Shown here: positions 1-55,510 of the stretch, in pieces
How positions within the stretch are numbered: the stretch's first letter is position 1
Layout: each line of letters starts with the position of its first letter
Origin: an uncultured SAR116 cluster alpha proteobacterium
Lineage (GTDB): Bacteria; Pseudomonadota; Alphaproteobacteria; Puniceispirillales; Marisalimonadaceae
Length of the DNA: 55,510 nucleotides
Assembly: GCA_902558885.1 (NCBI GenBank)
Contig: CACEFQ010000010.1
Coordinates: 1-55,510 of the forward strand
Reading direction: 5' to 3'
Made by a program: the position numbers and the translations under genes
Notes under the pieces: model-generated
What the model was told of the DNA's origin: nothing
Databases searched by the model: none
What the model saw: the letters and a program-made list of their open reading frames with translations, nothing else

Positions 1-1
1 C

Positions 2-829
2 ATGAAAGCTCAACCTAAACCTGCTCCAGCAGAAAAAGAAGTCTTACAAACTCCTTCTCAAAACCCTGAAGTAAACGAAGTTAAAACTTCAATCGAAACT
101 ACAGCTGAAAAATTATATGAGAATAAGGACCCAACATCTTCTTTAGACTTAATAGATAAGACTAATGAAGCAAAGAATGAAACTAACATGGGTTTAACTA
201 AAGAGATAACAAATAAAATTGATAATGTTCTAACAAAAACTAAGACTGAAGAAACACCAACAGTTAATGTAGAAGAAGCTGTTGCATCTGCTGAAGAAGC
301 TCCAGCAGCAAATGTTGAAGAAGCTGTTGCATCTGCAGAAGAAACACCAACAGTTAATGTTGAAGAAGCTGTTGTATCTGCAGAAGAAGCTCCAGCAGCA
401 AATGTTGAAGAAGCTGTTGCATCTGCAGAAGAGGCTCCAGCTGCAAATGTTGAAGAAACTGTTGTATCTGCTGAAGAAGTGCCGACAGTTAATGTTGAAG
501 AAGCTGTTGCGTCTGCAGAAGAAGTTCAAAAATCAAAAGAAATAAAAGTTACTGATGATAATATAATAGAAAAAGAAGACAGCGTTGATAAAAACCAAAC
601 TCAAAAATCTGAGCTTGAGCTTCTTGAGGAAAGAGATGAAGATAGCCTTACCGAAGAAGAAGAAGACAGAATGTATGAGTTAAGAAGATTAAGAGCACAA
701 AAGAGAATAAATAACGAAGTTAGAGAAGAAGAACAAGCTGAGTTCAAAAAGGCCGACGAAGAGATTGCTCATTTAAAAACATTATTAAAACCTAAGAAGA
801 AAAAATTACCAAAAGGATATGTAGAATAA
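2..829 (+). CDS. Acidic repeat protein, probably 5'-truncated by the window edge
   Basis: The reading frame is open from the first codon in the window, and the apparent start Met lies inside Pro/Glu/Lys-rich linker-like sequence. The true start is therefore probably upstream and this is the C-terminal part of a longer protein. Residues about 84-173 are six consecutive 15-residue units of the form E(T/A/V)P(T/A)(V/A)NVEE(A/T)V(A/V)SAE. They are followed by a charged, helix-prone segment rich in Glu and Arg and a basic tail with KPKKKK. No catalytic motif, signal peptide or membrane segment is visible. I do not recognise the family. An extended, highly acidic spacer ending in a coiled-coil-like tail is all the sequence supports. 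Confidence 0.7.
   Translation: MKAQPKPAPAEKEVLQTPSQNPEVNEVKTSIETTAEKLYENKDPTSSLDLIDKTNEAKNETNMGLTKEITNKIDNVLTKTKTEETPTVNVEEAVASAEEAPAANVEEAVASAEETPTVNVEEAVVSAEEAPAANVEEAVASAEEAPAANVEETVVSAEEVPTVNVEEAVASAEEVQKSKEIKVTDDNIIEKEDSVDKNQTQKSELELLEERDEDSLTEEEEDRMYELRRLRAQKRINNEVREEEQAEFKKADEEIAHLKTLLKPKKKKLPKGYVE
251..520 (+). repeat. Six in-frame 45-bp tandem repeats
   Basis: Six back-to-back 45-bp units (starting at 251, 296, 341, 386, 431 and 476) encode 15-residue acidic repeats. Two versions alternate, one with PTVNVEE and one with PAANVEE, roughly 1-2-1-2-2-1. Synonymous positions differ little between copies, which suggests recent expansion by slippage or unequal exchange. Confidence 0.9.
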
Positions 830-837
830 AATAAGAT

Positions 838-1320
838 TTATCTTAGTTTTTTATTCTTCATTCTTCGCCATTTCCAAGGTGCTATGAAATTTCCTGACCA
901 CATTCCAGATTTGTTTGATTTAGCTATGGCTTCGTCTTTTACATATTTTTTTGAATATTTTCTGTAAGCGAGTGCCCATCCTTTTTTTACCATCAATGAG
1001 TTTATATCATTTCCATCTACATAACATATTGAAATAGATCTATTGTATCTATCTTTTGTTTTTTTAATGCATGATACTTTTTTTGAACTAATTATTTTTT
1101 TAAGTTCTAAAGTTGCTTTAATTCCACACGAATATAATTGTCCATTATTATCAGTACATGTTTGTTTTATTTCTGGCGCATCAATACCATAAAATCTAAT
1201 TTTTTCGGAGTTAAGTATAATAGTGTCTCCATCAATTATTTTTATAGATGAGCTGGCATTTACAAGTGTAGAAAGGGCAAATGTATTAATTAATAAAACT
1301 AAAAAATATATTTTAAGCAT
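838..1320 (-). CDS. Secreted thermonuclease-like (SNase) nuclease
   Basis: This is a 160-residue protein. A hydrophobic N-terminal signal peptide (about residues 1-22, ending near VNA-S) precedes one staphylococcal-nuclease OB-fold domain. Visible family motifs are IDGDT (29-33), RFYGIDAPE (42-50, with the phosphate-binding Arg and acidic metal/base residues), RYNRSI (second catalytic Arg, about 94) and the C-terminal GMWSGNF..PW.WR. Several cysteines suggest a disulfide-bonded exported form. The family hydrolyses DNA and RNA phosphodiesters with Ca2+, so a nutrient-scavenging or envelope nuclease is the likely role. It converges on the preceding gene with only 8 bp between stops. Confidence 0.85.
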   Translation of the reverse strand: MLKIYFLVLLINTFALSTLVNASSSIKIIDGDTIILNSEKIRFYGIDAPEIKQTCTDNNGQLYSCGIKATLELKKIISSKKVSCIKKTKDRYNRSISICYVDGNDINSLMVKKGWALAYRKYSKKYVKDEAIAKSNKSGMWSGNFIAPWKWRRMKNKKLR

Positions 1321-1408
1321 CTAAAAAATCTTTATTTAAAATTAATTTTGTTATCCAGTATAATAGATTTTTACCTATACACTTACTTCTTTTAAAAGTT
1401 CTATATAT

Positions 1409-1843
1409 TCAAATATTATTCAAATTTGTTCCTGCCAAAGAACTAATTGTTCCTGAAACAGGAATCATTGATCGTAATTGTAATGCCCAAATTCCGTCCC
1501 TATTAGTAGAAATCCAAATTCCTTTAGCTGATCCATAACTTTTTTTATTTATTAACCTTCTATTAAAATGTACTTCACATTGAAGTGTTTTTTCTGTCTT
1601 GTTAATAATTTTACATTTATCTAAAGTTGAAAAATTCCAATTTTCAACTTTAATCATTGTATCAAGTTGTACTTTTAATGATTTCCAAAAATCTTCACCA
1701 TTTTTATAAATTACTGGTTCATTTCCATTTGAGTGAACGTAATGGGGAAAATGTAAGTTTGTTATAATTTTATTTTTTTCTGCTGTATTAAAAGCTTCAA
1801 TAAATTTATAAAGACAGGAAACTCCTGGATGTTCATTTTTCAT
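1409..1843 (-). CDS. NTF2/SnoaL-like small protein
   Basis: This 144-residue protein has no signal peptide. The pattern of an N-terminal helix (YKFIEAFNTAEKNKI), then a strand with a conserved-looking HFPHYVHSNGNEP segment, then four strands ending in GIWALQLRSMIPVSG resembles the cone-shaped NTF2/SnoaL-like fold seen in many small hydrolases, isomerases and unknown proteins. No catalytic dyad can be assigned with certainty. It lies upstream of the DMT transporter on the same strand and could be monocistronic. The fold assignment is inferred from pattern only. Confidence 0.6.
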   Translation of the reverse strand: MKNEHPGVSCLYKFIEAFNTAEKNKIITNLHFPHYVHSNGNEPVIYKNGEDFWKSLKVQLDTMIKVENWNFSTLDKCKIINKTEKTLQCEVHFNRRLINKKSYGSAKGIWISTNRDGIWALQLRSMIPVSGTISSLAGTNLNNI

Positions 1844-1892
1844 TTATTTTCCTTTTTTATTTTTTTTAATAAATTTAGTTTTCAAAATAAAA

Positions 1893-2840
1893 TTATCTTC
1901 TTAATGGAGTGTCTAAATTTACTTCTTGATTTTGTTTTTGTTCTCTTAAAAAGATATAAACACCAGCACTCATTACAATGATTACACCTATAATAGTTCT
2001 AATAGTAGGTATGTCTTTAAATAAAAAATATCCAATAATTATTGACCAAATTATCAATGAATATTCAAATATAGATGTAATTGAAGTTGAATAATTACTG
2101 TATGCTTTAAAGACACATGTAAATGCAATTGAAGCTAAAATTCCCATTAAAACAATATACTGAAAAGTATAATCAAAATTACTGAACCATTCTCTAAAAA
2201 TAAATTTAATTGTTGGATCATTGAATTTATCAAATTGACCTGAACCAAGAAATAAATACATAATTGAACATAGAATTATCGTTATAATGTAAAAGTAAAA
2301 TAACTGAGTATAAGTGTTGTCTTTATCTGACGTAATTTTAGTAATAGTCATCGACAAAGAATAAAAAAATGCGCACAAAAGTGGTAATAAATTTTTAAAA
2401 TCAAAATTAGAAAAATTTGGATTTAAGATTATATAAACCCCTATAAATCCAAAAAAAATTGCTAACCATCTCCTGTAACCAATTATTTCTTTCAAAAGTG
2501 TTCTAGCAAAAATGGACATAAAAAAAGGAGTTGAAAAATATAATGCGGTTGCCACAGCAAGTGACAAATAAGTTAATGATATAAAGAACATGCTAAAAGC
2601 TAAAAAATGAAGAATTACCCTGATCAATGACAAAATAGGATAGTGAGTAATAAATGTTATTTTTTTTTTATAAATTAGTACAAATACAGAGGATAATGTT
2701 GCCGCTATTAAGGTTCTTCCAAAATAAATTTCATATAATGAAACTTTTTGAAAGATATATTTTAAGATGGAATCATGAACAGAAAATGTTGCCATAGCAA
2801 CTATAATATAGATTATTCCAATAGTATTGTTAGCACTCAT
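1893..2840 (-). CDS. DMT-superfamily (EamA) inner-membrane transporter
   Basis: This 315-residue protein is almost entirely hydrophobic, with about ten predicted transmembrane helices arranged as two EamA halves. Short charged loops such as KKK and REQKQNQ lie between and after helices. The first half carries the typical segment HFLAFSMFFISLTYLSLAVATALYFSTPFF, the second YIVLMGILASIAFTCVFKAYS. EamA proteins export or exchange metabolites such as amino acids or nucleosides, but the substrate cannot be read from the sequence. It ends 48 bp before the NTF2-like gene and begins 29 bp after the end of ung, so the three may be loosely co-transcribed. Confidence 0.85.
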   Translation of the reverse strand: MSANNTIGIIYIIVAMATFSVHDSILKYIFQKVSLYEIYFGRTLIAATLSSVFVLIYKKKITFITHYPILSLIRVILHFLAFSMFFISLTYLSLAVATALYFSTPFFMSIFARTLLKEIIGYRRWLAIFFGFIGVYIILNPNFSNFDFKNLLPLLCAFFYSLSMTITKITSDKDNTYTQLFYFYIITIILCSIMYLFLGSGQFDKFNDPTIKFIFREWFSNFDYTFQYIVLMGILASIAFTCVFKAYSNYSTSITSIFEYSLIIWSIIIGYFLFKDIPTIRTIIGVIIVMSAGVYIFLREQKQNQEVNLDTPLRR

Positions 2841-2869
2841 AAAATCGTTACCATTTCAATCCTAAGAGT

Positions 2870-3544
2870 TTATAACTGCCAATCTATAGGTTCAATATTT
2901 TTTTGTTTAAGATAATTGTTTGTTTTTGAAAAAGGTTTGGAGCTAAAAAATCCATTATGAGCAGAAAATGGTGATGGGTGAGCGCTTTCAAGAATTAAGT
3001 GATTGTTTTTATTAATAAAATTGCACTTGTCCTGAGCTTTTCTTCCCCATAAAATAAATACAACATTATTTTTTTTTTCATTAATGACTTTCAAAACTGA
3101 ATCTGTAAATTTTTCCCATCCTTTACCTTGATGGGATCCAGGCATTCCTTTTTCAACAGTCAAACTATTATTTAGCATTAAAACTCCTTGATGAGCCCAA
3201 TTTTGCAAATCCCCATTCTGAGGAGAGGTAATGCGAAGGTCATCAAATAATTCTTTAAAAATATTTTGAAGGGAGGGTGGAATTTTTTTAAATTTTTCTA
3301 CAGAAAAGCTTAACCCATTTGCTTGACCTTCTCCGTGATAAGGATCTTGTCCAACAATAACAACTTTAACTTTATTAAAAGGAGTTAAATTAAAAGCATT
3401 GAAAATTTTACTCATAGGCGGGTAAATTTTTTTTCCTAACAAAATTTGTTGTTTAAGAAATGATCGAAGATCTGACATGTAAGGAGCTGTGAATTCCTGA
3501 TTCAGCTCAATCTTCCAACTTTCGTGTATTTTTACATTAGACAA
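2870..3544 (-). CDS. ung: Uracil-DNA glycosylase, family 1
   Basis: This 224-residue enzyme matches the usual length of bacterial Ung. It removes uracil from DNA at the start of base excision repair. The signature VGQDPYHGEGQANGLSFSV is at about 64-82, with the water-activating Asp at 67 and Tyr69 in the uracil pocket. Downstream are LMLNNSLTVE (uracil-binding Asn) and HPSPFSAHNGFF, with the catalytic His and the Ser/Pro DNA-intercalation loop. All key residues are intact. It lies on the same strand as the PhyH gene upstream, with a 44-bp gap. Confidence 0.97.
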   Translation of the reverse strand: MSNVKIHESWKIELNQEFTAPYMSDLRSFLKQQILLGKKIYPPMSKIFNAFNLTPFNKVKVVIVGQDPYHGEGQANGLSFSVEKFKKIPPSLQNIFKELFDDLRITSPQNGDLQNWAHQGVLMLNNSLTVEKGMPGSHQGKGWEKFTDSVLKVINEKKNNVVFILWGRKAQDKCNFINKNNHLILESAHPSPFSAHNGFFSSKPFSKTNNYLKQKNIEPIDWQL

Positions 3545-3588
3545 TTTATAATGATATCCAATTTTAAAATGTGTTTTAATTTTATATT

Positions 3589-4491
3589 TTATCTAACATG
3601 CCAATCTTCATTAAGTGGTCTAGCGCTATTAAGTTCACCATAGCCAGACCCAGTAGTTCCTGTTGGGCTTGGTCCAAAATATCTTGGATCTTTCAACTCA
3701 TTATTAGGTTGAAATCTAATATCACATGTTAAGCGTATTTTTTTATCATTAGCATAATTTTCAAAAGTGCCGTGAACTGTGTACATACCAAAAATTAGTG
3801 CGTCTCCAGGATGAAACTGGGCAGTTAAAATTTTTGTATTTCTTTCTTGAGCAAAAGTAATAGGGTCTGTGTCAATTGTAGCTTTCATATGTTTATGAAC
3901 GTCTACGTCAAATCCTGTATATTTGTTTTTAATATCTAAAAATTTGTGAGATCCTTCAATTATAAATAAAGGACCCTTATCAATAGTTATATCTGTAAAA
4001 ACAAGCCAACATGTAAGTACCTTCTGAGTTTTTCTTGTAAAAAAACCTGCATCACAATGCATATGAGTGAATTTTCCTCCTGATACTGCTCTTAAAAATA
4101 TAAAATCAAAGCCAATTGCGGAAATGCCAAAAATTTTGGAAAAAACACTTTGTAAATTATTGCCATTTGTAACTTTTCTTAATGATTCTGTATTACTTAC
4201 ATCTTCCCAAAAAACTCCTCTATCTTTATGTAACTCATCTCTTCTTGATTTCCCCGACCAAATGCCTTCAGTAAATGGATCAGTGAGCTCATCTACATTG
4301 TTCAATTTTTCAAAAACATCATTTCGAGCTTTAATAATATCGTTTTTATCAATAACGTCTCTAAGCAAGAGATAACCATCATTATTTAGTAATTCTCTTA
4401 ATTTTTCATTAGTTACATTTTTAAGATTAGTTTCTTTTAAAGAACCTAAAAGTGAATTAGGTACTTTTACTCCATTTATTAAAGCTTCCAT
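3589..4491 (-). CDS. Phytanoyl-CoA dioxygenase (PhyH) family oxygenase
   Basis: This 300-residue protein has the double-stranded beta-helix fold of Fe(II)/2-oxoglutarate dioxygenases. The iron-binding facial triad is visible as His145-x-Asp147 (in HMHCDAGFF) and the distal His240 (in YTVHGTFEN). An Arg in KIRLTCDIRFQ is placed to bind the 2-oxoglutarate carboxylate. The family hydroxylates or demethylates small organic substrates, and marine bacteria carry many paralogues of unknown substrate. It is divergent from the enolase-superfamily gene across a 144-bp region, suggesting a shared control region. Confidence 0.88.
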   Translation of the reverse strand: MEALINGVKVPNSLLGSLKETNLKNVTNEKLRELLNNDGYLLLRDVIDKNDIIKARNDVFEKLNNVDELTDPFTEGIWSGKSRRDELHKDRGVFWEDVSNTESLRKVTNGNNLQSVFSKIFGISAIGFDFIFLRAVSGGKFTHMHCDAGFFTRKTQKVLTCWLVFTDITIDKGPLFIIEGSHKFLDIKNKYTGFDVDVHKHMKATIDTDPITFAQERNTKILTAQFHPGDALIFGMYTVHGTFENYANDKKIRLTCDIRFQPNNELKDPRYFGPSPTGTTGSGYGELNSARPLNEDWHVR

Positions 4492-4512
4492 TAAATCAAC
4501 CTTACATAAGTA

Positions 4513-4536
4513 GATATCTATCTTATTTAAGATATC
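4513..4536. promoter_or_regulatory. Palindromic operator candidate between divergent genes
   Basis: A perfect 6+6 inverted repeat, TATCTT-ATTT-AAGATA, occupies 4519-4534. It is overlapped by a second pair of GATATC hexamers at 4513-4518 and 4531-4536. It lies in the 144-bp divergent gap, about 20 bp upstream of the PhyH start, a typical place for a dimeric repressor or activator site. No regulator can be assigned. In AT-rich DNA some palindromes arise by chance. Confidence 0.25.
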
Positions 4537-4635
4537 AACTAAATATTATTGTGTCATTGATATTAGTAATTTTTGCCTTGAGTTTATAATTTTAATAGAG
4601 CTATCATTATTGTAGAATTATATGAGGGAAAATCA

Positions 4636-5706
4636 TTGATAGTAAGTTCTGTAAAAACAAAAATAACTTCAGTACCATTTTCTGACCCTCCTCAAACAGG
4701 TTTCTTAACGCTTGAAAAAATAGATCTCTTAATTGTTCAGGTAGAAACAAAAGATGGGGTAATTGGAACAGGTCATCTTCATCCATTATCAGGTGGGTTA
4801 AAAACTTTAGAAATGTGCATAAATGAAATGTTAAAACCACTTATTATTGGAGAAAGTATAGATAGTATTGAATATTTATGGAATAAAATGTGGAATTCTA
4901 CTTTCATACAAGGAAGGATGGGGATAACAGTAATGGCAATGTCAGCATTAGATATTGCTTTATGGGATTGCTATGGAAGAACAAAAGAAATGCCTCTTTG
5001 GGAAATATGGAAAGGAACAAAAAAAGCCTTCCCCGTATATGGGTCAGGCTGTTATAGAGGCCTAGGTCATGATGGTATGATACAAAAAGCAAAAAAATAT
5101 GTTGGACAAGGATTTAAGTCTATAAAAATGCAGGTTGCCCACTGTTTTAATAATGACGAAGACATAGTCAATGTTCGAGATATGCGAGAGGAAATTGGTA
5201 AAGATATTGGAATTATGATTGATGTTAACCAAGGCTGGTCAGTAGAAGAAACTATTAAAATATGCCCAAAAATTGAAAGTTATGAACCTGAGTGGCTTGA
5301 GGAACCAATTATGGCAGATGATTTTGATGGTTATGATGAAGTTTGTAATTCAACATCAATCCCCATAGTAACTGGTGAAAATAATTTTACACATCATGAC
5401 TTATTACCATTAATGAGAGGCCAAAAAATACCAATCCTTCAACCTGACATAATGCGAGGAGGTTATACAAATTTGATGTATAGTTCAAAATTAGCAAACA
5501 ACTATGGAATTAAAATTGCACCGCATATGTTTCCTGAACTCTCAATTCATATTGTTGCATCCATTGAAAACCCGTCATGGCTTGAGTATATGGGCTGGTA
5601 TGATCATCTTTGGAAAGAACCACTTCTTCCAAAAAATGGAACATTAACACCTACATCACGTTATGGTCATGGTATGGATTTTAAAACAGAAATATGTAGT
5701 TTTTGA
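4636..5706 (+). CDS. Mandelate racemase/muconate lactonizing family enzyme (enolase superfamily)
   Basis: This 356-residue protein has the N-terminal capping domain and C-terminal TIM barrel of the enolase superfamily. Metal ligands are visible as Asp196 (DVNQGW), Glu222 or Glu223 (LEEP) and Glu248 (TGENN). The His297 (APHMF) and Asp271 (QPDIMRGG) dyad of the mandelate racemase subgroup is present. The usual Lys-x-Lys at the end of strand 2 reads K164-M-Q166, so the second Lys is replaced by Gln. The enzyme likely dehydrates or epimerises a sugar acid using only the His-Asp base. The start is a TTG supported by GAGGG at 4624-4628, seven bases upstream. The upstream ATG at 4622 is in another frame and closes after five codons. 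Confidence 0.88.
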   Translation: MIVSSVKTKITSVPFSDPPQTGFLTLEKIDLLIVQVETKDGVIGTGHLHPLSGGLKTLEMCINEMLKPLIIGESIDSIEYLWNKMWNSTFIQGRMGITVMAMSALDIALWDCYGRTKEMPLWEIWKGTKKAFPVYGSGCYRGLGHDGMIQKAKKYVGQGFKSIKMQVAHCFNNDEDIVNVRDMREEIGKDIGIMIDVNQGWSVEETIKICPKIESYEPEWLEEPIMADDFDGYDEVCNSTSIPIVTGENNFTHHDLLPLMRGQKIPILQPDIMRGGYTNLMYSSKLANNYGIKIAPHMFPELSIHIVASIENPSWLEYMGWYDHLWKEPLLPKNGTLTPTSRYGHGMDFKTEICSF

Positions 5707-5789
5707 TTAAAAATAATTCTTTGTTATGATCAAAAAATTAAAGATCATTAAAATAAAATTTTCTAAACATTTATCTGAAAGAGGGAAAA

Positions 5790-6161
5790 ATGAAATTCAA
5801 AATCACAAGGGCTAAAGAAAACAAATTTGAATCTGGATTACGTGGTTTTTTTTCTTATAAGAATTTAGGTATTGAAGAGGCAACCTCGGGTGATTTTGGA
5901 GCCAATGTTATTAAAGCTATAGAAGGAAAACACGCTAATGGAGAATGGCATTATCATAAATTAAAATTTCAGATGGTTTATATTTTAAAGGGTAGTGTTG
6001 AATTTGAATATGAAGGTGAGGGAACATTCACTTTAAATGAAGGTGATGTAGTTTATCAGCCACCAGAAATACATCACAGAGAAATTAAGCACTCTGATGA
6101 CCTTGAATTGATTGAAATAACAAGTCCGGCTGAGTTTGAAACTATTTCTTTATGCAAATAA
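5790..6161 (+). CDS. Cupin-domain protein
   Basis: This is a small single-domain cupin of 123 residues. Cupin motif 1 is seen as WHYHKLKFQMVYILKGSVEF with two His and an acceptor position, and motif 2 as GDVVYQPPEIHHREI. The His set would bind a metal such as Fe, Mn or Zn. Such proteins act as small dioxygenases, isomerases or sensors of metabolites. It has a good AGAGGG ribosome site eight bases upstream. It sits between the enolase-superfamily gene and the MmgE/PrpD gene on the same strand, so it probably takes part in the same catabolic unit. Confidence 0.85.
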   Translation: MKFKITRAKENKFESGLRGFFSYKNLGIEEATSGDFGANVIKAIEGKHANGEWHYHKLKFQMVYILKGSVEFEYEGEGTFTLNEGDVVYQPPEIHHREIKHSDDLELIEITSPAEFETISLCK

Positions 6162-6183
6162 GATTTAATTAATTGGGTTAAAT

Positions 6184-7560
6184 ATGAGTAAAGAAGTCGC
6201 TGAAATTTTTTCTAAACATATTTTTTTATCGAAATATGAAGATTTAAGTAAAAAAACAATTAAACAATTAAAAGTTTTTTTATTAGATACAGTTGGTGTG
6301 GGAATTGCTGGAAGTACAGGTTCAAAATTAGACGAACTTAAGAAGATCGCAAACACCTGGTCTGAGGGTCAAAATTGTACTGTGCTTGGAACATGGGATA
6401 GATATTCAAGGGACGCAGCAACACTTATTAATGCATATCAAATACACTGTCTTGAATTTGACTGTATTCATGAAGGTGCAGTTGTTCACCCTATGGCAGC
6501 TATTTTGAGTTCTTTACTTGCTCATTGTGAAGAACTAAACAATTTAGGTCATTACACAAATGGTAAAGATTTTTTAATATGTTTGGCGTTAGGAGTTGAT
6601 ATTGCTTCATTTCTAGGTATATGTGCTAGAGGGGAGTTAAAATTTTTCAGACCTGCAACTGCAAGTGGCTTTGGAGCTGTTGCAGCTCTATCAAAAATAC
6701 AAAAATTTTCTATGGAAGAAATACATAATGCTTTGGGTATTATGTATTCTCAAACATGTGGAAACATGCAGTCACATGTTGAGGGTGTACCAATTCTTGG
6801 ACTTCAAGTTGGTTTTAATGCAAAAGCAGCTCTAGCTTCTATCGACCTTACAAAAGCCGGATTCCCTGGTCCTAAAAGAGTTTTTAATGGAGAGCATGGT
6901 TACTTCAAATTAATGGAAAACGATGACTATGACACGACTTATCTCCAAGAGAATATTGGTAAAGTTTGGATGATTGATCAATTAGCTCATAAACCTTTTC
7001 CAAGTGGAAGACTAACTCATGGATTAGTCCATGCTATAAAAGATTTAAAGTCTAAATATGGATTAAATAAAAATGACATTGAATCAATTGAATGTCATGT
7101 TCCACCTGGTGTTTACAAATTAGTTGCAAGACCAATAATAAATAATTTAACAACAAATTATTCAAAGTTATGCGCCAAATTTGTTGGCGCAAGTTTCATG
7201 ATTAATAACCATCTAGATATTACAAGTTTTACAGAAAAAAAATATTTAAATAATGCTGAAACACTAAATTTTGCAAAAAAAATTAAAATGATTAAGAATG
7301 AAAAATTAGATCAAAAAGTCCTTACACCACAAAAATTTATTATTACACTTGTTAATAACAGTAAAATTGAAATTTATCTTGATCATGTTTATGGTCACCC
7401 AAATGCACCTTTGTCCGAAAAAGAATATTTAGAGAAATTTTCTAAATGTTGTTTTTCTTCAACTAAGAAGATAGATAAAAATCGAGTCAATGGAATGATA
7501 GATTTTATATTTGATCTAGAAAACAAAGAAAATGTTATAGATTTTTTCAAAATAATTTAA
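6184..7560 (+). CDS. MmgE/PrpD family protein
   Basis: This 458-residue protein spans the full MmgE/PrpD family length. The family includes 2-methylcitrate dehydratase, cis-aconitate decarboxylase and iminodisuccinate epimerase. Typical segments are FLLDTVGVGIAGS near the N-terminus, HCLEFDCIHEGAVVHPMAAI (family D-x-H core), FRPATASGFGAVAA and KPFPSGRLTHGLVHAI. The real substrate cannot be fixed. The neighbours (cupin, enolase-superfamily enzyme, carbamoyl hydrolase) do not include prpB or prpC, which argues against propionate metabolism. Its 3' end overlaps the convergent M20 gene by 4 bp. Confidence 0.88.
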   Translation: MSKEVAEIFSKHIFLSKYEDLSKKTIKQLKVFLLDTVGVGIAGSTGSKLDELKKIANTWSEGQNCTVLGTWDRYSRDAATLINAYQIHCLEFDCIHEGAVVHPMAAILSSLLAHCEELNNLGHYTNGKDFLICLALGVDIASFLGICARGELKFFRPATASGFGAVAALSKIQKFSMEEIHNALGIMYSQTCGNMQSHVEGVPILGLQVGFNAKAALASIDLTKAGFPGPKRVFNGEHGYFKLMENDDYDTTYLQENIGKVWMIDQLAHKPFPSGRLTHGLVHAIKDLKSKYGLNKNDIESIECHVPPGVYKLVARPIINNLTTNYSKLCAKFVGASFMINNHLDITSFTEKKYLNNAETLNFAKKIKMIKNEKLDQKVLTPQKFIITLVNNSKIEIYLDHVYGHPNAPLSEKEYLEKFSKCCFSSTKKIDKNRVNGMIDFIFDLENKENVIDFFKII

Positions 7561-8819
7561 TTTTGATTTGAACTAGCTAATTTTTCTACCATCTTAAATA
7601 GTACAGCGGTACCTTTTGAAATATCTGATATTTCTGCAAATTCTTCAGGACAATGACTTAAACCGTCCTTACATGGTACAAAAATCATAGAGGCAGGTGC
7701 AACTCTTGACAAATGAGCTGTGTCATGACCAGCGCCGCTATCCATTATGATATTTGAGAAGCCATATTCACCAGAAGATGCTTTAAATAACTTTACAAGC
7801 TCTTTATCCATTTCGACATAAGGTGCAAAAGCAATATTTTTCATTTTAATTTTACAAGGACCGCTTTGGTTCATTGTTTCAATTTTTTTTTCTAATTCCT
7901 TAATATATTGTTCTCTTGAACTTTTGCTTGAGGCTCTTAAATCGATTGTCATTTCAACTTTACCTGGAATAATTGCCGCAGCATTTGGGTGAACATTAAT
8001 TTTACCAATAGTTGAAACAAAATGTTGATTACTTTCTTTAGCTAATCTTGAAGCTAACTTATTTACAAAAGTTATTATTTCTGACGAGGACACAAGAGCA
8101 TCGGCTCTTTGATCCATTAAAATAGTTCCACTGTGACCAGCTTGACCATTTACTTCCACACTAAACCTAGAAATACTTGGAATAGATCTTACAATGCCTA
8201 TATCTATTTTTTTTTGCTCTAAAACTTTACCTTGTTCAATATGTAATTCTAAACATGCAACAATATTTTTAATAATTGAAAATGGTTTTGTAAGTAAATT
8301 AGAGTTTCCACCAATCTTATCTATTTCGTCTTTTAGAATTGCTCCCGACGAATTGCTCCTGGACAAGATATCTTCATTTAAAGCACCTATTATACCTCGT
8401 GTTCCAATGCATGAAATACTCCAATCATTTAATTCTTCTCCAAGGTAATCATATACTGCAAGATTAAAAGGTAAGTTGATATCATTTTCTTTAATATGTT
8501 TTACTACACACAATGCAGCAACAACCCCAGCAATCCCGTCAAATCTTCCCCCTGAGGGTACTGTGTCAATATGTGATCCTATAATAACAACTTTCTCAGT
8601 ATTAGTTTTTGATTTTAAAAGTCCGATCAAGTTTCCAGCATCATCTGTAGACACTATTAATCCAAGTTTTTGATATTCATTTTTTAACCAGGTTCTTGCT
8701 TCATAAAATTTCTTACTAAAGACAATTCTTGTATATGGATTGTCTTGATCAGTTATTTTTTCTAAATCATCAATTTTCTGTTCAATGAATGAAATGTTAG
8801 ATTGAGCATTAAAGTCCAT
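7557..8819 (-). CDS. M20-family Zn hydrolase, N-carbamoyl-L-amino-acid hydrolase/allantoate amidohydrolase type
   Basis: This 420-residue metallo-hydrolase belongs to the AllC/HyuC branch of peptidase family M20. Motifs are GSHIDTVPSGGRFDGIAG (metal His and bridging Asp), YLGEELNDW (catalytic and metal Glu pair), LELHIEQG (metal His, substrate-facing Gln) and GAGHDTAHLSRVAPASMIFVP (last metal His). The branch hydrolyses carbamoyl or ureido groups from amino acids or allantoate, releasing ammonia and CO2. The segment after the Glu pair differs from the common EEGxRF form. A second enzyme of this type lies at 54210-55448. It is probably transcribed after the aldehyde dehydrogenase (38-bp gap). 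Confidence 0.85.
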   Translation of the reverse strand: MDFNAQSNISFIEQKIDDLEKITDQDNPYTRIVFSKKFYEARTWLKNEYQKLGLIVSTDDAGNLIGLLKSKTNTEKVVIIGSHIDTVPSGGRFDGIAGVVAALCVVKHIKENDINLPFNLAVYDYLGEELNDWSISCIGTRGIIGALNEDILSRSNSSGAILKDEIDKIGGNSNLLTKPFSIIKNIVACLELHIEQGKVLEQKKIDIGIVRSIPSISRFSVEVNGQAGHSGTILMDQRADALVSSSEIITFVNKLASRLAKESNQHFVSTIGKINVHPNAAAIIPGKVEMTIDLRASSKSSREQYIKELEKKIETMNQSGPCKIKMKNIAFAPYVEMDKELVKLFKASSGEYGFSNIIMDSGAGHDTAHLSRVAPASMIFVPCKDGLSHCPEEFAEISDISKGTAVLFKMVEKLASSNQN

Positions 8820-8857
8820 TTTTATTTTTCCTATTGAGCAAATATAAAAGTATCAAA

Positions 8858-10333
8858 TTATCTAATAATAAATGGATTCGAAACTGAAGTCTTTTCAGCA
8901 ATCCATATAGATTTTGTTTGTAAAAATTCCTTAATGGATTCTTGTCCACTTTCTCTACCTCTGCCCGATCTTTTATATCCGCCAAATGGAGACATAAAGC
9001 TAACAGCTCTGTATGTATTTACCCACACTGTACCTGCTCTCAAGGCATCAGAAGTTCTAAGGGCTCTTCCAATGTCATTAGTCCAAACACCTGCAGCTAA
9101 TCCAAAAATCACATCATTTCCAATTTTGATAGCTTCTTCTTCATCTTTAAAACGAATTATAGACAATACAGGTCCAAAAACTTCTTCTTGGGCAATTCTC
9201 ATATCATTATTGACATCAGTAAAAATTGTTGGTTCTACAAATCTATTACCTTTAACATCCTTACTAGAATATGCCTGACCACCTAAAAGACATTTTGCTC
9301 CTTCTGCTTTTGCGATATCAATATAGCTCATTATTTTTTCAAATTGTGGTTGAGTGGTTACGGGACCAACATGAGTATCTAAAGACATAGGGTCTCCAAT
9401 TTTTGCGTCACTTGCAACCTCAACAAGTTTTTCAACAAATTTTTCATATATTGAATCTTGAATTAAAAGACGAGATCCAGCAATACATGTTTGGCCTGTA
9501 GCAGCAAATATTCCTGAAATCACCCCCATTATAGCAGCTTCAAAATCAGCATCCTCGAAAACGATATTTGGTGATTTTCCACCTAATTCAAGAGATACTG
9601 GCATTATTTTTTTTGCAGCAGTTTCATAGATTTTTTGACCAGAAACGTCTGATCCAGTAAATGCAATCTTTGATACGTGTTTATGTTCAACTAATGGTTG
9701 CCCAACATCAACACCCATGCCTGTAATGCAATTTACAACTCCGTCAGGAAAACCTGCCTCTGATATTAATTTCATAAATTCCAAAGTGGATGCTGAAGTA
9801 AATTCTGATGGTTTAATTACAGCAGTATTTCCTGCTGCTAGAGCAGGAGCAAGTTTCCACGATAAAAGGAGTAAAGGTGAATTCCATGCTGTTATCATTC
9901 CAACAACACCAAATGGCTCATATTTAGTAAAATTAAATATGCCAGGTTTATCAGACGGTAATACGGACCCTTCTACTTTATCAGCTAGTCCTCCAAAATA
10001 TCTATACCACTCAGCAAGATATCTTGTTTGAGCACCCATTTCAGCTATAAGTTTTCCATTATCTTTAACTTCAATTTCACCTAATTTTTGAGCATCTCTT
10101 TCTACAAGCTCTGCTAGTTTTACTAGTAATTTTCCTCGCTCTGTTGGTTTTGTTTTTGACCAATTGTTTTCGAATACTTCTTTTGCAACTTTAACAGCTA
10201 CATCGACATCATGAGCATTACCTTTCGCAATTTCAGCCCACTTTTCACATGTGTATGGGTTCTCAGTTTCAAAATATTCACCATTATTTGGCAACATTTC
10301 TTTCCCGTTAACAAAATGGTTGTATTTTTTCAT
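8858..10333 (-). CDS. NAD(P)-dependent aldehyde dehydrogenase
   Basis: This 491-residue protein has the classic ALDH length and motifs: Rossmann segment FTGSDVSGQKIYE, LELGGKSPNIVF with the general-base Glu, GQTCIAGSR with the catalytic Cys, EEVFGPVLS, and the C-terminal PFGGYKRSGRGRESG. It oxidises an aldehyde to an acid. The GR-GRESG ending resembles betaine/aromatic/semialdehyde dehydrogenases, but specificity is not certain. It is on the same strand as the M20 hydrolase and diverges from the VOC gene across 300 bp. Confidence 0.92.
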   Translation of the reverse strand: MKKYNHFVNGKEMLPNNGEYFETENPYTCEKWAEIAKGNAHDVDVAVKVAKEVFENNWSKTKPTERGKLLVKLAELVERDAQKLGEIEVKDNGKLIAEMGAQTRYLAEWYRYFGGLADKVEGSVLPSDKPGIFNFTKYEPFGVVGMITAWNSPLLLLSWKLAPALAAGNTAVIKPSEFTSASTLEFMKLISEAGFPDGVVNCITGMGVDVGQPLVEHKHVSKIAFTGSDVSGQKIYETAAKKIMPVSLELGGKSPNIVFEDADFEAAIMGVISGIFAATGQTCIAGSRLLIQDSIYEKFVEKLVEVASDAKIGDPMSLDTHVGPVTTQPQFEKIMSYIDIAKAEGAKCLLGGQAYSSKDVKGNRFVEPTIFTDVNNDMRIAQEEVFGPVLSIIRFKDEEEAIKIGNDVIFGLAAGVWTNDIGRALRTSDALRAGTVWVNTYRAVSFMSPFGGYKRSGRGRESGQESIKEFLQTKSIWIAEKTSVSNPFIIR

Positions 10334-10633
10334 ATTGATTACCCCTAATTCGATTTGTTCAAATCATTTAATAATTATATATAAACATCATTTAAAATGT
10401 TGTTGAAACAAAATAATCTACAATTTTATTTATTACTTATTGTATTAGTTAATTTATTTCAAACAAAGGTTGAATTTGAAAATTACACAATTAAATGAAA
10501 ATTATGAATTTTATCTATGAAGCAATTATAAAACCACTTATCAAGTCACAAATTAAACTGTATTTTTTTTTATTGATTATTTTAGGGCTTCATCAATTTT
10601 TATTATTAATGAAAATTATTTAGAAGGAACAAA
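10334..10633. other. 300-bp divergent intergenic region
   Basis: This AT-rich stretch lies between the aldehyde dehydrogenase and VOC genes and must hold both promoters. I see no RNA gene and no strong hairpin. Its right half contains the small open frame listed at 10495-10623. Confidence 0.5.
10495..10623 (+). CDS. Candidate small membrane protein (42 codons)
   Basis: An ATG at 10495 (with a second in-frame ATG at 10504) opens a 42-codon frame that ends at TAG 10621-10623, only 10 bp before the VOC gene. The product would have a basic amphipathic start and a hydrophobic stretch (YFFLLIILGLHQFLLLMKII) long enough to cross the membrane. There is no good ribosome site, and AT-rich DNA readily yields such frames, so it may be chance or a leader. 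Confidence 0.22.
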   Translation: MKIMNFIYEAIIKPLIKSQIKLYFFLLIILGLHQFLLLMKII

Positions 10634-11170
10634 ATGAAGAGTATTATACAAGCTCAAGGTATACATCATATTACCTTAAATGGTGCAGATAAAAAAACCT
10701 CAATAGAATTTTGGCAAAATATACTTGGTATGAAATTTATATTTGAACAGCCAAATTTGGACGATCTTGATACAAATCATTTATACTTTGATTGTGGTGA
10801 TGGTACTACGGTCACAGTTTTTACAAATGAAAATTTAATACCTGACAAACAAAAAATTAAAAACGAATGTGGTGGTGTCCATCATGTTGCTTTTTGGGTA
10901 AGTCAAAGTACTATTCGTATAGCTGAAAAAAATTTGAATGAAAATGGATTTTCAAATACTGGAATTAAAGATAGAGGGTTTATGGATTCAATCTATTTTA
11001 GAGAACCATTAGGATTACTCATAGAACTTGCAAGTTATAAATTTGACCCACCAATTGGATTTTCTCATGCTAATGTATTAGAAAAAGCACATGAAATAAG
11101 AGTCAAAAGAAAAGCTTTAAATATTCAGGACGAGGATATAGCAGCTGCTATCAAAGCTTTAAGAAACTGA
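10634..11170 (+). CDS. VOC-superfamily (glyoxalase/extradiol dioxygenase fold) protein
   Basis: This 178-residue protein contains two beta-alpha-beta-beta-beta modules. The first starts with GIHHITLNGADKKTSIEFWQNILGMKF (metal His in HH), the second with GGVHHVAFWVSQ (second metal His), and the Glu in FREPLGLLIELASY is the usual third ligand. The fold binds a divalent metal and serves glyoxalase I, ring-cleaving dioxygenases and epimerases. An AGAAGGA site precedes the ATG. The substrate is unknown. Confidence 0.85.
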   Translation: MKSIIQAQGIHHITLNGADKKTSIEFWQNILGMKFIFEQPNLDDLDTNHLYFDCGDGTTVTVFTNENLIPDKQKIKNECGGVHHVAFWVSQSTIRIAEKNLNENGFSNTGIKDRGFMDSIYFREPLGLLIELASYKFDPPIGFSHANVLEKAHEIRVKRKALNIQDEDIAAAIKALRN

Positions 11171-11209
11171 TAACTAAAAACATTTTGGTTTATTAATTAA
11201 AATTATAAA

Positions 11210-11623
11210 TTAATGTTGAGGTCTAACTGTAGGTAATTTTGCATCAATCCATGATGTTATTCCATCTTTAGCATTATAAATTACATTATCTAATTTTCTA
11301 TCCATCATTTCAGCTATTATCCTAGTCCTTCTTCCAGTCCTACATATTAAAATAATGGGTTTACCTTTATTAATTTTTAGAAGTAATTTTTTATACCACT
11401 TATCGAAATTATAATTTCCATTTTCATCAAAAAAAGTAAGCAAAATACTTCTTGGAACAACACCTGTTTGCTTCCATTCCGAAACTCTTCTAACATCTAC
11501 TATTGGTACATTTATTTTAGATAGTTCTTTTATTTGCCCGTTATTTATATTGATAATATCGGCAAATGCAAACTTTGTAATGAACAAAAAGAAAAATAAT
11601 TTTATACAAAATCTATATGACAT
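11210..11623 (-). CDS. Exported rhodanese-domain protein
   Basis: This 137-residue protein starts with a signal peptide (KLFFFLFITKFAFA) followed by one rhodanese domain. The active-site loop reads CRTGRRT, with the sulfur-accepting Cys intact and an Arg-rich loop. VDVRRVSEWKQTG is the conserved Cdc25/rhodanese entry motif. A periplasmic single-domain sulfurtransferase is the simplest reading. The insertion DENGNYNFDKWYKKLL is typical of secreted bacterial versions that handle thiosulfate or persulfide. Confidence 0.85.
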   Translation of the reverse strand: MSYRFCIKLFFFLFITKFAFADIININNGQIKELSKINVPIVDVRRVSEWKQTGVVPRSILLTFFDENGNYNFDKWYKKLLLKINKGKPIILICRTGRRTRIIAEMMDRKLDNVIYNAKDGITSWIDAKLPTVRPQH

Positions 11624-11762
11624 TATGAATTACCTTTTTATTTCGACAACTAAATGACAAATAAGAAATCAATAATTAAAATCAAGTATGTTAATTGATT
11701 TACTCGAATTTTTTTCATATTAATTTTATCGAAATAACTTTCATATTTTTTTTGAATTTTTT

Positions 11763-12572
11763 TTATTTCTTCAATTCTTTTAAAAAATGCTCAATTTTAT
11801 CGTAAATATTAAATTCATAAAGATTGTTGTGACCTGCATCACTAATAAAGATAGCTTTTTTGGGCTCTGGTGCAGATTTAAAAACTTTTTTACCAAAATT
11901 TATACTAATTACATCATCCTTTTCACCATGAATGATTAGTAATGGTGATTTAATTTTTTTTATCATACTGAATATATCAAAGCGATCTAACACAAGTAAT
12001 TTAGCTGGAAGGTACCAATAATGACGAGATGCAACATCAGCAATTGATGTGTAAGGAGCTTCTAGGATTATTGCTTTAAATGTGTCTTGTGTAGAAAGTT
12101 TTACAGCCAAACCACATCCTAAAGACTCTCCATATAAAATAGTTTTTTCTTTAGGTATATTTTGTTCAGATAAAAAGTTTAAAGCTGCTTTACTATCTTT
12201 ATACAAACCACTTTCTGATGGTTTTCCTGAATTTTCTCCATAACCTCTATATTCAAGTAATAATAAACCGTAGCCTTCTTCCAAAAAAGCTCTAAATTTT
12301 TCTACTCTATGACCTATGTGTCCAGCATTACCATGAAATACCACTATTGTTTTTTGTTTTATAGTATTTGGTTTTCTAAACAAAGAGCTAAGAACTAATC
12401 CGTCTGAGGTAATCAAATTAACTTTTTTTAATCCTGTATTAGAATAAAAAAAGGGATCAAGTTTTTCTTTTGAAGGTAAGTATAATAGTGATCTTTGAAA
12501 GACAAACATAACAAGAATGACTAATAGATAAATACCAATTCCGTAAATCATAATTGATGCAATTTTTGTCAT
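11763..12572 (-). CDS. Membrane-anchored alpha/beta hydrolase (BEM46/YfhR-like)
   Basis: This 269-residue protein begins with one membrane anchor (about 8-27) and continues as an alpha/beta hydrolase. The oxyanion segment is VVFHGNAGHIGHR, the nucleophile elbow GESLGCG, the acid Asp lies in HGEKDDVIS and the catalytic His in DAGHNN. The FHGNAG and YGESLG motifs are those of the BEM46/ABHD13-like group, usually held at the membrane and of uncertain esterase or lipase substrate. Confidence 0.88.
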   Translation of the reverse strand: MTKIASIMIYGIGIYLLVILVMFVFQRSLLYLPSKEKLDPFFYSNTGLKKVNLITSDGLVLSSLFRKPNTIKQKTIVVFHGNAGHIGHRVEKFRAFLEEGYGLLLLEYRGYGENSGKPSESGLYKDSKAALNFLSEQNIPKEKTILYGESLGCGLAVKLSTQDTFKAIILEAPYTSIADVASRHYWYLPAKLLVLDRFDIFSMIKKIKSPLLIIHGEKDDVISINFGKKVFKSAPEPKKAIFISDAGHNNLYEFNIYDKIEHFLKELKK

Positions 12573-12671
12573 TAAATACCAATACTAAAACTAAATATAA
12601 AAATTTATTTTAATTAAAAAATAATTAAAAAAATAAACTTATTCTTAAACAACTTTGATTATTAAAATTTT

Positions 12672-13070
12672 TTAACGTTTGCCTTTCCCAATATGAGCAA
12701 CACCTTCAATTTCTACATAAATATTAGGTTCAGCTAGTTTTGAAACTTCTACTAAAGAACAAGCAGGAAAATTTCCTTCAAAAAATTCAGCTCTAGCCTT
12801 CCAAACTTCTTTGTTGTTCTGTATTCGGGTCACAAAAATAGTAAGTTTGGTAAAGTCTGCCATTTTTCCTCCTGCAGCCTCAATCAAAGCTTTAAATTTT
12901 TCGAATATTATTTTGGATTGTTCATATTCATCTAATCCGTTGATAGTCACTCCATCTTCATCTCTTGATGTTAATCCAGAAATGTAGGCAATACCATCAC
13001 ACACAATACAGTTAGACCACAATTTAGGTGCTGGTTCTGTTACTTTTGGACTAGTGTAACGAGTAATCAT
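12672..13070 (-). CDS. RidA/YjgF/UK114-family protein
   Basis: This 132-residue protein has the full RidA fold length and ends in the family-like EVSKLAEPNIYVEIEGVAHIGK. RidA proteins hydrolyse reactive enamine or imine intermediates, and divergent groups sit in catabolic operons. The canonical substrate-binding Arg in the motif C-x-R-V appears replaced (SLVEVSKLAEPNIYVEIE), so this is likely a RidA subgroup member without the standard deaminase residue set. It follows the CMD gene on the same strand after 32 bp. Confidence 0.85.
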   Translation of the reverse strand: MITRYTSPKVTEPAPKLWSNCIVCDGIAYISGLTSRDEDGVTINGLDEYEQSKIIFEKFKALIEAAGGKMADFTKLTIFVTRIQNNKEVWKARAEFFEGNFPACSLVEVSKLAEPNIYVEIEGVAHIGKGKR

Positions 13071-13102
13071 TTTAAAATCCTTTCATTTATTAAAAAAATT
13101 AT

Positions 13103-13510
13103 TTAATTACTCTCGTGATTAAATTCTTTGTCTATTGGAACTTTTATTCCATTAAGTAAATGGTTTGTTCTTCCAGCAAGGGATACAATTGATAAAAACT
13201 CAGCATATTGTTTTTCTGTCATTCCTTTGGATTTTGCTGCAGCAGTATGAGAATGTATACAATATTCACAGCTATTAGCGATAGAAACAGCTATGTATAT
13301 TAGTTCTTTGGTAATAGGATCGAGATGACTACGTTTTGTCATTATTTCTTTTACATCACGCCATGTGCTTTCAAGAAGATCCGGATCAAATGCAAGATAG
13401 TGCCATAAATTATTTATAAAATCACTTTTACGTGTAGCACGAATATCTTCAAATACACTTTTAACGCGAGGATTTTTCTCTGGGTTTTGAGGTCGTGGTA
13501 TAGTTGACAT
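13103..13510 (-). CDS. Carboxymuconolactone decarboxylase/AhpD-like protein
   Basis: This is a 135-residue all-helical CMD-domain protein with the redox motif C-E-Y-C followed by IHSHTAAA, matching the AhpD-type CxxC-xxxH active site. AhpD members act as alkylhydroperoxidase partners. Others are gamma-carboxymuconolactone decarboxylases, which lack the CxxC. The CxxC favours a thiol peroxidase-like role. It appears to be the first gene of a two-gene unit with the RidA gene. Confidence 0.88.
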   Translation of the reverse strand: MSTIPRPQNPEKNPRVKSVFEDIRATRKSDFINNLWHYLAFDPDLLESTWRDVKEIMTKRSHLDPITKELIYIAVSIANSCEYCIHSHTAAAKSKGMTEKQYAEFLSIVSLAGRTNHLLNGIKVPIDKEFNHESN

Positions 13511-14030
13511 TAGATGACCTTTCTTTGAAATATTTTTATTAATTTAACATTTTGAGTTATGTGTAACAAGTTTATGCTTATTCAAATAGTGATATTAAAT
13601 AAATAAAAAAAATTTCAATGAATAATTTGATAGCACGTGTTTTAAGAAAAAAGGATATTTTTAAATAAGCTGATATTTTTACTTATTATATTTATTCGTA
13701 TTAAAAAAATACTAAATATGTAACATTCTAATTATGAACATATTCAACTTTTATAAATTAAAATTACCTATAACTCAAGCACCTATGGCTGGAGGTTTTA
13801 ACACACCAGAATTAGCTAGTGTTGTAGCTAATTTAGGAGGAGTTGGAAGTTTTGGTTTTAGTTTTACTAGCCCTGAAAAAACAAATAAAGATTTTTGACG
13901 TATTTTTTCAATAACATTTTTTTAGAAATGTATAATTAATACAAATACTAAATTATTATAATTTTAGTAATTTAAATCATGATTATAATAGAATAATATA
14001 AACTTTTACTTACATTTTGATGGGAATAAT
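13511..14030. other. 520-bp low-density region holding only a gene remnant
   Basis: This stretch between the CMD gene and the Gfo/Idh gene holds no intact gene. It contains the 54-codon nitronate monooxygenase remnant at 13734-13898 and otherwise AT-rich sequence that must include promoters for the flanking divergent genes. I see no RNA gene or strong hairpin. Confidence 0.6.
13734..13898 (+). pseudogene. N-terminal remnant of a nitronate monooxygenase (2-nitropropane dioxygenase)
   Basis: An ATG-started frame of 54 codons encodes the start of a nitronate monooxygenase: LPITQAPMAGG, then NTPELASVVANLGGVGSFG, which is the first FMN-binding strand and helix of this TIM-barrel family. Family members have about 320-370 residues. 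Here a TGA follows SPEKTNKDF, and none of the three forward frames downstream continues the family before the next gene. This is a decayed or deletion-truncated gene, not a full enzyme. Confidence 0.75.
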
Positions 14031-14990
14031 ATGTCAGAAAATGTTGCTATTATCGGTCTAGGTATAATGGGCACACGTATGCTAAAATATATGAGAATAC
14101 ACGAAGAATTTAATCCTAATTATCTATGGGATCCAAACCCAATTGCTTGTGAAAATGCCATTAAACAAGATGGTAGATCCCAAATTATGAAGAATGTTGA
14201 TGATGCTATAGATAAGGCTGATTTAGTTTATCTAGCATGTCCTCCTACTGTAAGGGAAATGTATGCTATGAAAACAGTAAAGATGGGTAAAGCTCTTTTC
14301 TTAGAAAAACCATTTGGCATAAATGTTCATGATAGTAAAAAACTCATAGAAAAACTCAAAAATTATGATGTTCCTATTGCTGTAAATTTCACTCAAGCTT
14401 CAGGTGTTGCTCTAGCAGATTTATTAGAAAGTAAAAAAAATGGTGAAATGGGAGAGATGCTTGGTGTTGATATAATAGTTACTTATCCTTTTTGGCCTCG
14501 TCAATGGCAAAAAGAAGCAGATTGGCTTCGGTTTAAAAAAGAGGGTGGTATGACTAGAGAGGTAATATCTCATTTTATTTTTTTTACCGAACGTGTATTA
14601 GGTCCTCTTAAAGTGATCTGGGCAAAGACAACCTATCCAAAAGATCCAGTGTTATGTGAAACTGCTGTTCTTGCTAAACTAGAAAACAAGGATGGTTTGC
14701 CAGTTAATATATTTGCAAGTGTTGGAGGCATGCAACCTGATCGACAGGAATTTACGGTTAAGGGATCTAAAGCAAGTAGAAAAGTCGCTGAATTTTATAA
14801 AGATTCAATATTTACAGGCGATACCTTTATTCCTCTCAGGGAAGAACCTGAAGACCCTAGAGCAGTAAGTTTGAAGGCACAACTTGACAATTTAGTTCTA
14901 AAATTAAATTATAAACCCAATAGTCTAGCTACGATTGATGAGGCTTTCAGGGTGCAAAAATTAGTAGAGGAAATATTATCAAAAACTTGA
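14031..14990 (+). CDS. Gfo/Idh/MocA-like NAD(P)-dependent oxidoreductase
   Basis: This 319-residue protein has an N-terminal Rossmann domain (VAIIGLGIMGTRML) and the Gfo/Idh signature EKPFGIN at about 99-105, where the Lys is catalytic. The C-terminal half is the alpha/beta substrate-binding domain, with HFIFF providing the candidate catalytic His region. These enzymes oxidise or reduce sugars, inositols or sugar acids. The substrate is not determined. A small unknown gene follows 30 bp downstream. Confidence 0.85.
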   Translation: MSENVAIIGLGIMGTRMLKYMRIHEEFNPNYLWDPNPIACENAIKQDGRSQIMKNVDDAIDKADLVYLACPPTVREMYAMKTVKMGKALFLEKPFGINVHDSKKLIEKLKNYDVPIAVNFTQASGVALADLLESKKNGEMGEMLGVDIIVTYPFWPRQWQKEADWLRFKKEGGMTREVISHFIFFTERVLGPLKVIWAKTTYPKDPVLCETAVLAKLENKDGLPVNIFASVGGMQPDRQEFTVKGSKASRKVAEFYKDSIFTGDTFIPLREEPEDPRAVSLKAQLDNLVLKLNYKPNSLATIDEAFRVQKLVEEILSKT

Positions 14991-15020
14991 TCAGTTAAAA
15001 CATATTCAAAATAAGGTTGA

Positions 15021-15251
15021 ATGATGGAACATGAAATGAAAGAAAGTTTACCTAAGTCATGGGATAAGACTAAACGTGTTTATGAGATTTTATACTCTAA
15101 CGGTAAAAAGGAAATTTGGAAAAATATTACTGCACGTGAGTGTCTTACAAAGTATGAAAACATGAACCCATTTGGAAATGGATTAAAATTAAGAGAAATA
15201 AACGGAAAAGAGTTACAATTACTGATGGTAATGGAAAGTGAAAAAAAATAG
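15021..15251 (+). CDS. Small hypothetical protein
   Basis: This is a 76-residue charged protein without signal peptide or membrane segment. It contains KRVYEILYSNGKKEIWKNITA and an Asn-Pro-rich turn (NMNPFGNGLKL). Two ATG codons in tandem (15021 and 15024) follow AAGGTT, so either could start translation. It is probably co-transcribed with the oxidoreductase. I do not recognise the family. Confidence 0.6.
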   Translation: MMEHEMKESLPKSWDKTKRVYEILYSNGKKEIWKNITARECLTKYENMNPFGNGLKLREINGKELQLLMVMESEKK

Positions 15252-15308
15252 ATTAGTAAACTAGCAAAAATCAATTTCTCTTAAGCTATTATACAAATTA
15301 CTATTGGC

Positions 15309-15389
15309 TTATATATAATCCCTAAGAATAAATAATCCCCAGCATAATAAAGCACACCAAATTAGAACTCTTTTTTGTTTATGTGACAT
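15309..15389 (-). CDS. Candidate 26-residue membrane microprotein
   Basis: An ATG on the minus strand encodes a basic start (MSHKQKR), a single hydrophobic span (VLIWCALLCWGLFIL) and a short RDYI tail. The layout follows the positive-inside rule for a one-pass small membrane protein. No clear ribosome site is seen and the frame is short, so this could be chance. It lies in an otherwise empty 183-bp gap. Confidence 0.2.
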   Translation of the reverse strand: MSHKQKRVLIWCALLCWGLFILRDYI

Positions 15390-15434
15390 ATGATAAAGTT
15401 AAACTATTAAAACTTCTAAAACAATGTAGATGAT

Positions 15435-15851
15435 ATGAAAAAAATATTTTTAATTATTTTAATAATTTTTTCAAATCCTGCAATCAGTAATGAAGAAGTG
15501 TTTAATTGCTCTTCTAAAGTTGGTTTGGGTCTTGATTTGCTTGATAATATTTACTCTTATAAAGATCAGGGAATCGAGGAAAACTTTAAGATAAAATTAA
15601 ATGCCAAAGAAATTGTTTATGTATCAGGAAAATTCAAAAGAAACTATAAAATAATTAGTAAAAGAAATAAACCTAATGGAAGTGTGATATTAGTATCTTA
15701 TTACATTAATAAAGATTACTTTGGTGGATACATGCTTACCCTATCAATTAATTATAAAAGTAAAGAATATTTATACTCATCTGCAATGATGGGTGCAGGT
15801 GAAATTCTAGAAGGCCCAGTTGGTAGCCGTGGTAATTGTAATAAATTTTAG
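15435..15851 (+). CDS. Exported hypothetical protein
   Basis: This 138-residue protein has a clear signal peptide (KKIFLIILIIFSNPAIS) and a beta-rich mature part with two Cys (near the mature N-terminus and in the C-terminal RGNCNKF) that could form a disulfide. The family is not recognised. It ends 14 bp before the left att-like sequence and is therefore the last chromosomal gene before the island. Confidence 0.65.
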   Translation: MKKIFLIILIIFSNPAISNEEVFNCSSKVGLGLDLLDNIYSYKDQGIEENFKIKLNAKEIVYVSGKFKRNYKIISKRNKPNGSVILVSYYINKDYFGGYMLTLSINYKSKEYLYSSAMMGAGEILEGPVGSRGNCNKF

Positions 15852-15864
15852 AGAATTTCAAGTG

Positions 15865-15876
15865 ATGGCGGAGGGA
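15865..15876. repeat. Left attachment site (copy of tRNA-Ser 3' end)
   Basis: The 12 bases ATGGCGGAGGGA are identical, in the same orientation, to 33683-33694, which cover the 3' end of tRNA-Ser(GCT) with its CCA. A short tRNA 3'-end repeat at the far border of an integrase-bearing segment is the standard mark of site-specific integration. The core continues into a GGAGG-GAA-CCTCC inverted repeat at 15870-15882. Confidence 0.75.
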
Positions 15877-15939
15877 ACCTCCTCGTTATTTCAATTTAAT
15901 CATCTGATTTATTTAGATATTATATACTTATAGTTTTTC

Positions 15940-15963
15940 AGTCTACAATTTAGTCTACAATTT
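15940..15963. promoter_or_regulatory. Tandem 12-bp integrase arm-site candidates, copy 1
   Basis: Two perfect copies of AGTCTACAATTT stand head-to-tail, 74 bp from the core repeat start at 15866. The same pair recurs at 27025-27048 and, diverged, at 33551-33574 before the integrase. Tandem short direct repeats near att cores are typical arm-type binding sites of tyrosine recombinases. Confidence 0.6.
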
Positions 15964-16003
15964 AAATATGTGTGATATCATATAACATTTTATGAGTTAA
16001 GGT

Positions 16004-16810
16004 ATGTCAGACCTACAAAAGGCGGTAGACGCAATAATTGAGAATGATTTTAAAAGGGCAATTAAATTATTGTTACCATTGTCAAAAAATGGAAATGCAA
16101 GTGCTCAATTTTATATAGGGTCTCTTTATTTTAATGGATTAGGTGTTATTGCAAATGAAAAAGAAGCAGATAAACTGCATTTAAGTTCAATAAAAATATT
16201 GAAAGAACAAGCAGAAAACAGCAATAAGGAAGCTATCTCTATATTAGGTAGAATACTTGCTGATGGAGTACAAATAAAAAATACAAATTTTCTAGAAGAG
16301 CTAAAATGGTTAAAATTAGCTTCTTCATATGGATGTCGTGAAGCTTCATTTATATTAGGCAACATCTATAATACTGGACATAAAATAAATAACACAAATG
16401 AAAGTGATTTTTTTCCAATCATAAATAAAAAGGAAGCTTTTAAATGGTTCAAAATTTCTGCTGAACAAGGTATGGCTTTTGGAATGATTAATGTCGCAAG
16501 TTTTTTTAGACTTGGTACGGGCGTAGATCAAGATTTAAAAGAAGCGTTTAAGTGGTATAATATTGCCGTCTTGAGCTACAAAAAAATGGTTAATTATAGA
16601 TTTGCTGAAATTTGGGAATATGAGGTAATACCAGGTATTAAAGATCATATAAGAGAAATAAAAAGAACACTACAATCTACTGATATTTTTGAAATAGTAA
16701 GAATTGCTAATGAATATGTTCGTCAGAAAACAGGTGAAGGTGTCTTAAACTATTCTAACAAAGATGATTTAGACAAGTTTCTTGAGTTTTTAGATAATAT
16801 TGGTGAATAA
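16004..16810 (+). CDS. Sel1-like repeat protein
   Basis: This 268-residue cytosolic protein is built of Sel1-like (TPR-related) helix pairs. Recognisable units are ASAQFYIGSLYFNGLGV, EAISILGRILADGV, EASFILGNIYNTGH and FGMINVASFFRLGTGVDQDLKEAFKWYNIAV. Such repeats bind other proteins and often accompany signalling or effector modules. The C-terminal 70 residues are helical and unassigned. It is the first gene inside the left element. Confidence 0.85.
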   Translation: MSDLQKAVDAIIENDFKRAIKLLLPLSKNGNASAQFYIGSLYFNGLGVIANEKEADKLHLSSIKILKEQAENSNKEAISILGRILADGVQIKNTNFLEELKWLKLASSYGCREASFILGNIYNTGHKINNTNESDFFPIINKKEAFKWFKISAEQGMAFGMINVASFFRLGTGVDQDLKEAFKWYNIAVLSYKKMVNYRFAEIWEYEVIPGIKDHIREIKRTLQSTDIFEIVRIANEYVRQKTGEGVLNYSNKDDLDKFLEFLDNIGE

Positions 16811-16927
16811 CAATAAGTAATAAGAATAATTTTTACATAAATGTTATAACTATTTATAAGAAATATTTGTTGATGAATTTTAGAAAAGTTTCAAAGCAAG
16901 AGAACTACAAATATAATTAAAAAAATA

Positions 16928-17281
16928 TTAGAAATACCAAAACCCCCACAAAAGTCCAAATATATAAAACAAAATTACAGGACCTATTAAAGCAATAATT
17001 AATTTAATTCTTATAGGTAAAAAACCTACTATAAAAGCTCCTATAAAAATTTCAATTATGGTTAATACTGTATAAGTTATATTATAATTTATTAGAGTTG
17101 TTAAAGGCGCTAACACTCCTGATAAAACTGTAAATGACAATGTCATGCTCCCCCAAGAGCTGTATATCCATAATGGATAAGATGATGTGTTATGAGGAGC
17201 ACGTCTTTGAATATAGGATGCGTTGCCAGCTATTAATCCAATTACCAAATGGACTATAACGAAGAAAGGTTCAATATTCAT
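16928..17281 (-). CDS. Small integral membrane protein (last gene of TerY-P operon)
   Basis: This 117-residue protein has about four hydrophobic helices separated by a short polar loop (IQRRAPHNTSSYP). No conserved catalytic motif is recognised. It starts 9 bp after the end of the 255-residue membrane protein, so the two are surely co-transcribed and may form a complex. Family unknown. Confidence 0.65.
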   Translation of the reverse strand: MNIEPFFVIVHLVIGLIAGNASYIQRRAPHNTSSYPLWIYSSWGSMTLSFTVLSGVLAPLTTLINYNITYTVLTIIEIFIGAFIVGFLPIRIKLIIALIGPVILFYIFGLLWGFWYF

Positions 17282-17290
17282 ATTTTTCTA

Positions 17291-18058
17291 TCATAAGTAT
17301 TCATTAATCTTATCTGGAACATGAAAAAAAACGAATAATCTACCCACCATTTCAGCAATTAGAAGCATGGAAACTAATGACAAAGTATTCAATGCAAACA
17401 TTATTAATAGAAAACTTAAAACTGAGTCACTTCCAAATGTAACTAGTAAGGAGTTAGCTATACCAGCAGGAATTGAAGTTAAAATTGTAAAACCAATCAT
17501 CATAAAAAAAAGTTTCATATGATAACCACTAGTAAGTTCCCATGACCTCTTTAATCTTGTTTTATCATTATTTACTGCAATAGCAGGAAATATAAGAATA
17601 AATCTAAAGGCCAGTGACAAACTAAATATAATAGCAAGAATTGTTAAAGTTATTGCAAAGCCACTAGAAAAAATACCTTCTTTTGACATAAATGCAAAAA
17701 TCATTGTAAAAACTAATATACTTACTCCAATAAATAATCCATATAACAAAGAGTAGCCAATAGTTACAAAACTCCTTTTATCAAATGAGTATTTGAAATC
17801 TTGTTTTGTAATTACCTTTTGATACCAACAAATTTGGACAGCTATAATACCAAGAAAGATTAAAATTGAGGCAATAGTAGTAATCCACTCTATATTTCCT
17901 AATCCAACACTTTGAGATGAAATTAAAAAATAATCTTTTAAAAAATACATTAATAAAAAAGGCCAAAAATATAAGAAAACACCTTTAAAGACATTTGGAA
18001 TTTGAGAAAAAGATGCTCCTATAATTGCCATGGCTGGGAGATTAGCTTTATCAGTCAT
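17291..18058 (-). CDS. Polytopic membrane protein, YciC/glycerophosphodiesterase-membrane-domain-like
   Basis: This 255-residue protein has six or so membrane helices. The cytosolic segment RFILIFPAIAVNNDKTRLKRSWELTSG resembles the P...LKRSWELT motif of YciC/UPF0259 and related membrane domains. No enzymatic domain is present. It lies 35 bp after the membrane-anchored kinase gene, with an AAGGAG ribosome site, and 9 bp before the next membrane gene. This suggests that the TerY-P module acts on, or from, the inner membrane. The family link is by motif only. Confidence 0.65.
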   Translation of the reverse strand: MTDKANLPAMAIIGASFSQIPNVFKGVFLYFWPFLLMYFLKDYFLISSQSVGLGNIEWITTIASILIFLGIIAVQICWYQKVITKQDFKYSFDKRSFVTIGYSLLYGLFIGVSILVFTMIFAFMSKEGIFSSGFAITLTILAIIFSLSLAFRFILIFPAIAVNNDKTRLKRSWELTSGYHMKLFFMMIGFTILTSIPAGIANSLLVTFGSDSVLSFLLIMFALNTLSLVSMLLIAEMVGRLFVFFHVPDKINEYL

Positions 18059-18093
18059 TTTTTATTCTCCTTATAGTTGTTATTTAAATAAAA

Positions 18094-19956
18094 TTAATAC
18101 CCACAAGTGTTAGTAGGACTAAGATAATTATATGCTGCAGAAAAGCCTCTCAAACTCACATGCAATTTATAGTCATCATTTTCTACTGCTAAGTAATTAC
18201 CTTTAATCAACTGCTCAACAAAACCTGAATAGAATGACAGGTTTATAACAGTTATTACATTTTCAACTTTCCCACCTTCCCAATATTTTTCATCAGTAGT
18301 TGCATTGGATAATTCTTTAAAATTATCAACTTTAAGATTTACAGCTTTACCAAGATAAAGGGGAGATTGATCAGTAGAAATTATCAATTCCGTTCCTTCA
18401 TTCGTACGAAAATACATTACAATATAGTTTTTACCGTCAATGACTTTATTAATTTGTATAGTACAATTAGCAGATTTCCACCAACTGCCTGATATACGTA
18501 TTGTATCACTATCATTATTTAGATTTTCTGTTCCACAGCTAAGTCCTCGTTGTTTAGCCAATGATACATAATCTCTAAAATCAGGCTCTGTATCCCATTT
18601 ACCATGATAAGTTGCCTTTATACATAATTGAGCATCACTACATTTTATTGGATCATCATCACAATCAGATTTATAATCATTATTTATAGTTATTAAATTT
18701 TCTTTACCTTTATCTCCATCAAAATTGTTGTAAATGAACAAACCAAAAATAAGGAATAAGGTAATACCCCCTAAAAGCTTTAGTGAGTCATTACTATTTG
18801 AATTTTTTGATTGTGAATACTTGTTGTTTTTATAGGGTAAATAATTATTTTGGTTAGGTCCCCATGGTCCCGATGAAATAGGGCTCGAAGAAGATGATGC
18901 AGATTTGGTTATATTATTATCTTTAGAGGAATTACGTTTTTTTATTTTCTTTTCAAATTTTTCAAACTCACAAGTTGGGCAACCTTTTTTAAATCCTCTG
19001 TGACCTATTTTATTGCATTTACTTAGAGCAGAAGGTTTCTTAAGATCATCTAATATGGATACCCACTCACTAGCCTCGGGACGTTCTTTTTTTTCAAATA
19101 TTCTAGAAAACATATCTAATAATTTAGTAGGGAATAGATGATGAACACTTGCTGGACTTGGTTTCTGTATTTGGTTTTGAACCTTTCCATAAGCATATGC
19201 CGATTTTTTTATTCTTTCTTGGATTGGTAATGTCTCATTTTTATTTAATATCCCAGAGTAAGGGTGTATTCCATTATTCAAAAGCTGGAAAATTATAACA
19301 GATAAAGCAAATATATCTTGTTCTCTTCCTAATTGAGACGGAGGCTTGCCAATAGATTCAGGCGCAATATAATCTGGGGTAATCATATCACCTTCAAAAG
19401 GAGAATTTTTTAACTTAAATCCATCACAATCAAGAAGACATACACCTGGAACTATTTTATAGGTTCTTATGTTTGCAGGTTTTGTGTCTATAACATAATA
19501 TCCAGATTGATGGAGGGTATTGTAAACATCGGCTAGATTTCGAGCCACGCCAATACGCCAAGTTATATCTTCTGTTATTTTTTCAGATTTTCTGTTTTTT
19601 ATAGAAAAAATTCTATTCAGTTGAACTGTGTCTTTAAAGCTTATCTTTGGCATTAAAAAGCCAACGGGTTTATTTTTTTCATAAACAATATTTTTTGGCC
19701 ATGCTAATTGGTGAAATTCTCCTTTAATTGGTAAATTTTTTAAAGAAACCAGTTCAGTACTTGGAAAACCATTTATAAATTGTTTTAATTTAGCTTCAGA
19801 TTTAGTTGCGTACTTTTTATCTTTATATAATTTAAATACAAAATCATCCGCGCCCTGAACATTATAAACTGTCGCTGTACCACCAGATTTTGATAAAATA
19901 TCTGTTATGATAATATCAAATTTTTTGTTATCATTCTGATAGATGTAGTAGCTCAT
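18094..19956 (-). CDS. Membrane-anchored Ser/Thr-type kinase of a TerY-P module, with outside domain
   Basis: The start is taken as the ATG at 19956, one base after the stop of the upstream kinase. It matches that paralogue's N-terminus, and the longer TTG frame is unsupported. The kinase domain (about 1-300) has a glycine loop SGGTATV, Lys42 in FVFKLY, an HRD-type loop changed to DTKPAN (about 157-162), DCDG in place of DFG, and APE. A C-x4-H-x6-C-x2-C zinc knuckle follows, then a disordered linker, one membrane helix (about 390-410) and an outside region. That region starts with a four-cysteine module (about 431-474) and continues as a beta-rich domain of about 140 residues. TerY-P kinases of this type partner with PP2C and vWA proteins. 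The membrane anchor plus sensor-like ectodomain is unusual. Confidence 0.85.
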   Translation of the reverse strand: MSYYIYQNDNKKFDIIITDILSKSGGTATVYNVQGADDFVFKLYKDKKYATKSEAKLKQFINGFPSTELVSLKNLPIKGEFHQLAWPKNIVYEKNKPVGFLMPKISFKDTVQLNRIFSIKNRKSEKITEDITWRIGVARNLADVYNTLHQSGYYVIDTKPANIRTYKIVPGVCLLDCDGFKLKNSPFEGDMITPDYIAPESIGKPPSQLGREQDIFALSVIIFQLLNNGIHPYSGILNKNETLPIQERIKKSAYAYGKVQNQIQKPSPASVHHLFPTKLLDMFSRIFEKKERPEASEWVSILDDLKKPSALSKCNKIGHRGFKKGCPTCEFEKFEKKIKKRNSSKDNNITKSASSSSSPISSGPWGPNQNNYLPYKNNKYSQSKNSNSNDSLKLLGGITLFLIFGLFIYNNFDGDKGKENLITINNDYKSDCDDDPIKCSDAQLCIKATYHGKWDTEPDFRDYVSLAKQRGLSCGTENLNNDSDTIRISGSWWKSANCTIQINKVIDGKNYIVMYFRTNEGTELIISTDQSPLYLGKAVNLKVDNFKELSNATTDEKYWEGGKVENVITVINLSFYSGFVEQLIKGNYLAVENDDYKLHVSLRGFSAAYNYLSPTNTCGY

Positions 19957-19957
19957 A

Positions 19958-21106
19958 TTAATTATTTCCAAATAAAAATTTTGAAATGCTATCCTTTAAA
20001 TCTTCAAAGTTACTTTTGGGTTTAGTTGGTAACGGTGAATTGTTAAAATAATTTGAAACATTTCTTTTAGTAACAGGTTTTTTTACTTGAACATTATTAT
20101 TTAATATTTTTTTCTCAAAAGCACAGGTGGTACAACCTTTTTTAAATCCTCTGTGACCTATTTTATTGCATTTACTTAGAGCAGAAGGTTTCTTGAGATT
20201 ATCTAATATGGATACCCACTCACTAGCCTCGGGACGTTCTTTTTTTTCAAATATTCTAGAAAACATTTTCAACATTTCATCAGGGAACATGTGATGGACA
20301 GTAGCTGGACTTGGTTTCTGTATTCGGTTTTGAACCTTTCCATAAGCATATGCCGATTTTTTTATTCTTTCTTGGATTGGTAGTGTCTCATTTTTATTTA
20401 ATATCCCAGAGTAAGGGTGTATTCCATTATTAAATATTTGAAATATTAAAACAGATAAGGCAAATATATCTTGTTCTCTTCCTAATTGAGACGGAGGCTT
20501 GCCAATAGATTCAGGCGCAATATAATCTGGGGTAATCATATCACCTTCAAAAGGAGAATTTTTTAATCTGAAACCATCGCAATCAAGAAGACATACACCT
20601 GGAACTATTTTATAGGTTCTTATGTTTGCAGGCTTTGTATCAACAACATAATATCCAGATTGATGGAGGGTATTGTAAACATCGGCTAGATTTCGAGCTA
20701 CCGTAATGCGCCAAGTTATATCTTCTGTTATTTTTTCAGATTTTCTGTTTTTTATAGAAAAAATTCTGTTCAGTTGTACTGTGTTTTTAAAGCTTATCTT
20801 TGGCATTAAAAAGCCAACGGGTTTATTTTTTTCATAAACAATATTTTTTGGCCATGCTAATTGGTGAAATTTTCCCTTAATTGGTAAATTTTTTAAAGAA
20901 ACCAGTTCAGTGCTAGGAAAACCATTTATAAATTGTTTCAATTTAGCTTCAGATTTAGTTGCGTATTTTTTATCTTTATATAATTTAAATACAAAATCAT
21001 CTGTGCCCTGAACATTATAAACTATCGCTGTACCTCCAGACTCAGATAAAATATCCTTTACTTTCAATTCAAATTTTTTTTTATTTTTTTGAATATAATA
21101 GCTCAC
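19958..21106 (-). CDS. Cytosolic Ser/Thr-type kinase paralogue of the TerY-P module
   Basis: This 382-residue protein is nearly identical over its first 320 residues to the downstream kinase, including the glycine loop, the catalytic Lys, DTKPAN, DCDG and APE motifs and the C-x4-H-x6-C-x2-C zinc knuckle. It lacks the membrane helix and outside domain and ends in a short disordered tail (VKKPVTKRNVSNYF). Translation starts at a GTG that overlaps the PP2C stop by four bases (GTGA), so expression is coupled. A substrate or partner difference between the soluble and anchored copies is likely. Confidence 0.85.
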   Translation of the reverse strand: MSYYIQKNKKKFELKVKDILSESGGTAIVYNVQGTDDFVFKLYKDKKYATKSEAKLKQFINGFPSTELVSLKNLPIKGKFHQLAWPKNIVYEKNKPVGFLMPKISFKNTVQLNRIFSIKNRKSEKITEDITWRITVARNLADVYNTLHQSGYYVVDTKPANIRTYKIVPGVCLLDCDGFRLKNSPFEGDMITPDYIAPESIGKPPSQLGREQDIFALSVLIFQIFNNGIHPYSGILNKNETLPIQERIKKSAYAYGKVQNRIQKPSPATVHHMFPDEMLKMFSRIFEKKERPEASEWVSILDNLKKPSALSKCNKIGHRGFKKGCTTCAFEKKILNNNVQVKKPVTKRNVSNYFNNSPLPTKPKSNFEDLKDSISKFLFGNN

Positions 21107-22074
21107 CTAAGTATCATCCCAATAGTCGCATCGTCAGTATCAACCTTGCTAATTTTTTCAAAAGTAAAAACATTTTCTAAAATGTTTGATAAGTCTTTAT
21201 CTTTATGCTTTTCTCTAATTTTTATAAAACTCTCAAATAAAGGTAATGCAATCGTTTTACGATCTGAGCCTATCCAAAATTTATCAGCACCATCTGACAT
21301 TATTAAACAAGCATCATAAGTTTCTTTTTTATAGTAAAACCTGATATTCTTTTTCCAATCTTCCATAGTAAAAAAATAAGTTTCGTTATCGTATTCACCA
21401 TTTCTTGGAAGAGATATAATTTGATTTTGAGTATCTGAATTTTCTAATTTACGTTTCCAGCCAACAATATATCCGTCTCCAATATGAGCTGTAAAAGTGC
21501 TTAGAGGGGAATTTATAATCAATAAAAAAGTAGATGCATAATCAGATAGTTTAGTTTCAACTGAGTCTACCAAAACACTATCTTGAATTGATTTTGACTT
21601 AGATAAATCTTGTTTCAATTCAACATTATCATCTGATTCATTAACTACTGTTATAGTTTTTTGATATGGCTTGGTTTTAGAAAAATAGCGAACAACTTTT
21701 GTTCCTACATTACTAAATAAATCTGCCAGATTTATTTTTTTTTTATTAATTAAGTCAAATTCTTCTTTCTTATCTTCTAATAGATTTGTTCGAATTTCTT
21801 CAATCGATTCTAAAATGATTCTTTGAAATTCTTCGTTATGTTCATATGGATCAGTGAAGATTTCTTTATTTTTAAATTTTTTTAAATTATCTAAAACTTT
21901 ATTAACAATTCTTCTAGAGCCTTCTTCAGACCTTGCCGCACTTCCTGCACCGTCAGCTGCAACAAGAATAACTGTTTCTCCTATGCTATGACCTTGGATA
22001 TAGTCTTGATTTGGTAGATCATCTTCTATATGAGACTTTCCTCTAACAGAGACAGTCCCGTATTCAAATTGCAT
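21103..22074 (-). CDS. PP2C-type Ser/Thr phosphatase of the TerY-P module
   Basis: This 323-residue PP2C-fold protein has the metal-binding segments DYIQGH...VAADGAGSAARSEEGS (first Asp cluster), AHIGDGYIVGWKR, and MSDGADKFW; a final DDATIGMIL matches the last metal Asp. It would remove phosphate placed by the neighbouring kinases. An insertion of about 90 residues, rich in Lys and Ser (ETKLSDY region), separates the first and second halves. The ATG at 22074 overlaps the vWA stop as TGATG. A GTG one codon upstream is an alternative start. The triad vWA-PP2C-kinase is the TerY-P architecture. Confidence 0.85.
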   Translation of the reverse strand: MQFEYGTVSVRGKSHIEDDLPNQDYIQGHSIGETVILVAADGAGSAARSEEGSRRIVNKVLDNLKKFKNKEIFTDPYEHNEEFQRIILESIEEIRTNLLEDKKEEFDLINKKKINLADLFSNVGTKVVRYFSKTKPYQKTITVVNESDDNVELKQDLSKSKSIQDSVLVDSVETKLSDYASTFLLIINSPLSTFTAHIGDGYIVGWKRKLENSDTQNQIISLPRNGEYDNETYFFTMEDWKKNIRFYYKKETYDACLIMSDGADKFWIGSDRKTIALPLFESFIKIREKHKDKDLSNILENVFTFEKISKVDTDDATIGMILR

Positions 22075-22727
22075 CACACAGATGCCCAGTCAATTGGAGG
22101 AAGACTTGTTTTATCGCTGTCTGATACTTTTTGTGAGCCGATACGTACACTTTTTGAAATCCACACAAATAGTTTAGTAAAATCAATACCGTTTAACTTT
22201 TGTGGCTCTCTAATACTAAACTTCGATAATATTTCTTGGTCAGCATCTCCAACTGCAATTGTGAATACTGTAAATTTTCCATCTTTTTCTAATTGTTTAA
22301 AATTCGAAGCTGAGTTCTGCCAATCATCGTTTGGTGCTCCATCTGACATTATGAAAACCCAAGGTTGTAAATAAGAAACTCCATTATTTCTGAATTCTTC
22401 TTTTCTATTTTCAATTTCTTCTACAGCCAAACTAACTGCACTTCCCATTGGTGTCATTCCATCAGCATAAAGTTCTGGGGCTTCAAAGTTTTCTGCGTCG
22501 GTCCAGTTACTAATAATTTCTGCACTTCCACCACATTTAATTACCATTATTTGCACTTTCTGAGATGCATCATCATCAGATTTTACATCTTGAGCAAAGT
22601 AATCTAACCCACTTTGGAGTTCCTTTATAGGGTTACCAGACATTGAAGCAGATGTGTCCAGTATCAAAACGCAAGGTAACCTTTGTTCTTGATTATTTAT
22701 CAACTCTAAATCAAATTCTTGTGCCAC
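22074..22727 (-). CDS. terY: TerY-like von Willebrand factor A protein
   Basis: This 217-residue vWA domain has an intact metal-ion-dependent adhesion site: DTSASMSG (D-x-S-x-S), the distant Thr in DGMTPMGSAV, and the Asp in IMSDGAPNDDW. I chose the GTG at 22727 because GGAG at 22735-22738 lies seven bases upstream. The longer TTG frame (22754) has no such signal. TerY proteins are the vWA partners of PP2C and a kinase in TerY-P stress or phage-defence modules. This is the first gene of a six-gene operon with stop/start overlaps. Symbol given by resemblance. Confidence 0.83.
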   Translation of the reverse strand: MAQEFDLELINNQEQRLPCVLILDTSASMSGNPIKELQSGLDYFAQDVKSDDDASQKVQIMVIKCGGSAEIISNWTDAENFEAPELYADGMTPMGSAVSLAVEEIENRKEEFRNNGVSYLQPWVFIMSDGAPNDDWQNSASNFKQLEKDGKFTVFTIAVGDADQEILSKFSIREPQKLNGIDFTKLFVWISKSVRIGSQKVSDSDKTSLPPIDWASV

Positions 22728-22806
22728 AAAAAAACTCCTATCAAAATTTAACAAATTTATTAAAATATACTAATTTAATATAATTACATAAGTAAAGAAT
22801 AATATT

Positions 22807-23472
22807 ATGAACATAAAAACTTTACATAACAGCCTGATTTTTTTAACTTTTTTAATTTTTTTGAAAAGTTGTACTACTGTTAATAATTTGAATAATTCAT
22901 TTAAATCTGTGACAAAATCATATAAAGAAAATTGTGCTTCAAATCCAAAGCTATGTGATAATCAGGAATTATGTAATGAAGCTGTTCTCAGTGGTAAGTG
23001 GCAAACTAGACCGAGCTATATACCTTATGTAAGAGAAGCTTGGCAAAGAGGATTGAGTTGTGAAGTGCAATATTCTAGTAAAGATAATAAACCTAAACAA
23101 AAACAAAAAAAAGATTGTACATCCGACCCAACTTTATGCAGTAACGTCGAGCTATGTGAAAAAGCAACTTTAGAAAATGAATGGGAAATAAGACCATATT
23201 TTCAAAATCACGTTTCATTAGCTAAAAAAAGAAATTTGAAATGTAATGTTAAAGTTAATAAAAGAAAGAACAGTATTGATAAAATGATGCAATATGCGCT
23301 TAGAAGGCTGATCAAGCTAAATATTTTGTCTAATGATGAATATGAAAATAAAGAAAAAATAATTAAAAATATGAATGTTACTGACTTTGATAAACTTTAT
23401 AAATTCTGCAAAGATTCATTTGCTAAATCAGAACCAGGTAAATGTGATAACGCGATTAAAAATCTAAATTAA
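22807..23472 (+). CDS. Probable lipoprotein with two four-cysteine modules
   Basis: This 221-residue protein starts with a hydrophobic leader ending in LKSC, a reasonable though imperfect lipobox. It carries two copies of a module C-x3-P-x2-C-x5-C-x2-A-x5-W-x3-P-x5-V-x2-A-x2-R-x-L-x-C (about 39-82 and 99-142). The same module is present in the outside part of the kinase encoded at 18094-19956. The C-terminal helical part has two more Cys. It is divergent from the TerY operon across about 80 bp. A shared ligand or direct contact between this lipoprotein and the kinase ectodomain is inferred. Confidence 0.7.
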   Translation: MNIKTLHNSLIFLTFLIFLKSCTTVNNLNNSFKSVTKSYKENCASNPKLCDNQELCNEAVLSGKWQTRPSYIPYVREAWQRGLSCEVQYSSKDNKPKQKQKKDCTSDPTLCSNVELCEKATLENEWEIRPYFQNHVSLAKKRNLKCNVKVNKRKNSIDKMMQYALRRLIKLNILSNDEYENKEKIIKNMNVTDFDKLYKFCKDSFAKSEPGKCDNAIKNLN

Positions 23473-23491
23473 AATTAAAATATTTATTATT

Positions 23492-24121
23492 ATGCCCTTA
23501 AGGACACAAACTTTATATAAAATAGCATTAATATTTTTATTATCATTCTCTCCAATATCATCATATGCAGATAATCATTACCAAAATATAAAATTATCAA
23601 ACAATATTAACTTTAAATTATCAAAAGATTGGCAAATCATTGATCTCAAAAAAAGACAAATTTTAGATAAAAAGGTATATGAATTAAATCAAATTAAGAT
23701 TACTTCTTCTCTACCTTTTGCAGCTAATTTTTATAAAAATAGGCGTGTAATTGGTATAATGAATATCAGGATATACCCAAAATCAGAAATATACCAAAAT
23801 GAAATTCGTAAAATGAGTAAAAATGATTTAAGCTTTTTTGATAATGAAATTTATAAAAATGTTAAGAGGGGTTTAACACAAGTAGGAGCTAAAATTTTGC
23901 ACTGGAAAGGTTCAAATCTAGAGCAAATTAACAATAGAATGTATCTAGTATCAAATTATACTCGTACCTCTATAAATAGAACCAAAAGTATTTTTAATGT
24001 GAGTTTATATAGACTTCTTGACGGATATAAATCATTTACGCTTACATTATCATATGACACAAAAATGAAAAATTATATGCTTTCAAAAATAAAAGAAATA
24101 GCTCAATCTATAAACTATTAA
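23492..24121 (+). CDS. Exported hypothetical protein
   Basis: This 209-residue protein has a signal peptide (KIALIFLLSFSPISSYA) and a mature part with alternating strands and helices and a C-terminal segment (GYKSFTLTLSYDTKMKNYMLSKIKEIAQSI) typical of small periplasmic or outer-membrane-associated domains in which a final helix packs on a sheet. No family is recognised. It follows the lipoprotein gene by 19 bp and precedes two membrane genes, so it belongs to the same rightward operon. Confidence 0.65.
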   Translation: MPLRTQTLYKIALIFLLSFSPISSYADNHYQNIKLSNNINFKLSKDWQIIDLKKRQILDKKVYELNQIKITSSLPFAANFYKNRRVIGIMNIRIYPKSEIYQNEIRKMSKNDLSFFDNEIYKNVKRGLTQVGAKILHWKGSNLEQINNRMYLVSNYTRTSINRTKSIFNVSLYRLLDGYKSFTLTLSYDTKMKNYMLSKIKEIAQSINY

Positions 24122-24141
24122 TAATAAAAGGAGCGGCTTCA

Positions 24142-24447
24142 ATGGCAGGAATATTAGGGACAATATTGGCTGTAGGATATTTAGGTCTAGGATTGGTTCA
24201 ATGGTGGGCGACAATAGATGGCTTAGAATATTGGTTTGATATATCTGGTTTTATGGCATTTATTTTATCTGGATTTATAGCATATATACCACTAGTTGGT
24301 ACAATAGCAGGTTTTAAAGGCGCGATGGATGTTTGGGGTTGGGATTTTATGCAAGCTGCTTTGCTATTTTTTGGTCCATTTATAGCTATTATCATTATTT
24401 CAATTTTTGGTGGGGTTATAGATAAAATTTCAGGTAGAAATGAATAA
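24142..24447 (+). CDS. Small integral membrane protein
   Basis: This 101-residue protein has three hydrophobic helices (about 4-20, 33-58 and 72-93) and a Gly/Trp-rich middle. A GGAG ribosome site lies upstream. It shares 8 bp with the next gene, which shows translational coupling and suggests a two-protein membrane complex. Family unknown. Confidence 0.65.
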   Translation: MAGILGTILAVGYLGLGLVQWWATIDGLEYWFDISGFMAFILSGFIAYIPLVGTIAGFKGAMDVWGWDFMQAALLFFGPFIAIIIISIFGGVIDKISGRNE

Positions 24448-24745
24448 TAAATTTTTTTGGATAGCTCCCATACTTTTCATGGCATTAGGATTTTTTCCCA
24501 TGCCATACGGTTATTATAATTTGTCAAGGTTAGTAGTTTGTGGATGCTCAGTTTATTTTGCATACAAACTTTATCAAAAACAAGATATGATCTTTGTTTG
24601 GATTTTCGGGTTTTTTGCAGTTTTATATAATCCTGTGATACCAGTACATTTATATGAGAAAGAGATATGGATGATTGTTAATATTGTAACTGCTTTAATT
24701 TTTGTATTCAAAGGAAGACAATTAGACAAAAAAGTAAATGAATAA
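24440..24745 (+). CDS. Small integral membrane protein, DUF6804-like layout
   Basis: This 101-residue protein has four closely spaced helices. The pattern PYGYYNLSRLVVCGCSVYFAYKLYQKQ followed by GFFAVLYNPVIPVHLYEKEIWMIVN is a layout I associate with a widespread small membrane family of unknown role (often labelled DUF6804). The start ATG lies inside the end of the previous gene. It is the last gene of the rightward operon 22807-24745. Confidence 0.65.
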   Translation: MNNKFFWIAPILFMALGFFPMPYGYYNLSRLVVCGCSVYFAYKLYQKQDMIFVWIFGFFAVLYNPVIPVHLYEKEIWMIVNIVTALIFVFKGRQLDKKVNE

Positions 24746-24771
24746 TGAAAGCATTAACGTCCTAAAAAATT

Positions 24772-25302
24772 TTAATTTAGTTCTTTAATTTGATTACCAC
24801 TTACCCAAAAGAATTTTACACCAAGTTTTTTTGCTGAGGAAAATATTCTATGTTCATACTTACCCCAAGAACCGTTCGTATCATAAATAGCTACTGCAGG
24901 TTTTTTCCCTGTTAAGGTAGAAGCAAATACAGCTTGTTGAATACTATCTAAACTACTTCTTTTATCTAAGCCTCCTTCAATAACATATTCATCTGTAACT
25001 ATATCAATTCTAATTGAAGCAATACGGGGAGTTGAACCATTTATATTATAATCATAATTATAAGAAATTTCAGTTCTTCCACCTAAATAATTAGCGAGTT
25101 TAAGGTTGAAAAAATCTTCATTGGCAAATGACTTACCTCCTGATTTTGGATATTTGCTTTGCTTAGTGTTATTACCTCTATGACAATGATAGTCACCTGT
25201 ACTACGATTATTGTGGCATCCTTGTTTGTTTAACCCACCTCCATGTGAGTGGGCTTTTAAAGGAAAAAAAGATACCAATAATAATGTTATTAATTTAACC
25301 AT
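24772..25302 (-). CDS. Exported CH/YHCH-motif protein with a nuclease-like domain
   Basis: This 176-residue protein has a signal peptide ending near KAHS. Next comes a His/Cys segment, HGGGLNKQGCHNNRSTGDYHCHRG, as in YHYH-type small domains that may bind metal. The C-terminal part (about 65-176) has the order expected of a restriction-endonuclease-like fold: a strand with Asp in RIDIVTD, then YVIEGG with Glu, an LDKRSS segment, a long helix with Gln-Gln (SIQQAVFAS) and TGKKPAVAIYD. A secreted or periplasmic nuclease is possible but not proven; the D-x(n)-E-x-K spacing is not exact. Confidence 0.6.
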   Translation of the reverse strand: MVKLITLLLVSFFPLKAHSHGGGLNKQGCHNNRSTGDYHCHRGNNTKQSKYPKSGGKSFANEDFFNLKLANYLGGRTEISYNYDYNINGSTPRIASIRIDIVTDEYVIEGGLDKRSSLDSIQQAVFASTLTGKKPAVAIYDTNGSWGKYEHRIFSSAKKLGVKFFWVSGNQIKELN

Positions 25303-25403
25303 ACTTATTCACTAATTGAACACTCATAATCATACCATTCATTTTTACTCGTTACGAGATGATGACTTTTGACTTTTAAAATAAGGTTAATTATCCATTT
25401 ACA

Positions 25404-25853
25404 CTAGGGTTTGATGTACTCATAAACTTGTGTTTCATACATTTTATTTCTATCTATCCAACTTCTTATAATTAATATGTTCCCATCAATTTTAAATTTA
25501 GATTTATCATTTTTATGTTTTGAAGATTCATTAATCAGACTTCCAGACTTACTGTCATCCCATTTGATTTTAAATTTATCACGTCTAATCTGTGTTTTGA
25601 CTGGTGTATCTTTTCTCATTTGTAAAGTTGCTTTAATTTTCATTTCAACTTTATTTTTGCCTATCTTTTTTGTTGTCAAATGAGACTTAAAAGAATATAA
25701 ATTTTTATTTGTAAAAGCCCTTTTACCTTTTTCAACTTTAAATGTCTTTCCTTTAAAATTTCCAAATAAAAATTCATTTGCATAAGTTATTGCAGGCTGA
25801 AAATTGATAATAAAAAAAAGAAGAATAATCAATTTTTTTTTAAGAAGTCTCAT
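25404..25853 (-). CDS. Exported hypothetical protein
   Basis: This 149-residue protein has a signal peptide (KLIILLFFIINFQPAITYA) and a Lys-rich, beta-strand-rich mature domain (LKSHLTTKKIGKNKVEMKIKATLQM). No Cys or membrane segment is present after the signal. I do not recognise the family. It stands alone between two intergenic gaps inside the left element. Confidence 0.6.
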   Translation of the reverse strand: MRLLKKKLIILLFFIINFQPAITYANEFLFGNFKGKTFKVEKGKRAFTNKNLYSFKSHLTTKKIGKNKVEMKIKATLQMRKDTPVKTQIRRDKFKIKWDDSKSGSLINESSKHKNDKSKFKIDGNILIIRSWIDRNKMYETQVYEYIKP

Positions 25854-26061
25854 ATAAAAAATCTCAAAATTAGCTTTATAGATTTGATGTGTTATTAAAA
25901 TATACTAAACAAAAAAGTTATTAATTGTAAACTTATAACCACGCTATTACCACATACAGTGATATTTATTATTCATTAATATAAATGTGAACTAAAAATC
26001 TTATTTAAGACATATTTTAGACACTTAGAAAGAAATAATATTGTTTTAAAGGAGATAATTA

Positions 26062-26253
26062 ATGGCAAATAGTGGAATTTTTTTGATTGATTTAATTTAT
26101 GATTTCTGTGTGAAATTATTAATAGATACAGCAAGTTTTTTGGGTATTACATATGAAGAGATAAATGTTTGGTTGTTTGTTGTAATTTGGCCACTCTTAA
26201 GCTTAGTTTTGTTTGCGGAGGTAATAAGACTAAGAATAAAAAAGGATCATTAA
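26062..26253 (+). CDS. Small single- or two-pass membrane protein
   Basis: This is a 63-residue protein with a moderately hydrophobic first half and a strong membrane helix (VWLFVVIWPLLSLVLFAEVI), ending in a basic tail RLRIKKDH. An excellent AAGGAG site lies nine bases before the ATG, which supports a real gene despite its size. It precedes the 225-residue gene by 19 bp and is probably co-transcribed. Family unknown. Confidence 0.6.
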   Translation: MANSGIFLIDLIYDFCVKLLIDTASFLGITYEEINVWLFVVIWPLLSLVLFAEVIRLRIKKDH

Positions 26254-26272
26254 CGAAAGAATAAAACTTAGA

Positions 26273-26950
26273 ATGTTTTCATTTTTATATAATAAACTTT
26301 ACAAAAAAATAATCCTTATAATTCTATCTTTGTTCATATGCTTGCCGTACATAGATGAAATTCCATATCCTCTTATATTAGATATTCCAAAATCTGATGA
26401 GATAAATATTACTCAAGAATGGAAAAACCTTAAATACCCATGTTTTAAAGTTGAAAGTTTATCTGGAAACTGGTTATCAGATTATTCAGGACATTTTAGT
26501 ATATCTGATTATGAAAACTTCAGGCTTAATCCAGGATTATATTTTGGAGATGAAATAAAAGATTATAATGAAAAAGAAGTTTTAATTGGATATGGCTCAG
26601 AAATGTATTCTTTAATTCAACCAATAGATAAATGTGTAAAAGCAGAAATTAAAAATAATGATAATTATGATAATGTTTACTATATTTTAGGTGGGGTTAA
26701 TCCTAAGATATGTGATTTACATGCTCCTTATATTCAATCGAAATGTAAGAGTTCTTATATCGTACAGTCATGTAGTTTTTCTAAAACAGGCTCAATGACT
26801 GGAATTAATCAATGTACTATTGGTTTATTTGGATTATTTAATTTAAAAGAGTTAGGTTTAAGTATTGTTCCACTAAAGTACTTTGAGTTTTTCGAAGATG
26901 AAAATGATGCTTTTAATTATATTTGGTTTCAAGAGAAAAGATCAACCTAA
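26273..26950 (+). CDS. Membrane-anchored hypothetical protein at the element border
   Basis: This 225-residue protein has an N-terminal signal anchor (KIILIILSLFICLPYI) and an outside domain with several Cys (about seven, in pairs such as ICDL..SKCKS and SCSF..QCTI) suggesting disulfides. No family is recognised. Its TAA stop abuts the second att-like core directly, so the left element ends exactly with this gene. Confidence 0.65.
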   Translation: MFSFLYNKLYKKIILIILSLFICLPYIDEIPYPLILDIPKSDEINITQEWKNLKYPCFKVESLSGNWLSDYSGHFSISDYENFRLNPGLYFGDEIKDYNEKEVLIGYGSEMYSLIQPIDKCVKAEIKNNDNYDNVYYILGGVNPKICDLHAPYIQSKCKSSYIVQSCSFSKTGSMTGINQCTIGLFGLFNLKELGLSIVPLKYFEFFEDENDAFNYIWFQEKRST

Positions 26951-27050
26951 TGACGGAGATAACCTCCTCGTTATTCCATTTTAATTATCTGATTTAACAA
27001 GATTTTATAGATTAATGATTATACAGTCTACAATTTAGTCTACAATTTAA
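26948..27050. repeat. 103-bp island-end repeat, copy 2 (internal att-like site)
   Basis: This aligns gap-free to 15863-15965. The core reads TGACGGAGATAACCTCCTCG against TGGCGGAGGGAACCTCCTCG in copy 1, so the tRNA-derived bases have drifted while the right part of the core is identical. The ATCTGATTTA block and the two AGTCTACAATTT units are conserved. It marks a junction between two elements that use the same integration site. Confidence 0.75.
27025..27048. promoter_or_regulatory. Tandem 12-bp integrase arm-site candidates, copy 2
   Basis: Two perfect head-to-tail AGTCTACAATTT units begin 74 bp after the core start at 26951, exactly the spacing found in copy 1. Keeping both sequence and spacing while the segment between them drifts suggests functional constraint. 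Confidence 0.6.
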
Positions 27051-27157
27051 ACTTAATATTGAAATCATAATTTAAAAGTATTATTTAAATCAAAGGCATT
27101 TAATTACCAACTTGTACGCCTTGGCATCCAGCCTAAAGTACTAAAGCGGAGGCACAA

Positions 27158-27568
27158 ATGACAAATATCATCCTATTCTCAAACAAAGACGCAATTTTTC
27201 CACCCATTCCTAGACACAGAGTGTTTTACCTAGGTTATAGATATATTGGAGGCATGTGTTGCCAAGATGTACAAAATATATATCTAAAAAGAAAAGGTAT
27301 GCTCCATGGTAATCGTTACTGGGCTATAATTACATATGACAAATATAATAACTATTGTTCTCTAGAACTTGAAGAATGTCATGAAGATGATGTGATAGAG
27401 ATGATAGACATGTTTGATTTAGACTCTCTCCCATCAATTAAAACTCTTAGGTCAATGGGCTGGAGAGGCAAGATTAAAAATAAAGCAAATTTATTCTATA
27501 GCCTATCGAATGACCCTGATTATTTAAAAAGAAACCAAAACATAATTGATATTGATAGAGCTAAATAA
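27158..27568 (+). CDS. Hypothetical protein of the right element
   Basis: This 136-residue soluble protein is rich in Tyr, Cys and Asp. No signal or membrane segment is seen. Segments such as GYRYIGGMCCQDVQNIY and CSLELEECHEDDVIEMIDMFDL are distinctive but not recognised. A strong GGAGG site lies eight bases before the ATG. The stop is directly followed by the start of the next gene (no gap), so the two are coupled. It is the first gene of the right element. Confidence 0.6.
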   Translation: MTNIILFSNKDAIFPPIPRHRVFYLGYRYIGGMCCQDVQNIYLKRKGMLHGNRYWAIITYDKYNNYCSLELEECHEDDVIEMIDMFDLDSLPSIKTLRSMGWRGKIKNKANLFYSLSNDPDYLKRNQNIIDIDRAK

Positions 27569-27817
27569 ATGAAAAAAGATGAACATTTTAAATACTGCAA
27601 AAAAGTAGCAGATGTTCTTGGTTATGATAGATTACATAATCTTGATAAACTTCAAAGACAATCCTTAAATAATCAACTAAACGACTTGATTGAAGAACGT
27701 GACTATGTTGTAGAAACTGTTACTGATGATGAAATAATTGGTCGTTATAAACTAGTAACAGAGCATATATATCCTAATGAATTTGTTATAATGCGAGAAA
27801 AGATTAATCAAGATTAG
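27569..27817 (+). CDS. Small hypothetical protein of the right element
   Basis: This is an 82-residue acidic, mainly helical protein (LDKLQRQSLNNQLNDLIEERDYVVETV). It starts immediately after the previous stop and is surely translated with it. The composition recalls small adaptor or anti-repressor proteins of phage-derived islands, but no family can be named. Confidence 0.55.
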   Translation: MKKDEHFKYCKKVADVLGYDRLHNLDKLQRQSLNNQLNDLIEERDYVVETVTDDEIIGRYKLVTEHIYPNEFVIMREKINQD

Positions 27818-27964
27818 CTAGTTCTGGGGGGACTTAGGGGATGGTAAAATATTTATATTAGAGTGCAATATAGAAATTTAAAAAATTTGATATAATATAA
27901 TGATAAATATGAATGTTAGTCCAAGCATGAATATGAATTTTTTATAAACCTCAATCATTTTTAA

Positions 27965-30900
27965 TTATTTCTTTTTACCAAGAAAATCATGCCATCCTTT
28001 CCATCCTTTTGATGAATAAATCCTATCTGGAGTTGATGGAATATCTATTGGTAATTTTTTTTCCTTACCATGTTTTGCCCATTCTTTTGATGATTTTAAT
28101 TTTAACGACCTCGCGTATATTTTAGCATCTTTAAAAGACTTGAATGTTTGAGGGGTTTTTCCTAAAAATGAAAACCATCCACGCCATTCTCCTGTTCTCA
28201 AGTAATAATAATTTGGAGATTTTGGAAAATTTTTTGGAATTTTTGATAATTTACATAACTCGGACCATTCTTTAAGTGAATTTACATTATTTTTTTTTGC
28301 CCATGCAGAAGCTTCTGTATAAGTTGCTGTAATCTTAACTTTGGAAATACCAAGCCAGTCATCCATACCACTCCACCCTTTATTTAAATATTTTATTCTT
28401 GGTTGTTTAGGAAGTTTTGGATGTTTATTTTTAGAATATGCATATTCCAACCATTCTTTATTACTTTTCAGTCCAAGTGCACGAACTATTTTTCTTGCCT
28501 GAAAATAAGTTAAATCATAATCAATTTTTTCTGTTCCTGTGAAATCATTCCATCCTTTCCAACCTTTATTTCTGTAATAAAAATCTGGTTTTAATGGTAG
28601 ATTTTCTGGTATTTTCCCCTCATTTACAAATCTTGTCCATTCAGTACTTGATTTTATATTATTTTCTTTCACAAATTTTTTGGCTTTTTGAAAATCATCA
28701 ATTTTTCTTAAATTAATTGGAATGATTGACGATTGAAGAAAAGTAGGCCAATCTACCCAACCATTATTTTTATAAACTTTATTTGGTTCTTTTGGCATTC
28801 TTAAAGGAAAATTTTTTGTTTTTTTCAATTTTTGAAAATCTACTTGTCTTTTTAAGCCAATTTTTTTGCAATACTCACTTGCTTCATCATAATTAAATTT
28901 TTTAATTATTTTCTCTTTTCTGAGCCAATGAGGCCAATTTATCCAACCCTTATTTTTATAAAATGAGTCTGGATTTTTTGGTATATTACGAGGTATTTTG
29001 CCTTCTTGAATCAATTTTCGCCACATACCCTCTGATTTTATTTGCTTTTTAAAAATAATTTTATGAGCTTCATTAAAATCCAAGAAATTTTTTTCTGTAC
29101 CTAAAAAATTAGGCCAGCCAAGCCAATCATTTTTGTATGTTAATCCTGGACCAACAGGCAATCCTTTTGGAAGTATCTTATATTTTATACCGTCAACCCA
29201 TTGTTTCTGTGTTGTTATTTTATATTTTTTTGCAATTTCTTTAGCCTGAACAAAATTAAATAAAACTGTTCTATCATCTGTTCCAATAAAATCTGGCCAA
29301 TTTTTCCAACCTTTATTTCTATAAGCTTGATCAGGGTTGTAAGGTAAATCATTTGGTAGTTTGTTTTTGTTTCCTAAGTCTTTCCATTCATCACCAGAGT
29401 TTAAATTTAAAGAATGTGCAAATTCTTTAGCCTTATTAAAATCTCTCCATTCTCTTAAAAAGTTAGCTACGTATCCGGTACCTAAAAAATTTCCCCATGA
29501 TGTCCAACCTTTTTCTCTATAATATCTGTCTGCATTTAGAGGTATGTTTAATAGTTCTGGGTAATTTCTGCTTCTTTTCCTATAATCGTCTAAATTTTTA
29601 AATTGATATTTTTTGACAATGTTTTCTGCTTCTAAATATGGTAACCAGTTTGCTCTCGCAACATTTGACCAAATTTGGGTATATATTGTGTTAAATAATT
29701 CTGTAGAAGAAATACTTAAATGTTTATAAAAATTTGAATCAATTTGAACAATATTTGAGGGTACAATAGATTTTTTCTTAATACCTTCTCTTAATTCATC
29801 GACAATCCTCTCATCTTGAGTAGAAAGAGAGGTTATAATTCTTAAAATTTGTTTAAAATTAGTTTTGTCTGCAAAATCACTTAAATTTTCTTCTTCAGGA
29901 ACAATGAGTGGCAACAGAACATATCCAATTTTTTTACCAGTTTTTTTTGACTGTCGCATCGCACGTCCAGCTGCTTGAACAATGTCAACAACACTTTTTT
30001 TTGGGTCAGCAAAAACTACACAATCTATAGATGGTATATCCACACCTTCTGTTAAACATCTAGCATTTGAGATAATGGATTTCTTTTCATTAGCATAACT
30101 TCTTAATACATCTGCTCTTTGGCCTGCAGAGTTTTTACTAGATACTTGATAGTTAACAATTCCTGTCTTTTTTAAGAATTCTTTTTGTTGAGATGAAAAA
30201 AACAGTGACCTTTTAATACTATTATGAAATGTAATAGCATGAGTGATGTTGTATTTTTCAAAAACTTTTAAAAGAGCAATACCAACAGATATATTATGAG
30301 CATCTGTCTCAATTTTATCTTTGCCAACTGAAACACTTAATGCTGGATTTTCATTAATTAGAATTTTTGCTTCCTTCTCAGTTACAGCGAGTGTAACTAT
30401 TTTATAGTCACAAATTATCTTTTGCTTTATGGCATCTCTGAAAGATAATTGATGGAAAACTTCACCATAACTTTTAGGGTTGTCCATTGAGATAAATTCA
30501 TCTTGAAGTTTGCCGTTGGACCTTATAACGCGTTCTGTAGCAGTCATAAAAATTCTTTTTTTTACAACAATGTTTTTATCAAATAAAATTTTGGAGAATG
30601 AATTGTTAAATCCTACGGTTTTATGTGCTTCATCACATATAAGTAAGTCAAAAATTTTTTTAGTCTTTTTTGACGCCTCACATAACTTTTGGCTACTTTG
30701 ATATGTAACAAAAACTACTTTAGGTAACTTTGATTTTTTTTGTAAAAATTTTTGTATTTCGTTAATGTTTGTTGTTGTTGGTATACCTGTATCATAAATA
30801 CTAGCAACCGTGCTATCTGCGTCAGTTGTATCACCAACAGTATCATCTGAACAAATTGCAATCCAATCTGGTTTTATGTCGTTTGCTAAATACTCAGCTG

Positions 30901-31654
30901 TCCAATCAGCAAGTCCTTGTCTTATAAGTGCGAGACTTGGAACTGAAACTATTATTTCTTTTGCTTTTAGAGTTTGAGCAATCCAAAAAGCCGTCAAACT
31001 TTTACCAGTTCCACATGGCATTATAAGTTTTCCACGTGAATTACCATTTTCAGCAAAATATTTTAATGCATCGTTGATTGCTACTTTTTGATGTTTCCGT
31101 GGTATTCTTTTTTTTGGTGGCAAAAGTTTTTTTGATTTACAATAGTCTCTTAATCGTTTCCATTCTGCTTCTGAAATTTCTAACCACTTATCCAATCCTA
31201 TTTCCGTAACATTAGGCATTAATTTCGATTTTTTTATAGGTTTTTTTGAGGTGTGAACTACAATTGCAAGAGATATGTTTTTGCATGTATTAAATGAAAG
31301 AGCTTCGAATGTTGCTAACTCCTTTCTTGTCGGGGCTTTATCTTGGTCAGCTTTAAACTTACTTTGAACAGACCAAAAATTTCCATCTATAGTCTCACAA
31401 ATTAAATCAATACCTTCATCGCCAGATGGTAGGTTAAGTTTTGTTTGAATATTTGTTGGCAGCTCACCTTTATTATTACACCACCAAATATTTTTAAGTT
31501 TAGATGAATAGGTACTAGTAATAAGAAGATAAATTTGTGTAAGTCTTTCAAACAGACGACCTTTTAAAATATTATCATCGAGTTGACTTGTTTTGGATAC
31601 AAATTCATCCCAAGTCTTACAATTAGAAATAAATGTATCTATCGAAAATGACAT
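27965..31654 (-). CDS. Nuclease-helicase fusion (Type ISP-like motor) with nine C-terminal GW repeats
   Basis: This is a 1229-residue protein. Residues 1-170 look like the Mrr-type nuclease of Type ISP restriction enzymes: E36, D83 in GIDLI and QSK at 97-99, that is a D...QxK site. Residues about 185-600 are an SF2 helicase/translocase with CGTGKS (214-219), DEAH (341-344), MTATER (370-375), TEGVD (535-539) and QAAGRAMR (560-567). Residues about 668-1229 hold nine repeats of about 60 residues with the pattern F-x-(E/K)A...(K/S)xx(E/Q)W....(K/L)P..(L/I)P..P...Y...GW..W..FLG. Type ISP enzymes carry a methyltransferase and target-recognition domain here. None is present or nearby. The protein could cut incoming DNA, with the repeats as DNA- or protein-binding units. 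The function is inferred. Confidence 0.85.
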   Translation of the reverse strand: MSFSIDTFISNCKTWDEFVSKTSQLDDNILKGRLFERLTQIYLLITSTYSSKLKNIWWCNNKGELPTNIQTKLNLPSGDEGIDLICETIDGNFWSVQSKFKADQDKAPTRKELATFEALSFNTCKNISLAIVVHTSKKPIKKSKLMPNVTEIGLDKWLEISEAEWKRLRDYCKSKKLLPPKKRIPRKHQKVAINDALKYFAENGNSRGKLIMPCGTGKSLTAFWIAQTLKAKEIIVSVPSLALIRQGLADWTAEYLANDIKPDWIAICSDDTVGDTTDADSTVASIYDTGIPTTTNINEIQKFLQKKSKLPKVVFVTYQSSQKLCEASKKTKKIFDLLICDEAHKTVGFNNSFSKILFDKNIVVKKRIFMTATERVIRSNGKLQDEFISMDNPKSYGEVFHQLSFRDAIKQKIICDYKIVTLAVTEKEAKILINENPALSVSVGKDKIETDAHNISVGIALLKVFEKYNITHAITFHNSIKRSLFFSSQQKEFLKKTGIVNYQVSSKNSAGQRADVLRSYANEKKSIISNARCLTEGVDIPSIDCVVFADPKKSVVDIVQAAGRAMRQSKKTGKKIGYVLLPLIVPEEENLSDFADKTNFKQILRIITSLSTQDERIVDELREGIKKKSIVPSNIVQIDSNFYKHLSISSTELFNTIYTQIWSNVARANWLPYLEAENIVKKYQFKNLDDYRKRSRNYPELLNIPLNADRYYREKGWTSWGNFLGTGYVANFLREWRDFNKAKEFAHSLNLNSGDEWKDLGNKNKLPNDLPYNPDQAYRNKGWKNWPDFIGTDDRTVLFNFVQAKEIAKKYKITTQKQWVDGIKYKILPKGLPVGPGLTYKNDWLGWPNFLGTEKNFLDFNEAHKIIFKKQIKSEGMWRKLIQEGKIPRNIPKNPDSFYKNKGWINWPHWLRKEKIIKKFNYDEASEYCKKIGLKRQVDFQKLKKTKNFPLRMPKEPNKVYKNNGWVDWPTFLQSSIIPINLRKIDDFQKAKKFVKENNIKSSTEWTRFVNEGKIPENLPLKPDFYYRNKGWKGWNDFTGTEKIDYDLTYFQARKIVRALGLKSNKEWLEYAYSKNKHPKLPKQPRIKYLNKGWSGMDDWLGISKVKITATYTEASAWAKKNNVNSLKEWSELCKLSKIPKNFPKSPNYYYLRTGEWRGWFSFLGKTPQTFKSFKDAKIYARSLKLKSSKEWAKHGKEKKLPIDIPSTPDRIYSSKGWKGWHDFLGKKK
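27968..29655 (-). repeat. Nine coding repeats of a GW..W..FLGT module
   Basis: The C-terminal third of the nuclease-helicase gene encodes nine diverged units of about 58-62 codons. Each has an EA/KA helix, an EW or similar position, a P-x-x-(L/I/F)P turn and a Y...GW..W..(F/W)LG ending. Unit endings include GWTSWGNFLGT, GWKNWPDFIGT, GWKGWNDFTGT and GWKGWHDFLGK. Divergence between units shows an old expansion, unlike the repeats at 251-520. Confidence 0.85.
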
Positions 31655-31679
31655 ATCTAAATTCTAATACCAAAATCTT

Positions 31680-32039
31680 TTAAAGTGTATACCTAAATAG
31701 ATTATCCGATGATTTTTGGGTTATATCATCCTTACCTTTTATTAGGCTTAAAAACCTAAGTACTAAATTAGCTTTTTTAAATAAATCTAATTCTTCATTA
31801 TTTAGAGCTTCTCTAATTACATTCTGAGAACTAATTAAGAGGTTTTTATGCGTCTCATCAATTTCTCTTAAAACAACCTCAGTTGCATCGTCTAATGCCT
31901 CTTTAAATTCATCAATTTGCCTCCAACGTGATAATGTTTCTTCTCTTATGGCAAGTTCTTTGGCAATAATTGAAGCCTTAACGCCAGACGCAAGTAAATG
32001 AACTGCAATTAGTTGTTTTTCATTGAGTTTTGTTGACAT
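31680..32039 (-). CDS. Small helix-turn-helix protein (phBC6A51/terminase-small-subunit-like)
   Basis: This 119-residue protein has an N-terminal HTH (LNEKQLIAVHLLASGVKASIIAKELAIREETLSRWRQIDEFKEAL) as in small phage DNA-binding and terminase-small-like proteins, and a helical C-terminal half. It overlaps the AlpA-like gene by 20 bp and precedes the nuclease-helicase gene by 25 bp, so the three form one leftward operon. A role as transcriptional regulator or DNA-targeting partner of the helicase is inferred. Confidence 0.7.
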   Translation of the reverse strand: MSTKLNEKQLIAVHLLASGVKASIIAKELAIREETLSRWRQIDEFKEALDDATEVVLREIDETHKNLLISSQNVIREALNNEELDLFKKANLVLRFLSLIKGKDDITQKSSDNLFRYTL

Positions 32040-32256
32040 TTTCTCTCTCAGGTTTATGACCTAAAAAACCTCTTATTTTTTTTTGTTCAATAATAAACTG
32101 ATTAATTTCTTCTAAGTCCCACATGACTTTATTAGGTCCAAGAAGAAATGGTTTTGGAAAATTATCAATATTTTTTGACCACCTAGATACTGTAGATGGG
32201 CTAATATTTAATATTCTTGAAACTTCTTTTTTAGGGATAAGTCTATTTTTGAACAT
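32020..32256 (-). CDS. AlpA-like excisionase/regulator
   Basis: This 78-residue winged-helix protein of the AlpA/MerR-excisionase type has LIPKKEVSRILNISPSTVSRWSK as the recognition helix-turn-helix and WDLEEINQFI as the wing-helix. In P4-type islands AlpA both activates the integrase and assists excision. It lies directly downstream of int on the same strand. The final 20 bp overlap the next gene. A palindrome sits 19 bp upstream of its start. Confidence 0.82.
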   Translation of the reverse strand: MFKNRLIPKKEVSRILNISPSTVSRWSKNIDNFPKPFLLGPNKVMWDLEEINQFIIEQKKIRGFLGHKPERENVNKTQ

Positions 32257-32274
32257 GATATAAACCTTAAAAAT

Positions 32275-32288
32275 TCCTCAAGTGAGGA
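32275..32288. promoter_or_regulatory. Palindrome upstream of the AlpA-like gene (operator or int terminator)
   Basis: TCCTCA-AG-TGAGGA is a perfect inverted repeat between int and the AlpA-like gene. Read leftward it is TCCTC-ACTT-GAGGA followed by ATTTTT, a short terminator-like hairpin for the int transcript. Its position next to the alpA start also fits an autoregulatory operator. Both readings are possible. Confidence 0.4.
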
Positions 32289-32368
32289 GTTAATGTTTTA
32301 CACTCATGATCTCCAATTCTTCTATTATTAATCCTAGCACATTTTAACGATTAGAAAAACATGATTTG

Positions 32369-33541
32369 TCAATTGACGACATACTTTTCCCAATCATTCA
32401 TAATTATTGTTCTGGCGTCAATTAAGTCTGTCCTTAAATATGCTTTTTCAACTTTGTTCGGTAATTCATGTGCCAAACAAAACTCTATTGCATTATGTTG
32501 ATACTGACCTATATCTTCTGCCCAATCTCTAAACGAAGACCTAAAACCATGAACAGTAATTTTCAGATGAGGAAACTGTTTTTTTAAGAAAATTAGCATT
32601 GCTCCATTAGATATATGTCTACCAGTTGCAGGATTGGTAAATACATATTCGTGGTTATGTTTTTTTCTCATCAACTCAATTATTGATATGGCTTCATCTG
32701 ATAAAGGCACTTTATGTTTTTTTCTAACTTTCATTTTATCAGCTGGAATAGTCCAAACTTTCTTTTGTAAATCAAATTCATCAAACTGAGACTCAATTAC
32801 TTCTTTGGTCCTAGTGGCTGTTAAAATTAATAACCTTAATGCATAGGCTGACAACATTTCAAACTTACATAGCTCTTCATAAAATTTTGCAACTTCAGTA
32901 AACTTAAGTGAAGGGTGATGTTTAACTTTTTTTATTAAGTAAGGGTCTGGAAGTATAAATGAGAGATGTTCTTTCCAGGATGCTGGATTATCATGAGTAT
33001 ACCATTCTCTAATTTTGGCAAATGCAAATATGAGGAATAGCCTTTGTTGAAGCTTTCTGGCAGTTTCAGTCTTATCTCTCCAAATAGGACGAAGAACACT
33101 TATAATATCATCTCTATTAATATCATTTAATGGTTTGCTATCAAGTATTGGTGATACATAGGTATTAATTGTATTACGCCATTGTTGTTCACTTTTAGGG
33201 TTCGTCCACTCAGGCTTTTTCTTAGTTTCAATATATAGATTAGCTATATCGGAGAATTTCTTATTTTGTTGTTGCCTTAGAACCTCAACTCGGTTTTTTT
33301 CATCTATTGGGTCAATTTTCTTATTCAGTAATTGTTTATTTTTTAATGAATGTTGTCTTGCATCTAAAAGCGAAACGTCTGGGTAGCTTCCAAGACCCAT
33401 TTCTCTAGATTTTTTGTTTATTGTATAGCGAAAACTCCATTTGCCTCTTCCAGGGCTATAAATTGAAATATAAAGCCCATTTCCATCATGATATTTACCT
33501 TTTGGTAAAACAAATAATTGCTTTGCATTTAATCTTTTCAT
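32369..33541 (-). CDS. int: P4-type tyrosine integrase
   Basis: This 390-residue site-specific recombinase has an N-terminal DUF4102-type arm-binding domain (LPKGKYHDGNGLYISIYSPGRGKWSFRY), a SAM-like core-binding domain and the catalytic domain. The catalytic set is complete: Arg244 (TATRTKEV), His331-x-x-Arg334 (VHGFRSSF), His358 (CLAHEL) and nucleophile Tyr368 (EKAYLRT). I chose the ATG at 33541 because GGAG lies five bases upstream; the longer TTG frame (33559) overlaps the arm-site repeats. It would integrate and excise the island at the tRNA-Ser 3' end 142 bp away. Confidence 0.95.
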   Translation of the reverse strand: MKRLNAKQLFVLPKGKYHDGNGLYISIYSPGRGKWSFRYTINKKSREMGLGSYPDVSLLDARQHSLKNKQLLNKKIDPIDEKNRVEVLRQQQNKKFSDIANLYIETKKKPEWTNPKSEQQWRNTINTYVSPILDSKPLNDINRDDIISVLRPIWRDKTETARKLQQRLFLIFAFAKIREWYTHDNPASWKEHLSFILPDPYLIKKVKHHPSLKFTEVAKFYEELCKFEMLSAYALRLLILTATRTKEVIESQFDEFDLQKKVWTIPADKMKVRKKHKVPLSDEAISIIELMRKKHNHEYVFTNPATGRHISNGAMLIFLKKQFPHLKITVHGFRSSFRDWAEDIGQYQHNAIEFCLAHELPNKVEKAYLRTDLIDARTIIMNDWEKYVVN

Positions 33542-33550
33542 GTCATCTCC

Positions 33551-33574
33551 AGTCCACAACTCGGTCTACAAGTT
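33551..33574. promoter_or_regulatory. Diverged tandem arm sites in the int leader
   Basis: Two head-to-tail 12-bp units, AGTCCACAACTC and GGTCTACAAGTT, match AGTCTACAATTT at 9 and 10 of 12 positions and are in the same orientation as the copies at 15940 and 27025. They overlap the integrase 5' leader, so Int binding here could also repress its own expression. Confidence 0.5.
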
Positions 33575-33682
33575 GGTTTGATTAAAGATGATTTATAATG
33601 AAATAGTATGAAGACCTTTCGTCAACAACTTCCCGTGTATCCTTAGGTTTATGACATAGCATGACATAAGGAAGTTATCTTA

Positions 33683-33694
33683 ATGGCGGAGGGA
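33683..33694. repeat. Right attachment site within tRNA-Ser
   Basis: ATGGCGGAGGGA covers the encoded CCA, the discriminator and the acceptor strand at the 3' end of tRNA-Ser(GCT). It is an exact direct repeat of 15865-15876. Identity stops where the T-arm begins, so the crossover lies in or next to these 12 bp. Confidence 0.75.
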
Positions 33695-33775
33695 GGGGGA
33701 TTCGAACCCCCGAAAGGGATTGCTCCCTTTAACGATTTAGCAAACCGGCGCCTTCAGCCACTCAGCCACCCCTCC
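33684..33775 (-). tRNA. tRNA-Ser(GCT)
   Basis: This is a 92-base class II tRNA on the minus strand. The acceptor stem is GGAGGGG with TCCCTCC, including a G-U at the last pair; the discriminator G and CCA are encoded. The D-arm is TGGCTGAGTGG, the anticodon loop TTGCTAA (anticodon GCT), the long variable arm AAAGGGAGCAATCCCTTT, and the T-arm GGGGGTTCGAATCCCCC. All parts fit serine tRNA. It reads AGC/AGU codons. The island is integrated at its 3' end, which restores an intact tRNA. Confidence 0.97.
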
Positions 33776-33922
33776 GCGGGTTCGTTAGTTGTCTTGAGTG
33801 TCTTACTTCACGCTGTATGCAATTTGGTAATACGCAATGACAAAAAATATTTCAAGTTTTTTTAATGTATTATGGAAAATAAAACTATTTATGTTAAATA
33901 TAGATTTATTGAGAGGTAATGC

Positions 33923-34867
33923 ATGGATCTAATATCTGGAATGAGAGTTTTCGTTTCTATAGCTGATAATGGTTCACTTGCTAAAGCTGGAAGAAACTTA
34001 GATTTATCACCCTCTGTAGTTTCAAAACATATTTCCGCATTAGAAGACAGATTAGGAGCAAGATTACTTTATCGAACCACAAGGTCTGTTTCACTTACCG
34101 AGGTTGGTTTAGCTTATCTTGATAGAGCTAGAAGAATTATTGGTGACGTGGATGAAGCAGAAGCGGCTGTTTCAAGTGCTACAAATGCACCAAGAGGGCA
34201 TCTTCGTATCACTGCTCCTGGTACATTTTCTTTTAGGCATATAGCTCCACATCTTCCCTTATTCAGAGAACGCTTTCCTGAGGTGGAAATAGAGATGATT
34301 ATCTCAGATGAGGTTGTTGATTTAGTTGATAACAATATTGATTTGGGTATCAGAATTGCAGTAATGAAAGACTCATCACTTATAGCAAGAAAACTGGCTC
34401 CAAATCCAAGAACTTTGTTTGCTTCTCCAGAATATATAAAAAAACATGGTAAACCAGAACACCCAGACGAGATATTAAACCATGATATTATTTCATTTAG
34501 GAGCGGAAGTCCTTATAATGAATGGCATTTTTTAGTAGATGGTAAAATCAAATTGATACACGCAAAAGGAAAGTTACAGTTCAACCACGGCGATGCAATT
34601 CTTAGATCAGCAATTAATGGTGGTGGATTAGCCATGTTATCTAGATTTGTTGTTGGAAGACATTTAGCAGCAGGCACATTAGTATCAATATTAGATGAAT
34701 ATGTCCAAGAGGATGTCCCAATTTATGCTGTCTACCCAAGTGGTAAACATTTATCTCCTAAAGTAAGGGCTTTTTTAGATTTTTTAATTGAAATTTATGG
34801 ACCTATACCGTATTGGGATGAAGCTGGTGACCATACTTCAGATGCAGCTAAGCGCACAGTTATTTAA
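33923..34867 (+). CDS. LysR-family transcriptional regulator
   Basis: This 314-residue protein has an N-terminal winged HTH (MRVFVSIADNGSLAKAGRNLDLSPSVVSKHISALEDRLGARLLYRTTR) and a C-terminal periplasmic-binding-like effector domain. It belongs to the CrgA/AaeR-like subgroup by its HTH pattern and the HLPLFRERFPEVEIEM segment. It is the first gene outside the island. Its target is unknown; the downstream gene is convergent, so it does not obviously regulate a neighbour. An AGAGGTAA ribosome site precedes the ATG. Confidence 0.93.
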   Translation: MDLISGMRVFVSIADNGSLAKAGRNLDLSPSVVSKHISALEDRLGARLLYRTTRSVSLTEVGLAYLDRARRIIGDVDEAEAAVSSATNAPRGHLRITAPGTFSFRHIAPHLPLFRERFPEVEIEMIISDEVVDLVDNNIDLGIRIAVMKDSSLIARKLAPNPRTLFASPEYIKKHGKPEHPDEILNHDIISFRSGSPYNEWHFLVDGKIKLIHAKGKLQFNHGDAILRSAINGGGLAMLSRFVVGRHLAAGTLVSILDEYVQEDVPIYAVYPSGKHLSPKVRAFLDFLIEIYGPIPYWDEAGDHTSDAAKRTVI

Positions 34868-34868
34868 T

Positions 34869-36053
34869 CTAAACATTCTGACCTGCAACATAGCCACTTG
34901 ACCAAGCCCATTGAAAATTATGTCCGCCTAAATGCCCAGTGACATCAACAACTTCTCCAATGAAATATAATCCCGAGTATTTTTTACACTCCATTGTTGC
35001 TGAATTAATTTCATTTGTGTCAATACCACCTAACGTAACTTCTGCAGTTTTGTAACCTTCAGTGCCAGTTGGCAAAACATTTAATTTATTTATAAAATTA
35101 GAAATTTTGTTAAGTGTGCTATTCGATGCATCTCCTATTTTTTGGTTAGTATTAAGCAAACTAGTAATAGCAATTGCTAATTTATTTGGAAGAAAATCTG
35201 ACAAAACATTTGATATGTTTTGTTTTGGTGTTTTTATTCTTCTTTCTTTTAGGATTTTATCCATTGAATTTTGTGGTAGTAAGTTGACTTCAATAATCTT
35301 TTCAGGTTTCCAGTAAGAAGAAATTTGTAAAATTGATGGTCCGCTAATACCCCTATGGGTAAAGATTAAACCTTCATTAAAAATTGTTTTATTGATTTTT
35401 ACTGATGCTTCAATTGAAACACCTGCTAGTGATTTGCAAAACTCTAATATATCGTCTTTAAAAGTTAATGGGACAAGAGCAGGATAAAGGTTAGTAACTT
35501 TTAAGTTAAACTGATTAGCAATTTTATATCCAAAATCAGAAGCTCCTATTTTGGGTATTGATAAACCACCTGTAGCAACAACAAGAGATGAACATATAAA
35601 TTTCTCTTTTTTTTTTGTTTCAAATATATAAAAATTTTCTTCACGGATTATTGATTTGATTTCAGTATTTAATTTAATCTCAATTTTTTGAGTTTTACAT
35701 TCAGTAATCAACATTTCAATAATATCTTTTGCAGAATTATTACAAAAAAGTTGACCTAATTTCTTTTCATGAAATTTAATTTTATGTTTCTTTACCAAGT
35801 CTATGAAATCATTTTGCGTATATTTTGAAAAAGCAGATTTGCAAAAATGCTTATTTTTTGACAAAAAATTTTCACTATTGCTGTATATATTTGTGAAGTT
35901 GCATCTTCCTCCTCCAGAAATTCTAATTTTTTCTGCAATCTTTGAAGTATGTTCTATTATGAGGACTTTTTTGTTTCTTTTTCCTGCTTCAATTGCACAC
36001 ATTAGACCAGCTGCACCCGCTCCAATGACAACAACATCAAAATTTCTATTCAT
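34869..36053 (-). CDS. BaiN/YhiN (HI0933) family FAD-dependent oxidoreductase
   Basis: This 394-residue flavoprotein has VVVIGAGAAGLMCAIEAG as the FAD Rossmann motif, KIRISGGGRCNFTN as the family signature, and the C-terminal GLYFIGEVVDVTGHLGGHNFQWAWSSG. The family includes YhiN and the bile-acid enzyme BaiN, but the cellular substrate in most bacteria is unknown. It converges on the LysR gene (1-bp gap) and diverges from the RNA helicase. Confidence 0.92.
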   Translation of the reverse strand: MNRNFDVVVIGAGAAGLMCAIEAGKRNKKVLIIEHTSKIAEKIRISGGGRCNFTNIYSNSENFLSKNKHFCKSAFSKYTQNDFIDLVKKHKIKFHEKKLGQLFCNNSAKDIIEMLITECKTQKIEIKLNTEIKSIIREENFYIFETKKKEKFICSSLVVATGGLSIPKIGASDFGYKIANQFNLKVTNLYPALVPLTFKDDILEFCKSLAGVSIEASVKINKTIFNEGLIFTHRGISGPSILQISSYWKPEKIIEVNLLPQNSMDKILKERRIKTPKQNISNVLSDFLPNKLAIAITSLLNTNQKIGDASNSTLNKISNFINKLNVLPTGTEGYKTAEVTLGGIDTNEINSATMECKKYSGLYFIGEVVDVTGHLGGHNFQWAWSSGYVAGQNV

Positions 36054-36211
36054 TCTAAATTATTTCTTTATAATTAAATTTAAGTGCTAATATAAATAAA
36101 GTTTCTAATACTTTACTTTATTGATATTGAAGACTAAAAGATCAGTCTAGTTAATTTAAAAGAAATATAGAAAGTATTTCTTAAAGCGTTTCTTAAATCT
36201 GAAAGTTGATC

Positions 36212-38059
36212 ATGTTAAAAAATTCTGGAATTCCTGATTCAATAGCCGAGGCTCTGATCCAGAGAGGCTATGAGAAATTAACACCTGTTCAAGAAGAAGT
36301 TGTAAAAAAAAATTATTCAGGATTAGATTTATTAGTTTCTGCACAAACTGGATCGGGTAAAACTATAGCTTTTGGTTTTTCAATGGTAGAAAATATACTT
36401 GGTAAAGATAATTATTTTAAAAAATCAAAACTACCCCAAGCCCTTATTATTGTTCCTACTCGAGAATTAGCGTTACAAGTAAAAAATGAGTTAACTTGGT
36501 TTCTAGAAAGTTGTGATGCAAAAATTATTTCATGTGTTGGAGGAATGGATATTCGTGCTGAAAAACGAAACTTAGAGATGAAACCTAACATTGTTGTAGG
36601 CACTCCTGGAAGATTAAGAGACCATATAGAAAGTCAAAAATTAAAACTACAGGATATTAAAACCGTTGTTCTTGACGAAGCTGATGAGATGTTAGACATG
36701 GGTTTCAAAGAAGATTTAGAAGCTATTTTGGATACCACTCCTAAAGAAAGACAGACTTTAATGTTTTCAGCAACTGTTCCAAAAACTATTGCAAAGCTTG
36801 CAAAAGATTATCAAAAAGATGCTGTTAGAATTACTGTTGGTAAATCTAATGCACAACATGTTGATATTGAATATAAAGCATTCAAAATTTTATCAAGTGA
36901 TCAAGAAAATGCTATTATTAATACGCTTCGATATTACGAAGCTACAAATTCTATAATCTTTTGTGCTACTAGAATGGCTGTAAATCATATGACTAGTCGT
37001 TTAACAAACAGAGGTATTTCTGCAGTAGCTCTTTCAGGTGAATTAAGCCAAAATGAAAGAAATATGGCTTTACAAGCAATGAGAACTTCAAAAGCAAGGG
37101 TGTGTGTTGCGACAGATGTTGCAGCTAGGGGACTGGATTTACCAAATCTTGATTTAGTCATTCATGCGGATATACCAAGAACATCAGATACATTGCTTCA
37201 TAGAAGTGGAAGAACTGGAAGAGCCGGAAGAAAAGGTGTTTGTGTAATTCTAGTACCTCAAAATAGAAATAGATCTGCTGAACGTTTATTTGGTCAAGCA
37301 AATATAAAGCCTCATTGGACTTTGCCTCCATCTAGAGAAGAAATATTAATCGAAGATAAAAAGAGAATTCTAGAAAATAAAATTTTTGAAGATCCAATAG
37401 AAGCAGAAGAGCAAGGTTTTGTAGACGAATTAGTTTCAAAAAACTCAATTAATCAGCTTGCCGTTGCCTATTACAGACTAGTCAGCAAGGATTTATCTGT
37501 TCCAGAAGATTTAAAAAACCCATCAGATAAAAGAGATACAAACTCACATAAAACCACTTTTGTTAACAGTGTTTGGTTTGAGCTTTCTGTTGGAAGAGAA
37601 GACACAGCTGAACCAAGATGGTTAGTGGCAATGCTCTGTAAAGCTGGAAAGCTAACAAAAAGAGATATTGGTTCTATTAAAATACAACCAAAAGTTACTT
37701 ATGTCGAAATTTCAGAACAAACCTCTAATTCATTGCTTAAGTTTGTACATAATAAAAAGCCAATAGAACGACAGATTATGGTAAAATTATTACAGGATCC
37801 GCCAAAACTTGATAGAGCAACTTCTCAACCTTCAGAAAATAAAAAAAGAAGAAGAGGTACAAAATTATTTTTAAAAGACAAAGATGAAGAGAGATTTAAT
37901 AAACCTAAAAATATTGATTTTAAAGGTAAAAGAAAATCTGACAGGTGGAAAAAGATAGAAAAAAGAAGTAAGCTTGGGAATGATTCTTCTAAATCTAACA
38001 AGGATAAAAAAAATAATAAAAGTTCAAAAAAAATTAGAGTTAAAAATAAAATCTCATAA
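36212..38059 (+). CDS. DEAD-box ATP-dependent RNA helicase (DeaD/CsdA-like)
   Basis: This is a 615-residue RNA helicase. I chose the ATG at 36212 because GAAAG sits six bases upstream; the TTG two codons earlier lacks a signal. All helicase motifs are present: Q motif (PVQEE), AQTGSGKT, PTRELALQ, TPGRLRDHI, DEADEMLDMG, SATVP, ARGLDLPN and HRSGRTGRAGRKG. A DbpA-like RNA-binding domain (about 455-530) is followed by a Lys/Arg-rich disordered tail. The family unwinds RNA in ribosome assembly, mRNA decay and cold growth. Confidence 0.93.
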   Translation: MLKNSGIPDSIAEALIQRGYEKLTPVQEEVVKKNYSGLDLLVSAQTGSGKTIAFGFSMVENILGKDNYFKKSKLPQALIIVPTRELALQVKNELTWFLESCDAKIISCVGGMDIRAEKRNLEMKPNIVVGTPGRLRDHIESQKLKLQDIKTVVLDEADEMLDMGFKEDLEAILDTTPKERQTLMFSATVPKTIAKLAKDYQKDAVRITVGKSNAQHVDIEYKAFKILSSDQENAIINTLRYYEATNSIIFCATRMAVNHMTSRLTNRGISAVALSGELSQNERNMALQAMRTSKARVCVATDVAARGLDLPNLDLVIHADIPRTSDTLLHRSGRTGRAGRKGVCVILVPQNRNRSAERLFGQANIKPHWTLPPSREEILIEDKKRILENKIFEDPIEAEEQGFVDELVSKNSINQLAVAYYRLVSKDLSVPEDLKNPSDKRDTNSHKTTFVNSVWFELSVGREDTAEPRWLVAMLCKAGKLTKRDIGSIKIQPKVTYVEISEQTSNSLLKFVHNKKPIERQIMVKLLQDPPKLDRATSQPSENKKRRRGTKLFLKDKDEERFNKPKNIDFKGKRKSDRWKKIEKRSKLGNDSSKSNKDKKNNKSSKKIRVKNKIS

Positions 38060-38062
38060 ATA

Positions 38063-38965
38063 TTAGGATAATTTTGAACTTCTTTTATTTATTAGATAGA
38101 TGCCAAGACAAGTGAAAAATAAAGATAAATAAATTTGTTCATTTATTGGGTCATCCATAATCAACCACCCAAATAACACGCCAAATATTGGTGTTAAAAA
38201 TGCAAACGAACTAGTGCTACTTGCTGAGTATCTTGACATTATCCATAACCAACCAATAAAACCCATACACATTATTACAATAACTTGAAAAGAAAAAATT
38301 AATATTAAATCTAGATCGATATTTCTTACATAATCATTAATTTGCATTGATAAAGGTAATAAAATAATTCCAGAAATAACAAGTTGATATAATAGTTGTG
38401 TTTCAGGTGTCGCGTTTGAAAGACGCGTGGTTTTTAACATTATCGCAATTGTTGCCCAGCACAGACTTGCTAAAAATGAATATGCATCTCCATAGAATTG
38501 TGATGTATCATAGCCAATGGTTGGTTCATACACAGCTAGAAATAACCCTGCTAAAGCAATTATTAGACCTAATACTTTATTTAAATTGAGTTTATCATTT
38601 TCTATTAAAAAATGTGCAGCTACGGTAAGCCACACAGGCATTGTATAAAAAATTAATGATACGCGAGTGACTGTTGAGTAGTCTAAGGCCGTAAATAAAA
38701 AAATAAACTCTATTGCAAATAATATCCCTGCAATAATTCCAGGTATTAAACTACCGTTGTTAATGATAATTTTCTTTCTTAAAATGTAGCAATAAATTAA
38801 GATTGGGAAAATTGCAAAAGTGGATCTCAAGGCTACCTGAAAAACTGGATGCATACCTTCATTAACTAACTTAACCATAACTTGGTTTAAGCCCAATAAA
38901 ATTGAAAAAATTATTAAAAAAGATGCAGCTAGAAAATCAACTGGTCTATTTTTTATATTATCCAT
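38063..38965 (-). CDS. DMT-superfamily (EamA) transporter
   Basis: This 300-residue protein has about ten membrane helices in two EamA halves, such as FAIEFIFLFTALDYSTVTRVSLIFYTMPVW and FSFQVIVIMCMGFIGWLWIMSRYSASSTSSFAFLTP. The substrate is unknown. It ends 3 bp after the helicase gene (convergent) and starts 11 bp downstream of the SDR gene, so it is co-transcribed with the SDR. Confidence 0.85.
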   Translation of the reverse strand: MDNIKNRPVDFLAASFLIIFSILLGLNQVMVKLVNEGMHPVFQVALRSTFAIFPILIYCYILRKKIIINNGSLIPGIIAGILFAIEFIFLFTALDYSTVTRVSLIFYTMPVWLTVAAHFLIENDKLNLNKVLGLIIALAGLFLAVYEPTIGYDTSQFYGDAYSFLASLCWATIAIMLKTTRLSNATPETQLLYQLVISGIILLPLSMQINDYVRNIDLDLILIFSFQVIVIMCMGFIGWLWIMSRYSASSTSSFAFLTPIFGVLFGWLIMDDPINEQIYLSLFFTCLGIYLINKRSSKLS

Positions 38966-38976
38966 TGTTTAATATT

Positions 38977-39723
38977 TTACGGAAAATAACTTCCACCATT
39001 AACATGAATTGTTTGTCCAGTTATAAAATCAGAATTAGGACCACATAAATTAGAAATCATAGTAGCTACTTCAACAGGATAACCTTTTCTTCCAATAGGA
39101 GGATTAGAATGAGATGGATGGACAAGACTTCTTCCTGCAGAAGTACCTCTAACGGTATCGATCAACCCTGGCACAACTGTATTAACAGTAATACCTAACT
39201 CAGCATATTCCATTGCTAAAGCTCTGGAAAAACCGACTACTGCTGACTTTGATGCTATAACGTGGGCTCTTCCTATTGCACTTATATGTGCTGACAACCC
39301 TCCAAGATTTACAATTCTTCCCCAATTATTTTTTTTCATTTCTGGAATTACTGCCTTACAAGTATGAAATAATGTGTCTAGATTAATAGACAATACAAAT
39401 CTCCATTGATCAAATGTCATATCATCAAATTTATTGAACTCTCTTTGTGATGCATTATTTACTAAAATTGAAATATTGCCTAATTTTGAACCAGCATCTA
39501 CCAGTTGACGTGATGTATCTTCTTTTGTTAAGTCACCAATAAAAATATTAGCATTTACTCCATTTTTTTTAACAATTTCTAATGTTTCCATAGCACCCTC
39601 TTTGTCAGAGTTTGCGTGGACTAAAATATCAAAACCTAACTTAGATAAACTATCACAAGTTGCTCTTCCAATATTTTTGGCAGCTCCAGTGACTATGGCA
39701 ACTTTTCCTTTATTCTCTGTCAT
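38977..39723 (-). CDS. SDR-family oxidoreductase lacking the usual catalytic Tyr
   Basis: This 248-residue short-chain dehydrogenase fold has TGAAKNIG (NAD(P) loop), NNAS, a catalytic-type Ser region (NLGGLSAH) and the C-terminal DFITGQTIHVNGG. The expected Y-x-x-x-K reads V-I-A-S-K within RAHVIASKSA, so the Tyr is missing although the Lys stays. A known SDR subgroup carries RAHVV-type sequences at this place. The enzyme may use a neighbouring His or have another role. It is the first gene of a leftward pair with the DMT transporter. Confidence 0.85.
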   Translation of the reverse strand: MTENKGKVAIVTGAAKNIGRATCDSLSKLGFDILVHANSDKEGAMETLEIVKKNGVNANIFIGDLTKEDTSRQLVDAGSKLGNISILVNNASQREFNKFDDMTFDQWRFVLSINLDTLFHTCKAVIPEMKKNNWGRIVNLGGLSAHISAIGRAHVIASKSAVVGFSRALAMEYAELGITVNTVVPGLIDTVRGTSAGRSLVHPSHSNPPIGRKGYPVEVATMISNLCGPNSDFITGQTIHVNGGSYFP

Positions 39724-39879
39724 TTAAAATTATTCCCATATAAGTAAATTGTTAAAACGATTTCTAAAAATTCTACGAAAAAATAGTTACATTATTTTAC
39801 ATACTACACTAATGTATAAACTTGAATTTTTTTAATTACAATTTAACATTATTCTCATTACAAACAAACAGATTAAACT

Positions 39880-40407
39880 ATGGAGGGTGCGATTAAAGAC
39901 TGGCGTAATGATATTTACAAAGTTTTCAAAGAATTAAATATTACGATGGTTTCCCATGTTCCTGATGCTGGACATACACCTCTTATTAATCTCTGTGAAA
40001 AAGATAATGAAATTGATGTTGTAACACTTACAACTGAACAAGATGGAGTTGGTTTATCTTGTGGTGCATTTGCTGGAGGTAGAAAAAGTGCATTGCTAAT
40101 GCAGTCAAGTGGTGTAGGAAATTGTATAAATGCTCTTGCTTTACCAAATATTTGTAGTATCCCATTCTTAACTTTAGTTTCTATGAGAGGTGAATGGGGA
40201 GAATTCGTTCCATGGCAAGTTCCCATGGGTTTAGGAACCCCAAAAGTTTTGGAAGCAATGGACGTTAAAGTTTTTAGAGCTGATTATAAAGAAGAAGTCG
40301 GGTCAACAGTAGATGCTGCGGCAAGATTTGCTTTTAATACCAATCGTTCTGCAGCAGTTTTGTTGTCTCAAAAAATGATTGGTGCAAAACAATTTAAAAA
40401 TGGATAA
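39880..40407 (+). CDS. TPP-dependent decarboxylase, alpha (PYR) subunit, sulfopyruvate/phosphonopyruvate type
   Basis: This 175-residue protein is the PYR domain of a split ThDP enzyme. TTEQDGVGLSCGAF carries the Glu that activates the thiazolium, and SSGVGNCINALALPN and SMRGEWGEFVPWQ match ComD-like subunits of sulfopyruvate decarboxylase. Together with the next gene it forms the full enzyme, which decarboxylates a 3-substituted pyruvate to an aldehyde. The ATG at 39880 contains GGAGGG just after it; no better start is available upstream. Confidence 0.85.
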   Translation: MEGAIKDWRNDIYKVFKELNITMVSHVPDAGHTPLINLCEKDNEIDVVTLTTEQDGVGLSCGAFAGGRKSALLMQSSGVGNCINALALPNICSIPFLTLVSMRGEWGEFVPWQVPMGLGTPKVLEAMDVKVFRADYKEEVGSTVDAAARFAFNTNRSAAVLLSQKMIGAKQFKNG

Positions 40408-40412
40408 ATATT

Positions 40413-40982
40413 ATGATTGAAAGAAGACCTTTTGTTCAAAAAATTTTAAAAAACAGACAATCAAACCTTAGAGTTGTTAGTGGCCTAGGAACTTCAACAT
40501 GGGATTTAATGTCTGGAGGTGATGATAAAGCTAATTTTGGTTTTATTGGAGCAATGGGGCAGGCAATACCTTTTGCGTTAGGGTTAGCTATGGCACAACC
40601 AGATTTGAAAATTCTTTTGTTTACTGGAGATGGAGATACTTTAATGAGCCTTGGTTCAATTGCTACAGTGGCTAATCATCCAGTTAGTAACCTTACTATT
40701 ATGGTTATGGACAATGAATCTTATGTTGAAACAGGAAGTCAACCTACCGCAACTGCTGGAAAAACAGATCTTGAGATTGTGGCTAAAGGATCAGGGATCG
40801 CTAACTCTTATACAATAAAAAATGAAAAAGACTTTGATAGGATAATAAAAACTATTTATGAAGAAGAAGGTCCCTCACTTGTTGTTGCAAAATGTCAAGC
40901 AAAGGCAACGCCTTTGGTTTTTCCACATTCATTTGATGGATCGGTTTCAATAAATAGATTTATGAGCACTCTTAAATCATAA
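40413..40982 (+). CDS. TPP-dependent decarboxylase, beta (PP) subunit, sulfopyruvate/phosphonopyruvate type
   Basis: This 189-residue protein is the pyrophosphate-binding half of the split ThDP enzyme. The cofactor motif GDG...N spans TGDGDTLMSLGS to VMDNESYVETG, and FGFIGAMGQAIPFALGLA is the usual entry to this domain. It lies 5 bp after the alpha gene and shares its last base with the following ATG (TAATG), so all are coupled. Whether the substrate is sulfopyruvate, phosphonopyruvate or another oxo-acid cannot be read from sequence. Confidence 0.87.
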   Translation: MIERRPFVQKILKNRQSNLRVVSGLGTSTWDLMSGGDDKANFGFIGAMGQAIPFALGLAMAQPDLKILLFTGDGDTLMSLGSIATVANHPVSNLTIMVMDNESYVETGSQPTATAGKTDLEIVAKGSGIANSYTIKNEKDFDRIIKTIYEEEGPSLVVAKCQAKATPLVFPHSFDGSVSINRFMSTLKS

Positions 40983-42025
40983 TGCAAAATAATCAAATGA
41001 TTAATCTTGCCATTATGGGCATAGGAACTATTGGTAAACGTCATTTAATGGCTATCAATACAATAGATAATGTAAACCTATGTGGAATAGTTGATTTAAC
41101 TGAAGACGCAAGATCATTTTGTAATGATAATAAAATATCATTATTTGATGATCTTAATGAATTAAAACAATCTACTAAAGTAGATGGTTTGATTATTTCT
41201 ACACCTACTATTATGCACCATGAAAATGCAATATCAGCATTGAATTTAGGACTAGATGTTTTGATTGAAAAACCTATTTCAGCCACATCATCTGAAGCTG
41301 AGCAAATTGAGAAGATTGCACAACTAAATAATTGTTCAGTTTTAGTTGGTCATCAAAGACGATTTAATCCAATAGTATTAAAAACAAAAGAAATAATTCA
41401 TGAAAAAAGAATTGGAAAAGTTATTGGGCTATCTGGCATTTGGGCGCTAAGAAAAGATGAAGAATATTTTTTACCTGAATGGAGAAAAGAAATTAGCGCT
41501 GGTCCTGTAATAACTAATCTTATTCATGACATTGATTATCTAAGATTTATATTTGGAGAAATTACAGAGGTTTCGGCATTCTCATCAAATAATATAAATA
41601 ATTTTGAAAAAGAAGATATTCTATCTGCAAATTTGAAGTTTGAACAAGGACTGATAGGCAATTTTTTAATTAGTGATAGTGGTACTTCTCCTTGGTCTTG
41701 GGAAACTGGAACGGGCGAAAATATTCACCTACCTTATCTAAAAGAAAATAATCTAAGAATAGTTGGCACACAAGGCTCATTAGAATTTCCAAATCTTAAG
41801 CTATGGAGTTATAAAAATGGAGGTGATAATTGGAAAAGTGAATTAGAGAGCCTTAATTATGATTTTGATGAAGTGGATCCTTATATTTCCCAAATAAATC
41901 ATTTCATTGATGTTATAAATAAAAAAGTTGATCCAATCACAAATGCTTCAGACGCAAAAAGGACACTTAAGGTAGCACTCTCAATTCTTGAGTCAGCTAA
42001 ATTAAATAGTATAATTAAGATATAA
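40982..42025 (+). CDS. Gfo/Idh/MocA-family dehydrogenase
   Basis: This 347-residue protein has a Rossmann start (AIMGIGTIGKRHL), EKPISAT with the catalytic Lys, VGHQRRFNP, and NLIHDIDYLRFIFGE containing the Asp/His pair of the substrate site. It is probably an NAD(P)-dependent dehydrogenase of a sugar or hydroxy-acid. Coupled by TAATG to the decarboxylase beta gene, it may act before or after the decarboxylation step in the same route. Confidence 0.88.
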   Translation: MQNNQMINLAIMGIGTIGKRHLMAINTIDNVNLCGIVDLTEDARSFCNDNKISLFDDLNELKQSTKVDGLIISTPTIMHHENAISALNLGLDVLIEKPISATSSEAEQIEKIAQLNNCSVLVGHQRRFNPIVLKTKEIIHEKRIGKVIGLSGIWALRKDEEYFLPEWRKEISAGPVITNLIHDIDYLRFIFGEITEVSAFSSNNINNFEKEDILSANLKFEQGLIGNFLISDSGTSPWSWETGTGENIHLPYLKENNLRIVGTQGSLEFPNLKLWSYKNGGDNWKSELESLNYDFDEVDPYISQINHFIDVINKKVDPITNASDAKRTLKVALSILESAKLNSIIKI

Positions 42026-42047
42026 TCATAAAATTTGGAGAAATGAC

Positions 42048-42821
42048 ATGTACGATTTAGGCCTAAAAGATAAAATAATTTTAATCACTGGTGGTAGTGA
42101 TGGTTTGGGTTACGCATCAGCTGAATTATTATCATCTGAAGGGGCACATGTTGTTATTTGTGGAAGAAGAGGTGATTATTTACATGAAAAAGCAAAAATC
42201 ATTACAGAAAAAACAAGTAATGAGGTTTTGCCGATAAAAGCAGATGTTAGCAATGCAGACGATTGCAAAAAGCTAGTTGAGGGAACTATTGCTAAATATA
42301 AAAAAATAGATGTATTAGTTAACAATGCTGGGGCATCGGCAGCTGCACTTTTTGAGGATGTAACTGATAAAAACTGGGAAGATGATATAAATCTAAAGTT
42401 AATGTCTACGATAAGAATGTGTCGTTTAGCAATACCTTATATGAAATCAAATAATGGCGGAGTTATAATTAATGCTACAATTGGTGGTGGGAAAGCGCCA
42501 AATGCAGGATCTTTACCAACGACAGTAACTAGAGCTGCTGGTATAAACTTAACAAAATCTCTTGCTAATCAATATGCGAAAGACCAAATCCGAGTAAATA
42601 CTATATGTATTGGACTAATTAAAAGTGCTCAATGGGATCGAAGAGCTGAAACAGGTAAAGTCGACGAATTATATCAAGAAATGTCTAAGAAGGTTCCTAT
42701 GGGAAAGGTTGGAGAAGAAATTGATTATGCAAATTTAGTTGCATTTTTATCCTCTAAAAGAAGTGCTTATATAACTGGTACAGCTATAAATCTAGATGGA
42801 GGATTATGTCCTGTAGTATAG
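42048..42821 (+). CDS. SDR-family protein with altered catalytic pair
   Basis: This 257-residue SDR fold has TGGSDGLGYA, CGRRGDYL (basic residues suggesting NADP), NNAGAS and the C-terminal SAYITGTAINLDGG. At the usual Y-x-x-x-K place the sequence is T-T-V-T-R (in SLPTTVTRAAG), so both Tyr and Lys are replaced. The rest of the fold is intact. It either works by a different mechanism or binds cofactor without classic dehydrogenase activity. It belongs to the 39880-42821 operon with a 22-bp gap and a GGAGA ribosome site. Confidence 0.85.
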   Translation: MYDLGLKDKIILITGGSDGLGYASAELLSSEGAHVVICGRRGDYLHEKAKIITEKTSNEVLPIKADVSNADDCKKLVEGTIAKYKKIDVLVNNAGASAAALFEDVTDKNWEDDINLKLMSTIRMCRLAIPYMKSNNGGVIINATIGGGKAPNAGSLPTTVTRAAGINLTKSLANQYAKDQIRVNTICIGLIKSAQWDRRAETGKVDELYQEMSKKVPMGKVGEEIDYANLVAFLSSKRSAYITGTAINLDGGLCPVV

Positions 42822-42840
42822 ATTTATAAAAATATAATTA

Positions 42841-43746
42841 TTATTTTTTTAATCTTGGTGGATTTATTTCTGCAAGTTCACAAGCATAATCTAATAACGC
42901 ACTAAAATCTTTTTTAGCAAACTTCCCAGATCTTGCTTGAGCATAAACAGCTTGAACAGATGATCCAACTGGTAAACCAACTCTAAAACTATTTGCAGTC
43001 TCTATTGCAAGTCCCATATCTTTATGAGCTAGATCTATTGTAAATCCTGGTTCAATGTCATTTTGGAGAACTTTAGAAAGGAAATTAATATGAAACTGTC
43101 CATTATTAGCAGTAGTCCCTGCGTTGACTTCTTTGAATGTATTTAAATCTAAACCGATTTTTTGAGCAAGCGTTAGAGCTTCAGCTGTTATTTGAGCAAT
43201 ACTTAGTATTTGAAAATTATTAACAACTTTTGCTCTTATTCCCGATCCAACTTTGCCACATCTTATTATGGTCGTTCCCATAGCATTTAATAAGGGTTCA
43301 ACTTTTTTAAAAGCATTTTCGTTATCACACCCAACCATAAAAAGAGAATCGCCAGAAATAGCATGGCTTACTAATCTTCCAACTGGAGCATCAATAAAAT
43401 CTATATTTTTATCTTTACATACTTGATAAATTTCATCTGTTCCCGTTGGTGCAATAGTACTCATATCTAATATAACTGATCCTGGCTTAATGTATGATAA
43501 AACTCCATCGAGGTCTGCTATTACTGATTTAACATTTTCTGTAGATGGCAACATCGTTACGACAATATCTGCATTTTCAACTGTATCTTTGATATTTTTT
43601 CCTGGAACTGCTCCTAATTTGGTGTGAGGCTCCATCTTTTCTTTTTCTATATCAAAAACAGACAAGTTAGTTTCTTTTTTGATTATATTCAAAGCCATTG
43701 GTCCACCCATTGCGCCAAGACCAATAAATGCTACCTTTTCTCCCAT
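42841..43746 (-). CDS. Beta-hydroxyacid dehydrogenase (3-hydroxyisobutyrate dehydrogenase/tartronate semialdehyde reductase type)
   Basis: This 301-residue protein has the N-terminal nucleotide motif GLGAMGGPMALN, FIDAPVGR (substrate loop, from the DAPVSGG family form), GSGIRAKVVNNF with the catalytic Lys and Asn, and the helical C-terminal domain. Such enzymes reduce aldehyde acids such as tartronate semialdehyde, or oxidise 3-hydroxyisobutyrate. The substrate loop deviates from the common SGG, which may shift specificity. It converges on the operon 39880-42821 and could process its product. Confidence 0.88.
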   Translation of the reverse strand: MGEKVAFIGLGAMGGPMALNIIKKETNLSVFDIEKEKMEPHTKLGAVPGKNIKDTVENADIVVTMLPSTENVKSVIADLDGVLSYIKPGSVILDMSTIAPTGTDEIYQVCKDKNIDFIDAPVGRLVSHAISGDSLFMVGCDNENAFKKVEPLLNAMGTTIIRCGKVGSGIRAKVVNNFQILSIAQITAEALTLAQKIGLDLNTFKEVNAGTTANNGQFHINFLSKVLQNDIEPGFTIDLAHKDMGLAIETANSFRVGLPVGSSVQAVYAQARSGKFAKKDFSALLDYACELAEINPPRLKK

Positions 43747-43811
43747 TTCAAACTCCTTGTTTTAAAGTATAAATATACCAAAATTTTATTAATTGAAATC
43801 TGCTAACTACA

Positions 43812-45269
43812 TTATTTTCTAAGAATAGTTAATTTAGCTCTTATCCCAACTTTTGATTTTTCAAAGGACAAGTTCCCCCCATGTTGTTCTGCAATTGTAG
43901 AAACTATAGTTAATCCTAGTCCAGTTCCTTTTGTGAAACCAATGTTTTGCCCTCTAAGAAATGGTTGTTTAAGGTATTCTAACAAATCTTCAGAAACATT
44001 TGTGCCTTCATCCTCTACAATTAATGTAATTGACTCAGATGAGGTTTCTAAAAATAAAGTGGCTCTTCTTCCATATTTTAGAGCATTGTCTATTAAGTTT
44101 GTTATTGCCCTTTGCAGTGATAATGGTTTTGCTTTTACAAGCAAATGATGATTTTCATTTAGTTGAAGGGAGCTATCTCGTTTACCAGTGAATATAGAAG
44201 GAACTAGACCAATATTTTTATTTTTTGGTTTTATAAATGACACTTTATTTCCCAAATCTTGATAATCAAAAACAATCGATTCTATTAGAGAAATATATGA
44301 GATTTCAGTTTCTTCTTCTAAATCAATTTCAGATCTAGTATAAGATAAAACTCCATTCATCATTTCTATAATTCTATCAATATCAGTTTCAAGTTTTTCC
44401 TTTAAATCTTTGTCATCAATTAGTGCAGTTCTTAGTTTTAATTTTGTTGCAGGAGTTCCTATATCATGACTTATGGAAGACAAAACCATTAAACGTTTTT
44501 CAATCTTTTCTTTTTGCGATTTTAAAAAAAGATCTAACGTATCCTTAATCTGTTTAAGTTCAAAAGGTCCTTTAATAGGGTCCATAGAGTTTTTATTTGT
44601 TTTAAGGTTATTTTTTAAATTTAAGACAAAATCATAGAATTTTGCGTCATTTTCTCTAATAAAATAAAATATAAATAAAGAAAAAATAATAAGAAATAAA
44701 ATAGCTATTAATCTATTATCTCTTGGAGCAGCGTTGCAACCCCAAACTTCATTACCATCAACTCTATACCAACTACCTTGATCAAATTTAATAAACAAAA
44801 TTGGATTAGTACAATAATTTGAAATCAACTCAATTACTTTACCAAGTTGTTCATCCGAATTTAAATTTTGGAATGATTTTATTTTAGCAACAGGATATTT
44901 TAATTTTGAAGAAACTATATGTAAAGATACTCTACTAGCTTGAGTTAATACTCTATCGCTTTCAAGGATTGATAAAGTTGTAATTTTTACTGGAGAAGGA
45001 ATTTTTGAATAAAATTGAAGTTTGTTTTCGAGAATTAGATCTCCTTTCAATTCAAGTTTTTCTATTTTTATTTTTTCATCAACGTTTATCTTATATTTAA
45101 TTGAATTATAAATAGAAACACCTGTATTATATGAATTTTTTAAAAAAAATTGCCATTCATGATTTGAGGATATCCATATATAAGTAAATATAATACCAAT
45201 TAAAGAAGAAGAAATTATTAAAAAATAAATTTGGTTAGTTATAGAATTAATTTTCTGAAATTTACTCAT
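43812..45269 (-). CDS. Sensor histidine kinase, candidate glucose sensor of the GtrS type
   Basis: This 485-residue membrane kinase has TM1 (about 14-33), a periplasmic sensor region of about 150 residues, TM2 (186-204), a HAMP-like linker, and an H-box with phospho-acceptor His268 (SISHDIGTP, with Gly where Arg is usual in HDLRTP). The ATPase domain has NLIDNALKYG and TKGTGLGLTI. It overlaps its response regulator by 8 bp and sits next to the glucose ABC system, as gtrS-gltR do in Pseudomonas. The sugar role is inferred from context. Confidence 0.88.
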   Translation of the reverse strand: MSKFQKINSITNQIYFLIISSSLIGIIFTYIWISSNHEWQFFLKNSYNTGVSIYNSIKYKINVDEKIKIEKLELKGDLILENKLQFYSKIPSPVKITTLSILESDRVLTQASRVSLHIVSSKLKYPVAKIKSFQNLNSDEQLGKVIELISNYCTNPILFIKFDQGSWYRVDGNEVWGCNAAPRDNRLIAILFLIIFSLFIFYFIRENDAKFYDFVLNLKNNLKTNKNSMDPIKGPFELKQIKDTLDLFLKSQKEKIEKRLMVLSSISHDIGTPATKLKLRTALIDDKDLKEKLETDIDRIIEMMNGVLSYTRSEIDLEEETEISYISLIESIVFDYQDLGNKVSFIKPKNKNIGLVPSIFTGKRDSSLQLNENHHLLVKAKPLSLQRAITNLIDNALKYGRRATLFLETSSESITLIVEDEGTNVSEDLLEYLKQPFLRGQNIGFTKGTGLGLTIVSTIAEQHGGNLSFEKSKVGIRAKLTILRK

Positions 45270-46002
45270 CTTTAACTTCTACTTCCGTAGAAAAAATATA
45301 TCCAATTCCTCTTTCAGTCTTTATAAGCGATGGGTTTTTGGTATCAATTTCAATTTTAGATCTCAATCTCCCAACTAATACATCAATAGCTCTACTTTCA
45401 GCTAAGTTAAGCGTTTCATCTTCTATTCTATTATCATCAATTGAGTTTGCAATTTCTTCTCTAGTTAAAGTGATATGACTATTAGTAAGAAAAACTTTTA
45501 ATATTTTGGTCTCTTTTTTTGATAAAGATATTTGAAATCCTTTAGGTGATATGACAATGTCCTTTTTCCCATTATAAATCCAGTCATTAAAATGATATAT
45601 ATTTGTATTTCTTCTATAAGCTAAAGAGGCTATTTTAGTACCTCTTTTTAAAATAGCTTTTACTTTGGCAAGTAAAATTTGAGGATTAAAAGGTTTGACT
45701 ATATAATCATCTGCACCAACTTCAAATCCTGACAGGCGATCTTGATCAGCAGATAGGGCTGAAACAATTATAATTGGAATATTATTTGTCTCTCTTATTT
45801 TTCTACAGATAGATATTCCATTTTCATCACCAAGCATTACATCTAATAATATTAGATCAACTCTCTCTGATTTAAGTTTTTCGGTTAATTCATCTGCATT
45901 ATTAGCTGCTATTACCATAAAACCATTTTTTTGCATGAAACTTACCATCATTTCTTGCATATCTAAGTCATCTTCAACTATTAATATTTTTGGCACACTC
46001 AT
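45262..46002 (-). CDS. OmpR-family response regulator, candidate GltR-type
   Basis: This 246-residue protein has a receiver domain with acidic pocket EDD (10-12), phospho-acceptor Asp54 (LLDVMLGD) and the switch Lys in YIVKPF, followed by a winged-helix DNA-binding domain (SKKETKILKVFLTNSHITLTREEI...RAIDVLVGRLRSKI...RGIGYIF). It is transcribed away from the binding-protein gene, and its likely target is that shared 162-bp region. Confidence 0.9.
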   Translation of the reverse strand: MSVPKILIVEDDLDMQEMMVSFMQKNGFMVIAANNADELTEKLKSERVDLILLDVMLGDENGISICRKIRETNNIPIIIVSALSADQDRLSGFEVGADDYIVKPFNPQILLAKVKAILKRGTKIASLAYRRNTNIYHFNDWIYNGKKDIVISPKGFQISLSKKETKILKVFLTNSHITLTREEIANSIDDNRIEDETLNLAESRAIDVLVGRLRSKIEIDTKNPSLIKTERGIGYIFSTEVEVKDE

Positions 46003-46042
46003 TTTTGTACATTTCTAATATTTAAGTAATAAATTTAGTTTA

Positions 46043-46058
46043 GTAACATAATGTAACA
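46043..46058. promoter_or_regulatory. Direct-repeat site for an OmpR-type regulator (candidate)
   Basis: GTAACA occurs at 46043-46048 and again at 46053-46058, ten bases apart centre to centre. OmpR-family regulators usually bind two direct half-sites about one helical turn apart. The site lies between the divergent regulator and binding-protein genes, 106 bp before the latter. The match is short and unproven. Confidence 0.33.
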
Positions 46059-46164
46059 AATCATCAAAAAAAAAGAACAGTTTTGCAAATTTTAACCATT
46101 TGATCCTTTTAAAATAAACAGAAACGAATATGTTTAATTTTTTAAATTTAAATGGGGAGAAAAT

Positions 46165-47412
46165 ATGTTTAAAAAATTAGCTGTTGCAGCTGTTGCAACT
46201 ACTTTTTCATTATCAGCTTCAATTTCTTATGCTGGTCCAAAAGCAGAAGTCCTTCATTGGTGGACATCTGGAGGAGAAGCGAAGTCAGTAGCTGTTCTTC
46301 AAAAAGAATTTTCTGAAAATGGTGGAACTTGGACTGATATGCCAGTTGCTGGTGGTGGTGGTGATGCTGCTATGACTGCATTAAGAGCAAGAGTTTTATC
46401 AGGTAATGCACCTGCAGCTGTTCAGTTGAAAGGTCCATCCATTCAAGAATGGTACGAAGAAGGAGCATTAGCAGATATCAGTGATGTAGCAAATAAGAAC
46501 AATTGGTCAAAAGTTCTTCCAGAATCAATTGCAGGTCACATGAAATGTGAAGGAAAGTGGTGTGCGGCTCCCGTAAATGTTCATAGAATAGATTGGATCT
46601 GGGCAAATGCTTCGGTTCTCTCATCTAATGGATTAAGTATGCCAAAAACATGGGAAGAATTTAACGCTACTGCTAAAGCATTGCAGGCCAAAGGAATTAT
46701 TCCATTAGCTCATGGTGGTCAAGCTTGGCAAGATGCTACTGTTTTTGAAGCAGTTGCACTTGGAATAGGAGGCGCAAACTTTTTTCATGATGCATTTGTT
46801 AAGTTAGATAAAAAAGCTTTACAATCAGATACTATGATCAAAGTTTTTGATCAAATGAGAATCATGAGAGGTTTTGTTGACAAAAACTTTTCAGGAAGAG
46901 ATTGGAATTTAGCCACTGCTATGGTTATGAATGGTGAAGCTGCATTCCAAATCATGGGTGATTGGGCTAAGGGTGAATTCTTAGCTGCAGGTAAGGTTCC
47001 TGGAAAAGACTTTTTATGTTCATCAACACCTGGTGAAGGATTTTTGTATAACGTTGATAGTTTTGCAATGTTCAAAGTTAAAGGTAATGAAAGACAAGAA
47101 GGTCAAAAGTTATTAGCTAAGCTGGTTGTTGGTAAAAACTTTCAGAAAGTTTTTAACCTTAACAAAGGATCTATTCCTGCAAGAACAGATGTCAGCTTAG
47201 GTGAGTTTGATCATTGTGCACATGTTTCTGCAGCAGACATGAATGCTAGCTCAGTTGGTGGCACCTTATTACCTAGTTATGCTCATGGCATGGCTTTAAG
47301 AGGAGCTCAAGCTGGTGCTATTACAGATACTGTGACAGCTCACTTTAATTCCAACATGTCCTCAAAAGAGGCTGTTGCAATGCTTGTAAAGGCAATTGAC
47401 AACAGTAAGTAA
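46165..47412 (+). CDS. gtsA: Periplasmic sugar-binding protein, glucose/mannose type
   Basis: This 415-residue extracellular solute-binding protein has a signal peptide (about 1-23, ending SYAGP). Across its length it closely follows Pseudomonas GtsA/GlcE-type glucose-binding proteins: HWWTSGGEAKSVAVL, AGGGGDAAMTALRARVLSGN, APVNVHRIDWIWAN, MGDWAKGEFLAAGK and FNLNKGSIPAR. It would bind glucose or mannose in the periplasm and deliver it to the permeases. A strong GGGGAG site precedes the ATG. A stable hairpin follows the gene, as expected where the binding protein is made in excess. Family recognised from memory, not from a search. Confidence 0.92.
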   Translation: MFKKLAVAAVATTFSLSASISYAGPKAEVLHWWTSGGEAKSVAVLQKEFSENGGTWTDMPVAGGGGDAAMTALRARVLSGNAPAAVQLKGPSIQEWYEEGALADISDVANKNNWSKVLPESIAGHMKCEGKWCAAPVNVHRIDWIWANASVLSSNGLSMPKTWEEFNATAKALQAKGIIPLAHGGQAWQDATVFEAVALGIGGANFFHDAFVKLDKKALQSDTMIKVFDQMRIMRGFVDKNFSGRDWNLATAMVMNGEAAFQIMGDWAKGEFLAAGKVPGKDFLCSSTPGEGFLYNVDSFAMFKVKGNERQEGQKLLAKLVVGKNFQKVFNLNKGSIPARTDVSLGEFDHCAHVSAADMNASSVGGTLLPSYAHGMALRGAQAGAITDTVTAHFNSNMSSKEAVAMLVKAIDNSK

Positions 47413-47422
47413 ATAAATTTCA

Positions 47423-47455
47423 ATAACTGTTCCTATTTTTAATAGGAACAGTTAT
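47423..47455 (+). terminator. Intercistronic hairpin after gtsA (attenuator or mRNA stabiliser)
   Basis: ATAACTGTTCCTATT at 47423-47437 pairs perfectly with AATAGGAACAGTTAT at 47441-47455 over 15 bp around a TTT loop. No T-run follows. Such hairpins between a binding-protein gene and its permeases usually protect the upstream mRNA from 3' decay or partly stop transcription, giving more binding protein than permease. Confidence 0.8.
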
Positions 47456-47462
47456 CTTACGG

Positions 47463-48347
47463 ATGTTTGTGATGTCTAGTTGGTTTGAAAAACATTTACC
47501 TAAAATAGTTTTGGCACCTTCTTTCATAGCAATTATTTTATTTGTCTATGGTTTTATTGCATGGACTGCTTGGGTTTCTTTTACAAAATCAAGACTTATG
47601 CCTAAATATGATATTGTTGGATTTATTCAATATGATAGGCTTTTTGACTCGCCAAGGTGGGATGTTGCTATAAATAATTTATTTATTTTTGGCTTTTTAT
47701 TCATATTAATTTCCATGTTTTTAGGTCTAATAATAGCAATTTTTTTAGACCAAAAAATTAGAATAGAAGGAGCTCTTAGGACTATTTATCTATATCCAAT
47801 GGCACTTTCATTAATCGTAACTGGAACAGCTTGGAAATGGATGTTAAATCCTGGATTAGGCCTTGAAGCAGTTATAAAAAATTTAGGATTTAATAATTTT
47901 ACATTTGATTGGTTAATTAATCCTGATTTTGCAATTTACACTGTAGTGATAGCAGGTGTATGGCAAGCGTCAGGCTTTGTTATGGCTCTTTTTCTTGCAG
48001 GATTAAGGTCAGTTGATCAAGAAATAATTAAAGCAGCTCAAGTTGACGGTGTTCCTACTGTAAAAATTTATACAGCTATTATAATACCTTCAATGACCCC
48101 AGTTTTCTTATCAGCATTTATAGTCTTAGCTCATTTGGCAATTAAAAGTTTTGATTTAGTTATTGCTTTGACAGGAGGTGGGCCTGGATATGCTACTGAT
48201 CTTCCAGCAACATATATGTATACTATGGCTTTTTCTAGGGGTGACATTGGTCAAGCCGCAAGCTCTGCTATTATAATGATGATTGTCGTTTTTTCTGTTG
48301 TTGTACCTTACTTATACTCTGAATTAAGGAATAAGAATGATCAATAG
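47463..48347 (+). CDS. gtsB: Sugar ABC transporter permease (MalF type)
   Basis: This 294-residue inner-membrane protein has six membrane helices and the EAA loop for ATPase contact in EIIKAAQVDGVPTVKIYTAIIIPSM. It pairs with the next gene as the transport channel. A second in-frame ATG at 47472 is an alternative start. It ends 11 bp inside the following permease gene, so translation is coupled. Confidence 0.92.
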   Translation: MFVMSSWFEKHLPKIVLAPSFIAIILFVYGFIAWTAWVSFTKSRLMPKYDIVGFIQYDRLFDSPRWDVAINNLFIFGFLFILISMFLGLIIAIFLDQKIRIEGALRTIYLYPMALSLIVTGTAWKWMLNPGLGLEAVIKNLGFNNFTFDWLINPDFAIYTVVIAGVWQASGFVMALFLAGLRSVDQEIIKAAQVDGVPTVKIYTAIIIPSMTPVFLSAFIVLAHLAIKSFDLVIALTGGGPGYATDLPATYMYTMAFSRGDIGQAASSAIIMMIVVFSVVVPYLYSELRNKNDQ

Positions 48348-49215
48348 TGTAGGTAAAAATCAGTTAAATAAAATAATTTTAAGAATTTTTTTATATTTAA
48401 TTTTATCAGTTTTTGTAATTTATTATTTACTGCCTTTGTTTGTAATGATTACAACTTCATTAAAAAGTTTAGAAGAAATAAGAACAGGTAGTTTAATTGC
48501 TTTACCAAGAAATATTACTTTTGAAGCTTGGGGTACTGCATGGTCAACAGCATGTACAGGAATTAGATGTGAGGGTTTAAAACCATTTTTTTGGAATTCT
48601 ATATTCATAGCTATACCAGCGGTAATAATTTCAACCCTAATTGGGGCTATAAACGGTTATGTTATTGCTCAATGGAGATTTAAGGGAGCAAATATCATTT
48701 TTGCTCTAATGTTGTTTGGATGTTTTATTCCTTTCCAGGTAATTCTTTTACCAATGGCAAGAGTATTAGGTTTAATAGATTTAGCAGGCAGTATTTCAGG
48801 ATTAATTTTTGTTCATGTAATATATGGTATCGGATTTACAACTCTTTTTTTTAGAAACTACTATGTGAGTATACCTGTCGAACTTGTTAAAGCGGCCAAG
48901 ATTGATGGAGCTACTTTCTTAAGAATTTTTTGGTCAATTTTTTTACCATTATCGTTGCCAATAACAGTAGTAACAGTAATTTGGCAATTTACACAAATAT
49001 GGAATGATTTTTTATTTGGAGTTTCTTTTAGTGAAGCAGGCACGCAGCCAATAACAGTGGCATTAAATAACATTGTAAACTCTACTACAGGGGTCAAAGA
49101 ATATAATGTAGATATGGCTGCGGCTATCATTGCAGCTATGCCAACACTACTGGTTTATATATTTGCAGGCAAATATTTTATAAGAGGATTAACAGCAGGA
49201 TCAGTAAAAGGATAA
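48337..49215 (+). CDS. gtsC: Sugar ABC transporter permease (MalG type)
   Basis: This 292-residue permease has six membrane helices and the EAA loop VELVKAAKIDGATFLRIFWSIFLPLSLP. The segment GTAWSTACTGIRCEGLKPFFWNS, with two Cys, is like that of glucose-type permeases. It is coupled at both ends: an 11-bp overlap upstream and a 3-bp gap to the ATPase gene. Confidence 0.92.
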   Translation: MINSVGKNQLNKIILRIFLYLILSVFVIYYLLPLFVMITTSLKSLEEIRTGSLIALPRNITFEAWGTAWSTACTGIRCEGLKPFFWNSIFIAIPAVIISTLIGAINGYVIAQWRFKGANIIFALMLFGCFIPFQVILLPMARVLGLIDLAGSISGLIFVHVIYGIGFTTLFFRNYYVSIPVELVKAAKIDGATFLRIFWSIFLPLSLPITVVTVIWQFTQIWNDFLFGVSFSEAGTQPITVALNNIVNSTTGVKEYNVDMAAAIIAAMPTLLVYIFAGKYFIRGLTAGSVKG

Positions 49216-49218
49216 CTT

Positions 49219-50313
49219 ATGTCGTCAATATTAAATATAAAAAATGTAAATAAGAATTTTGGAAAAATATCAGTCTTAAATGATATTAATATAAATATTG
49301 ATAAAGGTGATTTTCTTGTTCTTGTTGGCCCATCAGGTTGTGGTAAGTCTACGTTATTAAACTGTATTGCTGGTTTAGAAAAAATAAACAGTGGTGATAT
49401 CTTTATTGATAATAAAAACATGTCTGATATTGCTCCTAAAGATAGGGATATAGCAATGGTTTTTCAATCATATGCACTTTACCCTACAATGACTGTTGAA
49501 AAAAATATTACATTTGGGATGAAAGTGCGAGGATTGTCTGATGAAATTCAACAAAAAAAATTAATAGAGGTTTCAAGACAATTACAAATTGAAACTTTAT
49601 TAAAAAGAAAACCAGGACAACTATCAGGTGGTCAAAGACAAAGGGTTGCAATGGGAAGAGCCTTAGTAAGAAACCCTAAATTGTTTTTATTTGATGAACC
49701 TCTTTCAAACCTTGATGCAAAGTTAAGAGTTGAAATGAGAACAGAGATTAAAAGGCTACATTACGACTTAGGAGCCTCAATGGTCTATGTAACTCATGAT
49801 CAGATTGAAGCTATGACATTAGCTACTAAAATTGTAGTCATGAAGAATGGATTTATTCAGCAAATTGGGACACCAGAAGAAATTTATAATCATCCTGCTA
49901 ACATTTTTGTTGCTGACTTTATGGGATCTCCTGCTATGAACCTTATTCATGCACAAACTAAAAAAGAAAAAGATAATTATAAAATTAACATTAAATTAGC
50001 AAATGGTGAAGTAGCTTCACTTACTGAAAAAAGAAAATTAAAATTACCAAAAGATATTATAATTGGAATAAGGCCTGAAAACATTACTGAAAATGGATCA
50101 AAAAATAAGCAAAATGCACAGGTTATAACATCCAATGTTGACATAGTTGAACCTGCTGGGTCTGATACGTATGTAGTAACCAAGCTAGGAGAAACTGAAG
50201 TAACAGCCCGTTTTCATTCAGAAACTAAAGTAAAAATTGGTTCAAAAATTGACTTTTTACTAGATCTTGAAAAAGCTTCTTATTTTAATCCAAGTTCTGG
50301 AAAAAGAATTTAG
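49219..50313 (+). CDS. gtsD: Sugar ABC transporter ATPase (MalK/UgpC type)
   Basis: This 364-residue ATPase has Walker A GPSGCGKST, the Q-loop in VFQSYALYP, the signature LSGGQRQRVAMGRA, Walker B LFLFDEPLSNLDAKLR and the switch His in YVTHDQIEAMT. The C-terminal TOBE/OB region (IGIRPENI) is of the MalK type. It energises the gtsBC channel, and its size matches the family. It is 11 bp before zwf. Confidence 0.94.
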   Translation: MSSILNIKNVNKNFGKISVLNDININIDKGDFLVLVGPSGCGKSTLLNCIAGLEKINSGDIFIDNKNMSDIAPKDRDIAMVFQSYALYPTMTVEKNITFGMKVRGLSDEIQQKKLIEVSRQLQIETLLKRKPGQLSGGQRQRVAMGRALVRNPKLFLFDEPLSNLDAKLRVEMRTEIKRLHYDLGASMVYVTHDQIEAMTLATKIVVMKNGFIQQIGTPEEIYNHPANIFVADFMGSPAMNLIHAQTKKEKDNYKINIKLANGEVASLTEKRKLKLPKDIIIGIRPENITENGSKNKQNAQVITSNVDIVEPAGSDTYVVTKLGETEVTARFHSETKVKIGSKIDFLLDLEKASYFNPSSGKRI

Positions 50314-50324
50314 AAATATAATAA

Positions 50325-51770
50325 ATGAAAAATACAATACCTGAAACAGCAACTATTATTCCTAGTGATTTTATTATTATAGGAGGAACAGGTCATCTTT
50401 CTATGAGTAAGATTATACCTGCATTATTTTGGAGATTTATCGATAAACAAATAGATCAAAAATCAAATATAATTTTGTGTGATAGAGAAATAAAATCAAA
50501 AGAAAATTTTGAAAAATTACAAAAAACCTTCTGTGTAGAAGCTTTTGAAAGAGACAAAATAAATCAGAAACATTGGGAAAATTTTTTAAAAATAATTACA
50601 ATTATAAAATTAGATGTGATTTCTGGAGAAGGGCATCTGGAATTGCTAGAAAAACTAAAAGAAAAGTTTGATCCCAATAGACCTATAATTTTTTATTTAG
50701 CAATAGCATCAAATTTATTTGGGAACAGTTGTAAATTTTTAAGAGATTCTGGATTGAATGTTCCACAAAGTAGAATTGTAATTGAAAAACCTATTGGAAA
50801 AGACAAAGTTTCAGCAGAAGAAATAAATAATCAAATTTCAGAAGTTTTTTCAGAGAAACAAATCTATAGAATAGATCATTACTTAGGTAAAGAAACTGTC
50901 CAAAATCTTATGGCGCTGAGGTTTGCAAATACTTTTTTTGAAAATCAATGGGATAATAAAAATATTGATAATGTTCAAATCACAGTATCAGAAACTGCTG
51001 GAGTAAAAGATAGAATAGATTATTACAATCAATATGGTGCAATTAGAGATATGTTACAAAATCATCTATTACAACTCATTTGTTTGGTTGCAATGGAACC
51101 ACCTTCTTATTATGAAGCTGATCAAATGCGAGATGAAAAATTAAGGGTTTTAAAAGCACTTAAGCCTCTAGATCAAAATGAAATACAAACTGGTCAATAT
51201 AGAAGTTTTTCAGATGAACTTGGCAAAAATTCAAATACAGAAACATTTGTAGCATTAAAAGTCATGATTAATAATTGGAGATGGGCAGGTGTTCCTTTTT
51301 ATATTAGGACTGGAAAAAAACTCTCCACAAGGGCAAGTGAGATCATAATAACTTTCAGACCCAAACCACATGATATTTTTTCAAAATTCAAACACGATAA
51401 TATAGAAAGTCCAAACAGATTAATCATAAGAGTTCAACCTGAAGAAGGTCTAAAGCTGAAGTTAACCTCAAAAGCTCCTGGACCTGGAGGAATGCGATTT
51501 TTTCCTTCAGAACTTAATTTATCGTTTGGAGATACTTTTCCAGATAGATTGCCAGACGCATATGAGCGGTTATTAATGGATGTTGTAAGAGGAAACCAAA
51601 CTTTATTTATGAGATCAGATGAAGTTTTAGCAGCATGGGACTATATTGATCCAATTGTAAAATTAGTAAAAAAACAAGATCCTCAACTATATAGAACTGG
51701 AACTATGGGGCCAGAGGACAAAATATTAATGTTAGATGGACGCCAATGGCTTGATCCTAAAGATGAATAA
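50325..51770 (+). CDS. zwf: Glucose-6-phosphate 1-dehydrogenase
   Basis: This 481-residue enzyme oxidises glucose-6-phosphate to 6-phosphogluconolactone with NAD(P). The active-site motif RIDHYLGKE is intact, with the substrate-binding EKPIGKD upstream and KAPGPGGMRFFPSELNLSF downstream. The N-terminal dinucleotide motif reads GGTGHLSMSKIIPAL instead of the near-universal G-x-x-GDLAxRK-LxPAL, with Asp replaced by His and Arg by Ser. This may change cofactor preference. It is the first Entner-Doudoroff gene after the transporter. Confidence 0.95.
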   Translation: MKNTIPETATIIPSDFIIIGGTGHLSMSKIIPALFWRFIDKQIDQKSNIILCDREIKSKENFEKLQKTFCVEAFERDKINQKHWENFLKIITIIKLDVISGEGHLELLEKLKEKFDPNRPIIFYLAIASNLFGNSCKFLRDSGLNVPQSRIVIEKPIGKDKVSAEEINNQISEVFSEKQIYRIDHYLGKETVQNLMALRFANTFFENQWDNKNIDNVQITVSETAGVKDRIDYYNQYGAIRDMLQNHLLQLICLVAMEPPSYYEADQMRDEKLRVLKALKPLDQNEIQTGQYRSFSDELGKNSNTETFVALKVMINNWRWAGVPFYIRTGKKLSTRASEIIITFRPKPHDIFSKFKHDNIESPNRLIIRVQPEEGLKLKLTSKAPGPGGMRFFPSELNLSFGDTFPDRLPDAYERLLMDVVRGNQTLFMRSDEVLAAWDYIDPIVKLVKKQDPQLYRTGTMGPEDKILMLDGRQWLDPKDE

Positions 51771-51772
51771 TT

Positions 51773-52390
51773 ATGAGTATTGTTAAATTAATTTCTAATA
51801 GATTAAATTCTTCTATAGAAAATGAAGGTTCTGCCAGTTTAGTACTATCTGGTGGATCTAGCCCAATTCGTATTTATGAAGAATTATCTAATGTTGATAT
51901 TTCATGGTCTAGAGTTTTTCTAACATTGGTAGATGATAGATTTGTTAACCCTGATCACAAAGATAGTAACCAAAAACTATTGTATAATCATTTCATTAAG
52001 AACAAAGCAAAAGATATTAAGTTCTTTCCTCTTTCAGAAAATTTTTTAACAAAAGAAGATTTCAAAAAGCCCTTCGATATTACTCTACTTGGTATGGGCG
52101 AAGACGGACATTTTGCTTCCTTATTTCCTGATATGATAAATAATAATGAAGCGTTTAATTTAAATGAAAGTCCAAAAATTTTAATTACCCCACCTCAGGG
52201 TAATCCTTATCTTCCAAGAATAACTATGAACTTATCTTTGATAATGAAAAGTATAAATATAGTTTTGTTAATTAAAGGAAAAGCAAAGCAAGATATTTTT
52301 AACAAAGCTAAAAAAGATGAGGATCTTCCAATCCATTATTTAATAAAAAATAGAAACAAAAACTTTTTTGTTGAGAAAATTGATGAGTAA
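51773..52390 (+). CDS. pgl: 6-phosphogluconolactonase
   Basis: This 205-residue protein belongs to the DevB/Pgl (SOL) family. LSGGSSPIRIYEEL is the phosphate-binding loop, VDDRFVNPDHKDSNQ the family signature, and LLGMGEDGHFASLFP the active-site segment with the catalytic His. It is slightly short for the family but complete. It starts 2 bp after zwf and overlaps edd by 8 bp with the start chosen here. Confidence 0.93.
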   Translation: MSIVKLISNRLNSSIENEGSASLVLSGGSSPIRIYEELSNVDISWSRVFLTLVDDRFVNPDHKDSNQKLLYNHFIKNKAKDIKFFPLSENFLTKEDFKKPFDITLLGMGEDGHFASLFPDMINNNEAFNLNESPKILITPPQGNPYLPRITMNLSLIMKSINIVLLIKGKAKQDIFNKAKKDEDLPIHYLIKNRNKNFFVEKIDE

Positions 52391-54200
52391 ATTGCATACT
52401 AAAATTATCGAAATAACAGATAGGATAATAGATAGAAGTAAATCTTATAGAAAAAGTTATTTGAATAACATTACTGCTATGGAAGATGACAATGATAATG
52501 ATAGAAGTTCTATAGCATGTTCTAATATGGCCCACGTTGTAGCAGGTTCACCCGATTCAGAAAAAAACTCAATTTTAACAAACACTCAACCTAATATTGG
52601 TATAGTTTCAGCCTATAATGATATGCTTTCTGCACACAAACCATTAGAAAATTTTCCTAAGATAATTAAAGCTGCTGCAAATCAATTTGGTGCAACGGCC
52701 CAAATGGCAGGAGGAGTTCCTGCAATGTGTGATGGAATAACCCAAGGAAGACCAGCAATGGAACTTTCTCTGATGTCTAGAGACGTAATTGCAATGTCAA
52801 CAGCTGTTTCACTTAGTCATGGAGTTTATGATGCAGCATTATGTTTAGGTGTTTGTGATAAAATTGTACCTGGACTTTTTATTGGAGCTCTTTCTTTTGG
52901 ACATTTGCCAATTATTTTTATTCCAGCTGGACCAATGTCATCTGGAATTCCTAATGAAGAAAAAGCTAGAGTAAGAAAAGCTTTTGCAAAAGGGGAAGTT
53001 TCAAGAGAAGAATTATTAAAAGCTGAAATTTCATCCTATCATGGAGAAGGTACATGCACTTTTTATGGGACAGCAAACTCCAATCAGATGTTAATGGAAA
53101 TCATGGGTTTGCATTTACCTGGTGCTGCTTTTATTCATCCTCATAGTGATTTAAGAAACGCATATAACGTTGCTGCTACACAACAAGCGATTTTAATTTC
53201 AAGAAAGGGTCAAGATATAAGACCCATTGGAAAAATTATAGATGAGAGAAGTTTTGTAAATGCTATAATTGGTTTGCTTGCAACTGGCGGATCAACTAAT
53301 CATACATTGCATATACCAGCTATGGCAGCTGCTGCAGGAATAAAGTTGTTGTGGGAAGATTTTGAAGATTTGTCAAAAATAATTCCCTTATTAGCAAAAG
53401 TTTATCCAAATGGAAGTGCGGATATAAATCAATTTCATGCTGCGGGTGGAATGAGTTTTATAATTGGAGAACTTTTAGATGAAGGTTTGTTAGATGGATC
53501 TGCAAAAACTGTTTGGGGAAAAAATTTGTTTGATTATGTTTCAGAAGCAAATTTGAAAGATTCTAAATTAGTTTGGCATAAAGAAAAATCAAAATCATAT
53601 GATGATAAAATATTAAGAAGTGTAAAAGATCCACATCAAAAAAATGGTGGGTTAAAAATGTTAAAAGGTAATCTTGGTAGGGGGGTTATTAAAATATCTG
53701 CTGTAAGATCTGAGCATTATAAGATAGTTGCTCCTGCAATGGTTTTTAACAATCAAGAAGACGTTAAAGAAGCATATTATAAAGGTCTTTTGAATAAAGA
53801 TGTTGTAGTTGTTGTTAGGTTTCAAGGACCTAAGGCCAATGGCATGCCAGAACTACACGCATTAACACCTATTCTCTCTAATATTCAAGATATGGGCTTT
53901 AAAGTAGCTTTGGTTACTGATGGACGAATGTCTGGGGCTTCTGGAAAAGTTCCTTCTGCAATTCATGTTACACCTGAAGCTTTTGATGGTGGTACAATTT
54001 CAAAAATTCAAGACGGAGATAAAATAGAAATTGATGCTAATATAGGAACACTTAACCTTAATGAAAATTATTCAAATAGAAAAACTCCTAAGCTTGAAAA
54101 AGACCTTAATCTAGGTTTTGGAAGAAATTTATTTTCACTTTTAAGAAAAAATGCAATTAGCGCTGAAAGTGGTGCAGGTCTAAATTTAATTAATGATTAA
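52383..54200 (+). CDS. edd: Phosphogluconate dehydratase (Entner-Doudoroff)
   Basis: This 605-residue Ilv/Edd-family dehydratase converts 6-phosphogluconate to 2-keto-3-deoxy-6-phosphogluconate. The iron-sulfur ligands are visible in PAMCDGITQGR, LGVCDKIVPG and EGTCTFYGTANSNQ. The C-terminal DGRMSGASGKVPSAIHVTPEA is typical of Edd over IlvD. I chose the ATG at 52383; the TTG at 52368 would overlap pgl by 23 bp without a ribosome site. The aldolase eda and glucokinase that would complete the route are not in this window. Confidence 0.95.
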   Translation: MSKLHTKIIEITDRIIDRSKSYRKSYLNNITAMEDDNDNDRSSIACSNMAHVVAGSPDSEKNSILTNTQPNIGIVSAYNDMLSAHKPLENFPKIIKAAANQFGATAQMAGGVPAMCDGITQGRPAMELSLMSRDVIAMSTAVSLSHGVYDAALCLGVCDKIVPGLFIGALSFGHLPIIFIPAGPMSSGIPNEEKARVRKAFAKGEVSREELLKAEISSYHGEGTCTFYGTANSNQMLMEIMGLHLPGAAFIHPHSDLRNAYNVAATQQAILISRKGQDIRPIGKIIDERSFVNAIIGLLATGGSTNHTLHIPAMAAAAGIKLLWEDFEDLSKIIPLLAKVYPNGSADINQFHAAGGMSFIIGELLDEGLLDGSAKTVWGKNLFDYVSEANLKDSKLVWHKEKSKSYDDKILRSVKDPHQKNGGLKMLKGNLGRGVIKISAVRSEHYKIVAPAMVFNNQEDVKEAYYKGLLNKDVVVVVRFQGPKANGMPELHALTPILSNIQDMGFKVALVTDGRMSGASGKVPSAIHVTPEAFDGGTISKIQDGDKIEIDANIGTLNLNENYSNRKTPKLEKDLNLGFGRNLFSLLRKNAISAESGAGLNLIND

Positions 54201-54209
54201 TTATAAATC

Positions 54210-55448
54210 TTAAGATGCAGAAGCAATAGCAGAATGAAGTAAAACATTTGTACTAGAGTATGCCCATTCAGGTTTTATTTCCTCAGCTTCGTTGTGACTT
54301 AAGCCATCAACACAAGGGCACATTATCATTGCTGATGGTGCTACTGTATTAATCCAACATGCATCATGTCCTGCACCAGAAACTATATCTTTGTATGAAT
54401 ATCCGAATTTTTTAGCACTTTCTCTTATGTTATCAAGACAAAGTTTGTCGAAAGCAACAGGGTCAAAACCACCGATTTGTTCCATTTCAAAGTTAACATT
54501 ATATTTATTACAAATTTTCTCAGCAAATAATTTTATTTCTTCTTCCATTTTATCAAGTTTTTTTATTTCAGGAGATCTGATGTCTATTGTAAATGTAGTT
54601 TGACCAGCAATCACGTTTCTTGAATTAGGTGAAACTTCAATGTGTCCTACACTGCCTAGTGCATTTGGTTGGTTTTTGTTTGCTACTTTATTAACGGTTA
54701 AAACAATTTCTGATAATGCTAGTGCTGTATCTTTCCTAATGTTCATTGGGGTTGTGCCAGTATGTTGTTCAACTCCAGTAAGTTTGACTTCTAACCATTT
54801 TAATCCTTGACCGTGAGTGACGACCCCAATGTCAATATTTTCATTTTCGAGTATTGGACCTTGCTCAATATGAAGTTCATAATAACAATGAAATTTTTCT
54901 TTACCAACTGGTTCAGTTCCTTTCCATCCAATTTTTTCAAGTTCGTCACCAAAAATATTTCCTTCATAATCAGTTGTTGCAAGTAAAGTCTTAATATCAT
55001 ATATACCCGCATACCCAGCTGAAGCCATCATTGCAGGAGGAAAACGTGATCCTTCTTCATTAGTCCAATTGACGACAAAAATAGGTCTTTTTGTTTGTAT
55101 ATTTAAATCATTAAGTGTTCTGACAACTTCTAGGCCAGCAAGAACGCCAAGAACACCATCATACTTTCCACCTGTTGGTTGAGTATCTAAGTGGCTACCT
55201 ATTACTACAGGAAGAGCATCTTTATCTGTTCCATTTCTTTTAAAAAACATTGAACCAAGTTCATCGACTTTTATTGACATACCAGCTTCTGAAGCCCATT
55301 TCTGTAAAAGCTTTCTAGCTTCACCATCTTCGATAGTAACAGTTTGTCTATTATTTCCACCTGCTATGCCCGGACCAATTTTTGCCATTTCCATCAAACT
55401 ATCCCATAACCTATTCTCATTAATTGATATGTTTGTTTCTTTAATCAT
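54210..55448 (-). CDS. M20-family Zn hydrolase, N-carbamoyl-L-amino-acid hydrolase type
   Basis: This 412-residue AllC/HyuC-branch metallo-hydrolase has GSHLDTQPTGGKYDGVLG (metal His, bridging Asp), NWTNEEGSRFPPAMMAS (catalytic Glu and metal Glu, in the standard EEGSRF form), YELHIEQGPILE, and GAGHDACWINTVAPSAMIMCP with the last metal His. It is closer to the canonical family than the paralogue at 7557-8819. It probably releases a carbamoyl group from an N-carbamoyl amino acid made during pyrimidine or hydantoin breakdown. It converges on edd (9-bp gap). Confidence 0.88.
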   Translation of the reverse strand: MIKETNISINENRLWDSLMEMAKIGPGIAGGNNRQTVTIEDGEARKLLQKWASEAGMSIKVDELGSMFFKRNGTDKDALPVVIGSHLDTQPTGGKYDGVLGVLAGLEVVRTLNDLNIQTKRPIFVVNWTNEEGSRFPPAMMASAGYAGIYDIKTLLATTDYEGNIFGDELEKIGWKGTEPVGKEKFHCYYELHIEQGPILENENIDIGVVTHGQGLKWLEVKLTGVEQHTGTTPMNIRKDTALALSEIVLTVNKVANKNQPNALGSVGHIEVSPNSRNVIAGQTTFTIDIRSPEIKKLDKMEEEIKLFAEKICNKYNVNFEMEQIGGFDPVAFDKLCLDNIRESAKKFGYSYKDIVSGAGHDACWINTVAPSAMIMCPCVDGLSHNEAEEIKPEWAYSSTNVLLHSAIASAS

Positions 55449-55510
55449 TGGATTTTCCCTTAATTTGCAATCTTTATTAACTTAATAAATTCTAATAATA
55501 TAAAAATTAA

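Follow-up and report, generated by a model that had tools for sequence, protein, structure and literature searches.

Introduction

In Ca. Methylopumilus (fGI-2), Alteromonas (fGI1) and Ca. Actinomarinales, tRNA-targeted islands differ by the presence or absence of cassettes; in the accessible sections of these reports, the Methylopumilus islands have recurring 20-bp tRNA-Lys ends and range from 330 bp to 42 kb (PMC10872708, PMC4119200, PMC7771536). The ssrA-specific islands of Dehalococcoides are arranged in tandem and bounded by repeats of the RNA-gene end, and 15 of them are described, in the portion available, as devoid of an integration module (PMC3146451). In the case of CIME/ICE accretion in Streptococcus, the source excerpt describes integrase-less units in tandem with an integrase-bearing unit at a tRNA gene (PMC5704250). 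Integrons and CALINs, as outlined in part of a further source, possess one site per cassette, a same-orientation array, few integrases, and reassortment (PMC11389934).

Accessory genes vary strongly in streamlined ocean bacteria, and the engines of this variation are poorly known. The window, i.e., the whole analysed stretch of 55,510 nucleotides from an uncultured SAR116 cluster alphaproteobacterium (assembly GCA_902558885.1), contains tRNA-Ser(GCT) as the only tRNA found within it. The adjoining region is probably a short tRNA-Ser-anchored gene-cassette array, with integrase-driven capture as the proposed mechanism (Table 1). No earlier description of a SAR116 cassette array was found in the literature, subscription papers being outside the scope of the search.

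Attachment blocks in the window

Exact copies of the 12-bp tRNA-Ser 3' end, ATGGCGGAGGGA, stand at two positions of the window, 15865 and 33683, in agreement with the first-pass annotation, which had also reported a third, drifted copy at 26951. The latter is located at 26950–26961 and reads ATGACGGAGATA, differing in 3 of 12 bases. The gapless 103-bp alignment of 15863–15965 with 26948–27050 was likewise recovered, with 85 of 103 positions identical; beyond the block, 20-bp steps match at 2–8 of 20 positions, the level of unrelated sequence.

AGTCTACAATTTAGTCTACAATTTAA terminates both blocks (15940 and 27025). On the plus strand, with at most one mismatch per site, the only AGTCTACA-like pair 12 bp apart outside the blocks is 33551/33563, adjoining the integrase gene. 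Since the blocks and the integrase side share these tandem arms, the copies represent attachment-site halves rather than chance repeats; a chance origin is also rejected by the E-value of 2.1e-24 for the second of the two block copies found in the own assembly. Judged by its sequence, the 103-bp block is attL-like and consists of a tRNA-end core, a palindromic center, a conserved AT-rich stretch, and two tandem 12-bp arms matching those beside the integrase gene. The conserved AATCATCTGATTT resembles an IHF site, for which we take it to be a candidate. The single-strand fold of the two blocks, on both strands, is unremarkable (z = 0.20, -0.60, 0.26, and 0.52), and a folded attC-like site was rejected on these folding z-scores.

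Table 1. Features of the tRNA-Ser(GCT) region (positions in the window).
Feature	Position	Strand	Remarks
Conserved host flank, tRNA-distal border	15003..15862	+	contains ORF 15435-15851
Left unit, integrase-less passenger, 11.1 kb	15863..26949	.	no integrase match inside
Left att block	15863..15965	+	profile match 15869-15960, E=4.8e-23
Left block core ATGGCGGAGGGA	15865-15876	+	tRNA-derived
Left block palindrome GGAGG-GAA-CCTCC	15870-15882	+	
Left block conserved AATCATCTGATTT	15898-15910	+	
Left block tandem 12-bp arms	15940-15965	+	
Sel1-repeat protein, passenger's first gene	16004..16810	+	PF08238
Two protein-kinase genes (18094-19971, 19958-21106)	18094..21106	-	PF00069
PP2C phosphatase	21103-22077	-	PF13672
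VWA protein	22074-22754	-	PF00092
YHYH-domain protein	24772..25302	-	NF033223
Middle att block, drifted core ATGACGGAGATA	26948..27050	+	left end of integrase unit
Middle block arms	27025-27050	+	
Right unit, 6.7 kb	26950..33694	.	integration module on tRNA side
Two small ORFs (27158-27568, 27569-27817)	27158..27817	+	without Pfam match
ResIII/SF2 helicase protein, 1229 aa, restriction-like	27965..31654	-	PF04851, PF00271
HTH protein	31680-32039	-	PF13022, below cut-off
AlpA-like regulator	32020-32256	-	PF05930, above cut-off
P4/CP4-like tyrosine integrase, 390 aa from ATG 33541	32369..33541	-	PF13356, PF22022, PF00589
Integrase-side tandem arm sites (P arm)	33551..33572	+	just upstream of integrase gene
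TGACATA repeat between P arm and core	33652..33671	+	putative accessory site
attR core = tRNA-Ser(GCT) 3' end	33683..33694	+	
tRNA-Ser(GCT), array anchor	33684..33775	-	

Passenger and integrase units

The host flank was matched in 30 of the 40 genus genomes (E<=0.001), 15 of which, the own genome included, reach E<=1e-160; in G015, the homology ends at 15847. The left unit is the longest of the 76 delimited units without an integrase, and a search at maximum sensitivity for older blocks hidden within it gave none above threshold. The left block and the Sel1-repeat gene are found again in G004:C30 and G009:C5 (82%), where the first 0.9 kb of the unit begins at the core, in G009:C5 at tRNA-Ser(GGA). 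The kinase genes form a tandem duplication (92.8% identity across 977 bp), one scoring at the PF00069 cut-off and the other slightly below. Together with the PP2C phosphatase and the VWA protein, they constitute a set that we presume to be TerY-P-like, and in PADLOC the kinases and PP2C gave weak matches and the VWA protein none. The YHYH gene has a relative in G007 (L140 1609–2094, 80%), which is the cassette gene of an independent 1.35-kb unit (1506–2852).

In the right unit, the DNA of the small ORF 27569–27817 also occurs in G017, G062, and G004 (L036, L117, and L120). The helicase protein, with C-terminal repeats seen by eye, matches REase_MTase_IIG of PADLOC (E=3e-93, best stretch residues 30–522). 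Of the two defence cargoes proposed in the first-pass annotation, the right one scores against restriction-enzyme models, whereas the left set scores weakly or not at all. The HTH and AlpA-like genes are common to the window and G014:C15, there also beside an integrase gene, and are part of the integration module.

The integrase contains arm, core-binding, and catalytic domains (Pfam), and the R-H-x-x-R-H-Y pattern was assigned by eye to residues 244, 331, 334, 358, and 368. Its match among structures is PDB 3jtz (CP4-like), and it shares 36.5% identity with the integrase of Caulobacter phage DMCA. ATG 33541 is a better start than TTG 33559, because the TTG-extended frame has an in-frame TAG in 9 of 14 relatives, one of which also has a TAA; in G014 and G017, codon 2 of this frame is the TAG (upstream DNA, by eye). 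The claim of a single integrase next to the tRNA agrees with the one match in the own assembly, which is 76% complete, such that a second copy could be missing.

Genus-wide arrays of the block

With E<=0.01 as the limit, 31 of the 40 genus genomes contain the block, and 29 still do at E<=1e-10; identity to the left block of the window is 73–94%. The 60 fetched stretches, part of the listed block places, hold 128 copies, up to five per stretch; a further set of 43 loci comprised 26 duplicated stretches already included. All blocks have one orientation in 38 of 39 multi-block stretches, and of the 15 stretches with both a block and a tRNA-Ser, 14 show the tRNA downstream along the array. An integrase match is absent from 76 of the 82 delimited units, including the left unit of the window, and the shortest integrase-less units measure 275–750 bp. 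The units are bounded tRNA-distally by the conserved attL-like block of ~100 bp, in arrays that run in one direction toward tRNA-Ser and carry an integrase in few units. The window is one instance of this genus-wide array; the proposal of two stacked units, the right with and the left without an integrase, stands, each occurring in other contexts, yet a special pair of islands is too narrow a description.

Among the 31 block-bearing genomes, a close integrase is full in 8, partial in 2, and absent in 21, the assemblies being incomplete. Block quality shows no difference between genomes with (40 blocks, 8 genomes) and without the integrase (61 blocks, 20 genomes; p = 0.49). The block pattern and close integrases were found in one family, save one arm-pair match in a sister family. 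Viral contigs yielded no arm pattern, and four pattern matches to integrase relatives, none of which was confirmed. Overlapping ends, indicative of a circular form, were found in none of 15 distinct complete block-bearing contigs (21 sequences, excluding five duplicate contigs and L035, incomplete and block-free), and contig-end joins within six genomes gave none of at least 19 bp, a weak check with several stretches cut. A close LysR match is present in 23 other genomes, of which G008, G026, and G034, with the match at a contig end, were left out of the retrieved loci. Comparison of alleles, as suggested earlier, revealed both units in other contexts; however, no empty site was recognised in 20 tRNA-Ser(GCT) loci, and at several of these the sequence ends short of the left flank.

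Scans of 102 representative cassette proteins, one per protein cluster, gave defence-type matches alongside many other functions. Among 25 of the 60 PHROGs families listed, there is no capsid or packaging family, and the DNA helicase and Holliday-junction helicase families have one cassette protein each.

Arms at the unit ends

Arms flank both sides of the core in the integrase unit of the window and in four of the five other delimited integrase units. Five of six integrase units have an integrase-side arm with at most two mismatches, positioned at -127 in four of them and at -130 in the fifth. With at most three mismatches, such an arm exists in 3 of 76 integrase-less units, all tRNA-adjacent and at -127; the remainder have at least five mismatches, the same as 59 interior controls. 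The integrase-side arms accompany the integrase or tRNA-adjacent ends, and because the window-type arm is missing in 73 of 76 integrase-less units, the cassette site appears mostly one-sided. In an array, the site on the far side of such a unit belongs by construction to the next unit or to the tRNA. A CIME retains attL and attR; on this point the CIME/ICE accretion invoked in the first-pass annotation is not supported.

That first census covered only the arms of the window integrase; other arm types exist in the arrays, and the repeat census includes type B. The mirror-image B block, which has the same core as the window-type block, is situated at 9 of the 76 right ends of integrase-less units, and in 64 of the 76 the unit runs up to the following core without an arm of any known type. 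At these 64 ends, the 12-bp tandem scores at least 7 in 17, versus 13% of 275 controls, and given this slight excess, further arm types may exist.

Exchange at the block

Recurrent left flanks have several right partners at the block in 16 of 19 cases, versus 0–4 of 15–19 at four shifted control positions. The start and end points of BLAST matches concentrate at the core, the end points additionally at the right edge of the block; for start points there are further peaks, e.g., 56 at -220. A 3,593-bp stretch, 97.1% identical, is common to a GCT array and a GGA array; in both, its first base lies no more than 8 bp from where the block starts. G004:C29 carries the block of the right unit, together with its integrase (93% identity), in another context with a different middle cargo, and another block follows the attR of the integrase unit. 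Cassette ends are reassorted at the block, both from genome to genome and across different tRNA-Ser loci, and parts of both window units occur separately elsewhere, contrary to movement of the whole 15.9–33.7 kb as one unit.

Proposed mechanism and alternatives

In the proposed mechanism, the blocks of passengers would be substrates of the P4-like integrase, in cis or in trans. A circularised passenger bearing a single attL-like site would recombine with the tRNA core or the attR of the integrase unit. The pairing of block and attR would be of the arm–core type, the pair of sites used in phage excision, and AlpA would probably assist. The passenger would thereby enter beside either the tRNA or the integrase gene, as in G004:C29; if the integrase unit then hopped back to the tRNA, the cassette would stay behind and the array would grow from the tRNA end. 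The window would accordingly represent one TerY/PP2C/kinase passenger behind an integrase unit carrying a restriction-like helicase. We extend this only tentatively to an integron analogue derived from a phage-type tyrosine integrase, in which one-sided cassettes would be captured at the attR beside the integrase gene or at the tRNA core, stacked, and exchanged between tRNA-Ser loci, and a mirror-image integrase family B, with the same core and its own arms, would build cassettes into the same arrays at opposite polarity.

Ordinary accretion and decay, in which each passenger was once a complete integrase-bearing element, later elements land at the tRNA, older ones lose the integrase, and the site is not specialised, is described for IMEs/CIMEs and considered for Dehalococcoides in the accessible parts of the sources (PMC5704250, PMC3146451). 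Pieces of integrase with a retained arm beside the tRNA (L051 and L170), or the arm alone (L163), fit such decay. Nevertheless, deletions at random would be expected to leave traces of an arm in many cases or to harm the block that follows, whereas 64 of 76 integrase-less units run up to the next core and have no known arm; with units of only hundreds of base pairs and the same cassette ends in many contexts, this course is unlikely. RecA-dependent recombination between dispersed ~100-bp homologous blocks, reshuffling neighbors with no need of an integrase, would suit the block identities and the 21 genomes without a close integrase, full or partial. In one left-flank family (six junctions), the crossover falls within the block, away from the core. 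However, identity with the left partner ends after about +10, long before the arms, and the common orientation toward tRNA-Ser and the arm sites shared with the tRNA integrase render this route rather improbable.

A single 17.8-kb element with an internally duplicated left end would account for the 85/103 identity within one genome, but is contradicted by the separate occurrence of parts of both units, starting at the core, and by the multi-block arrays elsewhere; we give it very little credence. Hardly more credible is the notion that the block has nothing to do with integration and is a dispersed repeat, as raised earlier for the 26948 copy, of a regulatory or MITE-like kind: it is short, AT-rich, and repeated, yet it opens with the 3' end of tRNA-Ser, has arms in common with the integrase side, is aimed at tRNA-Ser, marks recombination points, and folds ordinarily. 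The cassette array remains the preferred reading. Against it speak the lack of overlapping contig ends, the crossovers within the block, the further peaks of match starts, the excess of tandem scores at ends with no known arm, the B block at some right ends, the small number of genomes with a full close integrase, and the block quality, which is independent of the integrase. A concrete attachment site, a likely integrase, and a cassette pool make it possible to test which integrase moves which cassette and whether a one-sided site is enough. Should one-sided sites suffice for the integrase, gene capture of an integron-like kind would have arisen outside integrons.

Comparison with known systems

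The closest kinds are additive genomic islands, Dehalococcoides ssrA islands, and CIMEs. Similar to the additive islands, the SAR116 arrays combine recurring tRNA 3' ends and variable cassettes at a single locus; however, the available descriptions, from other lineages, contain no 100-bp arm-bearing block, one-sidedness, or integrase/cassette census. The Dehalococcoides islands share tandem units bounded by RNA-gene-end repeats, 15 of them without an integration module, but utilize, in the excerpts, a CcrB-like integrase (DsiB) instead of a P4-like tyrosine integrase with arm sites at tRNA-Ser. CIMEs resemble the 76 of 82 delimited units without integration genes, whereas the SAR116 integrase-less units mostly have no attR-type arm side; in contrast to ICEs/CIMEs, no conjugation family occurs in the window Pfam matches or among 25 of 130 cassette families listed. 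P4/CP4-like prophage integrases have the same domains, adjoining AlpA, and tRNA target, whereas the close relatives here occur in one family of the order searched, amid many integrase-less units. Prochlorococcus tycheposons, reportedly described by Hackl et al. in 2023, are said to be tRNA-anchored, with a tyrosine recombinase and a streamlined marine host. Their likeness to the SAR116 arrays in anchoring, recombinase, and host is also supported by part of another source (PMC10872708).

With integrons and CALINs, as partially described, the SAR116 arrays share the single site per cassette, orientation, few integrases, and reassortment. The integrase, however, is P4-like (Arm-DNA-bind_3/Phage_int_M) and not IntI, which is not known to carry an arm-binding domain, and it scores 30 bits in the NCBIfam XerA/integron-integrase model against a cut-off of 220. 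Unlike attC, the SAR116 site folds ordinarily (z about 0). The arrays are thus integron-like in organisation, but not an integron.

Attachment sites in the window

The sole tRNA detected in the window is tRNA-Ser(GCT), and its 3' end has an exact second copy and a drifted third copy, here placed at 26950. The two left copies lie within blocks that align without gaps over 103 bp (85/103 identical), similarity being lost beyond either end. The repeat copies and the ungapped block, as well as a single integrase, had been proposed in the first-pass annotation and are confirmed: the window's own assembly (1.65 Mb, 76% complete) contains one integrase match, and a search of it for more block copies found none beyond the window's two.

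Each block begins with the tRNA-derived core, followed by a palindromic GGAGG-NNN-CCTCC, with one drifted pair in the middle copy, and then by an AT-rich conserved stretch containing AATYATCTGATTT and by AGTCTACAATTTAGTCTACAATTTAA. A tandem arm, a putative integrase arm site in the same orientation as the block arms, adjoins the integrase; 132 bp separate it from the attR core. We take this layout of core, bend-type motif and tandem arms to resemble attL of phage lambda, the bend motif being presumably IHF-like. The integrase is classed as P4/CP4-like, and ATG 33541 is its best start, so that the arms lie directly upstream. The longer frame contains an in-frame TAG in 9 of 14 relatives, one of which also has a TAA; in two genomes (G014 and G017) the TAG, judged by eye, is codon 2 of that frame.

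Coordinates of features in the window and in three other stretches
Sequence	Position	Feature	Remark
Window	15863-15965	A block, left copy	exact core at 15865
Window	26948-27050	A block, middle copy	drifted core
Window	15863-26949	left unit	integrase-less
Window	18958-19931; 20110-21084	duplicated stretches of the two kinase genes of left unit	tandem duplication, 92.8% identical
Window	26043-26939	gene pair closing left unit at core	
Window	26950-33694	right unit	with integrase
Window	27965-31654	helicase	restriction-like
Window	33551-33572	integrase-side arm	tandem pair
Window	33683-33694	attR core	tRNA 3' end
L149 (G013)	7122-8297	tRNA-Ser(TGA), then integrase fragment	facing inverted block junction
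L176	2400-2800	B integrase opposite piece of A-type integrase	divergent around one common core, each with own arm type
G021:C8	70271-70720	B integrase opposite 43%-identity integrase	divergent around one common core, each with own arm type

Recurrence of the two units and distribution of the block

The earlier reading of two separate elements rather than one mobile whole is borne out, since parts of each recur apart and the two units therefore do not move as one. In contig G004:C29 the right unit's block is matched at 94% over 197 bp and its integrase at 93%, the middle cargo is different, and a further block lies past the attR of the integrase unit; G014:C15 carries the integrase (92%) and regulators (82%) at the same tRNA, again with different cargo. 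Two contigs, G004:C30 and G009:C5 (the latter at tRNA-Ser(GGA)), contain the block and Sel1 gene of the left unit, and a relative of that unit's YHYH gene makes up a separate cassette in G007. The gene pair closing the left unit occurs inverted beside another integrase (~40-41% identity) in G003, G022, G002, G004 and G005. No empty tRNA site was recognised among 20 fetched tRNA-Ser(GCT) loci, and no circular form was seen among 15 distinct complete block-bearing contigs.

Close matches to the LysR gene adjoining the tRNA (E ≤ 1e-140) occur in 23 further genus members, and each of the 20 loci retrieved from among them has tRNA-Ser(GCT). The block is detected in 31 of 40 genus genomes at E ≤ 0.01 and in 29 of them at E ≤ 1e-10; in G020, where it is weakest, the match rests on 24 bp. 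A profile search with further loci gives 128 copies across 60 stretches, selected for holding a block or the tRNA locus, and therefore units without an A block are uncounted; many genomes are single-cell assemblies, according to isolate codes and titles, incomplete and broken at arrays. One orientation prevails in 38 of the 39 stretches with at least two copies (L127 is mixed), and a tRNA-Ser (GCT or GGA) lies downstream in the array direction in 14 of 15 stretches holding both block and tRNA-Ser. The exception, L149, has tRNA-Ser(TGA); its arrangement is perhaps an inversion between tRNA-Ser cores.

Across a collection of 84,980 species, the strict arm pair matches 43 stretches, 17 of these loci being new additions to the stretch set; all titles are SAR116, Alphaproteobacteria or, once, Pseudomonadota, and AAA536-G10 is one of the sources. 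Within the order, a looser pattern, with zero control matches, occurs in 29 of 136 genomes and in four of 20 genera, three from one family and one from another. Integrases at E ≤ 1e-120 occur in 15 of the 136 genomes and in four genera, all in the family with three pattern-bearing genera.

Reassortment at the block

Among 120 junctions, 108 pairs have a common left flank, and the right flank is also common in just 23. Recurrent left-flank clusters meet at least two right clusters in 16/19 cases, against 2/18, 2/19, 4/16 and 0/15 in controls shifted by -500, +500, +900 and -900 bp; for right clusters meeting at least two left clusters the figure is 20/22, against 4/19, 0/18, 0/14 and 2/16. BLAST match boundaries concentrate at -20 to +20 (123 starts, 136 ends), with ends also at +80 (116) and peaks elsewhere, such as 56 starts at -220. 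In the 93 junctions with an intact core, left-partner identity drops to background past about +10 of the block, and right-partner identity is above background from about +40. Furthermore, arrays at different tRNA-Ser genes, GCT in G063 and GGA in G012, have in common a 3,593-bp stretch, 97.1% identical, whose start is no more than 8 bp from that of the block. Homologous exchange between blocks may account for some junctions, because one left-flank family (6 junctions) has its crossover within the block.

Scarcity of integrases and cargo

Two blocks, or a block and a tRNA-Ser, bound 82 units, 76 of which have no match to a profile made from 28 integrases, including the window's. The shortest of these integrase-less units measures 275 bp and the longest, the window's left unit, 11.1 kb (median ~2.1 kb). 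The integrase adjoins the tRNA in 5/6 integrase units, and the integrase-side arm is present at ≤2 mismatches in 5/6, the sixth having a 44% integrase. At ≤3 mismatches the arm occurs in 3/76 integrase-less units, each of them next to a tRNA and with the arm at an identical distance; the remainder have at least 5 mismatches, similar to 59 interior controls. An integrase 5'-end fragment is kept beside the arm in L051 and L170, and L163 has the arm alone. In L170 and L051 the genes, beside tRNA-Ser(GCT), are truncated after ~20-35 codons; the L170 cut falls, by eye, at core-like sequence, possibly a secondary site within the gene. A full close integrase (≥65% identity) is found in 8 of 31 block-bearing genomes, and a partial one in 2 more.

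In the 75 integrase-less units other than the window's left unit, the ORFs of 90 aa or longer number 209 and fall into 102 clusters; 2 units have none. One representative scanned per cluster gave 130 Pfam families, DoxX being commonest with 3 members; the 25 listed comprise enzymes, transporters, regulators and unknowns. Ten cassette proteins scanned singly include transporters, helicases, dehydrogenases and hydrolases, among others. Defence-type genes are also present, as PADLOC matches 60 families; among 25 listed, with one member each, 15 are DpdF models, and others include PsyrT, a type II restriction enzyme and mads proteins. In the window, the left unit encodes kinases, PP2C and VWA proteins, and the right unit the helicase. 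The helicase's C-terminal end holds several W-rich repeats (by eye, like NLPxxPDxxYxxKGWxxWxDFLG), which no Pfam model matched.

Other integrase families at the tRNA-Ser site

Integrases of ~33-44% identity occupy the same tRNA in 10 of 20 fetched loci, several accompanied by different arms of 12-bp period. In addition, a mirror-image block family, block B, occurs at 31 places, in one orientation in 30; 15 lie at A-block junctions, with the core in common, and 10 at a tRNA. At both places where the B integrase was seen, it is read in the array direction, away from the core. Among the 76 integrase-less right ends, 9 have B, 3 a window-type arm and 64 no known arm; in these 64, high 12-bp tandem scores are slightly over-represented, with 17 reaching ≥7 compared with 13% of 275 controls.

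Proposed mechanism and known systems

At the level of sequence comparison, site anatomy, arrays, integrase scarcity and reassortment at the block are established. The window integrase would recognise the block arms, passengers would circularise, and a passenger site would recombine preferentially with an attR or the tRNA core. A cycle of capture at attR, excision of the integrase unit and its return to the tRNA would account for the integrase usually adjoining the tRNA, and for the cassette after the integrase unit in G004:C29.

Published accounts of Methylophilaceae (PMC10872708), Alteromonas (PMC4119200) and Actinomarinales (PMC7771536) describe repeated tRNA ends or cassettes targeting tRNA genes, and that of Dehalococcoides (PMC3146451) describes tandem ssrA islands, 15 of them lacking an integration module; CIMEs are treated in PMC5704250 and CALINs in PMC11389934. 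Compared with these systems as so described, the present analysis adds an arm-bearing one-sided block, a census, a reassortment test and a mirror-image second family.
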